Assembly (NCBI RefSeq): GCF_900240945.1
Contig: NZ_OESG01000012.1
Coordinates: 558,001-622,000, forward strand
Direction of reading: 5' to 3'
From: Mycobacterium sp. 3519A
GTDB lineage: Bacteria > Actinomycetota > Actinomycetes > Mycobacteriales > Mycobacteriaceae
DNA length: 64,000 nt
Below the pieces are notes generated by a model. It saw only the letters and a list, made by a program, of their open reading frames with translations, was not told the origin of the DNA and searched no databases. How positions within the stretch are numbered: the first letter of the stretch is position 1; each line of letters begins with the position of its first letter. The translations under genes and the position numbers were made by a program. Of this stretch, positions 1 to 64,000 are shown in pieces.

Positions 1-285
1 GCCGGTATTGCGCAGCCGCTCCCGGCCGGCCTCCATCTCCTCGGTCTCGACGGTTTCCGGCCGATACCCCTCGAGGCCGAGCAGCACCGCAGGCAATGTG
101 CCGTGGCCCCGGCCGGTCGCCGCCAGCGATCCGTACAACTCGACACGGACGTCGGCCACCCGCGGCAAGGTTCCAGCAGCCTTGAGGTCGGCGACGAAGT
201 TCGCGGCCGCCCGCATCGGCCCGACGGTGTGCGAACTCGACGGACCGATGCCCACCTTGAACAACTCGAAGACGCTGATCGTCAC
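1..285 (-). CDS. sdaA: L-serine dehydratase, N-terminal part (runs off the left edge)
   Basis: This is the first 95 codons of an iron-sulfur L-serine ammonia-lyase, which converts serine to pyruvate and ammonia. The visible N-terminus carries the family signature [16 protein letters not shown] followed by the start of the beta domain; the catalytic alpha domain and cluster cysteines lie outside the window. The GTG start at 285 is preceded by GGAAGGGA at a suitable distance, and the ATG just upstream in another frame reaches a stop after two codons. It lies 18 nt downstream of glyA on the same strand, so the two are probably cotranscribed. In this context it would drain serine made from betaine-derived glycine into central metabolism. 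Identification rests on the N-terminus only. Confidence 0.88.
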
Positions 286-303
286 TGAAACATCCCTTCC
301 CGG

Positions 304-1572
304 TCAGAGCTGCGGGTACAGCGGGTGACGCTCGGCGAGTTCACTCACGCCACGGGCAAGCTTCGCGGTGTCCGCGTCCGGCGCCGCGATCAAGCACTGC
401 GCGATCAGATCCGCCACGGCGGCGAAATCCTCCGCCGCGAATCCGCGGGCCGCCAACGCGGGCGTGCCGATGCGCAGCCCGGAGGTCACCATCGGCGGCC
501 GCGGATCGAACGGAACGGCGTTGCGGTTCACCGTGATTCCGATCGTCGCCAGCCGGTCCTCGGCCTGACGCCCGTCGATCTCCGCGTTGCGCAGGTCGAC
601 CAACACCAGATGCACATCCGTGCCGCCGGTCAGCACGGCGATGCCCGCGTCCCGAACGTCCGGCTGCGACAACCGCTCGGCGAGGATGCGCGCACCCTCG
701 ACGACCCGCTGCTGGCGCTCGACGAAATCGGGTTCGGCGGCCATCTTGAAGGCCACCGCCTTGGCTGCGATCACGTGCTCCAGCGGGCCGCCCTGCTGGC
801 CCGGGAACACCGCCGAATTGATCTTCTTCGCGATGTCGGCGTCCTTGGTCAAGATGATGCCGCCGCGCGGTCCGCCCAACGTCTTGTGCGTTGTGGAGGT
901 GACCACGTGCGCGTGCGGCACCGGCGACGGATGCAGGCCTGCCGCAACCAGACCCGCGAAATGCGCCATGTCGACCATCAGATAGGCGCCGACCTCGTCG
1001 GCGATCTCGCGGAATCGGGCGAAATCCTGATAGCGCGGATACGCCGACCAACCCGCGATGATCATCTGCGGCCGGTGCTCGCGGGCCGCCTCAGCCACCT
1101 GGTCCATGTCGATCCGATAGTCGTCTCGCGAGACGCCGTACGCCGCAACGGTGTACAGCTTGCCGGAGAAGTTCAGCCGCATCCCATGGGTGAGGTGCCC
1201 ACCGCAGTCCAGCGACAGCCGGAGGATGGTGTCCCCCGGCTTCAGCAGCGCGTGCATCCCCGCGGCGTTGGCCGGCGCACCGGAATGTGGCTGGACGTTG
1301 GCGAACCCCGCGCCGAACAGCGCCTTGACCCGATCGATCGCGATCTGCTCGATGACGTCGGCGTCCCCGCACCCGCCGTAGTAGCGCCGACCTGGATAGC
1401 CCTCGGCGTACTTGTTGGTCAGCACGGACCCCTGCGCCTGCATCACGGCCAGCGGCGCATGATTCTCCGAGGCGATCATCTCCAGGCCGGTGCGTTGTCG
1501 GTCGAGTTCCTTGTCGATCAGCTCGGCCACCTCGGGGTCGAAATCCGCCAGGTGCGCGTCCAGAACGCTCAT
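304..1572 (-). CDS. glyA: Serine hydroxymethyltransferase
   Basis: PLP-dependent cytoplasmic enzyme that interconverts glycine plus 5,10-methylene-tetrahydrofolate with serine. The 422-residue product begins MSVLDAHL, and the PLP-lysine segment [11 protein letters not shown] is intact. The start at 1572 is preferred over an in-frame ATG at 1605 because GGAG lies 7 nt before it. The gene is followed by sdaA and preceded by a divergent betaine aldehyde dehydrogenase gene. Its upstream region carries the CTGATATATCAG palindrome that also precedes soxB, so I infer this copy is dedicated to betaine/sarcosine catabolism, consuming glycine and the methylene-THF made by SoxA and dimethylglycine dehydrogenase. 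Whether the genome has another, housekeeping glyA cannot be seen here. Confidence 0.95.
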
Positions 1573-1617
1573 GCACGTACTCCGTTCATGGGAAAAATCA
1601 TGCATACCAGATAATCA

Positions 1618-1633
1618 GTAACTGATATATCAG
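1618..1633. promoter_or_regulatory. Putative GntR operator upstream of glyA-sdaA
   Basis: The string GTAACTGATATATCAG contains the 12-bp perfect palindrome CTGATATATCAG (1622-1633). The identical 16 nt occurs at 23559-23574 next to soxB and the GntR gene, in the same orientation relative to the downstream gene. A degenerate relative, CAGATAATCAG, abuts it at 1608-1618. The palindrome lies 47-50 nt upstream of the glyA start. Assignment to the GntR regulator is inference from its proximity to the second copy. Confidence 0.6.
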
Positions 1634-1755
1634 GGTGTGACGGGCATCATAGCTGCGTGCGGCTTCGACGGTCAAGGGTGCCCATGTCCGGCTTGTTACC
1701 AGCGAGTTTCGTTTCACTCCCGCCCTTGACAGTGATGTCCGCCACGGTCCACTCT

Positions 1756-1791
1756 GTTGCATGTAGAGGGTTCTATTGCGCGATACGCAAC
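1756..1791 (+). promoter_or_regulatory. Putative IclR-type operator, copy A (betB-opu promoter)
   Basis: This element begins GTTGC and ends GCAAC, and contains the inverted repeat TTGCG-CGATA-CGCAA (1777-1791). It aligns without gaps over about 33 nt with elements at 7544 and 11082. A TTGACA hexamer starts exactly 30 nt upstream at 1726, as it also does for the copy at 7544. I propose it as the binding site of the IclR regulator encoded at 10284-11060; no binding data are implied. Confidence 0.5.
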
Positions 1792-1821
1792 GTTGACGTA
1801 GCTGGGCGAGAGGCCGACTAG

Positions 1822-3300
1822 GTGGCGGAACACCTGAATTTGTACATCGCGGGCGAGTGGCGCCCCGCGCACGGCGATGCTCGCCGAGAGATCCGATGTC
1901 CTGCCGACGGCCAGTTGGTCGCCCAGGCGGCAGAGGCAACCACCGAGGACGCCCACGCTGCGATCGCCGCCGCGCGGGAAGCCTTCGACACCGGCCCCTG
2001 GCCGCACACGCCGGAACGCGACCGGGCCGAGGTGTTGCGGCGCACCGCCGACCTGATCGACCGCGACCGCAAGGATTTCGTCCGCGCCGAGGCGCTCGAC
2101 ACCGGTAAGCGGATCGTCGAGGCCGAATACGACATGGACGACGTCGTCGGCTGCCTGCGCTACTACGCGGGCGTCGGCGGCACCGAGGCGGGCCGCGTCG
2201 TCGACACCGGCAAGGCCGACGCGATCAGCCGCCTTGTCTACGAGCCGATCGGCGTATGCGGACTGATCACACCGTGGAATTACCCTCTGCTGCAAGCGAG
2301 TTGGAAGGTCGCGCCGGCGCTGCTGGCGGGCAACACCTTCGTGCTGAAGCCAAGCGAACTGACGCCGTCGACGGCTGTTCTGTTGATGCGCGCGCTGGAA
2401 GAGGCGGGCCTGCCCGCAGGCGTCGCGAACCTGGTGCTCGGCGCCGGGCCCGTGGCGGGTGCGCCGCTGTCGGAACACCCCGACGTGGACATGGTGTCGT
2501 TCACCGGCGGTGTGCCCTCGGGCACCCGCGTCATGGCCGCCGCCGCCGCGACCGTCAAACGGGTCGCGCTCGAACTCGGCGGCAAGAACCCCAACGTGGT
2601 GTTCGCCGACGCCGATTTCGACACCGCGGTCGACTTCGCGCTCACCGCAGTGTTTCTGCATTCAGGGCAGGTGTGTTCGGCGGGTGCGCGACTCATCGTC
2701 GAGCAGTCCATCCACGACCGGTTCGTCGACGAAGTCGTGGCGCGTGCCCAGCGGATCAGGCTCGGCGGACCGTTCGACCCCGAGGCCGAGACCGGTCCGC
2801 TGATCTCGGCCGCGCACCGCGACAAGGTCGAGGCCTACGTCGCCAAGGGTATCGAGGAAGGCGCCGTGCTGCGCTGCGGCGGACGTCGTCCCGAAGACGA
2901 CCTCTTGCGCGACGGATTCTTCTATCCCCCAACTATTCTCGATGGTTGCCACTCGAAAATGACTGTGACACAGGAAGAGTCGTTCGGTCCGGTGCTGACT
3001 GTTGAGACATTCACCGACGAGGACGACGCCGTACGGTTGGCCAACGACACCGTCTACGGCTTGGCAGGCGCGGTCTGGACGCAGGACGCCGGTAAGGCGC
3101 AACGCGTGGCGAACCGACTGCGGCACGGCACCATCTGGATCAACGACTACCACCCCTACGTGCCGCAGGCCGAGTGGGGCGGCATGAAGCGCTCCGGCAA
3201 CGGCCGCGAACTCGGCCGCGTCGGTCTCGACGAGTATCGCGAGATCAAACACATCTGGCAGAACACCAATCCACGGCCCGAGCGGTGGTTTCGGGGTTGA
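1822..3300 (+). CDS. betB: Betaine aldehyde dehydrogenase (aldehyde dehydrogenase family)
   Basis: NAD(P)-dependent aldehyde dehydrogenase, 492 residues with a GTG start. Visible family features are the cofactor-binding stretch FTGGVPSGTRVM, the active-site glutamate region LELGGKNPNVVF, the nucleophile segment GQVCSAGARL and the C-terminal segment containing ESFGPVLTVETF. Sequence alone gives only the superfamily. The betaine aldehyde assignment comes from position: directly upstream of an OpuA-type betaine importer and in the same island as a choline dehydrogenase-like gene. It is divergent from glyA, and GAGAGG precedes the start at about 8 nt. It would oxidise betaine aldehyde to glycine betaine. 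Another small polar aldehyde is possible. Confidence 0.8.
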   Translation: MAEHLNLYIAGEWRPAHGDARREIRCPADGQLVAQAAEATTEDAHAAIAAAREAFDTGPWPHTPERDRAEVLRRTADLIDRDRKDFVRAEALDTGKRIVEAEYDMDDVVGCLRYYAGVGGTEAGRVVDTGKADAISRLVYEPIGVCGLITPWNYPLLQASWKVAPALLAGNTFVLKPSELTPSTAVLLMRALEEAGLPAGVANLVLGAGPVAGAPLSEHPDVDMVSFTGGVPSGTRVMAAAAATVKRVALELGGKNPNVVFADADFDTAVDFALTAVFLHSGQVCSAGARLIVEQSIHDRFVDEVVARAQRIRLGGPFDPEAETGPLISAAHRDKVEAYVAKGIEEGAVLRCGGRRPEDDLLRDGFFYPPTILDGCHSKMTVTQEESFGPVLTVETFTDEDDAVRLANDTVYGLAGAVWTQDAGKAQRVANRLRHGTIWINDYHPYVPQAEWGGMKRSGNGRELGRVGLDEYREIKHIWQNTNPRPERWFRG

Positions 3301-3356
3301 CCCCCGAATCCCCTGAACGCCGCTTGTTCATCAGCCCATCAAGTTAGGAGATTTCC

Positions 3357-4451
3357 GTGGCGATCCACACCGAGAGCGCGCCCACCGCGGTGGCCGCGCC
3401 GCCCACTCCCCGCCGCGGTGACGCCGAACTGAGCGTCCAAGGCCTGTGGAAGGTCTTCGGCAACAAGGCATCCGATGTCGCATGCGACGAGTCGATCGAG
3501 CGGCTCAGCGTGCAGGACATCAAGAAGAAGACGGGTTGCGCGGTCGCCGTCCGGGACGTCAGCTTCGACGTGGGATGCGGTGAGGTGTTCGTCGTCATGG
3601 GCCTGTCCGGTTCAGGCAAGTCGACGTTGGTGCGATGCCTGACCCGGCTCATCGAGCCGACCAAGGGGCAGGTGGTGTTCCAGGGCACCGACATCATGTC
3701 TGCCGACGAGAATCAGTTGCGCGATCTGCGCCGCCGCAAGGTGTCGATGGTCTTCCAGCACTTCGGCCTGCTGCCGCACCGCCGGGTGCTGGAGAACGTG
3801 GCGTACGGCCTGGAGGTCAAGGGCACCCCGAAGAAGGAACGGATGCAACGGGCCGCCGAGGTCACCGAACTGGTCGGCCTCGCCGGATTCGAATACTCCT
3901 ACCCGGATCAGCTCTCGGGCGGTATGAAGCAGCGCGTCGGCCTGGCCCGCGCGCTGGCCAGCGATCCCGACATGCTGCTGTTCGACGAGCCGTTCTCGGC
4001 GCTGGACCCGCTGATCCGCCGCGACATGCAAAACGAGGTCATCCGTCTGCACCACGAGATGGGCAAGACGATGGTGTTCATCACCCACGACCTGTCCGAA
4101 GCGCTCAAGCTGGGCGACCGGATCCTGATCATGCGCAACGGCGAGGTGGTGCAGATCGGCACCGGCGACGAACTGGTCGGTGCCCCCGCCGACGACTACG
4201 TCCGCGAATTCGTCAGCGACGTGCCGCGCTCACGGGTGCTGACGCTGAAGTGGATCATGCGCGAGAAGCGTGCCGACGACTCGCTCGACGGTCCCGAAAT
4301 GAGCCCCGACACCGTGATTCGCGACGCCGTCGATCCGGTGCTGGCCGCCGACAAGCCGATCAAGGTGGTCTCGGACGGCGAACTGCTCGGCGTGGTCGGC
4401 CGCAGCGAGATCCTCGCGGTGATCGGCAAGGTCGACGAGGGCGGTGCGTGA
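3357..4451 (+). CDS. opuAA: Glycine betaine/proline ABC transporter, ATP-binding protein
   Basis: Cytoplasmic ATPase of the OpuA/ProU class, 364 residues. Walker [10 protein letters not shown] lies at residues 82-90, followed by the signature [15 protein letters not shown], Walker [14 protein letters not shown] and the H-loop [13 protein letters not shown]. After the nucleotide-binding domain about 90 residues remain, with a partial CBS-like segment ([20 protein letters not shown]), as is usual for ProV/OpuAA proteins that respond to osmotic state. A TAGGAG motif precedes the GTG start. The stop overlaps the next start as ATGA, so it is translationally coupled to the permease. Substrate choice is inferred from the island; it probably imports betaine as nutrient as well as osmolyte. 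Confidence 0.9.
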
Positions 4452-6502
4452 TGGCCACCCTCGCCGTCGATGCTCCCCCTGCGCCACCGTCACCGGAGGC
4501 GCAGTCGCGGACGTCGTGGTTCACCGAACGCGGGCCCGCCCAATTCGTCGCGGTCATGTGTGCGGTGCTCGGGCTGTGGATCATCCTGTACCAGTTCCTG
4601 GCAGGCCGAAACACGTTGGCGCAGGCCCCCGCCGACACCAAACCGCTGCACGTCTGGCTGTCCGAACTGCAGACGCGCGTCGGTGAAGGCCGAAACAGCA
4701 ACCCGCTATTCACCTATTTCTTCAACCCCATCCGATCCGTGATCGACGCGTTCGGCACCGCCATCGCCGACCTGATCGCGCATCCGGTGGACGGCCGGCC
4801 CGTCCCCTACATCGGCTGGCTTGGCGTGGTGGTGCTGCTGACCTTCCTGGCGTGGGTGCTCGGCAATTGGAAGGTCGGACTGCTCACCCTGTGCGGATTC
4901 TTGTTCATGGGCCTGCAGGGCCTGTGGCAGGACAGCATGGAGACACTGGCGCTGACCATCGCGGCCGTCGCGATCTCGCTGCTGATCGGAATCCCACTGG
5001 GCATCTGGGCGGGAATATCCGACGGCTTCAACCGGGTGATCACCCCGGTGCTGGACTTCATGCAGATCCTGCCGTCGTTCGTCTACCTTGCCCCGTTGAC
5101 GCTGGCGTTCCTGATCGGCCCGGCAGCGGCCATCATCGCGACCGTCATCTACGCGGCCCCGCCGGTCATCCGGCTCACCGCCCACGGCATCCGGTCGGTG
5201 CCCTCCGAATCGCGTGAGGCCGTCGAATCGCTGGGCGCCACCCGATCGCAGGAACTGTTCGGTGCGCTGCTGCCAATGGCCAAGCGCACCATCGTGCTTG
5301 GCATCAACCAGACCATCATGGCGGCCTTGGCGATGGTGACCATCGCCGCGCTGATCGCCGCGCCCGGCCTCGGCCAGGTGGTGGTCCAGGCGCTGTCCAC
5401 CCAGGACGTCGGCACCGCGTTCAACGCCGGCCTGGCCATCGTGATCATGGCGATCATCCTGGACCGGACCACCACCGCGGCCAGCGAGCGCGTCGAAACA
5501 CAACGACGAAAGTCCGCTGAGCCCAACAAGTATCGCCGCCCGGGCATCATCGTCGGCGCCGTTGTCACGGCGATCGCGATCTGGCTGTCCTACACCTACC
5601 AGTTGGTCGCGCTGTTCCCGTCGTCGCTGCAACTCGGTTCCGTTCACATCGGACTCGACGTCGGCACGCCGATCATCAACGCCGCCAACGCCGTGACCAA
5701 CTGGGCGCAGACCAGCTTCTCCGGAGTGACCAACGGCATCAAGGACGTGGTCACCGCCGTGGCGCTGGACCCGCTGCAGAAACTGCTGGACAACTCGCCG
5801 TGGTGGCTCACATTCGTGGCGATCACCGTGATCGCGGCGATCGTCGGCGGCCGGATCGCGGCGCTGATCACCGCCGTGTGCCTGCTTCTGATCCTGTGGC
5901 CGCTGGAGTTGTGGCAGGCGACCATGGACACCCTGGCCGCGGTGCTGGTGGCCACGGTCATCGTCGTCGCACTCGGCGTCGTCGTCGGAGTGTGGATGGG
6001 TCGCAGTCCCACCGCGGACAGGTTCGTCCGACCGTTCCTCGACGCCGCGCAGACCATGCCGTCGTTCGTGTATCTGGTGCCGTTCCTGGCGTTGTTCTCG
6101 GCGTCGCGGTTCACCGGCATCGTCGCGGCCATCGTGTACGCGGCGCCGGTGTCCATCAAGATCATGGCCGACGGGATCCGCGGTGTCTCCGCCGAGACGG
6201 TCGAAGCGGCGCGCTCGGTGGGGTCGAACACCTGGCAGGTGATCAGCAAGGTGCAACTGCCGATGGCGGTGCGCTCGCTGACATTGGCCACCAATCAGGG
6301 CCTCATATATGTGCTTTCGATGGTGGTGGTCGCCGGTCTGGTCGGCGGCGGCGCGCTGGGCTACCTGGTGGTGGCCGGCTTCGCGCAGACCAGCCTGTTC
6401 GGTAAGGGACTCGCCGCCGGTCTGGCCATCGTGCTGCTCGGCACGATCCTCGACCGAACTACCGCGGCCGCATCGAAACGGATAGGACGGGTCAGCCAAT
6501 GA
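4451..6502 (+). CDS. opuAB: Glycine betaine ABC transporter, tandem (fused) permease
   Basis: Polytopic inner-membrane protein of 683 residues, about twice a normal ProW/OpuAB permease. It contains two BPD_transp_1 domains. The first has the coupling region GIRSVPSESREAVESLGAT, the second GIRGVSAETVEAARSVGSN, and each domain also has an M/LPSFVYL segment. The two halves are homologous, so one polypeptide probably supplies both membrane subunits. The ATG start lies in the ATGA overlap with the ATPase gene, and the stop overlaps the substrate-binding lipoprotein gene by 4 nt. This gives a compact three-gene importer operon behind betB. Confidence 0.9.
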   Translation: MATLAVDAPPAPPSPEAQSRTSWFTERGPAQFVAVMCAVLGLWIILYQFLAGRNTLAQAPADTKPLHVWLSELQTRVGEGRNSNPLFTYFFNPIRSVIDAFGTAIADLIAHPVDGRPVPYIGWLGVVVLLTFLAWVLGNWKVGLLTLCGFLFMGLQGLWQDSMETLALTIAAVAISLLIGIPLGIWAGISDGFNRVITPVLDFMQILPSFVYLAPLTLAFLIGPAAAIIATVIYAAPPVIRLTAHGIRSVPSESREAVESLGATRSQELFGALLPMAKRTIVLGINQTIMAALAMVTIAALIAAPGLGQVVVQALSTQDVGTAFNAGLAIVIMAIILDRTTTAASERVETQRRKSAEPNKYRRPGIIVGAVVTAIAIWLSYTYQLVALFPSSLQLGSVHIGLDVGTPIINAANAVTNWAQTSFSGVTNGIKDVVTAVALDPLQKLLDNSPWWLTFVAITVIAAIVGGRIAALITAVCLLLILWPLELWQATMDTLAAVLVATVIVVALGVVVGVWMGRSPTADRFVRPFLDAAQTMPSFVYLVPFLALFSASRFTGIVAAIVYAAPVSIKIMADGIRGVSAETVEAARSVGSNTWQVISKVQLPMAVRSLTLATNQGLIYVLSMVVVAGLVGGGALGYLVVAGFAQTSLFGKGLAAGLAIVLLGTILDRTTAAASKRIGRVSQ

Positions 6503-7476
6503 AGCGAATCGCCATCGCCGCAGTGGCACTTGCGCTGCTCGTATCGGGGTGCAACGCCACCAAGGTGTCCGACCTGCAGGCCCGCGGCGAACTCAAGCCG
6601 GGTGCCAGGCCGTGCGGCACCTTCAACCTGGCCATCAACTCGTGGGTCGGGTACGAGGCCAACGCGGCCGTCATCACCTACCTCGCCGAGAATGTGTTGG
6701 GCTGCTTCGTCAAACAGCGGCACATCGCGGAACAGGTGTCGTGGCAGGGCATGTCGACCGGACAGGTGGACGCCATCCTCGAGAACTGGGGCCACGACGA
6801 CCTCAGGCAGCAGTACATCGACAACATGGGCGTCGCGCAGAGCGCAGGCTCCACCGGCATCGAGGGCGAGATCGGTTGGTACGTGCCGCCGTGGATGGTC
6901 GAGCAGTATCCGGACATCACCGACTGGCGCAATCTGAACAAGTACGCCCACTTGTTCAAGACCTCCGAATCCGGTGACAAGGGGCAGTTGCTCGACGGTG
7001 ATCCGGCATACGTGACCAACGACGACGCATTGGTGGCCAACCTCGACTTGAACTACAAGGTGGTCCAGGGCGGCAGCGAGACGGCGCTGATCTCGAGCAT
7101 TCGGCAGGCCCAACAACAACGCAAACCGCTGCTCGCGTACTTCTACTCGCCGCAATGGCTGCTGAGCGAGGTGCCGATGGTCAAGGTCAAGCTGCCGCCC
7201 TACACCAAGGGCTGCGACGACGATCCCGCCAAGATCGCCTGCGACTACCCGGCCTACGACCTGGACAAGATCGTCTCGACGAAGTTCGCGGAATCCGGCA
7301 GTCCGGCCTACACGCTGGTGAAGAACTTCCAGTGGACGGCCGAGGACCAGAACTCCGTGGCCCGGTCGATCGCCGACGGCATGAGTGACGACGAGGCCGC
7401 CAAGAAGTTCATCGACGCCCACCCGCAGTTGGTCGCCAAGTGGCTGGCGGGCACGGGCGCCGAGAACGCGGCGTAA
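6499..7476 (+). CDS. opuAC: Glycine betaine substrate-binding lipoprotein
   Basis: Extracytoplasmic ligand-binding subunit of the importer, 325 residues. The N-terminus is a short signal peptide ending in the lipobox VSGC with Cys18, so it is probably lipid-anchored to the outer face of the plasma membrane. The mature part fits the OpuAC/ProX family (FNLAINSWVGYEANAAVITYL, then WQGMSTGQVDAILENWG), with many Trp and Tyr residues suited to a cation-pi cage for quaternary ammonium ligands. It overlaps the permease gene by 4 nt and is the last gene of the betB-opu operon. Specificity could also include choline or proline betaine. Confidence 0.88.
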   Translation: MKRIAIAAVALALLVSGCNATKVSDLQARGELKPGARPCGTFNLAINSWVGYEANAAVITYLAENVLGCFVKQRHIAEQVSWQGMSTGQVDAILENWGHDDLRQQYIDNMGVAQSAGSTGIEGEIGWYVPPWMVEQYPDITDWRNLNKYAHLFKTSESGDKGQLLDGDPAYVTNDDALVANLDLNYKVVQGGSETALISSIRQAQQQRKPLLAYFYSPQWLLSEVPMVKVKLPPYTKGCDDDPAKIACDYPAYDLDKIVSTKFAESGSPAYTLVKNFQWTAEDQNSVARSIADGMSDDEAAKKFIDAHPQLVAKWLAGTGAENAA

Positions 7477-7543
7477 CGCCTGCTGAGAAGCGGAAAAACA
7501 CCCGCCGCGACTCTTGACAAGGGCAGGCGATTTCCAGCAGGCT

Positions 7544-7579
7544 GTTGCATATTACGAACCGTGTTTCATAATCCGCTAC
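7544..7579 (+). promoter_or_regulatory. Putative IclR-type operator, copy B (Rieske operon promoter)
   Basis: This element starts GTTGCATATTACG and shares the GTTGCA start and the CGC near its 3' side with the elements at 1756 and 11082. A TTGACA hexamer at 7514-7519 is exactly 30 nt upstream, matching copy A. It lies about 23 nt before the ferredoxin start codon. It is the most degenerate of the three copies: the inner repeat is TTTCA-TAATC-CGCTA. Confidence 0.45.
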
Positions 7580-7601
7580 AACAATCCATCCGAAGGAGGT
7601 C

Positions 7602-7961
7602 ATGGTCGTGCTGGAAATCTGCCCGCTCGCGGCCCTGCCTCGCGGGGAGGCGCGCAGGGTCGAAGCGGACCCGCCGATCGCCGTCTTCCACACCGACGAC
7701 GGCGAGGTGTTCGCGATCGACGACACCTGCACGCATCAGGACGCGTCACTGGCCGACGGCTGGCTCGAGGGCTGCGAGATCGAATGCCCTTTGCACGCTT
7801 CGCGTTTCAACCTGCGCACCGGTCAGGTCGACGAACCACCGGCGAAGCTTCCGGTGCGCACGCACGAGGTGGTCATTGTCGACGGCGTGATCAACGTCGT
7901 CCTCGACGATGCGCCGCCCAACCTTCCCCCCGGTGTCACCACCCGCGGGGCTGGGCAGTGA
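7602..7961 (+). CDS. Rieske-type [2Fe-2S] ferredoxin
   Basis: Small soluble electron carrier of 119 residues. The two Rieske ligand motifs CTH and CPLH are present (CTHQDASL, then CPLHASRF), as in bacterial dioxygenase ferredoxins. GAAGGAGGTC immediately precedes the ATG. The stop overlaps the next gene as GTGA, so the ferredoxin and its reductase are coupled. It is followed by the reductase and by a Rieske oxygenase alpha subunit. I infer that it passes electrons from the reductase to the betaine demethylase. Typical GbcB-type systems use a single reductase instead, so this three-component arrangement is worth noting. Confidence 0.9.
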   Translation: MVVLEICPLAALPRGEARRVEADPPIAVFHTDDGEVFAIDDTCTHQDASLADGWLEGCEIECPLHASRFNLRTGQVDEPPAKLPVRTHEVVIVDGVINVVLDDAPPNLPPGVTTRGAGQ

Positions 7962-9127
7962 AAAGCGTTGCGGTCATTGGCGCCTCGCTGGCGGGGCTGT
8001 CGGCGGCCAGGGCGCTGCGGGCGCAGGGTTTCGACGGCGATCTGACGGTCGTCGGCGGCGAAGACCGCCGGCCGTACGACCGTCCGCCGCTGTCGAAGGA
8101 ATTCCTGGCCGGTGACATCGGCGAGGACACCCTGGCGCTGGAAGCCGACGACGACGACCTGCAGGCCGATTGGCTGCTGGGCGCGCACGCCACCAGGCTC
8201 GACCCGGCCGCAGCCGCGGTGCACCTCGACGACGGCACCGTGGTCCACGCCGACGGCATCGTGATCGCGACGGGCGCGCGCGCCCGCACCTGGCCGGGCG
8301 CCGAGCACCTCGCCGGCGTGCACGTGCTGCGGACCATCGACGACGCCGTCGCGCTGCGCGCCGACCTGAATCCCGGTGCCCGCCTCGTGGTCATCGGGGC
8401 CGGCTTCATCGGAGCCGAAGTCGCTTCCACCGCAGCCAAATTGGGTCTCGACGTGACCGTGGTCGAGGCGGCGTTGGCGCCGCTGGCCGGTCCGCTCGGC
8501 GTGCAGCTGGGCGCCGCGGTGGCACGGCTGCACACCGAACACGGCACCCGGTTGCTGTGCGGTGCGCCGGTGGCAGGTCTGATCGGCACGGACCGGGTGA
8601 CGGCCGTCGAACTGGCCGACGGGCGCCGACTGGCCGCCGACGTCGTGGTCGTCGGCATCGGCGCGATACCCAATGCCGAGTGGCTGCGCGACAGCGGACT
8701 CGAACTCGCCAACGGTGTCGTCTGCGACGCGGGTGGGGCGACGTCCCTACCCAATGTGGTCGCGGTCGGCGACTGCGCGGCCTGGCACGAGCCTGCCGTC
8801 GGATTTCCGCACCGCGTCGAACACTGGACGGGTGCGCTGGAGCGACCCGCTGTCGCGGTCGCCACCCTGCTGGCGGGCGGGCAACACACCGGCAACCCGG
8901 TCAAGCCTCCCTACTTCTGGTCCGACCAGTACGGCCACCGCATCCAGTTCGCCGGCATCGCCCATACCGGCGACGAGATCGGCTTCGAGGTCGGATCGGT
9001 GCGCGACGCCAGCTTCCTCGCCGTCTACCGCCGCGGCGGCGAACCGGTCGCCGTGCTCGGTGTCGACCAGCCCAAGCTGTTCACCAGATGGCGTCGCCAA
9101 CTGGCCTTCGTTCCTGTCCCAGCCTGA
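7958..9127 (+). CDS. FAD-dependent ferredoxin reductase
   Basis: NAD(P)H:ferredoxin reductase of the class found with aromatic-ring and P450 systems, 389 residues, GTG start. The N-terminal FAD fold begins SVAVIGASLAGLSAARAL, with the family hallmark YDRPPLSKE. The second nucleotide fold is RLVVIGAGFIGAEVAS, and the C-terminal FAD motif is NVVAVGDCA. It overlaps the Rieske ferredoxin gene by 4 nt and lies 26 nt before the oxygenase gene. It should reduce the ferredoxin that feeds the betaine oxygenase. Preference for NADH or NADPH cannot be judged by eye. Confidence 0.9.
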   Translation: MKSVAVIGASLAGLSAARALRAQGFDGDLTVVGGEDRRPYDRPPLSKEFLAGDIGEDTLALEADDDDLQADWLLGAHATRLDPAAAAVHLDDGTVVHADGIVIATGARARTWPGAEHLAGVHVLRTIDDAVALRADLNPGARLVVIGAGFIGAEVASTAAKLGLDVTVVEAALAPLAGPLGVQLGAAVARLHTEHGTRLLCGAPVAGLIGTDRVTAVELADGRRLAADVVVVGIGAIPNAEWLRDSGLELANGVVCDAGGATSLPNVVAVGDCAAWHEPAVGFPHRVEHWTGALERPAVAVATLLAGGQHTGNPVKPPYFWSDQYGHRIQFAGIAHTGDEIGFEVGSVRDASFLAVYRRGGEPVAVLGVDQPKLFTRWRRQLAFVPVPA

Positions 9128-9153
9128 CTTTTCTTTCCCCAGAAAGGATTTCG

Positions 9154-10275
9154 ATGACCACCGTCGGACTGCCGCAAAGCTTGATCTCGACGCTGCCCGG
9201 CAGCTACTACACCGACCCGACGATCTTCGCGATGGAACAGGCGCAGATCTTCGAGTCGATGTGGTTCTGCGCGGTGCGGTCTGCCGAACTCGACAAGCCA
9301 GGCGCGTTCAAGACCGTGCAGGTCGGCACCGAGAGCGTGCTGATCACCCGGTCGCGCAGCGGGGAGGTGCGCGCATTCTTCAACGTCTGCAGGCACCGCG
9401 GTGCGCAACTGTGCACCGAGGACAGCGGCGAGGCCAAGCGTGCGTTTCAATGTCCTTACCACGCTTGGACTTACGATTTCGACGGCAAGCTGGTGGCCGC
9501 GCCGAACCTGACCAAGATGCCGGACATCGACCGGGTCGAGTACGGGCTGCGCCGCATTGCGGTGCAGGAGTGGCTGGGATATGTGTGGGTGTGCCTGGCC
9601 GACACCCCGCCGTCGTTCGACGACACGGTCCGCAAGGATGTCAACGACCGCCTCGGCAGCATCGACTTGATCGACCATTACGACATCGCCAACCTGAGCG
9701 TCGGGCGCCGGATCGTCTACGACGTCAAGGCCAACTGGAAGCTCATCATCGAGAACTTCATGGAGTGCTACCACTGCGCCACCATCCACCCCGAACTGAC
9801 CGAGGTGTTGCCGGAGTTCGCCGACGGGCTGGCGGTGCAGTACCACGTCGGGCACGGCGCCGAATTCGGGGAGAACATCGAGGGATTTACGATCGACGGC
9901 TCGGCCGGACTGGACCAGATTCCGACGGTCGCGCAGGAGCAGGACCGGCGCTACTACGCGATCACGATCAAGCCGCAGGTGTTCGTCAACCTGGTGCCCG
10001 ACCACGTCATCCTGCACCGGATGTTCCCGATGGCCGCCGACCGCACCGTCGTCGAATGCGACTGGCTGTATCTGCCGGGAGTGGTCGAATCCGGTAGGGA
10101 CGTCAGCCGTTCGGTCGAGTTGTTCCACCGCGTCAACGAGCAGGACTTCGCCGCGTGCGAGCGGTGCCAACCGGCGATGAACTCACGCACCTACCGCGAC
10201 GGCGGCGTGCTGGTGCCCAGCGAGCACCACATCGGCGAGTTCCACAACTGGGTGCAGGCGAAGCTCACCAAATGA
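9154..10275 (+). CDS. gbcA: Glycine betaine monooxygenase, Rieske oxygenase subunit (GbcA-like)
   Basis: Ring-hydroxylating-type oxygenase, 373 residues. The N-terminal Rieske centre shows CRHRG and CPYHAW. The mononuclear iron domain shows the NFMECYHCATIHPEL segment, which carries the two iron-binding histidines of this fold. Length and these motifs fit GbcA/BmoA-type demethylases, which oxidise one N-methyl group of glycine betaine to give dimethylglycine and formaldehyde. AGAAAGGA precedes the ATG. It is the last gene of the ferredoxin-reductase-oxygenase unit and converges on iclR with only 8 nt between them. Substrate is inferred from family and island; stachydrine or carnitine demethylases are related alternatives. 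Confidence 0.85.
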   Translation: MTTVGLPQSLISTLPGSYYTDPTIFAMEQAQIFESMWFCAVRSAELDKPGAFKTVQVGTESVLITRSRSGEVRAFFNVCRHRGAQLCTEDSGEAKRAFQCPYHAWTYDFDGKLVAAPNLTKMPDIDRVEYGLRRIAVQEWLGYVWVCLADTPPSFDDTVRKDVNDRLGSIDLIDHYDIANLSVGRRIVYDVKANWKLIIENFMECYHCATIHPELTEVLPEFADGLAVQYHVGHGAEFGENIEGFTIDGSAGLDQIPTVAQEQDRRYYAITIKPQVFVNLVPDHVILHRMFPMAADRTVVECDWLYLPGVVESGRDVSRSVELFHRVNEQDFAACERCQPAMNSRTYRDGGVLVPSEHHIGEFHNWVQAKLTK

Positions 10276-10283
10276 CCGCCGTG

Positions 10284-11060
10284 TCAGTCCAGGTGACCCA
10301 TCCGGTTGCTGATCGCCGCGGCAGCGGCGACGACGTCGGGGGTCACTTCACGCAGCCGCTCCTCGGTGAACCGGTAGACCGGGCCGGAGACGGACAGCGC
10401 CGCGATCACCCCGCCGGTGTGGTCGCGCACCGGCGCGGCGACGGCGTTGAGCCCCTCTTCGAGTTCCTCCAGCGACGACGCGTAGCCGTCGCTGGCGGCG
10501 GCCTCGACTTGGTCCTCGAGTTGCCGTTGCGAGGTGATCGTGTGCGCGGTGAGGCGGGTAAGTCCCGCGGCGGACAACACCTTTCGGCGCTCGTCGGCTG
10601 TCATGTAGGCCAACAGCACCTTGCCGCTCGACGTGGCGTGCAGCGGCGTCAGCTCCCCGACCCAGTTGTGGGTGGCGACCGCGCTCGGCCCTCGGACCTG
10701 GTCGATATTGACGACGAAATGCGAACGGCGCACCGCGATGTTGACGGTTTCGCCGACTTGCGCGGCGAGTTGCTCGCAGATGGCGCGGGCCTGGTGGGTG
10801 ATGTCCAGTTGACCGGGCACCGCGCTGGCGAGTCGCAGGATGCCGAAGCCGAGACGGTACTTGCCGCGCTCCTGGGTCTGCTCGACGAGTTCGCGCTCCT
10901 CGAGCGCGGCGAGCAACCGGAACGCGGTCGACTTGTGCACGCCGATGTCGGCGGCGACTTCGCTGACGCCGGCTTCTCCCCGCTGCGCCAGGATTTCCAA
11001 CACGCTGATGGCACGGTCGACGGATTGCACGCCCCCTGCGCTCTCCCGCTCGTTGCTCAT
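10284..11060 (-). CDS. IclR-family transcriptional regulator
   Basis: 258-residue DNA-binding protein. An N-terminal winged helix-turn-helix (VQSVDRAISVLEILAQRGEAG, then IGVHKSTAFRLLAALEERELV, broken here for length) is followed by the IclR effector domain (LGFGILRLASAV, HATSSGKVLLAYM, GGVIAALSVSGPVYRF). I chose the ATG at 11060 (MSNERESAGG) over an in-frame ATG at 11090 because a TATAGT box ends 6 nt before it, consistent with a leaderless mRNA. It is divergent from betA and convergent with the betaine oxygenase gene. I infer it controls the choline/betaine half of the island through the GTTGCA-type elements; the effector is unknown, with choline or betaine the obvious candidates. Confidence 0.88.
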   Translation of the reverse strand: MSNERESAGGVQSVDRAISVLEILAQRGEAGVSEVAADIGVHKSTAFRLLAALEERELVEQTQERGKYRLGFGILRLASAVPGQLDITHQARAICEQLAAQVGETVNIAVRRSHFVVNIDQVRGPSAVATHNWVGELTPLHATSSGKVLLAYMTADERRKVLSAAGLTRLTAHTITSQRQLEDQVEAAASDGYASSLEELEEGLNAVAAPVRDHTGGVIAALSVSGPVYRFTEERLREVTPDVVAAAAAISNRMGHLD

Positions 11061-11066
11061 AGCGCA

Positions 11067-11072
11067 ACTATA
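11067..11072 (-). promoter_or_regulatory. Leaderless -10 box of iclR (TATAGT)
   Basis: TATAGT on the minus strand ends 6 nt before the ATG at 11060, which would place the transcription start at or next to the start codon. No Shine-Dalgarno sequence precedes either candidate start. Confidence 0.5.
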
Positions 11073-11081
11073 CGAGAAGCG

Positions 11082-11117
11082 GTTGCACATAGAGGAACTT
11101 GATGCGTATCACGCTTC
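11082..11117 (+). promoter_or_regulatory. Putative IclR-type operator, copy C (iclR-betA intergenic region)
   Basis: This element starts GTTGCACATAGAGG and aligns with the copy at 1756 (GTTGCATGTAGAGG) over about 33 nt; its inner TGCG-TATCA-CGC corresponds to the CGATA-centred repeat of copy A. A related half, GTTGCTCATAG, lies exactly 30 nt upstream at 11052-11062, overlapping the iclR start. It sits between iclR and betA, consistent with autoregulation plus control of betA. Confidence 0.5.
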
Positions 11118-11158
11118 TTGACTACTAGCCTTTACCCAGGATTCGCAGGAGGACAGCG

Positions 11159-15318
<4,160 letters not shown>

Positions 15319-15342
15319 GCGGCGCCGTCGGCGCCGCCCAGA

Positions 15343-15389
15343 CTACGGTTTATGACGGAATTCGCGACGAAATCCGTCATAAACCGTAG
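15343..15389. terminator. Long perfect inverted repeat between convergent genes, probable bidirectional terminator
   Basis: A 17-nt arm CTACGGTTTATGACGGA (15343-15359) is repeated in perfect inverse at 15373-15389, with a 13-nt loop. It lies between the converging dimethylglycine dehydrogenase and mscR genes, where a bidirectional terminator is expected. It lacks a U-run, as is common in mycobacteria. A short open frame through it is an artefact of the repeat. The arm resembles the palindrome split by the IS30 element near 52.2-53.5 kb (GTTATG core). Confidence 0.65.
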
Positions 15390-15413
15390 CGTCGGCGCAA
15401 TGGGGCGAGGCGC

Positions 15414-16499
15414 TCAGAGCACCACGACCGACCGCAGCACCTCGCCGCGGTGCATGGTCGCGAACGCGTCCTCGACCTGGTCCAGCTTGATGCGCTCGCT
15501 GACGAACTTGTCCAGCGGCAGCCTGCCCTGCTGGTAGAGATCCACCAGCGCCGGGAAGTCACGCTCGGGCAGGCAGTCGCCGTACCATGACGACTTCAGC
15601 GACCCGCCGCGGGAGAAGAAGTCGATCAGCGGCATCTCCAGCGTCATATCGGGAGTCGGCACGCCCACCAGCACCACGGTGCCCGCGAGATCACGCGCGT
15701 AGAAGGCCTGCTTCCAGGTCTCCGGGCGGCCGACCGCGTCGACGACCACGTCGGCGCCAAAGCCGTCGGTCAGGTCCTGCACGGCGGCCACAGCGTCCAC
15801 CTTCGACGCGTCGACGGTGTGGGTGGCGCCCAATTCGACTGCCATCTGCAGCTTCTTGGGGTCGCGGTCGATCGCGATGATCGGTGAGGCGCCCGCCAAC
15901 CGGGCACCGGCGATCGCGGCATCGCCGACACCGCCGCAGCCGATCACCGCGACAGAGTCGCCGCGCGACACGTTGCCGGTGTTGACCGCCGCACCGAGAC
16001 CGGCCATCACGCCGCAGCCGAGCAGGCCGACGACCGCGGGGTCGGCATTCGGATCGACCTTCGTGCACTGTCCCTCGTGCACAAGGGTTTTGTCCGCGAA
16101 CGCGCCGATCCCCAGCGCCGGCGTCAACGCGGTGCCGTCGGTCAGCGTCATCGGCGCGCTCGCGTTGAAGGTGTCGAAGCAGTACCACGGCCTGCCCCGC
16201 TTGCATGCCCGGCAGTTGCCGCACACCGCGCGCCAGTTCAGCACGACGAAGTCGCCGACCGCCACGTGGGTGACCGCGCTACCAATCGATTCGACGACGC
16301 CCGCCGCCTCGTGGCCGAGCAGGAACGGGAACTCGTCGTTGATGCCGCCCTCGCGATACGTCAGGTCGGTGTGGCACACCCCGCACGCCTGGATGCGCAC
16401 GACCACGTCGTTCGGGCCGGGATCGGGGATGACGATGTCGACCAGTTCGACCGGGGCGCCCTTGCTGCGCGCAATGACACCCTGAACCTGCTGTGGCAT
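15414..16499 (-). CDS. mscR: S-(hydroxymethyl)mycothiol dehydrogenase (mycothiol-dependent formaldehyde dehydrogenase)
   Basis: Zinc-dependent medium-chain alcohol dehydrogenase, 361 residues, closely resembling M. tuberculosis MscR/AdhE2 as I recall it ([52 protein letters not shown]). The structural-zinc cysteines ([16 protein letters not shown]) and the NAD fold [16 protein letters not shown] are present. It oxidises the mycothiol-formaldehyde adduct to S-formyl-mycothiol and can also act as a nitrosomycothiol reductase. The start at 16499 has AGGAAGG before it; an in-frame ATG at 16550 does not. It is the last gene of the soxBDAG operon, 35 nt after the DgcA-like gene, which fits removal of formaldehyde released by N-demethylation. 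Confidence 0.92.
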
Positions 16500-16534
16500 G
16501 TGATGACCTTCCTGGATTGTGGGAAAACGGTTGC

Positions 16535-18580
16535 TTACAGCGCGAGGCACAACCGGTACGCGTCGTATACCGCCGCGTGGATGTTGCGGCTGGCCACCGC
16601 GTCGCCGATGCGGAACAGCTGGTAGGTCCCGTCCGGATTACGTTGAACTGTCTGCGGATTGAGGTCGAGCAGCGCTTGCTGGTCCACTTCGCCGAGGTTC
16701 GACGAACCGGGCACCAGCGCGAAGTACAACTCGTCCGACGGCAGCGTGCCGTGCTCGACGACGACCTGGTCGACCATGCGCTGCCGGGTGACGTGTGCGT
16801 ACTCGTTGTACAGATCGACTTCGAGCCTGCCGTCCTTGCGCCGCACCGCGGTCAGCCGATCGTTGAGCGTCACGCGGACGTCGTGTTCGGCGAACACCTT
16901 GAAATAGCCGGGGTAGTTGACCCCGCCGACGTCAGGTGCCAACGTCCGCTCCGGCGTGACGAACTCGATGTTCGCACCCGCCCGCGCCAGCACCTCGGCG
17001 GCGTCGAGGCCGGGATGCTGCCCGTTGTCGTCGAACAGCAGCACGTCGCCCTTGACCCGGAACGCACCGCTGAGCACATCCCACCCGTCGGACACCAATT
17101 GTGCGCCCTCGGTGAGGAATTCGGTGTTCGGGACGCCACCGGTGGCCACCACCACCAGATCGGGATTCTCGGCGAGCACATCGTCGGCCTCGGCGTAGGT
17201 GTTGAACCGGATGTCGACGTCGAGGTGTTTGCACTCGGCCAGTCGCCAGTCGACGATGCCGATGAGGTCGCGCCGCCGCGGCGACGACGACGCGAGCCGG
17301 ATCTGCCCGCCCGCGGCGTCGCTGGCCTCCAGCACCACCACCTGATGCCCGCGCAACCCGAGCACCCGCGCGGCTTCGAGGCCCGCGGGACCGGCGCCGA
17401 CGACGACGGCCTTGCGCGGCGTACCCGTCGCGGGCGACACGTGGTGCGGCAACCGGTCCTCCCGACCCGTCGCCGGGTTGTGGATGCACTTGGCGTCGCG
17501 GGCCTGGTAGATCTCGTCGAGGCAGAGGCTGGCGCCGACGCAGGGTCGGATCCGGTCCTCCTCTCCCGCTTGGATTTTCGCCACGATGTGCGGATCGGCG
17601 ATGTGCGCGCGGGTCATCCCGACCAGGTCGAGCAGGCCGTCGCGGATGGCGTGCCTGGCGGTCGCCACGTCGTTGATCCGGGACGCATGCATCACCGGGA
17701 CGCCGACCTGACGCTTGATCTCGCCGGCGAACTCCAGATGCGGCGCCACCGGCGTGCCCATCGGCGGGATCACGCGTGACAACGCCTCGTCGCTGCCCAT
17801 GTATCCGCGGATGATGCTGATGAAGTCGACGCCCTCGGCGACCACCTGCTGCGCGATCGCGAGCGCCTCCTCGCGGCCGAGGCCGCCGGGCATCTCCTCG
17901 TCGAAAGACATCCGGATACCGACGGCGAAGTCGGGCCCCGCCGCCTCGCGCACCGCGCGAATCACCCTCAGCGGGAACCGCATCCGCGCTTCGAGGCTGC
18001 CGCCGAACTCGTCGTCGCGGTGGTTGGTCAGCGGCGACCAGAACGCATCGAGCAGGTGAGTGTAGGCCTCGATCTCGATGCCGTCCAGGCCTGCCTCGCG
18101 GCACCGGGAGGTGGCGTCGGCGTAGGCCCGCACGATGCGGTCCATATCCCACTCCTCGGCCACCTTCGGGAACGCCCGGTGCGCGGGCTCCCGCAGCGGC
18201 GACGGGTACACCACCGGCAGCCAGTCGCCGTCGTAGTTGCTGGTGCGCCGGCCCAGATGGGTGATCTGGCACATCAGCGCGGTGCCGTGCTCGTGCACGC
18301 CGTAGGCGAGTTCGCGTAGCCACGGCACGATTTCGTCCTTGTAGACGTGCAGGTTGCCGAATGCGGCCGGGCTGTCGGGCGCGACGACCGCGGACCCGCC
18401 CATCATGGTCAACCCGATGCCGCCCTTCGCCTTTTCCTCGTGGTAGAGGCGGTAGCGCGCCTTGGGCATTCCGTCTTCGGTATAGGACGGTTCGTGCGAG
18501 GTGCTGACCACGCGGTTGCGCAGCGTCAGATGCTTCAGTTCGAACGGCTGCATCAACGGGTCGATGAGCTGACGAGTCAT
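16535..18580 (-). CDS. TMADH/DgcA-like flavin oxidoreductase, candidate dimethylglycine (N-methyl) demethylase
   Basis: 681-residue protein of the trimethylamine dehydrogenase/2,4-dienoyl-CoA reductase class. An N-terminal FMN TIM barrel ([36 protein letters not shown]) is followed by an iron-sulfur segment and a C-terminal FAD/NAD fold ([17 protein letters not shown]). In the cluster segment the family pattern CxxC is CVGA here, followed by SLC and a final Cys 12 residues later, so the second cysteine ligand is missing. The start ATG overlaps the soxG stop (ATGA), with AGGAG in front. DgcA of pseudomonads demethylates dimethylglycine with a DgcB partner; no DgcB-like gene is visible here. 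Proline betaine or another methylamine is an alternative substrate. Confidence 0.72.
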
Positions 18581-19155
18581 AGCGAGTACTCCTGCGCGGC
18601 GTCGAGTAACCAATCGGCCAGATAGCGGGCGAACGACGAGCGGACCAGAATGCGGTAGTCGGCGCCGCTGTCGTCGACGGCCAGCAGCACGATCCCGGTG
18701 CGCCCCAAAGTGGTCTGCACAGCCGCCCCTTCGCCGAACTTCGTCGGATGCACGTCGATGGCGCACCCCTTGCTCAGGACGTCGCGGCTGTGGCGGCCGC
18801 GCAATCGCAGCGTGGTGCGTTGTGCGGAGACGTCGACGGCGCTGCCGCCGTGCGGCGCGAGGGCCTCGCGCAGCCGGGCCTCCAGATCGGCGCCCGCCAA
18901 CTGAGTGCCGGTCACCAACCATTCGTCGGGGCCGAGCCAAATCACCGTGGTGTCAGTGCCTTTGGCGTAGGTGGACGCAGCCGTCGGCGGTTCGATCCCG
19001 AGCACTCCGGTCACTGCATCAACACCAGAAGCGTCGGCGCGCAGTTCGACCATCGTGACGAACGGTTCCTCGGCGATCGACACCGAATCGGACAGTTCGG
19101 CGAACCGTCCCGCCCACGGCTCTAACGGGCTGGTGCGTTGCAGGGTGTCAGCCAT
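18577..19155 (-). CDS. soxG: Sarcosine oxidase, gamma subunit
   Basis: 192-residue small subunit of heterotetrameric sarcosine oxidase. Typical features are the GcvT-like fold with WLGPDEWLVTG near the middle and VDVSAQRTTLRLRGRHSRDVL downstream. It overlaps soxA by 8 nt and the DgcA-like gene by 4 nt, so all are coupled. The subunit is mainly structural, stabilising the alpha-beta complex that oxidises sarcosine to glycine. The gene order B-D-A-G is canonical for the family. Confidence 0.92.
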   Translation of the reverse strand: MADTLQRTSPLEPWAGRFAELSDSVSIAEEPFVTMVELRADASGVDAVTGVLGIEPPTAASTYAKGTDTTVIWLGPDEWLVTGTQLAGADLEARLREALAPHGGSAVDVSAQRTTLRLRGRHSRDVLSKGCAIDVHPTKFGEGAAVQTTLGRTGIVLLAVDDSGADYRILVRSSFARYLADWLLDAAQEYSL

Positions 19156-22000
19156 CGCGGCGCGCTCCTTCCGGGTCGACCAATACCGAACCGGTGATTT
19201 CGACGGGGATCAGCGCTCCGTCGACCGGCACATGCAGCGTCTCGCCGATGCGGGACTGTCCCGCCTTGACGAGCGCCAGTGCGAACGTGCGGCCGAGCTC
19301 GGCGCTTCGGTAACTGGAGGTGACGTGCCCCAGCATCGGCACCGGCGGCGGCGGAAGCACATCGCCGTCACAGAACTCGACGATCTGCGATCCCTCAGGC
19401 AGTCGGCTGACCCTGTCGACCGGCAACAGCCCGACGAGTTGTTTACGCGACGGGTTCTGGTTCTCCGCCCTGCTGAACGAGCGCTTGCCGATGAAGTCGG
19501 GCTTCTTCTTCGACACCGCCCATGCCATCCCGAGATCGTGTGGAGTGACCGTGCCGTCGGTGTCCTGCCCGATGATCGGATAGCCCTTCTCCGCGCGCAG
19601 CACGTGCATGGTCTCGGTGCCGTACGGCGTGATGCCGTACGGGGCTCCCGCCGCGATCAACCGCTCCCACACCGCGGGCGCATGCCACCAATCGACGTTG
19701 ACCTCGTAGGCCAGTTCACCGGAGAAGCTGACCCGGCCCAACCGCACCGGCACCCCGGCCAGGCTGGTCGACCGCCAGGTCATGAACGGGAAGGCCTCGT
19801 TGCTGACGTCGACGTCGCCGAACACCGCCCCGATCACGTCCCGTGACCGCGGGCCGACCACCGGGAACGTCGCCCAGTGATCGGTCACCGAGGCGAGCGA
19901 CACCTGCAGTTGCGGCCATTCCGTCTGCAGCCACTCCTCCATCCAGTCAAGGATTTTCGCCGCACCGCCGGTGGTGGTGTACACCAGGAACCGGTCGTCG
20001 GCCAGCCGCATCACGGTGCCGTCATCGATCACCATGCCGTCGACACCGCACATCACGCCGTAGCGGACAGCGCCGACCTTCAGGCTGCTCATCAGGTTGG
20101 TGTAGATGCGGTCGAGCAGTTCGGCGGCGTCACGGCCGGACACGTCGATCTTGCCCAGCGTCGACCCGTCGAGGATGCCGACACTTGTTCGCACGGCGGC
20201 ACATTCGCGTAGCACCGCATCGTCCATACTTTCTATGGCGGCCTCGCCGCCCAGCGGATAGTACCGCGGACGCTTCCACTGCCCGACGTCCTCGAACACC
20301 GCGCCGTTGGCGACGTGCCAGTCGTGCAGCGCCGTGGTGCGCTCCGGGTCGAACAACGCGCCCCGGTCGCGGCCCGCCAACGCGGCGAATGCGACCGGCG
20401 TGTACGGCGGCCGAAATGTGGTGGTGCCCAACTTCTCGATGGGCACGCCGAGCAGTTCGGCGGTGATACCGGAGGCGATCACACCCGACGTCTTGCCCTG
20501 GTCGTGCGCCGTGCCGATGGTGGTGTAGCGCTTGATGTGCTCCACCGAGCGCATCCCCGCGCCCACCGCGCGCGCCACATCGGCGACGGTGGCGTCGCGC
20601 TGAATGTCGACGAACTGATCCTGCTCACGTCCCGGCACCCGCCACAACACCAGACCGGGGCCTGCGGCAACCTCCGAACCCTCGGGCAGCGGATCATGCG
20701 CCGCCACACCGAGCGCCGCGGCCGCCGAGTCCCGCCCCTCGCGCAGGCAACCCGCCAGATCCATGACGCCGTTGGCCGCGCCCGCGACGCTGACGCCGTC
20801 GAGGTGCTCGCCGGGGACGAAGCCACCCAGCGCCGCGTCGTAGCGCAGCACGCCCCGGGCCTGGCTGAACAGGTGCACCGCCGGGTTCCAGCCGCCGCTG
20901 ACCAACAGCGTGTCACACGAAACAGTCTCGGCGGCAGCGGTATTCGTGCCGTCGAAGTCAGCGATCAGGGCGTCGGTGATGCGGTCCTCACCCCGGGTTC
21001 CGGTGACGACGGCGCCTGCCCGCAGTGGAATGCCTCTGCGGTCGCACGCGTCCTTCAGCGCATCCGGCACCTTGGCGCGGGCGTCGACGACCAGCTGGAT
21101 CTGCACACCAGCATCGGCCAGGTCGAACGCGGCGGCGTAGGCGCTGTCGTTGGTGGTGAACACCACCGTCGTGTGCCCGACCAGCACGCCGTAGCGGTGC
21201 AGGAAGGTTCTCGCGCTGTGCGCCAGCATGATTCCGGGCAGGTCGTTGTCGGCGAACACGATGGGCCGCTCGTGGGCACCGGTTGCGATCAGCACGTGAC
21301 TGGCGCGGATGCGCCACACTCGTTGGCGTGAGATGCCTGCCGGCGCGGCGGCACCGAGGTGGTCGGTGCGCCGCTCGAGGGCAAGGACGAAGCCGTCGTC
21401 GTAGTGCCCGAATGCGGTGGTGCGCTGCAGGTGTCGGACCTCGGGGTAGGTCGCCAACTCCTCGACGGCGGCCTGCACCCAGTCCAGGGCGTCGGCGCCG
21501 CCGATCCGGTCGGTGCTGCCGAGCAGCGAACCACCGGCCTCGGACTGCTCGTCGACCAGCACCACCCTGGCGCCGGAGCGCGCCGCGGTCAGCGCCGCGC
21601 TCAGTCCGGCGGGCCCCGCGCCGACGATCAGCACATCGGCGCGCGCATGCATCGCGTCGTAGCGGGCGGAGTCGGCGATGTCGGCCAGCCTGCCCTGTCC
21701 CGGCAGGCCGCGGGCAGCCAGTCCGTCGTACAACTCGACCGTCGAGGCCAGCAGCATGGGTTCGGGGAACGGGGTCTCGATCTGCACCAGTCCGCCGGTG
21801 TCCTCGGCCCATGCCGCTGAGATGCCGCGCGGGCGGCCGAGTTTGACGCTGGTTGCGATCTTGTGCACGCCGTTGGCGAGCAGTGCCGACGCCAACGTGT
21901 CACCGGGATGGCCGGTGTAGGTGCGACCGTCGAAGGTGAATTCGTGGCGGCCGCCGCGATCGATGCGGCCACCCTTGGCGGTGCGGAACGGTGCGGTCAT
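19148..22000 (-). CDS. soxA: Sarcosine oxidase, alpha subunit
   Basis: 950-residue subunit. The N-terminus is a ferredoxin-like Fer2_4 domain (FTFDGRTYTGHPGDTLASALL), followed by an NAD-binding fold ([20 protein letters not shown]), a central linker, and a C-terminal GcvT-type folate domain (ERLIAAGAPYGITPYGTETM; LRAEKGYPIIGQDTDGTVTP). The folate domain lets the enzyme pass the oxidised methyl group to tetrahydrofolate, giving methylene-THF instead of free formaldehyde. The start at 22000 lies in the ATGA overlap with soxD; longer in-frame starts upstream would run through soxD and were rejected. Length matches the usual ~960 residues of the family. Confidence 0.95.
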   Translation of the reverse strand: MTAPFRTAKGGRIDRGGRHEFTFDGRTYTGHPGDTLASALLANGVHKIATSVKLGRPRGISAAWAEDTGGLVQIETPFPEPMLLASTVELYDGLAARGLPGQGRLADIADSARYDAMHARADVLIVGAGPAGLSAALTAARSGARVVLVDEQSEAGGSLLGSTDRIGGADALDWVQAAVEELATYPEVRHLQRTTAFGHYDDGFVLALERRTDHLGAAAPAGISRQRVWRIRASHVLIATGAHERPIVFADNDLPGIMLAHSARTFLHRYGVLVGHTTVVFTTNDSAYAAAFDLADAGVQIQLVVDARAKVPDALKDACDRRGIPLRAGAVVTGTRGEDRITDALIADFDGTNTAAAETVSCDTLLVSGGWNPAVHLFSQARGVLRYDAALGGFVPGEHLDGVSVAGAANGVMDLAGCLREGRDSAAAALGVAAHDPLPEGSEVAAGPGLVLWRVPGREQDQFVDIQRDATVADVARAVGAGMRSVEHIKRYTTIGTAHDQGKTSGVIASGITAELLGVPIEKLGTTTFRPPYTPVAFAALAGRDRGALFDPERTTALHDWHVANGAVFEDVGQWKRPRYYPLGGEAAIESMDDAVLRECAAVRTSVGILDGSTLGKIDVSGRDAAELLDRIYTNLMSSLKVGAVRYGVMCGVDGMVIDDGTVMRLADDRFLVYTTTGGAAKILDWMEEWLQTEWPQLQVSLASVTDHWATFPVVGPRSRDVIGAVFGDVDVSNEAFPFMTWRSTSLAGVPVRLGRVSFSGELAYEVNVDWWHAPAVWERLIAAGAPYGITPYGTETMHVLRAEKGYPIIGQDTDGTVTPHDLGMAWAVSKKKPDFIGKRSFSRAENQNPSRKQLVGLLPVDRVSRLPEGSQIVEFCDGDVLPPPPVPMLGHVTSSYRSAELGRTFALALVKAGQSRIGETLHVPVDGALIPVEITGSVLVDPEGARRDG

Positions 22001-22275
22001 CAGATCACCGGTTTCGGATCGTCGATGCGGTAGACAGTCTCGAAGCGATAGGTCGCGGTGTCGCGCACGGCGTTGAACCACCGCCGGCATCCGGCGCTGT
22101 GCACCCAGCGCTCGGTGAACTTGCCCTTGGGGTTGGCGCGGAAGAACACGTAATGCGCCCACTGTTCGTCGGTCAGCACGTACGGGTCGTCGGGGTAGGC
22201 GACGTGCGCCTGCCCGCCGTAATGGAATTCGGCCTCTTCACGGGGCCCGCAGTACGGGCATTCGATGAGTTGCAT
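22000..22275 (-). CDS. soxD: Sarcosine oxidase, delta subunit
   Basis: 91-residue zinc-binding small subunit. The start MQLIECPYCGPREEAEFHYGG and the later WVHSAGCRRWFNAVRDT supply the expected Cys/His zinc ligands. GGGAG precedes the ATG. It lies 24 nt after soxB and overlaps soxA by 4 nt, so it is translated within the soxBDAG operon. Its role is structural in the alpha-beta-gamma-delta complex. Confidence 0.94.
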   Translation of the reverse strand: MQLIECPYCGPREEAEFHYGGQAHVAYPDDPYVLTDEQWAHYVFFRANPKGKFTERWVHSAGCRRWFNAVRDTATYRFETVYRIDDPKPVI

Positions 22276-22299
22276 TGCTGCTCCCGTCTTTTGAAAGTC

Positions 22300-23544
22300 T
22301 CAGTGCGCGACGGCGGCGGCGCCGTGTTCGTCGACAAGCGCTCCCGTGACGAACCGGTCCAGGTGGAACGGGGCCACGTACGGGTGGGGTTCGTCGTTGG
22401 CGATGGTGTCGGCCATGCACCAACCGATGCCGGGGGTGGCCTTGAATCCGCCTGTGCCCCAACCACAGTTGAGGTACAGGTTGCGGTACGGGGTGCGGCC
22501 GATGATCGGCGAGGCGTCGGGCGTGGTGTCGACGATGCCGCCCCAGGTGCGCAGCAGATGTGCCCTGGCGAAGATCGGGAACAGTTCGACGGCCGCCGCC
22601 ATCTGCCGCTCGATGATGTGGAACGCGCCGCGCTGCCCGTACCCGTTGTACGAGTCGATGCCTGCGCCCATCACCAGTTCGCCCTTGTGCGCCTGGGACA
22701 CATAGACGTGCACGGCGTTGGACATCACGATGGTCGGGTGCACGGGTTCGAGCAACTCCGAGACCAGCGCCTGCAGCGGATGACTCTGCAGCGGCACCCG
22801 GAATCCGAGCATGTCGGTGAGCACCGAGGTGTGGCCCGCCGCGCACATGGCGACCTGCCCGGCCGAGATGTCGCCGAGCGTGGTGCGTACCCCGGTGATC
22901 CGGTCCCCGTCGGTGACGAAGCCGGTGACCTCGCAGCCCTGCAGCAGATCCACGCCCGCCGCGTCGACCCGACGCGCGAAACCCCAAGCGACGTAGTCGT
23001 GTTTGGCGATCCCGGCCCTGGGCTGATACGTCGCGCCGAGCACCGGGTAGCGCAGATCGGCGGAGATGTTGACGATCGGGCAGATCTTCTTGACCTCGTC
23101 CGGTTCGAGCCACTCGGCGTCGATTCCGTTGAGCACGTTGGCTTCTACGCGACGGACGCTGTCGCGGACGTCCTGCAGGCTGTGCGCCAGGTTGAGCACC
23201 CCGCGCTGGCTGAACAGGATCGGATAGCCGAGGTCGTCCTCGAGGCCCTCCCACAACTTCAGCGAGTGCTCGTAGATCGCGGCGCTTTCGTCCCACAGAT
23301 AGTTCGACCGGATCAACGTCGTGTTGCGGGCCATGTTGCCGCCCGCGAGCCAGCCCTTCTCCAGCACCGCCACGTTGGTGATGCCGTGGTTGCGCACCAG
23401 ATAGTGCGCGGTCGCCAGGCCATGCCCGCCGCCGCCGATGATCACGACGTCGTAGGACCGCTTCGGCTCGGGATTGCGCCAGAGGAAATCGGGATGATCG
23501 GGCAGGTGCGCGCCCGGCGCCTGAGGACTCACGCGGCTCTCCAT
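22300..23544 (-). CDS. soxB: Sarcosine oxidase, beta subunit
   Basis: 414-residue catalytic flavoprotein subunit of sarcosine oxidase, which removes the methyl group of sarcosine to give glycine. The FAD fold ([21 protein letters not shown]) and the DAO-family C-terminal motif [20 protein letters not shown] are present. I chose the ATG at 23544 (MESRVSPQ) because the longer frame would run across the palindromic operator at 23561-23576 and the promoter. It is the first gene of a six-gene operon soxB-soxD-soxA-soxG-dgcA-like-mscR. The operator lies only 16 nt before the start codon, which predicts repression by direct occlusion. Confidence 0.95.
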
Positions 23545-23558
23545 CGAACAGTCGTTTC

Positions 23559-23576
23559 GTAACTGATATATCAGTT
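23559..23576. promoter_or_regulatory. Putative GntR operator between soxB and its regulator
   Basis: AACTGATATATCAGTT (23561-23576) is a perfect 16-bp palindrome in the divergent promoter of soxB and the GntR gene. Sixteen nt of it plus flank (GTAACTGATATATCAG) recur at 1618-1633 upstream of glyA. The position next to the regulator gene makes autoregulation likely. Confidence 0.65.
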
Positions 23577-23638
23577 GTGGAGCACAGTATGGTACGTTGA
23601 TTTGCACGTCAAGGGTCAATGTCCGACAGGAGACCGAG

Positions 23639-24304
23639 ATGAGCGTGGAACTGGTCGACACCGGCGAGGGCGCCACCCAGTCCAACGCCGACCTGGCCTA
23701 TCAGATCATTCGCGAGCGCCTGATCATGCTCGACATCCGGCCCAGCGAGCCGATCAACGACGAGGGCCTGGCCCGCCAGCTCGGGTTCGGCCGCACCCCG
23801 GTGCGCGAGGCGCTCAAGCGGCTCGAGCGCGACCGCCTGGTGATCGCCTATCCCCGCCGCGGCACGTTCGCCACCACCGTCGACATCACCGACCTCGCGC
23901 ACATCCAGGAGATCCGCAGGCAGCTGGAGCCGGTCGTCGCCGCCCGCGCCGCCACCGCCGCCTCCCAGGAGACCAAGGCCAAACTGTCGGAACTCGCCGA
24001 CGACATCGCCAAACTCGATCCCGCCGACGACCCGCGCACGCTGCTGCGGTTCGACGTGCGGGTGCACACCGCGATCTACAAGGCCTCCGGCAACCCGTAT
24101 CTCGAGGACGTGCTCGTCTGCCAGGATGCCCACGCCACCCGCATCTGGTGTCTGTTCCTGGACCGGTTGTCGAACGTGGCCGAGCACGTCACCGAACACG
24201 TGTCGCTGCTGCGGGCGATCATCGACGGCGACGCCGAGCTGGCCGCCAAACTGGCCGCCGAACACGTCGCCGGTTTCGAAAAGGCCGTCCGCGCAGTCCT
24301 TTAG
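23639..24304 (+). CDS. GntR-family regulator (FadR/FCD subfamily)
   Basis: 221-residue regulator. An N-terminal winged helix ([40 protein letters not shown]) is followed by an all-helical FCD effector domain with metal/ligand residues in the usual places ([38 protein letters not shown]). CAGGAG precedes the ATG at 23639; an in-frame ATG at 23597 has no comparable site. Divergent from soxB across a 16-bp palindrome repeated at glyA, it probably controls sarcosine/glycine use as one regulon. The likely ligands are sarcosine, glycine or dimethylglycine, but nothing in the sequence decides this. Confidence 0.9.
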
Positions 24305-24399
24305 CCCGCGCGCGGACCGTCGAGATTGCAGCCGTGCAGGAAAAGTTCGAGTAGAGGCCTGTTGGAATACAGTTTCGGCGAACGGTGGCCGATCGCTGA

Positions 24400-25128
24400 T
24401 CAACGCGCTCGCGGCGTGCCCGCGCGCGGGGTGGTCGCGCGCACCGGCCTGCCGAAGCGCGCCGCGACACCGTCGCTGTACGCCACATGGTCCGGCGCTC
24501 GTCGGCCGAGTTCGCCCAGCCCGACGGATGCCAGCAGCCCGTCGTCGCTGAAGTCGATCAACTCCGCGCGTCGCAGCGCCCACACCGGATGCTCGTTGGG
24601 CACGTACCAGGTGCGCCCGGCGCGCACCACGTGCGCGCCCCACCGTGCGGTCAGATAGTGCTCGAGCGGCCCGCACGCCAGCGAATCACCCACGCGCACT
24701 TCGATGGAACTCGACGCCATGACGTTCGGCCAGCGCAGCGTCGACGTGTAGACGCGGCGGTCGCCGTTCGCGCGATAGCTCATGCGGGCCCATCGGTAGG
24801 GCACCCCGAACACCCACCGACCGCCCGCGACGATGTCAAGTCGGGTGGTGTCCAGCGACAGGAACACCACCCCGCGGCGGCCCGTCTGATCCACCGAGTA
24901 CAACCGGACGTTGGTCTCGAGGAACGTGCCGAACAGCGACATCTGGAACGGCACGACGCCGACGAAGCTGCGGCCCTCGAAGGTGTCAGGCTCGGTGCCC
25001 GGCGGATACAGGTGGGCGATGTCCGCCGGTTCGACCGCCCAATGCAGGAAGGACAGGTTGAGCCACCGCTGCCGCAGCATCCGCGGCCTGGGCAGAATCG
25101 GCGCGTAGGGCGTCACCGACTCGGCCAT
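24400..25128 (-). CDS. DUF2071 (YqjF-like) protein of unknown function
   Basis: 242-residue soluble protein matching the DUF2071/YqjF family (RWLNLSFLHWAVEPADIAHL; FVGVVPFQMS; NVRLYSVDQTGRRGVVFLSL). Related folds resemble acetoacetate decarboxylase, but no catalytic role is established and I assign none. It lies 9 nt downstream of prcA on the same strand and so may be cotranscribed with the proteasome genes. At its other side it converges on the GntR gene. The C-terminus (RPVRATTPRAGTPRAR) is basic and low-complexity. Confidence 0.8.
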   Translation of the reverse strand: MAESVTPYAPILPRPRMLRQRWLNLSFLHWAVEPADIAHLYPPGTEPDTFEGRSFVGVVPFQMSLFGTFLETNVRLYSVDQTGRRGVVFLSLDTTRLDIVAGGRWVFGVPYRWARMSYRANGDRRVYTSTLRWPNVMASSSIEVRVGDSLACGPLEHYLTARWGAHVVRAGRTWYVPNEHPVWALRRAELIDFSDDGLLASVGLGELGRRAPDHVAYSDGVAARFGRPVRATTPRAGTPRAR

Positions 25129-25137
25129 GGCGAGGAG

Positions 25138-25875
25138 CTAACCGCCGTCCGACGGCTTCGGGTCCGAATCCTCAACGGGCAGAACGGCTTCCAACGCAGA
25201 GCCGGTGATCCGGCGGAACGCGCGACGCGGTCGGTTCGCGTCCAGGATCGCGACCTCCAGCGTCGCGGGCCCCAATTGGCGCGGTTCAGCGCCGCCATTG
25301 GCGCCCGCCTTCAGCGCCTCGACGGCGACCTTGACCGCGTCGGACAACCCGAGGTTCTCCGAGTACGACTCGTTGAGCGCCGCGGTGATCGGGTCGGTGG
25401 TCCCGCCCATCACCACGAAATGCGGCTCGTCGGCGATGGATCCGTCGTAGGTGATCCGGTACAGCTCAGGCGCTTTGGTCTCGCCGAAGTGGGCCACCTC
25501 GGCCACGCACAGCTCCACCTCGTACGGCTTGGCCTGCTCGGTGAAGATGGTGCCCAGCGTCTGCGCGTACACGTTGGCCAGTTGCCTGCCCGTCACGTCG
25601 CGACGGTCGTAGGCGTAGCCGCGGGTGTCGGCGAACTGGATGCCACCGCGACGCAGGTTGTCGAACTCGTTGAACCGGCCGACGGCGGCGAAGCCCACCC
25701 TGTCGTAGAGCTCGCTGACCTTCTGCAGCGACCGCGACGGGTTCTCGGCGACGAACAGCACGCCGCCGGAGTACGCCAGCGCCACCACGCTGCGACCGCG
25801 GGCGATGCCTTTGCGTGCGAGCTCCGAACGCTCGCGCATCGCCTGCTCGGGCGAGATGAAGTATGGAAAGCTCAC
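25138..25875 (-). CDS. prcA: 20S proteasome alpha subunit
   Basis: 245-residue outer-ring subunit of the mycobacterial 20S core particle. It begins [20 protein letters not shown], the gate-forming N-terminus typical of actinobacterial PrcA, and has the conserved [20 protein letters not shown] strand region. Alpha rings form the gated pore through which Mpa threads pupylated substrates. The GTG start overlaps the prcB stop as GTGA. The acidic tail ([11 protein letters not shown]) is ordinary for the family. Confidence 0.97.
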
Positions 25876-26777
25876 GAGTCTCCTCGCGCGTCGGCGCTAC
25901 GGTGTTGTGCGTCGGGGCCGAAAGTGTCCGAGCGGGACCGGCTTTCGATGACCTCGCGGGCCAGCTCGGCGATCCTGGTCTCAGGCACCTCTTCGGCGCC
26001 CTCGGCCTGCAGGATCACCGCGGTCGGGAAGATGCCGCGCACCAAGTCTGGTCCACCGGTCGCGGAATCGTCGTCGGCGGCGTCGTACAACGCTTCCACC
26101 GCCACCCGCAAGGCCGAATTGCCGTCGGTCACCTGCGAATACAGCTTCTTCATCGACGACTTGGCGAAGATCGAGCCCGAGCCCACCGACTGGTAGCCCT
26201 CTTCCTCGAGGTTCCAGCCGCCCGCCGCGTCGAACGACACGATGCGCCCCGCCGCCTCCGGGTTCGGGTCGTCGAGGTCGTAGGCCGCCAGCAGCGGCAG
26301 CGCGACGAAGCCCTGCAGCGCCGCGCCGAGATTGCCGCGCACCATGGTCGCGAGCCGGTTCACCTTGCCGCGGAACGTCAGCGGCACGCCTTCGGTCTTC
26401 TCGTAGTGTTCGAGTTCGACGGCGTAGAGACGGGCGAACTCGACGGCGATAGCCGCCGTGCCCGCGATGCCGGTGGCCGTGTAGTCGTCGGTGATGTACA
26501 CCTTCTGCACGTCGCGGCTTGCGATCATGTTGCCCTGGGTGGAGCGGCGGTCGCCCGCCATCACCACACCGCCGGGAAACTTCAGCGCGACGATGGTGGT
26601 GCCGTGCGGAACCGCGTCACCGGGAACGACGGACGCGGACGCGGCCCGGTTGATCGGCAGGAGTTCGGGCGCCTGACGGCGCAGCAGGTCAGAAAAGGAC
26701 GACAAATCCACAGGGATGGAGGGTGCTCCTGATTGGGGTGACGGGATGGCCAGCTGTTCGCGGTACGGCCAGGTCAC
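25872..26777 (-). CDS. prcB: 20S proteasome beta subunit (proprotein)
   Basis: 301-residue catalytic subunit with an N-terminal propeptide of 59 residues. Autocatalytic cleavage at HG|TTIVALK would expose Thr60 as the nucleophile. Downstream are [20 protein letters not shown] and a conserved [20 protein letters not shown] helix region. It has a GTG start in a 4-nt overlap with pup and a 4-nt overlap with prcA at the other end, so pup-prcB-prcA is a single coupled unit. The proprotein length is normal for mycobacteria. Confidence 0.97.
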
Positions 26778-26968
26778 TGTCCACCCTTCTGGACGTACGC
26801 ACGGACGAAGTCCTCGGCGTTCTCCTCGAGAACGTCGTCGATCTCGTCGAGCAGGTCGTCGGTCTCCTCGGCCAGCTTCTCGCGACGCCCCTGCCCGGCG
26901 GCAGTGCTGCCGGTGAGGTCGTCGTCCTCGCCGCCGCCCCCGCCCCGCTTGGTCTGCCCCTGACCCAT
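26774..26968 (-). CDS. pup: Prokaryotic ubiquitin-like protein Pup
   Basis: 64-residue disordered protein tag. The C-terminal half ([20 protein letters not shown]) forms the helix that binds the Mpa coiled coil, and the chain ends GGQ. The terminal Gln must be deamidated by Dop before PafA can ligate Pup to lysines of target proteins. AGGAGGGAG precedes the ATG. It overlaps prcB by 4 nt and lies 90 nt after dop. A poly-Gly stretch follows the basic start. pafA is not in this window. Confidence 0.97.
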
Positions 26969-27058
26969 CGCTCCCTCCTGATAGTCATCGGCGGGCTCCC
27001 TGCGCCCGCCGTTACTCCACCCTACCGTTCGTCGCCTGTTTTGCCCGGGATAGCAGGG

Positions 27059-28555
27059 CTACTGGGTGAGCTGTTCCACCAGTTCGACGGCGGTGTTGAC
27101 GCTGTCCAGCAGGGCGCCGACGTGCGCCTTGCTGCCCCGCAGCGGCTCCAGGGTTGGAATCCGCACGAGTGAATCGCCGCCAAGGTCGAAGATCACCGAG
27201 TCCCAGCTCGCGGCGGCGATGTCGGCGCCGAACCGGCGGAGGCACTCGCCGCGGAAGTACGCGCGGGTGTCCGTCGGCGGATTGTCGACCGCGTCGATCA
27301 CCTGCTGTTCGCTGACCAGCCGCTTCATCGAGCCGCGCGCGACCAGCCGGTTGTAGAGCCCCTTGTCCAGCCGGACGTCGGAGTACTGCAGATCGACCAG
27401 GTGCAGCCGCGGGGCCGACCAGTTGAGGTTCTCCCGCTGCCGGAAGCCCTCCAGCAGCCGCAGCTTCGCCGGCCAGTCCAGGATCTCCGCGCACTCCATC
27501 GGATCGCGCTCCAACAGGTCCAGGACGTTCGCCCACGTCTCGACGACGTGCGCGGCGCGCGGATCGGGGTCGCGGCTGTCCACCAGCTTGGCCACCCGGT
27601 CCAGGTAAATGCGTTGCAGCGCAAGGGCGGTCAGCTCCCGGCCGTCGGCAAGTGCGACGGTGGCGCGCAGCGACGGGTCGCGGCTGATGACGTGCACCGC
27701 GTGCACCGGCCTGGCGAGCGCCAGATCGGTGAGGTCCATGCCCTCTTCGATCAGGTCGAGCACCAGCGAGGTGGTGCCCAGCTTGAGGTAGGTCGACGTC
27801 TCGGCCAGGTTCGCGTCGCCGATGATCACGTGCAGCCTGCGGTACTTGTCGGCGTCGGCGTGGGGTTCGTCGCGGGTGTTGATGATGCCGCGCTTGAGCG
27901 TGGTCTCCAGGCCGACTTCGACCTCGATGTAGTCGGAGCGCTGCGACAGCTGGAAGCCGGGCTCGTCGCCGGACGGTCCGATGCCGACCCGGCCCGAACC
28001 GGTCACCACCTGCCGCGACACCAGGAACGGGGTCAGGCCCGCGATGACCGCCGAGAACGGCGTCTGCCGCGACATCAGGTAGTTCTCGTGCGAGCCGTAC
28101 GAGGCGCCCTTGCCGTCCACGTTGTTCTTGTAAAGCTGCAGCTTGGCGGCCCCTGGCACGCTCGCGACGTGCCGTGCGGCGGCCTCCATGACCCGCTCGC
28201 CTGCCTTGTCCCAGATGACCGCGTCCATCGGGTCGGTGCATTCGGGCGCGGAGTATTCGGGGTGCGCATGGTCGACGTACAGGCGGGCCCCGTTGGTGAG
28301 GATCATGTTGGCCGCACCGACCTCGTCGGCGTCCACCACGGGCGGAGGACCGGCAGAGCGACTCAGGTCGAATCCGCGGGCGTCGCGCAGCGGCGACTCC
28401 ACCTCGTAGTCCCAGCGGGTGCGCTTGGCGCGCTGGATTCCCGCGGCCGCCGCGTACGCCAGCACCGCCTGGGTGGACGTCAGGATCGGGTTCGCGGTCG
28501 GATCGGACGGCGACGATATGCCGTATTCGACCTCGGTCCCGATAATCCTTTGCAT
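27059..28555 (-). CDS. dop: Deamidase/depupylase Dop
   Basis: 498-residue carboxylate-amine ligase-like enzyme that deamidates the Pup C-terminal Gln and removes Pup from conjugates. It starts [19 protein letters not shown] with the conserved metal/ATP glutamates, and includes [19 protein letters not shown] and [15 protein letters not shown]. Compared with my recollection of the M. tuberculosis protein, a few residues are absent after DLIEEG. The ATG is preceded by TAGGCT at 6 nt and no Shine-Dalgarno, suggesting a leaderless mRNA. It is divergent from the ThrE-like gene. Confidence 0.96.
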
Positions 28556-28561
28556 AGGGCA

Positions 28562-28567
28562 AGCCTA
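28562..28567 (-). promoter_or_regulatory. Leaderless -10 box of dop (TAGGCT)
   Basis: TAGGCT on the minus strand ends 6 nt before the dop ATG at 28555. Together with the box at 28583 it forms a divergent pair of leaderless promoters with only 39 nt between the two start codons. Confidence 0.5.
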
Positions 28568-28582
28568 GGCGACGCCGCGCAG

Positions 28583-28588
28583 TAGCCT
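28583..28588 (+). promoter_or_regulatory. Leaderless -10 box of the ThrE-like gene (TAGCCT)
   Basis: TAGCCT ends 6 nt before the GTG at 28595; no Shine-Dalgarno is present. Confidence 0.45.
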
Positions 28589-28594
28589 GCGACC

Positions 28595-29833
28595 GTGCCG
28601 TCCGAGCAACGCGATGTGGCCGCGCCCCAGTTCGTGGCCGCGCTCGGCGCCGCCATGGCCGCGGCGAACTATCCCGTCACGATGGTGCGCGCGGTGATGG
28701 AGCAGACCGCCCGCGCATACGGTCTTGACCACGAGTTCCTGGCGCTGCCCAACTACGTGCAGGTGGGCAGCCCGTCGGGTGAGGGCGTCTACATCGCCAA
28801 CCCGAATTTCACTGTGCGCTATGACCAATCCTTCCCGCTGGCGACGTTGGTGGCGCGGGCGCCGTCGGGTACGGTCAGCCCCGCCGAAGGGATGGCCGAG
28901 CTCGAGCGAATTCGCATCCTGGACAACCGATTTCCGCTGCCGATCACCATCTTCGGCTATGCGGTGCAGAGCGTCGGGTTGGCGCTGATCCTGCAGCCGA
29001 CACCGTGGAGTCTGTACGGCGCCGCGATACTCGGCCTGCTCGTCGGCGGTCTGAGCGTGATCGGCCGTCGCGTCGAGGCGATCGGCCACATGTTGCCGAC
29101 CATCTGCGCATTCCTGGTGGCGCTCATCGTGTTCTCGTTCGAGAACCGCTACCACGTCGGGACCGACAGCCTGCGCGCGCTGGCCGCGCCGCTGGCCACG
29201 TTCCTTCCCGGCGCCGCGATCACGCTCGCGGTCATCGAGTTGAGCACCCAGCACCTGGTGTCCGGTGCGAGCCGGTTGGTGGCGGGCTTCATGCAGATCG
29301 CGCAGTTGGCCTTCGGCATCCTGATCGCCGCGCAGATCGCAGGCGTCGCGGACACCGACCTGGTGACCACCCAGTTCAACCGACTCGGTCCGTGGGCGCC
29401 GTTCGTCGGGGTGCTGGTGTACGCCATCGGGATTTGGCTGAACTACGCTCCGCCGACGAAGTTCCTGCCGTGGATGGTGCTGATGCTGTACGTGGCTTAC
29501 GGCGGCCAGTGGATCGGCAATTCGGTGCTCGGCAGCTACGCCAGCGGGTTCGGCGGCGGATTGACACTGATCCTGTTCGCGCTGGCGATATCCCATCGGC
29601 CAGGCACACCGCCGACCATGTCGCTGGTGGTGCCGGGCTTCTGGCTGCTGGTGCCGGGCTCGCTGGGCTTCATGGGTGTCACCCAACTGCTCGGCACGCA
29701 CAGCACCGCGGTGTTCACTGCGACGCTGATCTCGATGATGTCGATCGCGGTTGGCGTGCAGACGGGGCTGCTGCTGTGGCGAGCGGCGATCCAATTGACG
29801 TCGACACCCGACCGGCGGGCTCTTCATGATTGA
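28595..29833 (+). CDS. ThrE-family threonine/serine exporter-like membrane protein (Rv2113-like)
   Basis: 412-residue integral membrane protein. The N-terminal ~120 residues resemble the cytosolic ThrE/DUF1212 region (PVTMVRAVMEQTARAYGLDHEFLAL). About ten hydrophobic segments follow in two blocks (YAVQSVGLALIL; ILGLLVGGLSVIGRR; ICAFLVALIVFSF; FLPGAAITLAVIEL; later VGVLVYAIGIWLNY and FGGGLTLILFALAI). In M. tuberculosis Rv2113 occupies the same place next to dop. Transport of Thr or Ser is family-level inference only. The GTG start appears leaderless. The stop overlaps the next gene by 8 nt, so the downstream membrane genes are coupled to it. Confidence 0.8.
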   Translation: MPSEQRDVAAPQFVAALGAAMAAANYPVTMVRAVMEQTARAYGLDHEFLALPNYVQVGSPSGEGVYIANPNFTVRYDQSFPLATLVARAPSGTVSPAEGMAELERIRILDNRFPLPITIFGYAVQSVGLALILQPTPWSLYGAAILGLLVGGLSVIGRRVEAIGHMLPTICAFLVALIVFSFENRYHVGTDSLRALAAPLATFLPGAAITLAVIELSTQHLVSGASRLVAGFMQIAQLAFGILIAAQIAGVADTDLVTTQFNRLGPWAPFVGVLVYAIGIWLNYAPPTKFLPWMVLMLYVAYGGQWIGNSVLGSYASGFGGGLTLILFALAISHRPGTPPTMSLVVPGFWLLVPGSLGFMGVTQLLGTHSTAVFTATLISMMSIAVGVQTGLLLWRAAIQLTSTPDRRALHD

Positions 29834-31580
29834 CGCGACGCAGCGCCGTGCTGCCGACGCCTGGTTCCTCGATCGCGGGCTGCCCGCGGTGTTGCGCCCT
29901 GGCGCGTTGGTGCGACGGCTGTGGCCCCGTTCGGCGCCCGCGCTGGCCGCGTTCGCGGTGTTCATGGTCAACTCCGCCGTCGTCGTCGCCGTCACCGGTG
30001 AACACACCATCGACATCGACGGTCATCCGACGCGCACGGAGTGGTTCGTCCTTGCCCTGCTCGTCCTCGTGCTGCCCGTCGCGGTGGCGGTCGGCTGGTT
30101 GGTCTCGCGCATCTCGACCGTGCGGGGTCGCACCGTGGCGGCGACGGTGGCGGTCGCGATTGCGATCGTCGGCGGCATCCTCGGCGGGCCGAGCCCACGG
30201 GTGCTCGTCGACCTCGTCCTGGAAGCGGTCGTGATCGCGGCCATCTTGGCGCTGACCGCGTGCGGTGCGGGCTCCATCATGGCCTGGGCCGTGCAGATGA
30301 CGACGACGAATCTCGCGGCGGCGGGTTCGATGGTGACGCGCGCGCTGCCGCTGCTGCTGCTGACCTTCCTGGTGTTCTTCAACTCCCCCGTGTGGCTGAT
30401 GGCGGCCACCGTGTCGCGGCCGCGGCTGTGGTTGGCGCTGGCGTTCCTCACCGCGATCGCGGCGGTGTTCGTGGTGTCGGTGACGCGCGACCGGGTCAAA
30501 CCGATGATGCTGGCCGACGATGCGGACGACCGCTCAGTGCAGTTGGCGGGCACGCCTTTTGCGGCGATGCCGGATCCGGCGACGGCTCGTCCGCTCAGCC
30601 GCGTCGAGCGGGTCAACATCATGTTCGTGGTCGCCGCTTCGCTGATCACCCAGATCGCCGGGGTCGCCGCGATGGCCGCCGGACTGTTTCTGATCCTCGG
30701 CCTGATTCTGTTGTCGCCTGAGTTGCTGGCGCAGTGGACACGCAACGGCCGCAGCGACGGCACCGTGCTCGGCATGACCATTCCCGTACCGAATTCGCTG
30801 ATTCAGATCACGTTTTTCCTTGGCGCGCTGACGTTTATGTATCTCAGTGCGCGGACGATCAGTGACGCCGAGTATCGGACGCGTTTCTTCGATCCGCTCA
30901 TTGACGCCCTTCGGCTCACGTTGCCCGCACGGCCCCGCTCCCGTGCCGCTGTGGCGAGTTGCCCCGCCGCAGCGGCGCCGATCCCGCACAATGTTGCTCG
31001 TGGCCGACCTGCGGCAGGTACACCAGTGGTTCCTGCATCGCGGGCTGCCGTTGGTACTGACCCGCCGCGTCCGCTCACGTGCCCTGATCGAGCGCTCGGC
31101 GCCGATGGTCAGCGGGATCGGTGCGGTGATCGCGGTGACCATGCTGCTGGCCGAACTCACCGATGGCGATCCCGATTTCGGTTATGTGATCCGGTTGGGT
31201 GTGTTGGCGTTGTTGTTGGTGGCGGCGCCGTTCGCGCTGTACCTGCTGCGACAGACGGGCACCACGCTCGGCGAGGCGGGCCGTCGCTCCGCGGCGCTGT
31301 TGGTGATGGCGCTGTTCGTTTTCGGGCTTCCGTTCGCAGACAGCGGGTTTTCCGGCATCGCCGCCGCCGAGGCGTTCGGTTTCGCGGTCGTGGCGTTGTT
31401 GGCAATCTGGCTGACGTACCTCGGCTTTGGCTCGATTCTGTTGTGGGCGTTCAGGTTTGCGTTGCAACAGGTGGGTGCGCTCGGCACGCTGATGAGCCGC
31501 GCGCTGCCGTTGATGATGCTGACCGTGGTGGTGTTCTTCACCGGCGAACTGTGGCAGTTGGCGGCCAGGATGTCGCGTGA
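29826..31580 (+). CDS. Unknown membrane protein, paralogue 1, with anomalous C-terminal extension
   Basis: I do not recognise the family. Residues 1 to about 375 look like a real polytopic protein (MIDATQRRAADAWFLDRGLP at the start; segments FAVFMVNSAVVVAV, WFVLALLVLVLPVAVAV, LPLLLLTFLVFFNSPVWLMA, AAGLFLILGLILLS). They are homologous along their length to the next gene, down to RTRFFDPLIDALRL versus RERFFNPLIDDVAV. Where the paralogue stops, this frame stays open for about 200 more codons that overlap the next gene in another frame and have the Arg/Gly-rich composition of out-of-frame GC-rich DNA. A lost stop, a frameshift (sequencing or real) or a true overlap are all possible. The genuine product probably ends near 30950. 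Confidence 0.6.
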   Translation: MIDATQRRAADAWFLDRGLPAVLRPGALVRRLWPRSAPALAAFAVFMVNSAVVVAVTGEHTIDIDGHPTRTEWFVLALLVLVLPVAVAVGWLVSRISTVRGRTVAATVAVAIAIVGGILGGPSPRVLVDLVLEAVVIAAILALTACGAGSIMAWAVQMTTTNLAAAGSMVTRALPLLLLTFLVFFNSPVWLMAATVSRPRLWLALAFLTAIAAVFVVSVTRDRVKPMMLADDADDRSVQLAGTPFAAMPDPATARPLSRVERVNIMFVVAASLITQIAGVAAMAAGLFLILGLILLSPELLAQWTRNGRSDGTVLGMTIPVPNSLIQITFFLGALTFMYLSARTISDAEYRTRFFDPLIDALRLTLPARPRSRAAVASCPAAAAPIPHNVARGRPAAGTPVVPASRAAVGTDPPRPLTCPDRALGADGQRDRCGDRGDHAAGRTHRWRSRFRLCDPVGCVGVVVGGGAVRAVPAATDGHHARRGGPSLRGAVGDGAVRFRASVRRQRVFRHRRRRGVRFRGRGVVGNLADVPRLWLDSVVGVQVCVATGGCARHADEPRAAVDDADRGGVLHRRTVAVGGQDVA

Positions 31581-32145
31581 GCGGCTGTGGCAGACCATCG
31601 GATTCCTCTCCCTCGTCGCGATCCTGTTCGTCGTCGCCACCATCAGGGACGAAGTGCGCGCGCTGCGCGACGATCGCGCCGAGCAGACCGACCCCGCCAC
31701 GTTGCTCGCGGGCACACCGCTGCAGACCGCGGCGGGCCGTCAACCGGCGCGCACCCCGCTGTCGCGCGCCGAGCAGGTCAATGTCGTCGCGGTGATGGTG
31801 GTGTCACAGGCGATCCAGGTGGTTTTGTTCACCGCCGGGTTGTTCGCGTTCTTCCTGGCGCTCGGCATCGTCGCGGTGCCCGACGATGTCGCGGTGCTGT
31901 GGTCCGCCGAGGAGACCTGCCCGGTCGGCGAACCGCCTTGTCCAGGAACGTGGTTCGGAGTCCACGTGCCAGTCCCCCAGACCATCGTCCACGTGTCGCT
32001 GTTCGTCGCGGTGCTGTCCGGGCTGTACTTCACGGTGAGCACCAGCGTCGATCCGCTGTACAGGGAGCGGTTCTTCAACCCGCTGATCGACGACGTGGCG
32101 GTGAGCCTGGCGGGTCGCGACGCTTATCTGGAGATGGAGAGATGA
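30991..32145 (+). CDS. Unknown membrane protein, paralogue 2
   Basis: 384-residue polytopic protein of unrecognised family, homologous to the preceding gene: WFLHRGLPLVL versus WFLDRGLPAVL at residue 13, SRALPLMMLTVVVFFTGELWQL versus the matching block upstream (cut for length), TPLSRAEQVNVVAV versus RPLSRVERVNIMFV, and the same RERFFNPLID end. It has about eight hydrophobic segments and an extracytoplasmic-looking loop with two cysteines (EETCPVGEPPCPG). The ATG at 30991 gives the same 14-residue lead to the WFL motif as paralogue 1; a GTG at 31000 with CACAAT 7 nt ahead is an alternative. The stop overlaps the next start (ATGA). Confidence 0.72.
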   Translation: MLLVADLRQVHQWFLHRGLPLVLTRRVRSRALIERSAPMVSGIGAVIAVTMLLAELTDGDPDFGYVIRLGVLALLLVAAPFALYLLRQTGTTLGEAGRRSAALLVMALFVFGLPFADSGFSGIAAAEAFGFAVVALLAIWLTYLGFGSILLWAFRFALQQVGALGTLMSRALPLMMLTVVVFFTGELWQLAARMSRERLWQTIGFLSLVAILFVVATIRDEVRALRDDRAEQTDPATLLAGTPLQTAAGRQPARTPLSRAEQVNVVAVMVVSQAIQVVLFTAGLFAFFLALGIVAVPDDVAVLWSAEETCPVGEPPCPGTWFGVHVPVPQTIVHVSLFVAVLSGLYFTVSTSVDPLYRERFFNPLIDDVAVSLAGRDAYLEMER

Positions 32146-32771
32146 TGGCCGACGACGTCACGATGATCGACGGTGTATTCGGGAAACGCTACGGCGAGGT
32201 GCTCCTGGTTCACGTCACCGACGACGGGCCCGAGGCAACCGTCTACAACACCTTCGGACTCAACGACTGCCCCGCCGATTTGTGGGACAGGCTCGACGCG
32301 CAGGCGATCGCGGCCGAGAACGGCGCGGCCGCCGCGTTGCTCAACGGCCCGCGCTACTGGCTGATGAGCAGCATCGGCAAGCGGGGCCGAGAAACCCAGG
32401 AGCACAAGAGCTTCGGCGGTCTGGAGATGATCCGTCAGGCGACCGTACAGCTCGCGTCGATGAATCCGGCGCCCTACCACGTCAACCGGGTCGACCGTAA
32501 GGCGGTGTTCGTCTTCGACGCGGGCCGCGAGTTCTACGAACTCGTCGACCCCGACGGCGGGCGCTGGGTCATGCAGACCTACAGCCAGACCGTCAACCGG
32601 GGGCTGCGCCTGGCGGATCTGCCTGGGCTCGCTTCCAGACTGTCGCTGCCCGCAGGCTGGCGCTACGAGGCGCGCACCCCGTCGACACCACTGCGGGTGG
32701 ATACGACCACCACCGACGCCTGCGTGACGCAGGACGATCTGGCCAACAGCTACTCGGCCTACAGGTACTGA
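32142..32771 (+). CDS. Conserved hypothetical protein, Rv2114-like
   Basis: 209-residue soluble protein without recognised catalytic motifs. By length and position (after the dop-linked membrane genes, convergent with mpa) it corresponds to M. tuberculosis Rv2114. It has a compact alpha/beta look ([60 protein letters not shown]). The second ATG at 32145 is equally possible. It overlaps the upstream membrane gene by 4 nt and the mpa 3' end by 13 nt. No function is assigned. Confidence 0.8.
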
Positions 32772-34591
32772 CCCAGGTTCGACTCGGTGTCGATCGCCCG
32801 GCTCGCCGACGAACTCTTGCCGGTGACCAACGTGCGGATGTAGACGATCCGCTCGCCCTTCTTGCCCGAGATCCGTGCCCAGTCATCGGGATTCGTGGTG
32901 TTGGGCAGGTCCTCGTTCTCGGCGAACTCGTCGACGATCGAGTCCAGCAGATGCTGGATCCGCAGACCCGGCTGACCGGTCTCGAGCACCGACTTGATCG
33001 CGTTCTTCTTCGCCCTGTCGACGACGTTCTGGATCATCGCGCCGGAGTTGAAGTCCTTGAAGTACATGACTTCCTTGTCACCGTTGGCGTAGGTGACCTC
33101 CAGGAACCGGTTGTCGTCGATCTCGGCGTACATCCGGTCGACGACCTTCTCGATCATCGCCTTCAGGCAGGCCGCCCGGTCGCCGCCGAACTCGGCGAGA
33201 TCGTCGGCGTGCACCGGCAGGTCCTCGGTCAGGTACTTGCTGAAGATGTCCTGTGCCGCTTCGGCGTCCGGCCGCTCGATCTTGATCTTGACGTCCAGGC
33301 GGCCGGGCCGCAGGATCGCCGGGTCGATCATGTCCTCGCGGTTGGAGGCGCCGATGACGATCACGTTCTCCAGGCCCTCGACACCGTCGATCTCCGAAAG
33401 CAGCTGGGGCACGACCGTCGTCTCCACGTCCGAGCTGACGCCGGTGCCGCGGGTGCGGAAGATCGAGTCCATCTCGTCGAAGAACACGATCACCGGCGTG
33501 CCCTCGGATGCCTTCTCCCGGGCGCGCTGGAAGATCAACCGGATGTGGCGCTCGGTCTCGCCGACGAACTTGTTCAGCAGCTCCGGGCCCTTGATGTTGA
33601 GGAAGTACGACTTCGCCTCGCGGGCGTCGTCGCCACGGACCTCGGCCATCTTCTTGGCCAGCGAGTTCGCGACCGCCTTGGCGATCAACGTCTTACCGCA
33701 GCCGGGCGGCCCGTAGAGCAGCACACCCTTCGGGGGCCGCAGCGAGTACTCGCGGTAGAGCTCCTTGTGCAGGAACGGCAGCTCGACCGCGTCGCGGATC
33801 TGCTCGATCTGCCTGCCAAGGCCGCCGATGTCGTTGTAGCTGACATCGGGCACCTCTTCGAGCACCAGGTCCTCGACCTCGGCCTTGGGGATGCGCTCGA
33901 ACGCATACCCGGCCTTGGTGTCGACGAGCAACGAGTCGCCAGGACGCAGCTTGCGCGGCCGAAGGTCGTCCTCGTCGTCGTCCTCGTAGTCGTCGGGCAG
34001 GAACTCGGCGGAGACCAACGGCTCCGCCAGCCAGACGATGCGCTCCTCGTCGGCGTGACCGACCACGAGCGCGCGGTGCCCGTCGGACAGGATCTCGCGC
34101 AGCGTGCTGATCTCGCCGACCGCTTCGAAGTTCCCGGCCTCGACAACGGTCAGCGCCTCGTTGAGTCGGACGGTCTGGCCCTGCTTGAGCGACTTGGTGT
34201 CGATGTTGGGCGAGCACGTCAGCCGCATCTTGCGGCCCGAGGTGAACACGTCGACGGTGTCGTCGTCCTGGACCGCCAGGAGCACGCCGTAGCCGCTCGG
34301 TGGCTGACCGAGCCGGTCGACCTCCTCACGCAACGCCAGCAACTGTTGGCGGGCCTCTTTAAGAGTTTCCATTAGTTTCGCGTTGCGGGCTGCGAGCGAG
34401 TCGATCCGCGCCTCGAGCTGGTGCACGTCGCGGGCGCTGCGGAGTCCGCTTTGCGGCCCTACCGCGTTCTCCAGCTGCTCTCGCAAGAGCGCGGCTTCTC
34501 GTCGCAGCTCTTCCAATTCGGCGGCGTCATCGCTGGACATCCCTGACTCACGGGATGTCCCGTACGCTTCAGAACGCTCTGACTCATTCAT
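32759..34591 (-). CDS. mpa: Proteasome-associated AAA ATPase Mpa (ARC)
   Basis: 610-residue hexameric unfoldase that recognises Pup and threads substrates into the 20S core. An N-terminal coiled coil (about residues 20-95, [19 protein letters not shown]) is followed by two OB folds and the AAA domain with Walker A GPPGCGKT near residue 300 and Walker [11 protein letters not shown]. The C-terminus NLGQYL carries the penultimate Tyr needed to open the alpha-ring gate. The sequence is nearly identical to the M. tuberculosis protein except for an acidic insert ([10 protein letters not shown]) before [19 protein letters not shown] precedes the ATG. Confidence 0.97.
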
Positions 34592-34612
34592 GTTGCGCCC
34601 CTTCCCGCACCG

Positions 34613-34635
34613 GAAGTTGGTGCAGTAACAACTTC
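34613..34635. promoter_or_regulatory. Inverted repeat in the mpa upstream region
   Basis: GAAGTTG and CAACTTC form a perfect 7-bp inverted repeat separated by 9 nt, about 22-44 nt upstream of the mpa start. It could be an operator or a leader hairpin; no regulator is suggested by the sequence. Confidence 0.3.
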
Positions 34636-34737
34636 AACGCTACCGGCGATTCAGCCATTGTGTGTGGTGTAGGAATTCGACACACCAGCAACACTTGTTA
34701 ACCTCTCTGGTGAGTTGGGCCGATCGAAAGGACAATC

Positions 34738-35229
34738 GTGACCCTGAAAACCCTCGTTACCGGCGTAGCAGCGGCTGCTCTGGTGGGTGGTGTGGCAGCG
34801 GGTGTGACTTCCATTGCATCTCCCGTCGCGTCGCCGGCGCCAGCCGCGCAACCGGTCGTGTGGGACATTCCGATGCCGCAAGCGCCGGCACCGGACTTGC
34901 AGGCTCCGCTGCTGCAGACGTTGCAGGCGCTCGCTTCGGGCGGCTCGTTCGCGGGCAAGGCGTCCTACATTCAGGGCGGCATCGGCCGGATCGAGGGTAT
35001 CGCCGCCGACCGCGCGTACAACCGTGCCGCGGCCGAGGGCAAGTTCCCGTTGACGTTCAGCATCGTCAACATCGACTCGGACGGTGCAGTCGCCAACGCT
35101 GACGTCACCGCGACGTCGGCGCTCGGCACCAGCGCCACCCAGAACGTCCAGTTCGTCGCCGGGCCCAGCCCGACCGGCTGGCAGATCTCCAAGTCGTCCG
35201 CCCTCAACCTGCTCTCGGCGGCGAGCTAG
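34738..35229 (+). CDS. Secreted low-molecular-weight antigen MTB12/CFP-2-like protein
   Basis: 163-residue exported protein with an N-terminal hydrophobic signal (TLVTGVAAAALVGGVAAGVT) and an Ala/Pro-rich start of the mature part. The C-terminal domain resembles M. tuberculosis MTB12 (FPLTFSIVNIDSDGAVANAD; ATQNVQFV; WQISKSSALNLL). No catalytic role is known. GAAAGGA precedes the GTG start. It lies 9 nt before lppK, whose product has a similar domain, so the two form a pair that probably arose by duplication. Confidence 0.8.
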   Translation: MTLKTLVTGVAAAALVGGVAAGVTSIASPVASPAPAAQPVVWDIPMPQAPAPDLQAPLLQTLQALASGGSFAGKASYIQGGIGRIEGIAADRAYNRAAAEGKFPLTFSIVNIDSDGAVANADVTATSALGTSATQNVQFVAGPSPTGWQISKSSALNLLSAAS

Positions 35230-35238
35230 TCGACCCGA

Positions 35239-35796
35239 GTGCATCGCACCTGTGCCGCAATCCTGGGCGCCGTCACGATAGTGGCGGCGCTCGGGCTTAG
35301 CGGGTGTAGCGACGACACGAGCAGTTCCGCGCCGAGTCCGACGCCGTTCCCGTTGAGCAAGCCGCCGACGGTGCCGCCACCGCCGACCGAGACCGGCGCC
35401 CCGCTGCCTCCTGCGGCCACCCTGACCGATCTGATGGGCAAGATCGCCGACCCCAATGTGGCGGGCGCCGACAAGGTCGGTCTGATCCAGTACGGCACCT
35501 CCGCCGACGGGGCCGCGCTGGACCGGTTCGCCAAGGCGCTGCAAGACAGCGGATACGCGCCGTTGACGTTCGACGCCTCGGACATGACCTGGGCGCAGGA
35601 TCAACCGGGCAACGTCATCGCCAACATCACCATGAAACCGAGCGGGCCGCAGGCCGCCGGTAAGGACCTCAAGTTCCCGATGGAATTCAGCCCGCAGCAG
35701 ACCACCTGGCAGCTGACCCGCCAGACCGCGGACCTGCTGCTGCAGATGGGTCAACAGCCCACCCCGTCGGCGCCTGCGCCGACACCGACCCCCTGA
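35239..35796 (+). CDS. lppK: Lipoprotein LppK
   Basis: 185-residue putative lipoprotein. The signal peptide ends in lipobox LSGC with Cys23, followed by a Ser/Pro/Thr-rich linker, an MTB12-like domain (LTDLMGKIADPNVAGADKVG; LKFPMEFSPQQTTWQLTRQT) and a Pro-rich tail. Position next to mpa and the DUF503 gene matches Rv2116 (lppK) in M. tuberculosis. GTG start. Function is unknown; cell-envelope location is inferred from the lipobox. Confidence 0.85.
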   Translation: MHRTCAAILGAVTIVAALGLSGCSDDTSSSAPSPTPFPLSKPPTVPPPPTETGAPLPPAATLTDLMGKIADPNVAGADKVGLIQYGTSADGAALDRFAKALQDSGYAPLTFDASDMTWAQDQPGNVIANITMKPSGPQAAGKDLKFPMEFSPQQTTWQLTRQTADLLLQMGQQPTPSAPAPTPTP

Positions 35797-35800
35797 GCGC

Positions 35801-36097
35801 GTGTGGATCGGCTGGCTGGAGTTCGACCTGCTGCTCGGTGACGTGCACTCGCTCAAGCAGAAGCGCTCCGTCATCCGTCCCGTCATCGCCGAATTGCAGC
35901 GCAGATTCGCGGTGTCCGCGGCCGAGACCGGCGACCAGGATCTGCACCGCCGCGCCAACATCGGCATCGCGGTGGTGTCGGCCGACCGCGCGCACGTCGT
36001 CGAGGTGCTCGACGCCGCCGAGAGGCTGGTGGCCGCGCGGCCCGAACTGGATCTGCTGTCCACGCGGCGCGGACTGCACCGCAGCACCGACGACTGA
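35801..36097 (+). CDS. DUF503 family protein (Rv2117-like)
   Basis: 98-residue small protein beginning WIGWLEFDLLLGDVHSLKQK and containing RRFAVSAAETGDQDLHRRAN, which matches the DUF503/YlxP-like family often found near ribosome-maturation genes. The GTG start is 4 nt after the lppK stop, so it is in the same transcript. It converges on trmI with 2 nt between them. The biochemical role is not established; a ribosome-binding function is only suspected from relatives. Confidence 0.85.
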   Translation: MWIGWLEFDLLLGDVHSLKQKRSVIRPVIAELQRRFAVSAAETGDQDLHRRANIGIAVVSADRAHVVEVLDAAERLVAARPELDLLSTRRGLHRSTDD

Positions 36098-36099
36098 AA

Positions 36100-36945
<846 letters not shown>

Positions 36946-37011
36946 TCAGCCTGCCAGTTGACGCGCCGAGCCGGGTGTCCGGGGTTGCGCAACATTGTCG
37001 GGGGGTCGCCA

Positions 37012-37017
37012 TACGCT
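37012..37017 (+). promoter_or_regulatory. Leaderless -10 box (TACGCT) of the RecB-like gene
   Basis: TACGCT ends 6 nt before the ATG at 37024. The same hexamer at the same distance precedes the PAC2 gene at 51258. Confidence 0.55.
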
Positions 37018-37023
37018 GATTTC

Positions 37024-37899
37024 ATGAGCGACGAGCAGGCCCGTGAGGTGCGTCGCCCTGCGTTGTCGCCGTCGCGGGCCAGCGACTTCAAGCAGTGCCC
37101 GCTGCTGTACCGGTTCCGCGCGATCGACCGGTTGCCGGAGCCCGCGTCGACGGCCCAGATCCGCGGTTCGGTCGTGCACGCGGCGCTGGAGCAGCTGTAC
37201 GCGCTGCCGGCCCAGCAGCGCGGCCGCGATACAGCGCTGACGCTCGTCGGCCCCGCGTGGGACCGGGTGATGGCCGAGCAACCGGAGCTGGCCGACTTCG
37301 AGCCGGCGCTGCGGGCAGAACTGCTCGACGAGGCGCGCGCCCTGCTGTCCGGCTACTACCGGCTGGAGGATCCCACCCGATTCGACCCGCAGAGCTGCGA
37401 ACAGCGCGTCGAGGTCGAGTTGGCCGACGGCACGCTGCTGCGCGGCTTCGTCGACCGCATCGACGTCGCCCCCACCGGCGAACTGCGGGTGGTCGACTAC
37501 AAGACCGGTAAGGCTCCGCCCGAGGCGCGGGCGCTGGCCGAGTTCAAGGCGATGTTCCAGATGAAGTTCTACGCCGTCGCGCTGTTACGGTCGCGCGGCG
37601 TGCTGCCCGCCCGGCTTCGGCTGCTGTATCTGTCCGACAGCCAGGTGCTCGACTACACCCCCGACCTCGACGAGTTGTTGCGCTTCGAGAAGACGTTGAT
37701 GGCAATCTGGCGGGCCATCCAATCAGCAGGCGTCACAGGCGATTTCCGACCGCAGCCGTCGCGGATGTGCGACTGGTGCGCCCACCATGCGCATTGCCCG
37801 GTGTTCGGTGGCACCCCGCCGCCCTACCCTGGTTGGCCGGAGGCTCCCGGCGAAGGCGATGATGACACCGTGCTGAATGCCTCGGAGCCCGCTGCGTGA
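37024..37899 (+). CDS. RecB-family PD-(D/E)XK nuclease with iron-sulfur cluster signature
   Basis: 291-residue protein (Rv2119-like). A Cas4/AddB-type layout is visible: an N-terminal Cys25 in SDFKQCPLLYRFRA, the nuclease core GFVDRID...LRVVDYKTGK with the catalytic Asp and Lys, and a C-terminal triplet C249, C252, C258 (CDWCAHHAHC). The four cysteines would bind a 4Fe-4S cluster. It probably acts on DNA ends in repair; a partner is not seen nearby. The ATG at 37024 is chosen over 36958 because of the TACGCT box 6 nt upstream. The stop overlaps the next gene (GTGA). Confidence 0.88.
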   Translation: MSDEQAREVRRPALSPSRASDFKQCPLLYRFRAIDRLPEPASTAQIRGSVVHAALEQLYALPAQQRGRDTALTLVGPAWDRVMAEQPELADFEPALRAELLDEARALLSGYYRLEDPTRFDPQSCEQRVEVELADGTLLRGFVDRIDVAPTGELRVVDYKTGKAPPEARALAEFKAMFQMKFYAVALLRSRGVLPARLRLLYLSDSQVLDYTPDLDELLRFEKTLMAIWRAIQSAGVTGDFRPQPSRMCDWCAHHAHCPVFGGTPPPYPGWPEAPGEGDDDTVLNASEPAA

Positions 37900-38696
37900 T
37901 CGACTGTCTGTACCGCAGGCTGCCCGCCGACGGCGAGTTCTCGGTATTCGAGTCGACCGACGGGACGAGGAGCAACTGGGATCCTGAGATCCAGCACGGC
38001 TCACCACCTCTGGCGCTGATGACCAAGCTGATCGAAGAGATGGCCGCGGGTTCGGGGCTGCGTGTCGGCCGTGCGACGCTCGACATCCTCGGCGCCATTC
38101 CCGTCGCGCCGGTCAAAGTGCGGACGTGGATCGAACGTCCAGGTAAGCGGATCTCGCTGATGATGGCTGAGATGACGGCGGCACGGGCCGACGGCACGGA
38201 TCGCGCGGTCGCGCGGGTCAGTGCGTGGCTGCTGGCCACCAGCGACACCTCCGACGTGGCCACCGACCGCTATCCCCCGCTGGTCGAAGGCGAGGCGGTT
38301 CCGGTACCGCACAGTTGGGTGGGAGCGAAGGGATATCTCGAAACGGTGACCTGGCGGCGGCAGCCAGACACCGGCGAGACCGGCAATGTGGTGTGGCTCA
38401 GTCCCCTTGTGCCACTGGTGGATTCAGAACCAACGACTGGCGTGCAGCGCCTGGCAATGGTCGTCGACTCGGCCAACGGTGCTGGCGCGGCGTTGGACCC
38501 GGAGCAGTTCGTCTTCATGAACACCGACACCGTGGTGCATCTGCACCGGTTGCCCGCCGGGGACGATTTCGCGCTGCGTGCGCGCGGGTCCATCGGCCCC
38601 GACGGCATCGGCGTGACGACGGCGGATCTCTTTGACAGGCAAGGTTTTATCGGCACCGTCGCGCAGACGCTGCTGGTGCAACGGCGACCCTACTGA
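37896..38696 (+). CDS. Thioesterase-like (TesB-type double hot-dog) protein
   Basis: 266-residue protein that looks like the acyl-CoA thioesterase superfamily found throughout mycobacteria. The N-terminal half has GSPPLALMTKLIEEMA and the sheet LDILGAIPVAPVKVRTW; the C-terminal half has FVFMNTDTVVHLHRLPAGDD. No catalytic triad can be proven by eye. The GTG start overlaps the nuclease gene by 4 nt, a coupling whose meaning is unclear. The substrate is unknown; fatty acyl-CoA is the default guess. Confidence 0.65.
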   Translation: MIDCLYRRLPADGEFSVFESTDGTRSNWDPEIQHGSPPLALMTKLIEEMAAGSGLRVGRATLDILGAIPVAPVKVRTWIERPGKRISLMMAEMTAARADGTDRAVARVSAWLLATSDTSDVATDRYPPLVEGEAVPVPHSWVGAKGYLETVTWRRQPDTGETGNVVWLSPLVPLVDSEPTTGVQRLAMVVDSANGAGAALDPEQFVFMNTDTVVHLHRLPAGDDFALRARGSIGPDGIGVTTADLFDRQGFIGTVAQTLLVQRRPY

Positions 38697-38780
38697 ACGC
38701 CCAAACGGACGTTTGGATGCAAAAGTCGAGTAGAACTCACCGTTTCGTCGATCTCGGCGCAAACAGAGCATTATATTTAC

Positions 38781-38805
38781 TTGCATCTATATAGACGCAG
38801 TGCAA
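38781..38805. promoter_or_regulatory. Putative ArsR-family operator
   Basis: A perfect palindrome TCTATATAGA (38786-38795) is nested between TTGCA and TGCAA (38781-38785, 38801-38805). It lies just upstream of the arsR-like start at 38816, where autorepressors of this family usually bind. Confidence 0.5.
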
Positions 38806-38815
38806 TACTCGGGGC

Positions 38816-39133
38816 ATGGACGTCTTCGAAGCGGTCGCCGAACCGAGTCGCCGCGCCCTGCTGGACGCATTGCTCGACGGTGAACGCACCGCAGGCGAAC
38901 TCGTCGCGACCCTGCCGGGGCTGACGCAGCCGACCGTCTCAAGACACCTGAAGGTGTTGCGCGAGGTCGGGTTGGTCGAAGTCCGGCCCGACGCGCAGCG
39001 GCGGATCTACGCGTTGCGCGCCGACGGCCTCGTCGCGATCGACGACTGGATCGACCGATACCGCCGCTTCTGGGCCGATCACCTCGACGCCCTCGAACGG
39101 CACCTCGAACGCAAACACAAGGAGTCACGATGA
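38816..39133 (+). CDS. ArsR-family transcriptional regulator
   Basis: 105-residue winged-helix regulator (MDVFEAVAEPSRRALLDALL; LTQPTVSRHLKVLREVGLVE). It lacks the CxC metal-binding motif of classical ArsR/SmtB, and so resembles the SdpR-like subgroup that pairs with SRPBCC (AHSA1) genes and senses something other than metal. The stop overlaps the SRPBCC start (ATGA). The palindrome TCTATATAGA lies just upstream. It likely represses the three-gene unit to 40276. Confidence 0.9.
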   Translation: MDVFEAVAEPSRRALLDALLDGERTAGELVATLPGLTQPTVSRHLKVLREVGLVEVRPDAQRRIYALRADGLVAIDDWIDRYRRFWADHLDALERHLERKHKESR

Positions 39134-39627
39134 CCGAGCGCGACGGCAGGCTGACGGTCGACGGCGACCGAGCGGTATTGAATTTCGAACGCCGCCTTCC
39201 CTTTCCGGTCGAAGTGGTCTGGTCGGCCATCACCGACCCTGTCGAACGCGCGCAATGGTTCGGCGAAACCACCATCGAACCTCGACAGGGCGGCACCATC
39301 GACATGGTCGCGACAGGACCGCCGCTGCCGCCCGAGCGCAAGCGGATGACCGGACGCATCCTGGTGTGGGATCCGCCGCATGTGCTCGAACACGAATGGA
39401 AACAGCCCATCGTCGAGGACGGTGTGGTGCGCTACGAACTCACCGCCGACGGCGACGGCACGCTACTGCGGTTCACGCACCGCGGCCTCAGCCCCCGCAA
39501 TGCCTCCGGCTTCTTCGGCGGCATGTACGCCTACCTGGACCGACTGCAGGCCTATTTGTCCGGTGACGAGCTACCGGACTGGATCACCCGACGTCTCGAA
39601 GTCAACCAACGATTGGGAGCCAACTAA
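39130..39627 (+). CDS. SRPBCC/AHSA1-domain protein
   Basis: 165-residue START-like ligand-binding fold: FERRLPFPVEVVWSAITDPV at the first strand-helix, WFGETTIEPRQGGTI, then HVLEHEWKQP and TLLRFTHRGLSP. Such proteins form a hydrophobic pocket; enzymatic activity is unproven. It is coupled to the upstream ArsR regulator by a 4-nt overlap, a pairing common in actinobacteria, and is followed after 1 nt by a flavodoxin-like gene. The ligand may be the signal to which the ArsR protein responds. Confidence 0.85.
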   Translation: MTERDGRLTVDGDRAVLNFERRLPFPVEVVWSAITDPVERAQWFGETTIEPRQGGTIDMVATGPPLPPERKRMTGRILVWDPPHVLEHEWKQPIVEDGVVRYELTADGDGTLLRFTHRGLSPRNASGFFGGMYAYLDRLQAYLSGDELPDWITRRLEVNQRLGAN

Positions 39628-39628
39628 C

Positions 39629-40276
39629 ATGTCGCACAACGGATCTGATATCGCTGCGCCGACCCTGGCGATCGCTTACCATTCCGGCTTCGGTCATACC
39701 GCGGTGCTCGCCGACGCCGTCGCCGCCGGTGCCAGCCAAGCGAGCGCACACGTGCACGTGATCGAGGTCGACCGGATCACCGACGAACAGTGGGAGATCC
39801 TGGATGGCGCCGACGGAATCGTGTTCGGCACCGCCACATACATGGGCAACGTGTCGGCCGGCTTCCAGACGTTCGCCGAGCAGACCGGACGTCGATGCCT
39901 CAACGGCACCTGGCGCGACAAGGTCGCGGCGGGGTTCACGAACTCCGGCGCCAAGAGCGGCGACAAGCTGAACACCCTGGTGTCACTGGCTGTCTTCGCG
40001 GCCCAGCACCACATGCATTGGGTGAGTTTGGGTTTGGGGGCAGGCTGGAACAGCAGCGCGGGCAGCGAGAACGACCTCAATCGGCTCGGCTTCTGGTTGG
40101 GCGCGGGTGCACAGACCGATGTGGACGCCAACTCCGATCAGGTGCACCCGTCGGACGTGCAGACCTGCCGCCATCTCGGCTGGCGGGTCGCGGTGGTGAC
40201 CCGTCAACTCACCGTCGGGCGGTCGGTCACTGCAGCGGTTTCAGCTCCTGCAGCATCGTCGGCACCAACTCACTGA
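39629..40276 (+). CDS. Flavodoxin-like NAD(P)H:quinone/FMN reductase (WrbA-like)
   Basis: 215-residue protein with a flavodoxin fold: the FMN phosphate loop AYHSGFGHTAVLADAV, then DGIVFGTATYMGNVSAGFQTF and KVAAGFTNSGAKSGDKL. These features fit the WrbA/NAD(P)H quinone oxidoreductase group. GGGAG precedes the ATG, 1 nt after the SRPBCC stop, so it is the third gene of the ArsR unit. Its last ~17 residues (SVTAAVSAPAASSAPTH) overlap the convergent oxidoreductase gene by 50 nt and look non-conserved. A role in quinone or xenobiotic reduction is inferred. Confidence 0.8.
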   Translation: MSHNGSDIAAPTLAIAYHSGFGHTAVLADAVAAGASQASAHVHVIEVDRITDEQWEILDGADGIVFGTATYMGNVSAGFQTFAEQTGRRCLNGTWRDKVAAGFTNSGAKSGDKLNTLVSLAVFAAQHHMHWVSLGLGAGWNSSAGSENDLNRLGFWLGAGAQTDVDANSDQVHPSDVQTCRHLGWRVAVVTRQLTVGRSVTAAVSAPAASSAPTH

Positions 40277-41597
40277 CCGTCGGATGGATGTGCATGGTGC
40301 GGGAGATCGCGGTGTAGGGCTCCTTGGCCGTCATGATGTCGAGGATCGAGTGGATGACCTCGTCGCCGCCGACACCGAAGATGGCCGCGCCGAGGATCTG
40401 CTCGGTCTCGGCGTCGACGACCACCTTCATGAAACCCTGGGTCTCGCCCTTCTCCACCGCACGACCGACGCGTGTCATCGGGCGCTTGCCCACCAACGCT
40501 TTTCGGCCCGACTTGCGAACCTCGTCGACCGTCATGCCCGCGCGGCCCAGCGGCGGGTCGATGTAGAGCGCATACGTGGTGACGCGATCGCTCACCCGCC
40601 GCGGATCGTTGTCGAGCAGGTTGGCCGCCACGATCTCGTAGTCGTTGTAGGACGTATGGGTGAAGGCGCCCCTTCCGTTGCAGTCACCCATCGCCCAGAT
40701 GTGCTCGACGTTCGTCCGTAACTGGTCGTCGACGACGATGTAGCCGTGGCTGTCGGTCTCGACGCCCGCCTTCTCCAAGCCGAGATCGTCGGTGTTCGGC
40801 CGCCGCCCGACTGCCAGCAGCAGATGTGTACCGACAATCGCCTCGGCGCCGTCGGCCGGCACCACCGAGAAACCGCTGTCGAGCTTGGTGAACCGCATCG
40901 CCTTGGCGTTGAGCACGATGTCGATGCCCTCGCCTTCGAGGATCTCCTTGATGGTCGCCGAAACGTCCTCGTCTTCGCGTGACGTCAGCCGCGGCCCGCG
41001 CTGCAGAACGGTGACCCTGGCGCCGAATCGGCGGTACATCTGGGCGAACTCGAGGGCGATGTAGCTCCCGCCGACGATCACCAGATGCTCTGGGACACTG
41101 TCCAATTCGAGAATGCCGACGTTGGTCATGTAGTCGATGTCGTCGAGGCCCGGCATGTCGGGCGCCACCGCGCGGCCGCCGACGTTGAGGAAGATCCTGT
41201 CGGCTGCCAACTCCCGGCCGTCGACGCTGATGGTGTGCGGCCCCACGAACCGCGCGTGTCCGCGAATCAGCGTGCAGCCCGCCATGCCCTCCAACCACGA
41301 TTCGACGCCACTGCGGTCGTCGAGCATGATCTTGTCCTTGCGCGCCTTGACCCTTGCCATGTCGACGGTGATTTCGCCTGTGCCGACACCGTATTCGGCT
41401 CCGCGGCGGGCCAGGTGTGCGGCGTGGGCGCTGGCCACCATTGTCTTGGTCGGGATACAGCCGGTGTTGACGCACGTGCCGCCGACCAGGTGGCGTTCGA
41501 TGACGGCGACGGACTGGCCGACTTCAGTCAACCTGCCTGCCAGTGGCGGCCCGGCCTGACCGGCGCCGACGATGATCGCGTCGAATTTCTCTGCCAT
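40227..41597 (-). CDS. Pyridine nucleotide-disulfide oxidoreductase (MerA/Lpd-like)
   Basis: 456-residue class-I flavoprotein disulfide reductase. The FAD motif is DAIIVGAGQAGPPLAGRL, the redox pair is GGTCVNTGCIPTKTM, the NAD motif is HLVIVGGSYIALEFA, and the C-terminal active-site block ends HIHPTVSELVPTMLQ. It lacks the C-terminal CysCys and N-terminal HMA domain of mercuric reductase, so an Hg role is unlikely. It lies 6 nt downstream of the DUF4126 gene. The substrate is unknown; a disulfide or quinone is plausible. Confidence 0.82.
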   Translation of the reverse strand: MAEKFDAIIVGAGQAGPPLAGRLTEVGQSVAVIERHLVGGTCVNTGCIPTKTMVASAHAAHLARRGAEYGVGTGEITVDMARVKARKDKIMLDDRSGVESWLEGMAGCTLIRGHARFVGPHTISVDGRELAADRIFLNVGGRAVAPDMPGLDDIDYMTNVGILELDSVPEHLVIVGGSYIALEFAQMYRRFGARVTVLQRGPRLTSREDEDVSATIKEILEGEGIDIVLNAKAMRFTKLDSGFSVVPADGAEAIVGTHLLLAVGRRPNTDDLGLEKAGVETDSHGYIVVDDQLRTNVEHIWAMGDCNGRGAFTHTSYNDYEIVAANLLDNDPRRVSDRVTTYALYIDPPLGRAGMTVDEVRKSGRKALVGKRPMTRVGRAVEKGETQGFMKVVVDAETEQILGAAIFGVGGDEVIHSILDIMTAKEPYTAISRTMHIHPTVSELVPTMLQELKPLQ

Positions 41598-41603
41598 GGA
41601 CGA

Positions 41604-42095
41604 CTAGACCAGTGGCGCGAAGCTGACGAGGAACGCGATCAGGAAACCGCCACCGACAGCCACGACATCTTCGCCGATGGCCACCGGTCGGTCCTTACCG
41701 CCGTTGGATGCCACCAGGCGACTGCGGGCTTCGGCGCCGCCCAGCGTGCCGAGCACCGCGCCGATGATGCCCGCGCCCATCCCGATGAAGGTGTGGTGCG
41801 AAACGCTGCCGATCACCGCGCCAGCGAACGCCCCGGTGATCAGCCGGGTGATGAACTGCGGCGGCGTCCTGCGGCTCGGCGTTTTGGGCAGCTGGTCGGT
41901 GACCAATTCGACGAGCAGGAAAATGCTCAGCACGGTGACGGTGATCGGATGCGCCACCCACTCCGACCATTTGCCGTCGACGTCGATCCAGCCGAAAAAC
42001 GCCCCCCATGCCACCACGGCCGGTGCCGTGAGCGCGCGCAGACCCGCGATCACGCCGATCAGCACAGCGAGCACGAGAACGATCACCTGCGTCAT
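41604..42095 (-). CDS. DUF4126 membrane protein (Rv2120c-like)
   Basis: 163-residue integral membrane protein with four to five hydrophobic segments (VIVLVLAVLIGVIAGL; HPITVTVLSIFLLVELV; GAFAGAVIGSV; GIIGAVLGTLGG; VAVGGGFLIAFLVSF). Family DUF4126, function unknown. In M. tuberculosis Rv2120c holds the same place downstream of hisG. It is probably cotranscribed with the disulfide oxidoreductase 6 nt downstream. Confidence 0.82.
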   Translation of the reverse strand: MTQVIVLVLAVLIGVIAGLRALTAPAVVAWGAFFGWIDVDGKWSEWVAHPITVTVLSIFLLVELVTDQLPKTPSRRTPPQFITRLITGAFAGAVIGSVSHHTFIGMGAGIIGAVLGTLGGAEARSRLVASNGGKDRPVAIGEDVVAVGGGFLIAFLVSFAPLV

Positions 42096-42162
42096 GGCAA
42101 CCTCCGGAGCCGCGAAACGGACTACCGGACGCTAACACGCAGAACGGAATGGAGCCTGTCAA

Positions 42163-43023
42163 TCAGAACCGGCAGAACCGGATGTCAGACGCCAGGATCG
42201 CCTTGGCACCGATCGCGGCAAGCTCGTCCATGATCGCGTTGACGTCACGACGAGGCACCAAGGCCCGCACCGCAACCCACGCCGGATCGGCGAGCGGTGC
42301 GATCGTCGGGGATTCGAGACCCGGTGTGACGGCAGTCGCGTCGTCGAGGACGCTGCGCGGACAGTCGTAGTCCAGCATCAGATACTGCTGCCCGAACACC
42401 ACACCCTGTACCCGGCCCGCGAGTTGATCGCGGGCAGCGGCGTTGTGCTCGCCGGCGTCCTCGCGTTCGATGAGGACCGCCTCGGAGTCGCACAGCGCAT
42501 CGCCGAACGCGACCAGGTCATGCAACGACAGCGTGCGGCCGGATCCGACCACGTCGGCGATGGCGTCGGCGACGCCGAGTTGCACCGAAATCTCGACGGC
42601 ACCGTCGAGTCGGATGACCGTGGCGTCAATCCCCCTGCGGGCCAGGTCTTTTCGCACCAGGTTGGGAAACGCGGTGGCGATCCGCTTGCCTGCAAGGTCT
42701 TCGACGCGCCACTGCCTGCCCGCAGGCGCCGCGTAGCGGAACGTCGACGAGCCGAAGCCGAGCGCGAGACGTTCCCGGATCGGCGCGTCGGACTCCTGCG
42801 CGAGATCGCGACCGGTGATGCCCAGGTCGAGCTGCCCCGATCCAACATAGATCGCAATGTCTTTGGGGCGCAGGAAAAAGAACTCGACGTTGTTGACCGG
42901 GTCGATGACGGTCAGATCCTTGGCGTCGGTGCGGCGCCGGTAACCCGCCTCCGACAAGATCTCAGCGGCCGGTTCGGACAATGTGCCCTTGTTGGGTACG
43001 GCGACCCGCAGAGTTCCGTTCAT
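42163..43023 (-). CDS. hisG: ATP phosphoribosyltransferase (long form)
   Basis: 286-residue first enzyme of histidine biosynthesis, joining ATP and PRPP. It starts [19 protein letters not shown] and carries [16 protein letters not shown], the PRPP-binding region near [20 protein letters not shown], and a C-terminal ACT-like regulatory domain ([20 protein letters not shown]) that mediates feedback inhibition by histidine in the long HisG class. The ATG overlaps the hisE stop by 1 nt. A longer in-frame start would run into hisE and is rejected. Confidence 0.96.
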
Positions 43024-43304
43024 CACAGCTTGGCGTACACGTCGTCGAGCGTGAGTCCACGCGAGATCATCAGCACCTGCGTCCAGTACAGCAGCTGGCT
43101 GACCTCGTCGGCGAGGGCGTCGTCGCTCTCGTGTTCGGCCGCCAGCCACACCTCGCCGGCTTCCTCGAGAATCTTCTTGCCGATCCCGTGCACCCCGCCG
43201 TCGAGGGCGGCCACCGTGCCGCTGCCCGCCGGCCTGGTGCGCGCGCGCTCCGTCAACTCCGCGAACAGGGCATCGAACGTTTTCACGGGACGCGATTGTT
43301 TCAC
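43023..43304 (-). CDS. hisE: Phosphoribosyl-ATP pyrophosphatase
   Basis: 93-residue second enzyme of histidine biosynthesis, hydrolysing PR-ATP to PR-AMP. The core [20 protein letters not shown] and [20 protein letters not shown] is the all-alpha pyrophosphohydrolase signature with acidic Mg ligands. The GTG start at 43304 gives exactly the length of the M. tuberculosis protein; the longer open frame reads into the intergenic region and katA. It overlaps hisG by 1 nt. Confidence 0.94.
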
Positions 43305-43320
43305 GCCCGCGCTGCCGCGG

Positions 43321-44766
43321 TCACGCGGGTTTGCCTCGGACCGCCTCCTCGATGCTGTCGCCGACGCTCTTGTCGATGCTGCGCCAGTAGTCGAAGGCCC
43401 GCTGCAGCACCTGTTCGGACACGCCGTTACGCAGGTGCCCGGCGACATTGCTCACCAACCGGCGGCGTTCCGCGTCGTCCATCACGTCGCGCACCAGCAC
43501 GCCTGCCTGCCCCCAGTCGTCGTCGGCGGCCCGTGGCGTGTTGGCGGCGCGCACCATCTCACCGTCGACCGACCACACCACCTCCGCGGCCCTGGCCGGG
43601 TCCGCCTGCGGACCGCCGTAGGAGTTGGGCGCGTACACAGGGTCGGCGACGTTGTGGATGCGCATGGCGCCGTCCTTGGAGTACGAGTGCACCGGCGCCT
43701 TCGGCGCGTTGACCGGGATCTGCTTGTAGTTGACGCCCAACCGGGCCCGGTGCGCATCGTTGTAGGCGAAGGTGCGGCCCAGCAGCATCTTGTCCGGGGA
43801 CAAGCCGGTGCCGGGCACCTGGTTGCTCGGCGAGAACGCGGCCTGCTCGATCTCGGTGTGGTGGTCGGTGAAGTTGCGGTTCAACACCAACCTGCCCACC
43901 TCGATCAGCGGGTAGTCGGCGTGCGGCCACACCTTGGTCAGGTCGAACGGGTTGATTCGGTACGTCTTGGCGTCGTCGAAGGGCATGATCTGCACCTTCA
44001 GCGTCCAACTCGGGTAGTCGCCGTTCTTGATCGCCTGGTGCAGGTCACGCGCGTGGTAGTCGCCGTCGACGCTGACCAGCCGGTCGGCATCGCCCTGCGT
44101 CAGGTTCTGCACCCCCTGATCGGAGATGAAGTGGTATTTGACCCACGAGATCTTCCCGTCGGCGTTCAGCCAGCTGTAGGTGTGGCTGCCGTAGCCGTTC
44201 ATGTGCCGCCAGGTGCTGGGGATACCGCGGTCACCGAACAACCACGCCACCTGATGCGCCGACTCCGGGGTCAACGTGAAGAAATCCCACTGCATGTCGT
44301 GATCGCGCAGGTTGTTGTCCGCACGACGCTTCTGCGAGCGGATGAAGTGGCCGAACTTCAGCGGATCCCTGATGAAGAACACCGGGGTGTTGTTTCCGAC
44401 GATGTCGAGGTTGCCCTCGGAAGTGTAGAACCGCAGCGCGAAACCGCGCGGGTCACGCCAGGTGTCTGGGCTGCCGCGCTCCCCCGCCACCGTCGAAAAC
44501 CGAATCAGCGTCTCGGTTTTCACACCCGGCTGGAACACCGCGGCGCGAGTGTGGGCGCTGACGTCGTTGGTCACCTCGAAATAGCCGAAGGCGCCGGACC
44601 CCTTGGCGTGCGGTTGGCGTTCCGGGATGCGCTCCCGGTTGAAGTTGGCCATCTGCTCGATCAGGTAGCTGTCTTGCAGCACGATCGGGCCGTCGGGCCC
44701 GATCGTCAGCGAGTGCACATCGCTGGCGACCGGGATGCCAGCATCGTTCGTCGTCGGTTCAGTCAT
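43321..44766 (-). CDS. katA: Monofunctional haem catalase (small-subunit clade)
   Basis: 481-residue catalase that dismutates hydrogen peroxide. The distal His region [14 protein letters not shown], the [13 protein letters not shown] opening and the proximal haem-Tyr region [15 protein letters not shown] are all present. AAGGAG precedes the ATG at 44766, favoured over 44811. It lies between hisE and glcP; in M. tuberculosis this interval has no catalase gene, so it is an insertion relative to that genome. It could detoxify peroxide from the flavin oxidases of the betaine island, but no regulatory link is seen. Confidence 0.93.
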
Positions 44767-44878
44767 TGTCGAGTCTCCTTGTGGCGGGCCGGAAGTCGGC
44801 TCTTGCCGCAAGTGTGGACTCCAAGGAGGTCAGGCTGCCCCTAGCAGGTGCGCCATCGTTCCCACAAAAAGCGACACG

Positions 44879-46405
44879 TCAGTGCGCCGCGTGATGCGTC
44901 TCGTGGTGGTAGGCCTCGCGATGCATGTCCTCCAGGTGCATGCCCTTGGTTTCCTGCACCCACTGCCACACGAAGAGGAACGACAAGAACGCGCACAGCG
45001 CGTAGAAGCCGTAAGCCATGCCCAGGTGGTCACGCAGTCCGGGGAACGTCACGGTGATCAACCAGTTGGCCACCCATTGACCCGCCGCGGCGAGGCCGAG
45101 GGCGGCCGCCCTGATGCGGTTCGGGAACATCTCACCAAGCAACACCCAGACCATCGGCCCCCACGACATGCCGAAGGCCACCACGAAGAGGTTGGCGGCG
45201 ACCAGGGCGATCGGCCCTGAGGCCCCGGGCAGCGACGGCACCATCTCGCCTGCTTCGTTGGGTTCGAGTTCCGCCACCAGGCCGAAGATGACCGCCATCG
45301 TGCCCAGCGTGACCGCCATCCCGACCGAGCCGACCAGCAGCAGCGGTTTACGCCCGACCTTGTCGACCAGCGCGATCGCGATCAATGTGGTCGCGATGTT
45401 GGTGACCGACGTGATGACCGTGATGAGGAAGGCCGCGCTCTCGCCGAATCCCACTGCCTCCCAGAGGATGTTGGAGTAGTAGAAGATGACGTTGATGCCA
45501 ACGAACTGCTGGAAGATCGAAAGCCCAAGTCCCACCCAGACAATTCCGTAGATGCCGCCGGTCGGCTTCTTCAAATCGCTCCAGGACGGCGGCTTTTCGG
45601 CTTTCAGCGATTCCTGAATCCGGGTGATCGTCAGCTCGAGGGCCTTCTCGCCGAGAAGAACCGAAAGAACCTTGCGGGCCTCGGGGATGCGGTACTTCGC
45701 GACGAGGTATCGGGGCGATTCGGGAATGGTGAAGGCCAACGCGCCGTAGACGACCGCGGGCACCGCCATCACGATGAACATCCAACGCCAGGCCTCCATG
45801 CCCATCCACAGCACCTCACCCGAACCACCGGCCAATCCCGCGAGCACATAATCGATTGCCAGCGACAGGAAGATGCCGGTCACGATGGCCAACTGTTGCA
45901 GCGAGCCGAGTCGCCCTCGGATACGCGGCGGCGACGTCTCCGCGATGTACATCGGCGCGATGACGGAAGCCACGCCCACGCCGATGCCGCCGACGATCCG
46001 GAACACCACCAGCATCCAGACGCCGCTGGGCAGGCCGAGGTAGTGGTCGTCGTTGGTCCCGACGAAGTTGAAGGACAGCCCGGCGCCGATCGCACTGATC
46101 AGGAACAGCAGCGCGGCGATCTTCATCACCGCCAGTCGGCCGATCCGATCGGCGAGCCTGCCCGCGGTGACCGCGCCGAGGGCGGCCCCGAGCAGCGCCG
46201 AGGCCACGGCGAAGCCCAGCTTGAAACCGCCGACCCCGAATTGGCCCTCGATCGCCGACACGGCGCCGTTGATCACCGCGCTGTCATAGCCGAACAGCAG
46301 ACCGCCGAGCGCGGCCACCGACGCGATCCGGACGACGCGGCCGGCGTGCTCGGTTTCTTCGTACTCCACTACGGAAGAGGAATCGCCAACGGGTCCGTGA
46401 GTCAT
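44879..46405 (-). CDS. glcP: MFS sugar:proton symporter, glucose permease GlcP-like
   Basis: 508-residue 12-helix transporter of the sugar porter family. Hallmarks are GGLLFGYDSAVINGA in TM1, the GRLADRIGR loop, the PESPRYLVAKYR motif after TM6, FQQFVGINVIFYYSN in TM7 and the C-terminal PETKG-like VQETKGMHLEDM. The tail is His-rich (seven His in the last 16 residues). In M. smegmatis glcP (MSMEG_4182, as I recall it) also lies between hisE and a HAD gene upstream of metH, supporting the symbol. GGAGGGG precedes the ATG, and a CRP-like site lies 23-38 nt upstream. Confidence 0.85.
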   Translation of the reverse strand: MTHGPVGDSSSVVEYEETEHAGRVVRIASVAALGGLLFGYDSAVINGAVSAIEGQFGVGGFKLGFAVASALLGAALGAVTAGRLADRIGRLAVMKIAALLFLISAIGAGLSFNFVGTNDDHYLGLPSGVWMLVVFRIVGGIGVGVASVIAPMYIAETSPPRIRGRLGSLQQLAIVTGIFLSLAIDYVLAGLAGGSGEVLWMGMEAWRWMFIVMAVPAVVYGALAFTIPESPRYLVAKYRIPEARKVLSVLLGEKALELTITRIQESLKAEKPPSWSDLKKPTGGIYGIVWVGLGLSIFQQFVGINVIFYYSNILWEAVGFGESAAFLITVITSVTNIATTLIAIALVDKVGRKPLLLVGSVGMAVTLGTMAVIFGLVAELEPNEAGEMVPSLPGASGPIALVAANLFVVAFGMSWGPMVWVLLGEMFPNRIRAAALGLAAAGQWVANWLITVTFPGLRDHLGMAYGFYALCAFLSFLFVWQWVQETKGMHLEDMHREAYHHETHHAAH

Positions 46406-46427
46406 GTGACACCCCTCCGCAACATTG

Positions 46428-46443
46428 CGTGATGTGGGTCACA
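46428..46443. promoter_or_regulatory. CRP-like binding site upstream of glcP
   Basis: CGTGATGTGGGTCACA matches the mycobacterial CRP consensus TGTGA-N6-TCACA at 9 of 10 defined positions. It lies 22 nt upstream of the glcP ATG and just past the end of the HAD gene, so glcP may be cAMP-controlled. Confidence 0.5.
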
Positions 46444-46463
46444 TTCAACCACTTACGGCGACG

Positions 46464-47144
46464 TCAGGCGGTGCGTTCCCCGAACTGTGTGAGTTCCGCG
46501 TGCACCCGGCGCAGGTCGGCGACGTCGATGCCGGCGAGCGAACGGACGTGGCGTCGCCGCGGGCCCTTGGGCACCACGACGTCATTGGGCACCACCAGCA
46601 CCGGACAGCCTGCGCTCTCGGCCGCCGCGGTGCCCGTCACCGAGTCCTCAATGGCCAGACAGAAATCCGGCGCGAGGTCCAACAGTTCGGCCGCCCGCAG
46701 ATAAAGATCGGGCGCCGGTTTGCCCTGCGCTACCTCGTCGGCGCACACAGTCGTCGAGAAGTATTGGCGCCCAATGCTGTTCAAGGCCCGGTCGGTGAGT
46801 TGACGTTGGGTGTTGGTCACCAGCGCCATCGGAGTGCCTTCGGCGGCAAGCGCTTCCAGCAACTCCTGCGCGCCGTCGCACCACGGCAATCCCTCGTCGA
46901 ACAACTCCGCGGTGTAGTCGTGCAGCCAGCGGATGGAGTCTGACATCGCTGCGGGGTCCATCCGCAAACCCAGGTCGGCGTACACGGTCTGCATGGTGTC
47001 CTCGGCGGATCCGCCGACCATCGATTCGCGCACCTCGGGCGTCAGCCGACCACCGAGGTGTTCGTAGAGCGCCCCCAGCGAGATGTCCCAGAGTTTTTCG
47101 GAGTCGACGAGCGTGCCATCCATGTCGAACAGCACCGCCTGCAT
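46464..47144 (-). CDS. HAD-superfamily phosphatase (beta-phosphoglucomutase-like)
   Basis: 226-residue haloacid dehalogenase-type hydrolase. Motif I FDMDGTLVDSEKLW (Asp7, Asp9), motif II Thr in ALVTNTQRQLT, motif III Lys in QGKPAPDLYL and motif IV EDSVTG are all present, with an alpha-helical C1 cap. Substrate is unknown; a sugar phosphate is plausible beside glcP. No strong Shine-Dalgarno precedes the ATG; CAGAAT sits 7 nt upstream, compatible with a weak leaderless promoter. It lies between glcP and metH on the same strand. Confidence 0.87.
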   Translation of the reverse strand: MQAVLFDMDGTLVDSEKLWDISLGALYEHLGGRLTPEVRESMVGGSAEDTMQTVYADLGLRMDPAAMSDSIRWLHDYTAELFDEGLPWCDGAQELLEALAAEGTPMALVTNTQRQLTDRALNSIGRQYFSTTVCADEVAQGKPAPDLYLRAAELLDLAPDFCLAIEDSVTGTAAAESAGCPVLVVPNDVVVPKGPRRRHVRSLAGIDVADLRRVHAELTQFGERTA

Positions 47145-47247
47145 GACCCCAATTCTGTCATGGCGGTCGGCGTGCGGCTAAATCGCGAGACTGTAGTTGT
47201 TGTGCAACTCACTCGAACTTCCTCGCGACAACAGCAGTTTCGCGGAT

Positions 47248-50982
<3,735 letters not shown>

Positions 50983-50989
50983 GTGCACT

Positions 50990-51007
50990 CCTTCCGTAAG
51001 CGGAAGG
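50990..51007 (-). promoter_or_regulatory. Hairpin covering the metH ribosome-binding site
   Basis: CCTTCCG-TAAG-CGGAAGG forms a 7-bp stem with a 4-nt loop. On the metH mRNA the 3' arm contains the GGAAGG part of the Shine-Dalgarno, 7 nt before the preferred GTG start. This could limit translation unless the helix opens. I did not find a cobalamin or SAM riboswitch around it. Confidence 0.4.
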
Positions 51008-51245
51008 CGTCCTTGACTCTGCCGAGCGTGGCGGATACCGGTTCTACCACCCGGTCCCGTTGCAACGCCTCTCGGCCAAGACAGTCTACGTCGTCACCTG
51101 ATCGACGTCTGGACGCCCAGCTCACCCCCGCGTCGTCTTATAGTTAAACAGGTTAACGATATTGCAGCCGAACGTATTTCGTTCCGGCCTCCGATTCGCG
51201 GATCGCCACGTGTGGCTATGCCCCTCGCACCTACCGCGCAGGGCT

Positions 51246-51251
51246 TACGCT
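51246..51251 (+). promoter_or_regulatory. Leaderless -10 box (TACGCT) of the PAC2 gene
   Basis: TACGCT ends 6 nt before the GTG at 51258; no Shine-Dalgarno is present. Confidence 0.5.
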
Positions 51252-51257
51252 GGCGTA

Positions 51258-52181
51258 GTGACCCCGTCGGATGCGAGCGGCTACAAGGATGGTCTTCGCG
51301 CAAGCGGCTCATCCGAAAACCGCCCGGGCCTGCCCAAACTCAACGACACCGTGATTGTCGCCGCCTTCGAAGGCTGGAACGACGCTGGCGACGCCGCCAG
51401 CGATGCGTTGGAACACCTCGACGCGATCTGGGAGGCCGAGCCGATCGTCGAGATCGACGACGAGGCCTACTACGACTACCAGGTGAATCGCCCGGTCATC
51501 AGGCAGGTCGACGGCGTCACCCGCGAACTGGTGTGGCCGTCGATGCGGATCTCGCACTGCCGCCCGCCGGGGTCCGATCGCGACATCGTGCTGATGCACG
51601 GTGTCGAGCCGAACATGCGGTGGCGGACGTTCTGCGCCGAACTGCTGGCGATCGCCGACAAGCTCAACGTGCAGACCGTCGTCATCCTGGGTGCTCTGCT
51701 GGCCGATACGCCGCACACCCGGCCGGTCCCGGTCTCGGGTGCGGCGTACTCCCCCGATTCGGCGAAGACGTTCGGTTTGGAGGAGACCCGCTACGAAGGC
51801 CCGACCGGCATCGCCGGGGTGTTCCAGGACGCGTGTGTGCAGGCGGGCATTCCGGCGGTGACGTTCTGGGCCGCTGTTCCGCACTACGTGTCGCAGCCGC
51901 CGAATCCCAAGGCGACGGTGGCGCTGCTGCGTCGCGTCGAGGACGTGCTCGATATAGAGGTGCCGCTCGCGGATCTGCCCAGTCAGGCCGAGGAGTGGGA
52001 GCAGGCCGTCAGCGAGATGACGGCCGAGGACGACGAGATCGCCGAATACGTGCAGTCGCTCGAGGAGCGCGGCGACGCCGAGGTCGACATGAACGAGGCG
52101 CTCGGCAAGATCGACGGCGACGCGCTGGCGGCCGAGTTCGAGCGTTACCTGCGCCGCCGCGGCCCGGGCTTCAGGGGCTGA
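51258..52181 (+). CDS. PAC2-family protein (Rv2125-like)
   Basis: 307-residue protein of the PAC2 (proteasome assembly chaperone 2-like) superfamily: LNDTVIVAAFEGWNDAGDAA near the start, then DIVLMHGVEPNMRWRTF and VVILGALLADTPHTRPVPVS. Actinobacterial members are conserved but of uncertain role, and a link to the 20S proteasome here is only suggested by the name of the fold. The GTG at 51258 is chosen because a TACGCT box lies 6 nt upstream; a longer frame starts at 51162. It is divergent from metH and followed by an IS30-type element. Confidence 0.88.
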   Translation: MTPSDASGYKDGLRASGSSENRPGLPKLNDTVIVAAFEGWNDAGDAASDALEHLDAIWEAEPIVEIDDEAYYDYQVNRPVIRQVDGVTRELVWPSMRISHCRPPGSDRDIVLMHGVEPNMRWRTFCAELLAIADKLNVQTVVILGALLADTPHTRPVPVSGAAYSPDSAKTFGLEETRYEGPTGIAGVFQDACVQAGIPAVTFWAAVPHYVSQPPNPKATVALLRRVEDVLDIEVPLADLPSQAEEWEQAVSEMTAEDDEIAEYVQSLEERGDAEVDMNEALGKIDGDALAAEFERYLRRRGPGFRG

Positions 52182-52183
52182 GC

Positions 52184-52200
52184 GGCCAGTTATGTCACGC
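52184..52200 (+). repeat. Left arm of the intergenic palindrome split by the IS element
   Basis: GGCCAGTTATGTCACGC. Its inverse partner at 53526-53542 reads GGCCAGTTATCGCACGC on the other strand: 15 of 17 positions match. It starts 2 nt after the PAC2 stop. Confidence 0.65.
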
Positions 52201-52222
52201 TTCCTCGTCTCAGGTTCAAGGG

Positions 52223-52233
52223 GTGATTGCAAC
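52223..52233 (+). repeat. IS30 left terminal inverted repeat
   Basis: GTGATTGCAAC, perfectly inverted at 53493-53503. The next bases inward (GGC versus AGC) also nearly match. Confidence 0.7.
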
Positions 52234-53510
52234 GGCTCCTAGCTGAGGAGTTGTTGATGCGTCCGTCGCGTTATGCCTGTGTTGGTCGTCAGTTCTGGGG
52301 TCATGTCGGCGATGGCACGTCGGTGGTGGAGGCGGCGCAGGCAGTCGGTGTGTCGGTGCGCACCGGCTGGCGCTGGTTTGCCGATGCTGGCGGGGTGAGA
52401 CCCAAATTTCCTGATGAGACCGGTGTGCGGAAGTGGTCGCGGCTGGGCGAAGACGAACGTAACGAAATTCAAGACGGCATTGCCAGAGGGGAAAGCATTC
52501 GGCAGATCGGCAGGCGGCTGGGCCGCCCGGCCTCGACGGTCATGCGTGAGATCGACCGAAACGCGTTCTGCCGTGGACGATATCGTTCGCGGTACCGGTT
52601 CGGGGCGCAACGGCACGGCGGCTGGGATGCCACGCCGAGGTATCGGGCCGGCGTCGCACAGGCGCGTGCTCACGCGCGGGCTCGACGCCCGAAACCGCGC
52701 AAGCTGGCCACCAATGAACGGTTGCACCTTGAGGTGCAGAATCGGCTGCTAGACGACCACAGTCCTCAACAGATCGCCAACCGGCTGCCGATCGAATTTC
52801 CCGACGATGCGGAGATGCGGGTGTCCCACGAGACCATCTATCAGTCGATCTACGTGCAGGGTAAAGGAAATCGGCGCCGTGAGCTGCACAAATGTCTACG
52901 CACTGGGCGGGCGTTGCGCAAGCCTCAACGACGCGGTAACCAGCGCCGAGGGCAAATCCGCGACATGGTCAACATCAGCGAGCGTCCACCGGAGGTCGAA
53001 GACCGTGCCGTACCCGGCCACTGGGAAGGTGACCTGATCATGGGTAGCACCGCATCGGGTTCGGCGATCGGCACCGTGGTCGAACGCATGACTCGGTTCG
53101 TGCTGCTGCTGCATCTGCCTGACGACCACGGTGCCCTGGCAGTGCAAGAGGCCATCGTCGCGAAAATGGCTCAGCTGCCGGCGATTCTGCGTAAGACACT
53201 GACCTGGGATCAAGGCAAAGAGATGGCCAATCACGCCGCTATCGCCGCAGCGACGGAATTAGATATCTACTTCTGTGATCCGCACTCACCATGGCAGCGC
53301 GGGACCAACGAGAACACCAACGGACTGCTGCGCCAATACTTTGCTAAAGGCACCGACTTGTCGATCTTCCCGGCAGACTATCTGGACTACGTCGCCGCCA
53401 AGCTCAACAACCGGCCCCGGCAAACCCTGAGCTGGAAGACCCCAGCCGAAACCCTCGACGAACTACTCTCAAACCCGTCAAAACCACCCGCTGTTGCAAT
53501 CACAGCGTGA
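52227..53510 (+). CDS. IS30-family transposase
   Basis: 427-residue DDE transposase. The N-terminal DNA-binding part has a helix-turn-helix (SVVEAAQAVGVSVRTGWRWF) and a second one (RQIGRRLGRPASTVMREIDR). The catalytic core shows HWEGDLIMG, TWDQGKEMANH and SPWQRGTNENTNGLLRQ, giving the D-D-E triad of IS30. The start is uncertain: ATG 52227 overlaps the terminal repeat, while ATG 52257 (MRPSRYACVG) lies inside and follows TGAGGAG, so 52257 may be the real start. The reading frame is intact, so the element may be active. Confidence 0.88.
   Translation: MQRLLAEELLMRPSRYACVGRQFWGHVGDGTSVVEAAQAVGVSVRTGWRWFADAGGVRPKFPDETGVRKWSRLGEDERNEIQDGIARGESIRQIGRRLGRPASTVMREIDRNAFCRGRYRSRYRFGAQRHGGWDATPRYRAGVAQARAHARARRPKPRKLATNERLHLEVQNRLLDDHSPQQIANRLPIEFPDDAEMRVSHETIYQSIYVQGKGNRRRELHKCLRTGRALRKPQRRGNQRRGQIRDMVNISERPPEVEDRAVPGHWEGDLIMGSTASGSAIGTVVERMTRFVLLLHLPDDHGALAVQEAIVAKMAQLPAILRKTLTWDQGKEMANHAAIAAATELDIYFCDPHSPWQRGTNENTNGLLRQYFAKGTDLSIFPADYLDYVAAKLNNRPRQTLSWKTPAETLDELLSNPSKPPAVAITA
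53493..53503 (-). repeat. IS30 right terminal inverted repeat
   Basis: GTTGCAATCAC, the inverse of 52223-52233. It overlaps the last codons of the transposase gene. Confidence 0.7.
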
Positions 53511-53525
53511 AACCGCCCGTGTCTG

Positions 53526-53542
53526 GCGTGCGATAACTGGCC
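53526..53542 (-). repeat. Right arm of the intergenic palindrome split by the IS element
   Basis: GCGTGCGATAACTGGCC, the partner of 52184-52200. It lies 16 nt downstream of the SDR stop codon on the minus strand, where a bidirectional terminator would be expected. Confidence 0.65.
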
Positions 53543-53558
53543 ACTGGGCAGCGAGGAG

Positions 53559-54437
53559 TCAGCGCTTCTCCAGCGCCTCGTTACGCGCGCTCATCGACCG
53601 GCCCAACGCGGCCACCTCCGCGTCCATCTTCGGGAGCATCTCCGGTGCCATCTTCAGCGTCGGCGCCTCGCCGACGCGGGTCGACAGGAAGGGCTTGAGC
53701 CAGCGCAGGAGGCCGACCCAGCCGGGTACGAAGATGTGCCGCTTGCGGCCCTCGATGCCTGCGACGAACGCCTCTCCGCACTTCTGTACCGACGTGGTCT
53801 TGCCCAGCGGGCCCGGCAGCGCGTCCAGCATCTGCCGGAACGCCGGCATATCGGCCTTGCTGTCGCGGACCAGCGGAGTGTCGATCCACGACATGTGCGC
53901 CGAGCCCACGTCGACGCCCAGGTGCGCGACTTCCAGGCGCAGCGAGTTGGCGAAGTGCTCCACACCGGCCTTGGCCGCGTCGTAGGGCGCCATCCCTGGC
54001 GCGGCCGCGAACGCCGCGAGCGACGAGACGATCAACACGTAACCGCGTCGGTCGATGACCTGCTTCAGCGCGGCACGCACGGTGTTGAAGACGCCGACGA
54101 TGTTGACGTCGATCAGCGTCCGGAACGCCTGCGGATCGACCTGCAGCACCGATCCGTACGTCGCGATTCCGGCGTTGGCCACGACGACATCGATCCCGCC
54201 GAAGCGCTCGACGCCCTCGGCGACGGCGCCCTCCATTGCCGACAGGTCACGCACGTCGGCGGCGACGGTCAACACCCCCTCGTTACCGAGGCCGGCCGCC
54301 ACCTCTCCCAGCTTGGTCTCGTCGAGATCGGTCAGCACCAGCTTGGCGCCCTTGGCGTGCAGACGGCGTGCCACCTCCGCGCCGACGCCGTTGGCGCCGC
54401 CGGTGATCAGCACGACTTTTCCAGTCACAGAACCCAT
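53559..54437 (-). CDS. Short-chain dehydrogenase/reductase (Rv2129c-like)
   Basis: 292-residue SDR. The cofactor motif TGGANGVGAEVARRL, the NAG motif VVVANAGIATYGSV, the catalytic Ser in VLIVSSLAAFAA and the YDAAK pair are present, so it should be active with NAD(P)H. The ~290-residue length and SHMSWIDTPLV-like region match Rv2129c. Substrate unknown. The ATG at 54437 has a TACGTT box 7 nt upstream; the longer open frame upstream is antisense to mshC. It is downstream of mshC on the same strand. Confidence 0.87.
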   Translation of the reverse strand: MGSVTGKVVLITGGANGVGAEVARRLHAKGAKLVLTDLDETKLGEVAAGLGNEGVLTVAADVRDLSAMEGAVAEGVERFGGIDVVVANAGIATYGSVLQVDPQAFRTLIDVNIVGVFNTVRAALKQVIDRRGYVLIVSSLAAFAAAPGMAPYDAAKAGVEHFANSLRLEVAHLGVDVGSAHMSWIDTPLVRDSKADMPAFRQMLDALPGPLGKTTSVQKCGEAFVAGIEGRKRHIFVPGWVGLLRWLKPFLSTRVGEAPTLKMAPEMLPKMDAEVAALGRSMSARNEALEKR

Positions 54438-54444
54438 AGCCGCC

Positions 54445-54450
54445 AACGTA
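54445..54450 (-). promoter_or_regulatory. Leaderless -10 box (TACGTT) of the SDR gene
   Basis: TACGTT on the minus strand ends 7 nt before the ATG at 54437. It lies between that start and the mshC stop codon. Confidence 0.4.
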
Positions 54451-54451
54451 G

Positions 54452-55696
54452 TCAGTGCGACAACTGGACACCTAGCAATGCGTCGACTGCGGTCGCAACT
54501 GTCTGCGGCGCCGCGGTGTCGTGGCCGCCGTACTCGAGCGCGTCCGTCGCCCAGCCGTCCAGCGCGGCCAGCGCCTTGGGCGTGTCCAGATCGTCGGCCA
54601 GGTACTGCCGCACCCGCGCGACGACATCGGCCGCGTCGGGGCCGGCCTGCAGGGCTGTAGCGGCCCGCCACCGCTCCAGTCGGGCGATGGCCTCGTCGAG
54701 CACCTGATCGCTCCAGTACCGGTCGGCGCGGTAGTGCCCGGCGAGCAACCCGAGTCGGATGGCGGCAGGCTCGACACCGTCGGCGCGCAGCCGCGACACC
54801 AACACCAGGTTGCCGCGGCTCTTGCTCATCTTGTGGCCGTCCCAGCCGATCATTCCGGCGTGCACGTAGTGGCGGGCGAATCGCCGTTCCCCCGTTACCG
54901 ATTCGGCGTGCGCGGCGGAGAACTCGTGATGCGGGAAGATCAGGTCGCTGCCGCCGCCCTGGATGTCCAGGCCGGTGCCGATGCGGCTCAACGCGATCGC
55001 AGCGCACTCGACGTGCCAGCCGGGCCTGCCGGGGCCGAACGGTGACGGCCAGCTCGGTTCGCCTGGCCGCTGCGCCCGCCACATCAGTGCATCGAGTTCG
55101 TCGGCCTTACCCGCGCGGGCCGGGTCGCCGCCGCGTTCGGTGAACAGCCGCAGCATGGTCTCGCGGTCGTAGCCGGACTCGTAGCCGAACTGTGGGGTGG
55201 CGTCGGCGTGGAAGTACACGTCCGGGAAGTCGGGATCGTCGACGACGTAGGCCGCACCGGAGGCCAACATCTTCTCCACCAACTCGACCACCTCGCTGAT
55301 CGCGTCGGTGGCCGCCACGTAGTCGTGCGGCGGCAGCACCCGCAGGGCCGCCATGTCCGCGCGGAACAGGTCGGTCTCGCGCGCGGCGAGTTCGCGCCAG
55401 TCGATGCCGTCGCGCTCGGCCCGCTCGAACAGCGGATCGTCGACGTCGGTGACGTTCTGCACGTAGTGCACCTTGTGCCCACTGTCCAGCCACACCCGGT
55501 ACACCAGGTCGAACGCCAGATAGGTGGCCGCGTGTCCGAGATGGGTGGCGTCATAAGGCGTGATGCCGCAGACGTACATGGACGCCGTCTCGCCGGCGGC
55601 GACGGGACGCACCTGCCGGTCGGCGCTGTCGTAGAGCCGCAACTGCGGCCCGCGGCCTGGCAGAGCCGGGACGTCGGGAGCCGGCCACGAATGCAT
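54452..55696 (-). CDS. mshC: L-cysteine:1D-myo-inositol 2-amino-2-deoxy-alpha-D-glucopyranoside ligase
   Basis: 414-residue class-I aminoacyl-tRNA-synthetase-like ligase that joins cysteine to GlcN-Ins, the penultimate step of mycothiol synthesis. The zinc/cysteine site begins at Cys43 ([15 protein letters not shown]) with the HIGH-like HLGH at 52-55, plus [11 protein letters not shown] and the KMSKS loop HKMSKSRGN. Length equals the M. tuberculosis enzyme. The ATG at 55696 has TAAAGT 7 nt upstream and is taken over an in-frame ATG at 55777. Mycothiol is the cofactor of MscR encoded in the betaine island of this window. Confidence 0.96.
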
Positions 55697-55703
55697 AGCC
55701 TCG

Positions 55704-55709
55704 ACTTTA
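55704..55709 (-). promoter_or_regulatory. Leaderless -10 box (TAAAGT) of mshC
   Basis: TAAAGT on the minus strand ends 7 nt before the ATG at 55696; GAGG lies too close to the start to act as a Shine-Dalgarno. Confidence 0.45.
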
Positions 55710-55792
55710 AGGTGTTCGGTCAGGACGGCCTCCGGATGGTGCGTTGCTTCGATGTGACCTACAACGCCGAAGGCCATTCCATTCCCCGACTA

Positions 55793-56548
55793 TCAATTCC
55801 GGTAGGCCGACCAGATGCCCTCCAGCAGGACGTCGGCCAGCTCGGCGCGGCACATCAGCAAGTCGGGCAGGTAGGGGTCCCGCCGGTTGTAGATCAGCGG
55901 CGAACCGTCGATCCGGGAGGCGTGCAGCCCCGCGGCCTGCACGACGCCTGCCGGAGCCGCGGAATCCCACTCCCACTGGCCGCCCGCGTGCACGTACGCG
56001 TCGACGTCGCCGCGAACGACGGCCATCGCCTTGGCGCCCGCCGACCCGATGCGGACCATCTGGATGTCCATCATGTCGCGCAGCCGCCACAACACGGCGG
56101 GTGGCCTGCTGGCGCTCGCGGTGATGCGGATGGGTCCGTCGCGGCGCGGCGGCGGTGGTGTCACGGTGTCGGTGCGATAGACCTCTCCGCGCGCCGGCAA
56201 CGCCACGGCCGCGTCGGTGATGCCGCCGTCTCGTTGCCACAGCGCGATGTGCACCGCCCAGTCGGTGCGGCCCGGCCAGGAGAATTCGCGGGTGCCGTCG
56301 ACGGGGTCGACGATCCACACCCGGTCGGCATGTACCCGCGACAGGTCGTCGACGGCCTCTTCGGACAGCACGGCGTCGTCGGGCCGGTCCCGCCGCAGCC
56401 GGTCGAGGATCAGCTCGTTGGCCCGCATGTCGCCCGCGTCGCCGAGGTCGTACGGATCGTCGAAGCCGACTTCCTCGCGAACCGCCAACAGCAGCTTTCC
56501 GGCGTCGACCGCCACGTCGGCAGCCAGCGCCGCGTCGGTCAGATTCAC
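55793..56548 (-). CDS. cysQ: 3'-phosphoadenosine 5'-phosphate phosphatase CysQ (inositol monophosphatase family)
   Basis: 251-residue Mg-dependent phosphatase. The metal sites are LSEEAVDD and the hallmark [14 protein letters not shown], with the C-terminal motif [16 protein letters not shown]. Its relative Rv2131c dephosphorylates PAP in sulfur assimilation and can act on fructose-1,6-bisphosphate and inositol phosphates. The GTG at 56548 is preceded by TCTACT at 6 nt, a weak leaderless box, with no Shine-Dalgarno. It lies about 100 nt upstream of mshC on the same strand, joining sulfur and mycothiol genes. Confidence 0.9.
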
Positions 56549-56694
56549 CGGGTCAGTAGACCACGCACGCGTCGAAGACGTTTAACGTCGCCGTGCCGTG
56601 GAATCCGTGGCTGGCTGGCGGTGGGGCGGCGAAGGACGAGGGTGCGGTGACCGAGCTTCGAGACGTGACAATGCAACAGGCCGCGACGGTGTAG

Positions 56695-56868
56695 AGCTGG
56701 CAGGTCCGACACGATCTGACGCAGACGGAGTTGGCCCAACTGATCGGCGCCACCCGCGAAAGCGTCAACAAGGCGCTGTGCGACTTCGTTGCCCGTGGCT
56801 GGATCACCACGGACGGCAAGATGACGCTGATCCACCAGCCCGAGCGGCTGGCTCACCGGGCGGGTTGA
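56695..56868 (+). pseudogene. Remnant of a CRP/FNR-family regulator (C-terminal helix-turn-helix)
   Basis: The frame encodes [33 protein letters not shown], then a short wing ([20 protein letters not shown]) and a stop: the complete recognition helix-turn-helix and wing of a CRP-like protein. There is no start for this segment. A TAG stop lies in frame at 56692-56694, and a short in-frame GTG stretch before it (56647-56691) does not look like CRP. The cAMP-binding half is absent. It lies between cysQ and the kinase-like gene and ends exactly where the convergent gene's stop begins. Confidence 0.65.
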
Positions 56869-57690
56869 TCAGAACGCGGGCCACGGGATGGGCCTGCGCC
56901 GGTCCGGTGTCGGCATCACCGGGTTATCCAGCAGCCCAACGGTTCTGGCGTGCAGTGCCGCGACCTCGCGGCGGGTGATGTGCGCACGAAGTCGATCGCC
57001 GAGGTCACCGCGGATCTGGTCACGCAGTCGGGCAACGGCTTCCAGCATTTCGTCGTCGACGGGCTTCCCGGACCAGCCCCACAGCACGGTGCGGAGTTTG
57101 TCCTCGACGTGCAGGCTCACGCCGTGGTCGACGCCGTAGACGTGGCCGTCGACGCCGCACAGGATGTGCCCGCCCTTGCGGTCGGCGTTGTTGATCAGCA
57201 CGTCGAAGACCGCCATCCGACGCAGCCTGATGTCGTCGGCGTGCACCAGGGTCACTTCGTCGCCCGCGTAGTCGTAGGCCTGCAATACGGGCAGGAAGCC
57301 CGGCGGGATGTGGCCCGCGGGCAGCAGGTCGACAAGATCGGGTCCGGCCTGTGGTTCGTCGCCCACCTCTCCGAGACTTGAGCCGGGTTGGTCGACCCAC
57401 ACCTGCAGCATGCCGGGGCCGGCAGGCCCATCACGAATGATGGTGTGGGGCACGATGTTCCAGCCCAGCGCGGCCGAAATCAGGTAGGCGCTCAGTTCGC
57501 GTCCCGCCAGCGTGCCGTCGGGAAAGTCCCACAGCGGAGCCTCGCCCTTGATCGGCTTGTAGACGCAGTGCGCCTGCAGCTCACCGAGGTGAGCCTCGCA
57601 GAGGAAGGTGGCGTTGCTCGCTGACCGGATCCGGCCGATGACCGTCAACTCGCCGCGCTGCAGCACCTCATCGTTATGAATCGGCGTCAT
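56869..57690 (-). CDS. PI3/PI4-kinase-like conserved actinobacterial protein (SCO1521/Rv2133c-like)
   Basis: 273-residue protein with an atypical lipid-kinase-like fold: AHCVYKPIKGEAPLWDFPDGT for a possible ATP lysine, then the catalytic-loop-like MAVFDVLINNADRKGGHILC and the Asp of VYGVDHGVSLHVEDKLRTVL (each quoted within 20 residues). It matches the family next to DUF3090 and histidine-phosphatase genes in actinobacteria. Its substrate is unknown. The ATG at 57690 gives a 17-nt overlap with the upstream DUF3090 gene, so it is coupled to it. Confidence 0.8.
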   Translation of the reverse strand: MTPIHNDEVLQRGELTVIGRIRSASNATFLCEAHLGELQAHCVYKPIKGEAPLWDFPDGTLAGRELSAYLISAALGWNIVPHTIIRDGPAGPGMLQVWVDQPGSSLGEVGDEPQAGPDLVDLLPAGHIPPGFLPVLQAYDYAGDEVTLVHADDIRLRRMAVFDVLINNADRKGGHILCGVDGHVYGVDHGVSLHVEDKLRTVLWGWSGKPVDDEMLEAVARLRDQIRGDLGDRLRAHITRREVAALHARTVGLLDNPVMPTPDRRRPIPWPAF

Positions 57691-58261
57691 CGTCGGACCC
57701 GGCAAGGGCGCCGCGTCGATAGCCGTTGGTGCGCACGCAGATGTGGCCCTCCGGGTCGAGCGGCTCATCGCACAGCGGACATGGCGGGCGGCCAGCCGAG
57801 ATCACCCGGTTGGATCGCGTCGCGAACTGACGAGCCGATTCCGGAGTCAAAAACACCCGCACCGCGTCGGGTCCCTCCTCGGCGTCGTCGAGCACCACCG
57901 ACGCGTCGAACTCGGTTTCCGACACCGCGAGCAGTTCGACGACGACCGTCTGCGCCTCCGAATCCCAGCCCAGCCCCATCGTGCCGACCCGGAACTCGGC
58001 ATCGACGGGGGTGATCAGCGGGCTGAGGTCCTCGACGTCGCCGGTCTCGGGCGGGATGGGCGTGCCGAAGCGACGGTTGATCTCGAGCAGCAGCGCCGCG
58101 ATGCGCTCAGCGAGCACGGCCACCTGCTGCTTCTCCAGCACCACCGAGATCACGCGTTTGTCGTGCACCGCCTGCAGATAGAACGTGCGGTTGCCTGGCT
58201 GCCCGACGGTCCCGGCGACGAACCGGTCGGGTGTACGGAAGACGTGAATTGCGCGGGCCAT
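57674..58261 (-). CDS. DUF3090 family protein (Rv2134c-like)
   Basis: 195-residue conserved actinobacterial protein. It starts MARAIHVFRTPDRFVAGTVG and ends with a zinc-ribbon-like motif CPLCDEPLDPEGHIC. The family is always found near the kinase-like gene and a histidine phosphatase, as here. No function is known; a complex with these neighbours is plausible. GGAGG precedes the ATG at 58261; a TTG start 4 codons upstream is possible but overlaps that site. Confidence 0.85.
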   Translation of the reverse strand: MARAIHVFRTPDRFVAGTVGQPGNRTFYLQAVHDKRVISVVLEKQQVAVLAERIAALLLEINRRFGTPIPPETGDVEDLSPLITPVDAEFRVGTMGLGWDSEAQTVVVELLAVSETEFDASVVLDDAEEGPDAVRVFLTPESARQFATRSNRVISAGRPPCPLCDEPLDPEGHICVRTNGYRRGALAGSDDDADS

Positions 58262-58306
58262 GGCACCCTCCAAAATACCGGCATAGCCTCGTCGGCCGTA
58301 ATTCCG

Positions 58307-59023
58307 TCAATCTGTCGAACCACCGATTACCGCATCCTCCGGCGGCAGCTCGTCGTCCTTCTTCTCGGCTTGGCCGTCGGCCGTCGCCGGCTTGGCCAGC
58401 AGCCCGGCAGTCAGCGCAGCACCAGTGTGGTTGACGTGGATGACGAACGGACGCAACGCGGTGTAACGGATCACACTCATCGACGCGGGATCGGCGGTGA
58501 TGCGCTGGAAGCTGTCCAGGTGTGCGCCGAGCGCGTCGGCGACGATCGCCTTGATCACGTCGCCGTGCGTACACGCGACCCACAGCGCGTCACCCTCGTG
58601 CAGTTCGGCCAGCTTGCGGTCGTGTTCACGCACGGCTGCGACCGAGCGGGCCTGTACGTGGGCCAGCCCCTCGCCGCCGGGGAACACTGCGGCGCTGGGC
58701 TGCTGCTGGACGACCGCCCACAGCGGTTCCTTCACCAGATCGCCGATCTTGCGGCCGGTCCAGCTGCCGTAGTCGACCTCGGAGATGCGCTCGTCGACGA
58801 TGGGGTCCAGGCCGAGCGCCGCGGCGAGTGGTTCCACCGTGCGCCTGCAGCGCAGCAGCGGTGACCGCACGATCGCCCGGATCGGCAACCCGGCCAGCCG
58901 CTCGACAATCGCTTGCGCCTGCTCTGCGCCCTTGTCGTCGAGGTCGACCCCGTTGGTGCGACCGGCCAGGGTGTGCGCGGTGTTCGAGGTCGACCTGCCG
59001 TGCCGGAGCAGGATGACCGTCAT
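58307..59023 (-). CDS. Histidine phosphatase (phosphoglycerate mutase-like, Rv2135c-like)
   Basis: 238-residue protein of the histidine-phosphatase clan: catalytic [10 protein letters not shown] (His8), [10 protein letters not shown], the acidic [13 protein letters not shown] and the second His in [13 protein letters not shown]. These residues indicate a phosphatase, not a glycolytic mutase, since the substrate loop is short. The start overlaps uppP by 4 nt (ATGA). The acidic Asp/Glu-rich C-terminal tail ([12 protein letters not shown]) is non-catalytic. Confidence 0.88.
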
Positions 59024-59868
59024 GTCGCGGAGACTACCCCGGCGGCGAGCAGGGCGATCACCACGGCGCCGAGCACCACGCGGTAGCCGACGAACCAGTA
59101 CATGCTGTGCCGCACCAAAAAGCGCAGGAACCAGGCCACCGCGAGGAAGCCGATGACGAATGCGATCACGGTGGCGACGAACAGTTGCGGGCCGCTGGCG
59201 CTCATCCCCTCGCCGACCGGATGAAAGGCGTCGGGCAGCGAGAACAGACCCGAGGCGAACACGGCGGGGATAGCGAGCAGGAAGCCGAACCGGGCGGACA
59301 GTTCACGGTCGAGTCCGAGGAACAGCCCCGCGCTGATCGTCGCGCCCGAGCGCGAGACGCCGGGCACCAGCGCCAGACACTGCGCCAGGCCGACGATGAT
59401 GCTGTCCTTCCACGTCAGCTGTTCGGCGTGCCGGGTCTGCCTTCCGACGTACTCGGCGACCGCGATCACGACGGAGAACACGATCAGCGCGCTGGCGATG
59501 AGCCACAGATTCCTTGCGCCAGTACGGATTTCGTCTTTGAACAGCAGACCAAGCACCCCGATCGGAATGGTGCCGATGATGACGTACCAGCCCATCCAGT
59601 AATCGAGGTTGCGGTGCGCCGCCACGAACAGGCCGTTGAACCAGGCCTTCAGGATGCGCCCGATGTCGCGCGCGAAATACAGCAGCACCGCCAGTTCGGT
59701 GCCCAACTGGGTGACCGCTGTGAACGAGGCACCCGCGTCGTCGTCGAAGAAGATTCGCGAGGCGATCGCGAGATGTCCCGACGACGAAACAGGCAGGAAC
59801 TCTGTCAACCCCTGTATCACCGAGAGAACGACGACTTGCAGCCACGACATCGCAGGCGCGTCAATCAC
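59020..59868 (-). CDS. uppP: Undecaprenyl-diphosphatase
   Basis: 282-residue integral membrane enzyme that recycles the lipid carrier of peptidoglycan and other glycans. The catalytic motifs are [18 protein letters not shown] and [18 protein letters not shown], with about eight transmembrane segments. It corresponds to Rv2136c. The GTG at 59868 has TACGGT 7 nt upstream, suggesting a leaderless start; ATG at 59850 is an alternative. It overlaps the histidine-phosphatase gene, and the pair heads an operon that continues to the kinase-like gene. Confidence 0.95.
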
Positions 59869-59875
59869 GCCGACG

Positions 59876-59881
59876 ACCGTA
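59876..59881 (-). promoter_or_regulatory. Leaderless -10 box (TACGGT) of uppP
   Basis: TACGGT on the minus strand ends 7 nt before the GTG at 59868. Confidence 0.45.
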
Positions 59882-59895
59882 CCGTGGGGTTGCTG

Positions 59896-60207
59896 TCAGC
59901 GCGCTGTGCGTGTCACCGGCTGCGCGGCGGCCACCGCGTCGCGTACCGCCGCGGAGACACTGCGCTCATCGGTGACGTCGATGTCGGTGAGCTTGCGACT
60001 GGCGACCGCGACGACGTCCTCGGCCTGCGGCACCGGCCCCGCGATGCGCGGCCGGTACACCTCGACGACCAGCACCTGCTTCTCGACGTGGAAGGAAAAA
60101 CTGCGCCCGTCCCCGACCTGGCCAAAGCCGCTGGCGTGCAGACCTGTGGTGATGTCCTCGATAGCAAACTGTTGGTTACCCAAATCCCTGTCTGCGGCGA
60201 GGGTCAT
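59896..60207 (-). CDS. Conserved hypothetical protein (Rv2137c-like)
   Basis: 103-residue small protein with no recognised motif (FAIEDITTGLHASGFGQVGD; VEKQVLVVEVYRPRIAGPVP). By position between uppP and lppL it corresponds to Rv2137c. The ATG at 60207 has TATGGT 6 nt upstream, so it may be leaderless. It lacks a signal peptide and membrane segments. It is separated from uppP by 27 nt. Confidence 0.7.
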   Translation of the reverse strand: MTLAADRDLGNQQFAIEDITTGLHASGFGQVGDGRSFSFHVEKQVLVVEVYRPRIAGPVPQAEDVVAVASRKLTDIDVTDERSVSAAVRDAVAAAQPVTRTAR

Positions 60208-60213
60208 GATCGA

Positions 60214-60219
60214 ACCATA
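60214..60219 (-). promoter_or_regulatory. Leaderless -10 box (TATGGT) of the Rv2137c-like gene
   Basis: TATGGT on the minus strand ends 6 nt before the ATG at 60207. Confidence 0.45.
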
Positions 60220-60327
60220 CCTTCGCGAACGTCGCCGAGCGCGACGGACGTGGCCAAATGTGGATAACCGGCTTGCCTACACTTGCATTTCGATTGAAAT
60301 CCAATTCGCACGTCCGAGAGCTACCCC

Positions 60328-61362
60328 TTGTTTCGCGGTTCAAACGCCTTTGCTCAGCTAATTCGAGCCAGCGCTGTCGTGCTGGCAACCATCGGATTGG
60401 CCGGTTGCTCGGCTAATCATCCCGACGCCCCACCGGCGACGATCGTGCCCGCACAGGCCGCAGAGTCGCCCCCGGTCACCGCGCCGCCCGACGGCGTGGT
60501 GCGGCCGCTGACCGGCCTCGCGCAGGTCGCCGTCTTCGATGCGGCAACGACGTCGTTGGCGGTACTCAGCCCCCTTTTGGGAAGCCAGTCACAGGTGACT
60601 GTGGTGCCGGTGACCGGCCCGCCCCGACCGGTCACGCTGCCTGCTCCCGCGACGGCACTGGCGGGTGACAACGAGGGAACGGTGTACGCGTCGACCCGCG
60701 GCGGCTACTTCCGCGTCGACCTGCGCGCGGCCACCGCCACCCGGGTCGACGTGGAAGGTCAACCGGACACCGACTTCACGGCGATCGCCAGGCGCGCGGA
60801 CGGCAGATTGGCGTTGGGCAGCGCGGACGGGGCGGTCTACACGCTGAGCTCCGACTCGAAGGTCGGCGCGTCGCTGAAGATCTTCGCGAAGGTGGATGCG
60901 CTTGTCGCACAAGGCAATACGATTGTGGTGTTGGACCGGGGCCAGACTTCGGTGACCACCATCTCGGCCAGCGGTGAGGAAGCTGAGCACGCGCTGCGGG
61001 CCGGTGAGGGGGCCACCACCATGGCGGCGGACTCCGCGGGCCGGGTGCTGGTCGCCGACACCCGCGGCGACGAACTACTGGTGTTCGGCACCGACCCGCT
61101 TATTTTGCGCCAGCGTTATCCGGTGCAGGGGGCGCCATACGGGCTGGCCGGATCGTCGAAGCTTGCCTGGGTGTCGCAAACGGCGAGCAACACGGTGGTT
61201 GGTTACGATCTGGCTACCGGTATCCCCGTGGAAAAGGTGCGTTATCGAACCGTGCAGCAGCCCAACTCGCTGGCCTTCGACGAAGCGTCTGGCACCCTGT
61301 ATGTGGTGTCTGGCTCGGGAGCAGGTGTGCAGGTGATCGCGAACGCGGAGAAGCATCAATGA
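60328..61362 (+). CDS. lppL: Lipoprotein LppL (beta-propeller-like)
   Basis: 344-residue putative lipoprotein. The signal peptide ends in lipobox LAGC with Cys27; the mature chain has a Pro-rich linker and then repeated blades typical of a YncE/NHL-like propeller ([55 protein letters not shown]). No ATG or GTG fits; TTG at 60328 is the best start, with GAGAG about 7 nt ahead. It corresponds to Rv2138. It overlaps the next gene by 4 nt and so is coupled to pyrD. Confidence 0.85.
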
Positions 61363-61607
61363 CGCAGATGCACCGCGGACGGATGCCGGAGGGCTGGGAC
61401 AACGATCTGTCAGACGACTACGAGTGGATACCGCTGCGGCTGCCGCCGGAGTTGACCAGGATCAGCGCCTCCACCCGGCTGTCCATCGAGGCCGAATACC
61501 GCGGGTGGGAGCTCACCAGGGTCCGGTTGTACACCGACGGAAGCAGGCGGGTGCTGCTGCGCCGCAAGAAGACCGCTGCGGACAGACTGGACCAGCCCGG
61601 CCTGTGA
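61359..61607 (+). CDS. DUF5703-like small protein
   Basis: 82-residue soluble protein ([49 protein letters not shown]), resembling a small DUF5703-type actinobacterial family. No function is known. The ATG overlaps the lppL stop (ATGA) and its own stop overlaps the pyrD start (TGATG), so three genes are translated in tandem. Confidence 0.7.
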
Positions 61608-62671
61608 TGTACGGCGCGCTGCGCAGGGCGTTCTTTCTCATTGCGCCCGAACGCATTCACACGCTGGTGTTCGCCTTCCTTCGCGTCGTGACTGCGGTGC
61701 GACCGCTGCGCCTGGCGCTGACGCGGTGGCTGGCGCCGCGCGATCCTGTGCTTGCCAGCACGGTGTTCGGGGTGCGATTCCCTGGACCGCTCGGCCTGGC
61801 AGCAGGTTTCGACAAGGACGGCAAAGGGCTGCACACGTGGGGCGCGCTCGGTTTCGGCTATGCGGAGATCGGCACCGTCACCGCGCAGGCCCAACCGGGT
61901 AATCCGCAGCCGCGGATGTTCCGGCTGCCCGACGATCGCGCGCTGCTGAACCGGATGGGATTCAACAACCACGGTGCGGCCGAACTGGCGCTGCGCCTGA
62001 CCCGCACCACACCCGACGTGCCCATCGGGGTCAACATCGGCAAGACGAAAGCCACGCCCGCCCAGGACGCAGTTGCCGATTACGCCCAAAGTGCCCGTCT
62101 GGTGGGCCCGTTGGCCGACTTCCTGGTGGTCAACGTCAGCTCTCCGAACACGCCAGGGCTGCGTGATCTGCAGGCGGTCGAATCGCTGCGGCCGATTCTC
62201 GCCGCCGTGAAAGCGGAGACGTCGACGCCGGTTCTGGTCAAGATCGCCCCGGATCTGTCCGATGAGGATGTCGACGAGATCGCGGATCTGGCAGTCGAAT
62301 TGGGGTTGGCAGGGATCGTCGCGACGAACACCACGGTGTCGCGCGACGGGCTGGCGACGCCCGGTGTCGAGGCGTTGGGCGCAGGCGGGGTGTCCGGTGC
62401 GCCGGTCGCGCAACGGTCCGCCGAGGTGTTGCGCCGGTTGTACCGGCGGGTCGGTGACCGGTTGGTGTTGATCAGCGTCGGCGGCATCCAGACCGCCGAC
62501 GACGCGTGGGATCGCATCACGTCGGGCGCGTCACTGCTGCAGGGCTACACCGGCTTCATCTACGACGGCGGCTTGTGGGCCAAGCACATTCACGACGGCA
62601 TCGCCCTGAGGCTGCGCGAGGGCGGGTTCGCCTCGCTGGCCGATGCGGTGGGCTCAGGAGTCCCGCGCTAG
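61607..62671 (+). CDS. pyrD: Dihydroorotate dehydrogenase (quinone), class 2
   Basis: 354-residue FMN enzyme of pyrimidine synthesis, membrane-associated through an N-terminal amphipathic helix ([19 protein letters not shown]) and feeding electrons to quinone. Class 2 features are [20 protein letters not shown] and the catalytic serine in [15 protein letters not shown], plus FMN phosphate site [12 protein letters not shown] and GYTGFIYDG. The start is ATG 61607. It corresponds to Rv2139. Its 3' end overlaps the convergent Ddn-like gene by 18 nt. Confidence 0.96.
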
Positions 62672-63118
62672 GTCGAGTCGCACCATCGGCAGCTTCAGAT
62701 CCGGGGTGTCGAGCGCGGCCGACATCGCCGCCTGCAGCGTGCGCCATGCCCGCGGATGGTGCCGGGCGTAGCGGTCCAGGGTCTCGTCGACGGCCTGCGG
62801 GGTCATCGGCGTCGCGGTCGCGGTCGCATCGCGGCGCAGTCCCACACTCACCCGGACGTGTGGGTCGGCAACGACGTTGCGATACCACTGCGACTTCTCA
62901 CCGAACCCCGACACAATGACGTACTGGTCGGGGCCGGGGCGGTCGACCACCTCGAGTACCGCATATCGACGCGCCCCGCTCTTGCGGCCGATGTGCTCGA
63001 GCATCAGCATGCGATGACCGAACAGGACGCCGAGATGCGCCCGGTAGAGCCAGATCGGTGCCCGAACCAGCGTCCGGGTCTGCAGTATCCGCGCGAGAAG
63101 CGCGCTACTTCTGCTCAT
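62654..63118 (-). CDS. Deazaflavin (F420)-dependent nitroreductase family protein (Ddn-like)
   Basis: 154-residue split-barrel protein of the F420-binding DUF385/Ddn family: [20 protein letters not shown], then [20 protein letters not shown]. The conserved GRKSG and the WYRN segment are typical. Family members use F420H2 to reduce quinones or nitroheterocycles, but the substrate of this one is unknown. It overlaps the upstream PEBP gene by 14 nt. In M. tuberculosis no such gene lies between pyrD and Rv2140c, so this is an insertion. Confidence 0.85.
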
Positions 63119-63635
63119 ACGTGCCGTGGATGACGGCCCGCGCGATTGCGTTCATGAACAGGTTGAAGCCCAGGTAGGCCGGGCTGGCGTCACCGTCGAC
63201 CTCGAGTTTGTCGACCTTGACGGCATGCACCGCGATGAAGTACCGGTGCACACCGTGGCCCTGTGGCGGCGCGGCGCCGATGAAGCGGCTGAGTCCCGCG
63301 TCGTTGCGCAAAGTGATTGCGCCACCTGGCAATTCGCTGCCGTCGCCGGCGTTGGCAGCCAGTTCGGTGACGGTGGCGGGCAGGTTGGCGACGGCCCAGT
63401 GCCAGAAGCCCGATGCCGTCGGCGCGTCGGGGTCGTACACCGTCACGGCGAAGCTGCGGGTCTCCTCGGGGAAGCCGGACCACGACAGCTGCGGTGAGAC
63501 ATCGTTGCCTCCCGCGCCCATGATGCCGCTGACCTGGTCGTTGCTCAGGGGCTGGCCGTCGGTGACCGACTCCGAGGTCAGCGTGAACGACGGCAGCTTC
63601 GGCAGGAAGTCGTAGGGGTTGTAGTCAAACGCCAT
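63105..63635 (-). CDS. PEBP-family (YbhB/YbcL-like) protein, Rv2140c-like
   Basis: 176-residue phosphatidylethanolamine-binding-protein fold: [20 protein letters not shown], the DPDAP and GxHRY motifs ([14 protein letters not shown]). It is equivalent to Rv2140c (TB18.6), which binds lipids or small ligands; an enzymatic role is not established. The ATG has GGAAAGGACGACC just upstream. It lies between the Ddn-like gene and the dapE2-like gene on the minus strand. Confidence 0.9.
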
Positions 63636-63657
63636 GGTGGGTCGTCCTTTCTGGTGG

Positions 63658-64000
63658 TCAGCAGTGCAGAAGGAAGTGCTCGAGAACCTGGGTGCCGAAC
63701 TTCAATGCGTCAACGGGTACCCGCTCGTCGACGCCGTGGAACAGCGCGGTGAAGTCCAGATCCGGCGGCAGTTGCAGCGGCGCGAACCCGAAGCAGCGAA
63801 TTCCCAACTGCATGAACGCCTTTGCGTCGGTGCCGCCGGAAAGCATGTAGGGCACAATGCGCGCGTCCGGGTCAACGGACAGGATCGCGCCGTTCATGGC
63901 GTCCACCAGGTCGCCGTCGAACGTGGTCTCGTACGACGGCAGTTCGGTGATCCACTCGCGCGTCACGTCGGGGCCGATGATCTCGTCGACCTCGCGCTCG
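63658..64000 (-). CDS. M20-family metallopeptidase, DapE2-like (C-terminal end, runs off the right edge)
   Basis: About 114 C-terminal residues of an M20/M25/M40 zinc peptidase ([40 protein letters not shown]). The His in LFHGVDERV is the usual C-terminal zinc ligand of this family. By synteny it corresponds to Rv2141c, annotated as a DapE2-like hydrolase; whether it makes diaminopimelate is doubtful because mycobacteria have another dapE. The active-site start of the protein lies outside the window. Confidence 0.85.

Follow-up and report, generated by a model that had tools for sequence, protein, structure and literature searches.

The window, a stretch of 64,000 nucleotides from Mycobacterium sp. 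3519A, begins with a catabolic block of about 24,000 bases (positions 1 to 24304). A sequence-only reading had described this block as a choline-to-pyruvate island, and profile searches recover every gene that it named, with the uptake genes, each step of the pathway and two regulators (IclR and GntR) all inside the one block. Its gene list overlooked one member, a 681-aa gene of the OYE/DgcA-StcD family. The features, with window coordinates and strand, are:

1..285, minus: sdaA, L-serine ammonia-lyase, N-terminal part (Pfam SDH_beta; TIGR00720 652 bits, cut-off 345)
304..1605, minus: glyA, serine hydroxymethyltransferase (NF000586 590 bits, cut-off 335)
1822..3300, plus: betB-like betaine aldehyde dehydrogenase (TIGR01804 604.5 bits, under the curated BADH cut-off of 668.6)
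3357..4451, plus: opuAA/proV-type ATPase of a betaine/choline importer (TIGR01186 367.6 bits, cut-off 326.6)
4451..6502, plus: opuAB permease, 683 aa (two BPD_transp_1 stretches)
6499..7476, plus: opuAC substrate-binding protein (TIGR03414 E 5e-16, under cut-off)
7602..7961, plus: Rieske ferredoxin (CxH..CxxH motif)
7958..9127, plus: HcaD/AndAa-type ferredoxin reductase (profile match under curated cut-offs; 4-bp overlap with the ferredoxin gene)
9154..10275, plus: Rieske oxygenase, probable glycine betaine demethylase (PF00355, PF00848; under the GbcA cut-off)
10284..11090, minus: IclR-family regulator (NF045644 BhcR 192.8 bits, under the cut-off of 350)
11159..12862, plus: betA, choline dehydrogenase (TIGR01810 834.4 bits, cut-off 732.1)
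12862..15318, plus: dimethylglycine oxidase (DMGO), a fusion of FAD oxidase and GcvT (best match 1pj5)
15414..16550, minus: mscR, S-(hydroxymethyl)mycothiol dehydrogenase, longest frame (TIGR03451 691 bits, cut-off 512.9)
16535..18580, minus: OYE/DgcA-StcD-family flavoprotein, 681 aa, intact (Pfam Oxidored_FMN and Pyr_redox_2)
18577..19155, minus: soxG, sarcosine oxidase gamma (Pfam SoxG)
19148..22003, minus: soxA, sarcosine oxidase alpha, with a GcvT-like half (longest frame 19148-22162; TIGR01372 1201 bits, cut-off 1164)
22000..22275, minus: soxD, sarcosine oxidase delta (TIGR01374 127 bits, cut-off 116.5)
22300..23544, minus: soxB, sarcosine oxidase beta (longest frame 22300-23685; TIGR01373 611.8 bits, cut-off 529)
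23597..24304, plus: GntR-family regulator, divergent from soxB (profile search)

The window edge cuts sdaA, which runs on past it; the full 458-aa frame is L009:6909-8285. The DMGO gene overlaps betA by 1 bp, the OYE gene overlaps soxG by 4 bp, and mscR comes next after OYE. The likelier start of mscR is the ATG at 16499, since the family match begins at residue 22 and this ATG lies 35 bp past the OYE stop. MscR scores above its family cut-off, and the sarcosine oxidase is of the heterotetrameric type, with soxB, soxD and soxA above curated cut-offs and soxG recognised by Pfam. The block is contiguous from choline through betaine, dimethylglycine (DMG), sarcosine, glycine and serine to pyruvate, and anatomy and comparison bear out the earlier placing of GcvT folate-site halves in both DMGO and SoxA.

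The Rieske oxygenase has CxH and CxxH motifs (from residue 79), an ENFMECYH segment and a catalytic domain, the defining features of a Rieske non-haem oxygenase. The Rieske set of the earlier reading is present, but it is not GbcAB: the system has three components, with a separate Rieske ferredoxin and an HcaD-type reductase in place of a two-component GbcAB with a GbcB-type reductase, and the oxygenase reaches 229 bits on the GbcA model NF058607, whose cut-off is 670. This cut-off is undecisive on substrate, because it is missed too by oxygenases encoded next to dgcB-like genes, those of Sphaerotilus (459 bits) and Azospirillum (454 bits), and it was dropped as a substrate test. The solved structures nearest to the oxygenase are 3vca, 4qup, 3n0q and CntA; 3vca and 4qup we take to be proline-betaine-type demethylases.

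By sequence, the DMG enzyme of the block is closely related to DMGO, the oxidase of Arthrobacter. It matches the A. globiformis dimethylglycine oxidase (1pj5_A) at 1260.6 bits over residues 2-817 and mitochondrial DMGDH at only 345-352 bits, so that the GcvT fusion reported earlier stands, whereas oxidase is a likelier name than dehydrogenase. The protein is full-length, with an FAD oxidase half and a GcvT half (DAO, FAO_M, GCV_T, GCV_T_C). Two of its segments, SHAPGLV starting at 46 and RSDLTV starting at 547, pair in the alignment with SHAPGLV and RSDITV of 1pj5 and presumably hold the flavin-linking His and the folate-site Asp.

The overlooked protein combines an OYE with a Pyr_redox domain. 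Its Fe-S motif (residues 347-365) has three cysteines and reads C-x2-A-x2-C, with Ala replacing the second cysteine; this Ala is found in 52 of 52 rows of the OYE-family alignment, and the x11 spacing in 51 of 52. The fusion and the Ala place the protein in the DgcA/StcD/HpbA superfamily. In a tree it groups with proteins of three-component Rieske and/or sox loci, and this clade, 16 rows in all, is separate (100/99) from the StcD/HpbA and DgcA clades: StcD/HpbA rows stand apart from the other grouped rows at 100/100, and the three rows taken as DgcA, identified by a dgcB neighbour, group by themselves at 100/99. The loop IPPMGTP occurs in 16 of 16 rows of the window clade, the corresponding StcD/HpbA loop being IPIQGM or IPVQGM. 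The nearest named homologues are the N-methylproline demethylases StcD of R. etli and HpbA of Paracoccus (54-56% identity), closer than a Sphaerotilus protein taken as DgcA by its neighbours (44%). Formaldehyde-disposal genes lie near R. etli stcD. Profile searches of the island find neither DgcB nor a dedicated ETF gene among its genes. An assignment as a mycofactocin-system enzyme was rejected at 494 bits on TIGR03997 (cut-off 793), a model on which the StcD, HpbA and DgcA-like references likewise stay under the cut-off (464-560). DgcA, of the same family, is required for growth of V. natriegens on DMG, according to the accessible text of PMC12093977.

Among 198 genus genomes, 51 are Rieske-positive, that is, have this Rieske oxygenase at an identity of at least 60%. 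The locus comparison that the sequence-only reading had called for supports the pathway, as all 51 possess a sarcosine-step gene: soxA in 22 (whole-genome search) and, in 29, a gene resembling monomeric sarcosine oxidase and located close to the Rieske gene (scored within the fetched stretch), with none having both and none neither. DMGO is present at E<=1e-200 in 43; of the remaining eight, seven have OYE, while the DMGO of G240 is in pieces. With G240 set aside, OYE occurs in 7/7 Rieske-positive genomes that lack DMGO and in 7/43 of those that have it (Fisher p 3.4e-5, kinship ignored), and the OYE, DMGO and mscR tallies are non-independent because the OYE-positive genomes are kin. In five genomes (G290, G298, G177, G250 and G125), all of them with Rieske, OYE and soxA, no gene resembles DMGO at E<=1e-40. 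OYE identity drops to 57% in G205 and 45% in G200. G304, a metagenome bin, and G228 hold a 34% DMGO paralogue elsewhere in the genome that might accept DMG. Every one of the 12 genus genomes whose OYE reaches 80% identity or more has soxA, against 22/198 overall. An island mscR accompanies OYE in 12/12 Rieske-positive genomes (aligning as two pieces in G177) and occurs in 2/39 of those without OYE. Some of the stretches fetched around the Rieske gene are short (e.g., 5-8 kb in G157, G187 C445, G211 and G286), which makes absences in them weak. A strict partnership of mscR with OYE was dropped, since in G264 and G295 the core has an mscR nearby although OYE is absent.

Because 7 of the 8 Rieske-positive genomes without intact DMGO have OYE, the OYE protein is probably a second, folate-free DMG demethylase, predicted to release formaldehyde. 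It is also conceivable, if unlikely, that it demethylates N-methylproline; the island would then serve glycine betaine through DMGO and SoxBDAG and proline betaine through OYE and MscR, with both betaines as substrates of the Rieske oxygenase, and DMGO and OYE would not be redundant. The identity to StcD and HpbA and the proline-betaine-type structures nearest the oxygenase point in this direction, as do the six genus genomes in which DMGO and OYE (>=80%) coexist and the OYE plus gbcAB-like loci of Streptomyces and Nocardioides, in whose fetched stretches (<=10 kb each side) neither sox nor DMGO is matched. The tree position outside StcD/HpbA and the different loop argue the other way. Moreover, the seven DMGO-less Rieske-positive genomes retain soxA, and OYE is the best candidate found for their DMG step (G304 and G228 also having the paralogue, and G205 lying outside the paralogue search); the window island shows no gene recognisable as proline-specific.

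One betaine yields one glycine, and GlyA consumes one methylene-THF per glycine. The methylene-THF from DMGO is surplus, because that glycine accepts a single methylene-THF, already supplied by SoxBDAG. Of the two carbons bound to folate, a single one can enter serine of the same molecule, and the pathway yields surplus one-carbon units; the earlier claim that the last two N-methyl groups both end in that serine fails on this count. In 5 of 8 genus genomes with a closely related DMGO, purU is found close to that gene; in the window genome it is not near DMGO, and the block has none. The GcvT halves of DMGO and SoxA would suit a closed loop in which both methyl groups pass through folate into the same serine, MscR serves the Rieske step alone and OYE is an unrelated bystander reductase. 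Such a loop is very improbable: the stoichiometry contradicts it, purU neighbours DMGO in 5 of the 8 related loci, OYE overlaps soxG and is complementary to DMGO in its occurrence, and the island mscR goes with OYE and not with the Rieske gene alone, which also gives no support to the earlier assignment of MscR to the Rieske step.

The reading that we favour, with a probability of roughly 0.58, is a complete choline/glycine betaine catabolic island with two unrelated candidate DMG demethylases, DMGO and OYE, through which a methyl group may be saved or burnt. Gene content, overlaps, co-occurrence and complementarity are observed; substrates, products and regulation we infer. OpuA would take in choline or betaine, BetA and BetB would produce glycine betaine, and the three-component Rieske oxygenase would remove the first methyl group as formaldehyde. 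DMG could then be demethylated either by DMGO, with the carbon passing onto tetrahydrofolate, or by OYE, with formaldehyde released to the neighbouring MscR. SoxBDAG is expected to convert sarcosine to glycine and methylene-THF, precisely what GlyA requires for serine, which SdaA would turn into pyruvate. Together, the two DMG enzymes might allow the surplus methyl group to be assimilated or burnt. More tentatively, and at slightly less than even odds, the actinobacterial OYE/TMADH-type three-cysteine clade is a folate-free DMG demethylase that naturally replaces DMGO in mycobacteria, the pair in the window organism allowing surplus methyl to be switched between DMGO/folate assimilation and OYE/MscR dissimilation.

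OpuA and BetAB by themselves would suffice to make glycine betaine from choline. That the block primarily supplies an osmoprotectant, with catabolism secondary, is nevertheless improbable, given that all demethylation steps and glyA/sdaA share the block and that the sarcosine-step gene accompanies the Rieske gene throughout the 51 genomes, whereas importer and betA orthologues appear in only four stretches. The fetched stretches of G000, G207, G304 and G177 are the only ones in which the importer, betA (>=50% identity), betB, Rieske, sox, glyA and sdaA all have orthologues, and two of these four are missing DMGO. The block as a whole is therefore unusual for mycobacteria, as had been stated, but its Rieske-plus-DMGO/OYE core, in 51/198 genus genomes, is not.

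The glycine betaine cluster of Pseudomonas and Vibrio, as described in the accessible part of PMC12093977, runs gbcAB - dgcAB-etf(fixAB) - soxBDAG - glyA1 - sda. The window shares with it the order of steps to pyruvate, with Rieske first, an OYE-family DMG enzyme (DgcA there), SoxBDAG, GlyA and a serine dehydratase; it differs in its three-component Rieske system, extra DMGO, mycothiol-type formaldehyde disposal, IclR/GntR regulators and lack of DgcB. DMG and sarcosine genes of Arthrobacter and Corynebacterium comprise glyA, soxBDAG, sdaA, purU and DMGO (Meskys 2001 and Suzuki 2005, as cited in the accessible part of PMC3534580). Actinobacterial DMGO and SoxBDAG with glyA and sdaA are common to both, and the window adds a Rieske set, betAB, importer, OYE and mscR, in a block without purU. 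The StcD and HpbA proteins of Rhizobium and Paracoccus belong to the same family as the window OYE and have the same three-cysteine motif, in contrast to their separate clade, loop and neighbourhood. Type II mycobacterial islands (e.g., G052, G198 and G281) are arranged as DMGO - monomeric sarcosine oxidase-like - Rieske - betB ... IclR. Their Rieske and DMGO proteins are related to those of the window at 62-65% and 59-62%, and both island types adjoin proteasome genes; unlike the window, type II islands have the monomeric sarcosine oxidase-like gene for SoxBDAG, no OYE or OpuA orthologue in the fetched stretch, and mscR only in G264.

Much work has been done on betaine degradation in Proteobacteria and Arthrobacter, and this type of pathway is already known from Pseudomonas and Arthrobacter; the doubled DMG step and the uncharacterised actinobacterial OYE clade are new. 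No paper on betaine degradation in mycobacteria was found by title or abstract start in the open-licence literature; a M. smegmatis cold-stress paper reads choline genes as osmoprotection in its accessible text (PMC10454040). The genus offers a natural experiment, in which the sarcosine step is either/or and the DMG step is DMGO, OYE or both, and it poses a testable question for soil strains: are surplus one-carbon units saved or burnt through the choice of demethylase? If the proposal is true, a well-known flavoprotein family would gain a function for a branch that has no name so far.

The fetched stretches of 20/51 Rieske-positive genomes, of both island types, contain prcB or else a pafA at >=90%, and 6 contain both genes. 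A recent foreign insertion was dropped as an origin of the island in view of these surroundings shared by both types; the adjoining prcB or pafA suggests that the island may have long been at this site and been rearranged there.

The window, at G000:C12:558001-622000 (genome G000, contig C12) within a 7.3-Mb genome, was given a gene set derived from frame composition and profile searches, and the genes that the sequence-only reading had named in its candidate choline-to-pyruvate island were recovered, confirming that observation. The inventory requires one important addition, an overlooked minus-strand gene for a 681-aa flavoprotein of the OYE family (hereafter OYE) with Oxidored_FMN and Pyr_redox domains. 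OYE and soxG share a 4-bp overlap, and after OYE comes mscR (S-(hydroxymethyl)mycothiol dehydrogenase), whose likelier ATG lies 35 bp downstream.

Genes of the island (window 1-24304), in order
(-) sdaA, truncated at the window edge
(-) glyA
(+) betB, opuAA, opuAB, opuAC
(+) Rieske ferredoxin, ferredoxin reductase, Rieske oxygenase
(-) iclR
(+) betA, DMGO (dimethylglycine oxidase), overlapping by 1 bp
(-) mscR, OYE (16535-18580), soxG, soxA, soxD, soxB
(+) gntR

The pathway is already known; what is new is the arrangement, with two unrelated candidates, DMGO and OYE, for the dimethylglycine (DMG) step. According to passages of the papers concerned, Arthrobacter has glyA-soxBDAG-sdaA-purU clusters and DMGO (PMC3534580, citing Meskys 2001 and Suzuki 2005), growth of Vibrio natriegens on betaine depends on both gbcA and dgcA and its growth on DMG on dgcA (PMC12093977), and a Colwellia cluster is described with the remark that these steps can be performed by several non-homologous proteins (PMC3691474). 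Passages on the choline genes of M. smegmatis handle them as osmoprotection and mention neither sarcosine nor dimethylglycine (PMC10454040); a search by title and abstract start found no paper on mycobacterial betaine or sarcosine catabolism.

Within the genus, represented by 198 genomes evenly sampled from a larger group, the alternative genes for the sarcosine and DMG steps occur in a complementary pattern. The Rieske oxygenase is matched in 66 genomes (E<=1e-60), and the 51 with at least 60% identity constitute the Rieske-positive set, 15 genomes with only a 34-37% match having been removed before the tally. All genomes with DMGO (E<=1e-200; 43/198) or soxA (E<=1e-150; 22/198) fall inside this set, as do 14 of the 15 with OYE (E<=1e-150), the exception being G316 (57%). 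At the sarcosine step, 22 Rieske-positive genomes have soxA and 29 have a monomeric sarcosine oxidase-like gene, sought in the fetched stretch around the Rieske gene; none of the 51 showed both or neither. At the DMG step, 43 have DMGO and seven of the other eight have OYE (six at 80% identity or more, G205 at 57%). The eighth, G240, has DMGO in pieces (around 4343-6771 of its fetched stretch, L176) but retains a Rieske gene and a monomeric sarcosine oxidase-like gene. With G240 excluded, OYE occurs in 7 of 7 genomes without DMGO versus 7 of 43 with it (50 genomes; Fisher p 3.4e-5, kinship ignored). Six genomes combine DMGO with OYE at 80% or more, and G200 combines DMGO with a 45% OYE. No DMGO-like gene was found at E<=1e-40 in the OYE genomes G290, G298, G177, G250, and G125 (the last outside the genus), and the sole DMGO-like match in G304 and G228 is a 34% paralogue elsewhere in the genome; soxA is present in all seven. 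The closest case is G304, a metagenome bin with the window gene order at mostly 84-94% identity, in which a metallo-beta-lactamase-like gene (identified by eye, HAHNDH) takes the place of DMGO.

A gene of this metallo-beta-lactamase-like kind adjoins mscR in G177, G290, G298, G304, and G338. Since mscR is a core gene (matched in 189 of 198 genus genomes), the island copy is an extra one. Each of the 12 genomes whose OYE reaches 80% identity has an extra mscR adjoining OYE (the G177 copy aligned in two pieces), and 2 of the 39 other Rieske-positive genomes (G264, G295) showed an extra mscR. Because Rieske formaldehyde is expected in all 51, the extra mscR tracks OYE better than the Rieske enzyme. 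The OYE route would release formaldehyde, handed to MscR, in place of the methylene-THF of DMGO.

Names among the relatives of OYE (best 120 of 8000 scored candidates in a protein search) include OYE-type reductase, NADH:flavin oxidoreductase, and N-methyl(-L-)proline demethylase. Plasmid-borne proteins annotated StcD or HpbA are 54-56% identical to window OYE, a Sinorhizobium plasmid protein adjoining a carnitine operon 61%, and the product of a Sphaerotilus gene near dgcB-like, ETF-like, glyA, and Rieske genes 44%; this last gene is taken as DgcA through synteny. In a 66-row tree, window OYE belongs to a 16-row clade (support 100/99) drawn entirely from three-component Rieske oxygenase and/or soxBDAG loci. 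Most of the more distant neighbours of window OYE come from actinobacteria, and 12 of these neighbours adjoin gbcA/gbcB-like genes. The DgcA rows and the StcD/HpbA rows form their own supported clades apart from it. StcD and HpbA also differ from window OYE in a loop motif, which is IPPMGTP in 16/16 window-clade rows and IPIQGM or IPVQGM in StcD/HpbA. At the position of the Fe-S motif of related dehydrogenases, OYE reads C-x2-A-x2-C (residues 347-365; window 17486-17542, minus strand). Ala stands there in 52/52 DgcA/StcD/HpbA-like rows, against a cysteine in the 2,4-dienoyl-CoA reductase and 6l6j chains aligned with them; the final cysteine follows at the x11 distance in 51/52, G200 being the exception. 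In Halomonas sp. M20 (L270), dgcB- and ETF-like genes accompany a DgcA-like gene, and nearby a second OYE-family gene adjoins a gbcA above the curated cut-off.

By established chemistry, for each glycine derived from betaine, the Rieske enzyme yields formaldehyde, and DMGO and SoxBDAG each yield a methylene-THF, of which GlyA consumes one per serine. SoxBDAG alone therefore balances serine synthesis, and the unit from DMGO is surplus. The closed carbon loop proposed earlier, in which both last N-methyls serve through folate for serine of the same betaine molecule, fails as written, with two methylene-THF made per glycine and one taken by GlyA. The distance between purU and DMGO is 14-66 bp in G338, G293, G166, and G295 and 1.6 kb in G187; purU was not found near DMGO in G000, G207, and G179, and the single purU above cut-off in the window genome (G000:C13:1448083) is outside the island. 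A B12-dependent methionine synthase gene, metH (window 47248-50988, minus strand; NF007024, 2159 bits), lies 23 kb from the island and might take up the surplus folate C1. H2O2 would be expected from both DMGO and SoxBDAG, and a catalase gene (Pfam) is located at window 43321-44811 (minus strand).

For the GcvT fusion, the match to A. globiformis DMGO spans residues 2-817 (1260.6 bits, versus 345-352 bits for mitochondrial DMGDH); a 33% DMGO-like protein is encoded elsewhere in the window genome (G000:C13:1948166-1950574). The Rieske oxygenase scores 229 bits against the GbcA model (cut-off 670), and its closest solved structures are 3vca, 4qup, 3n0q, and CntA. This cut-off is no substrate test here, since the oxygenases next to dgcB-like genes in Sphaerotilus and Azospirillum (459 and 454 bits) also fall under it; a Halomonas oxygenase scores 807 bits. 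Across 151 genomes of the family, DMGO is found in 38 (E<=1e-200), OYE in four (E<=1e-150), and a GbcA-model match in five (E<=1e-60; none of the five above cut-off; control 0/14). In all five (G006, G028, G038, G090, G104; 398-415 bits), the GbcA-like oxygenase lies on the same contig as DMGO, 1.5-7.2 kb away, which indicates that other genera pair DMGO with a different oxygenase.

Proteasome genes lie on both sides of the island, with pafA upstream and prcA, prcB, and dop downstream. Among the 51 Rieske-positive genomes, 20, with both island types represented, show prcB, or pafA at 90% identity or more, within the stretch fetched, and six show both genes; this marks the prcA-pafA interval as a recurrent home for betaine genes in this genus. 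The second kind of betaine island, which combines DMGO and a monomeric sarcosine oxidase-like gene with Rieske and betB genes, also adjoins proteasome genes in stretches L152, L178, L179, and others. An Integrase-core/HTH_38 protein is encoded at window 52227-53510 (plus strand), and its domain make-up points to an IS30-type transposase.
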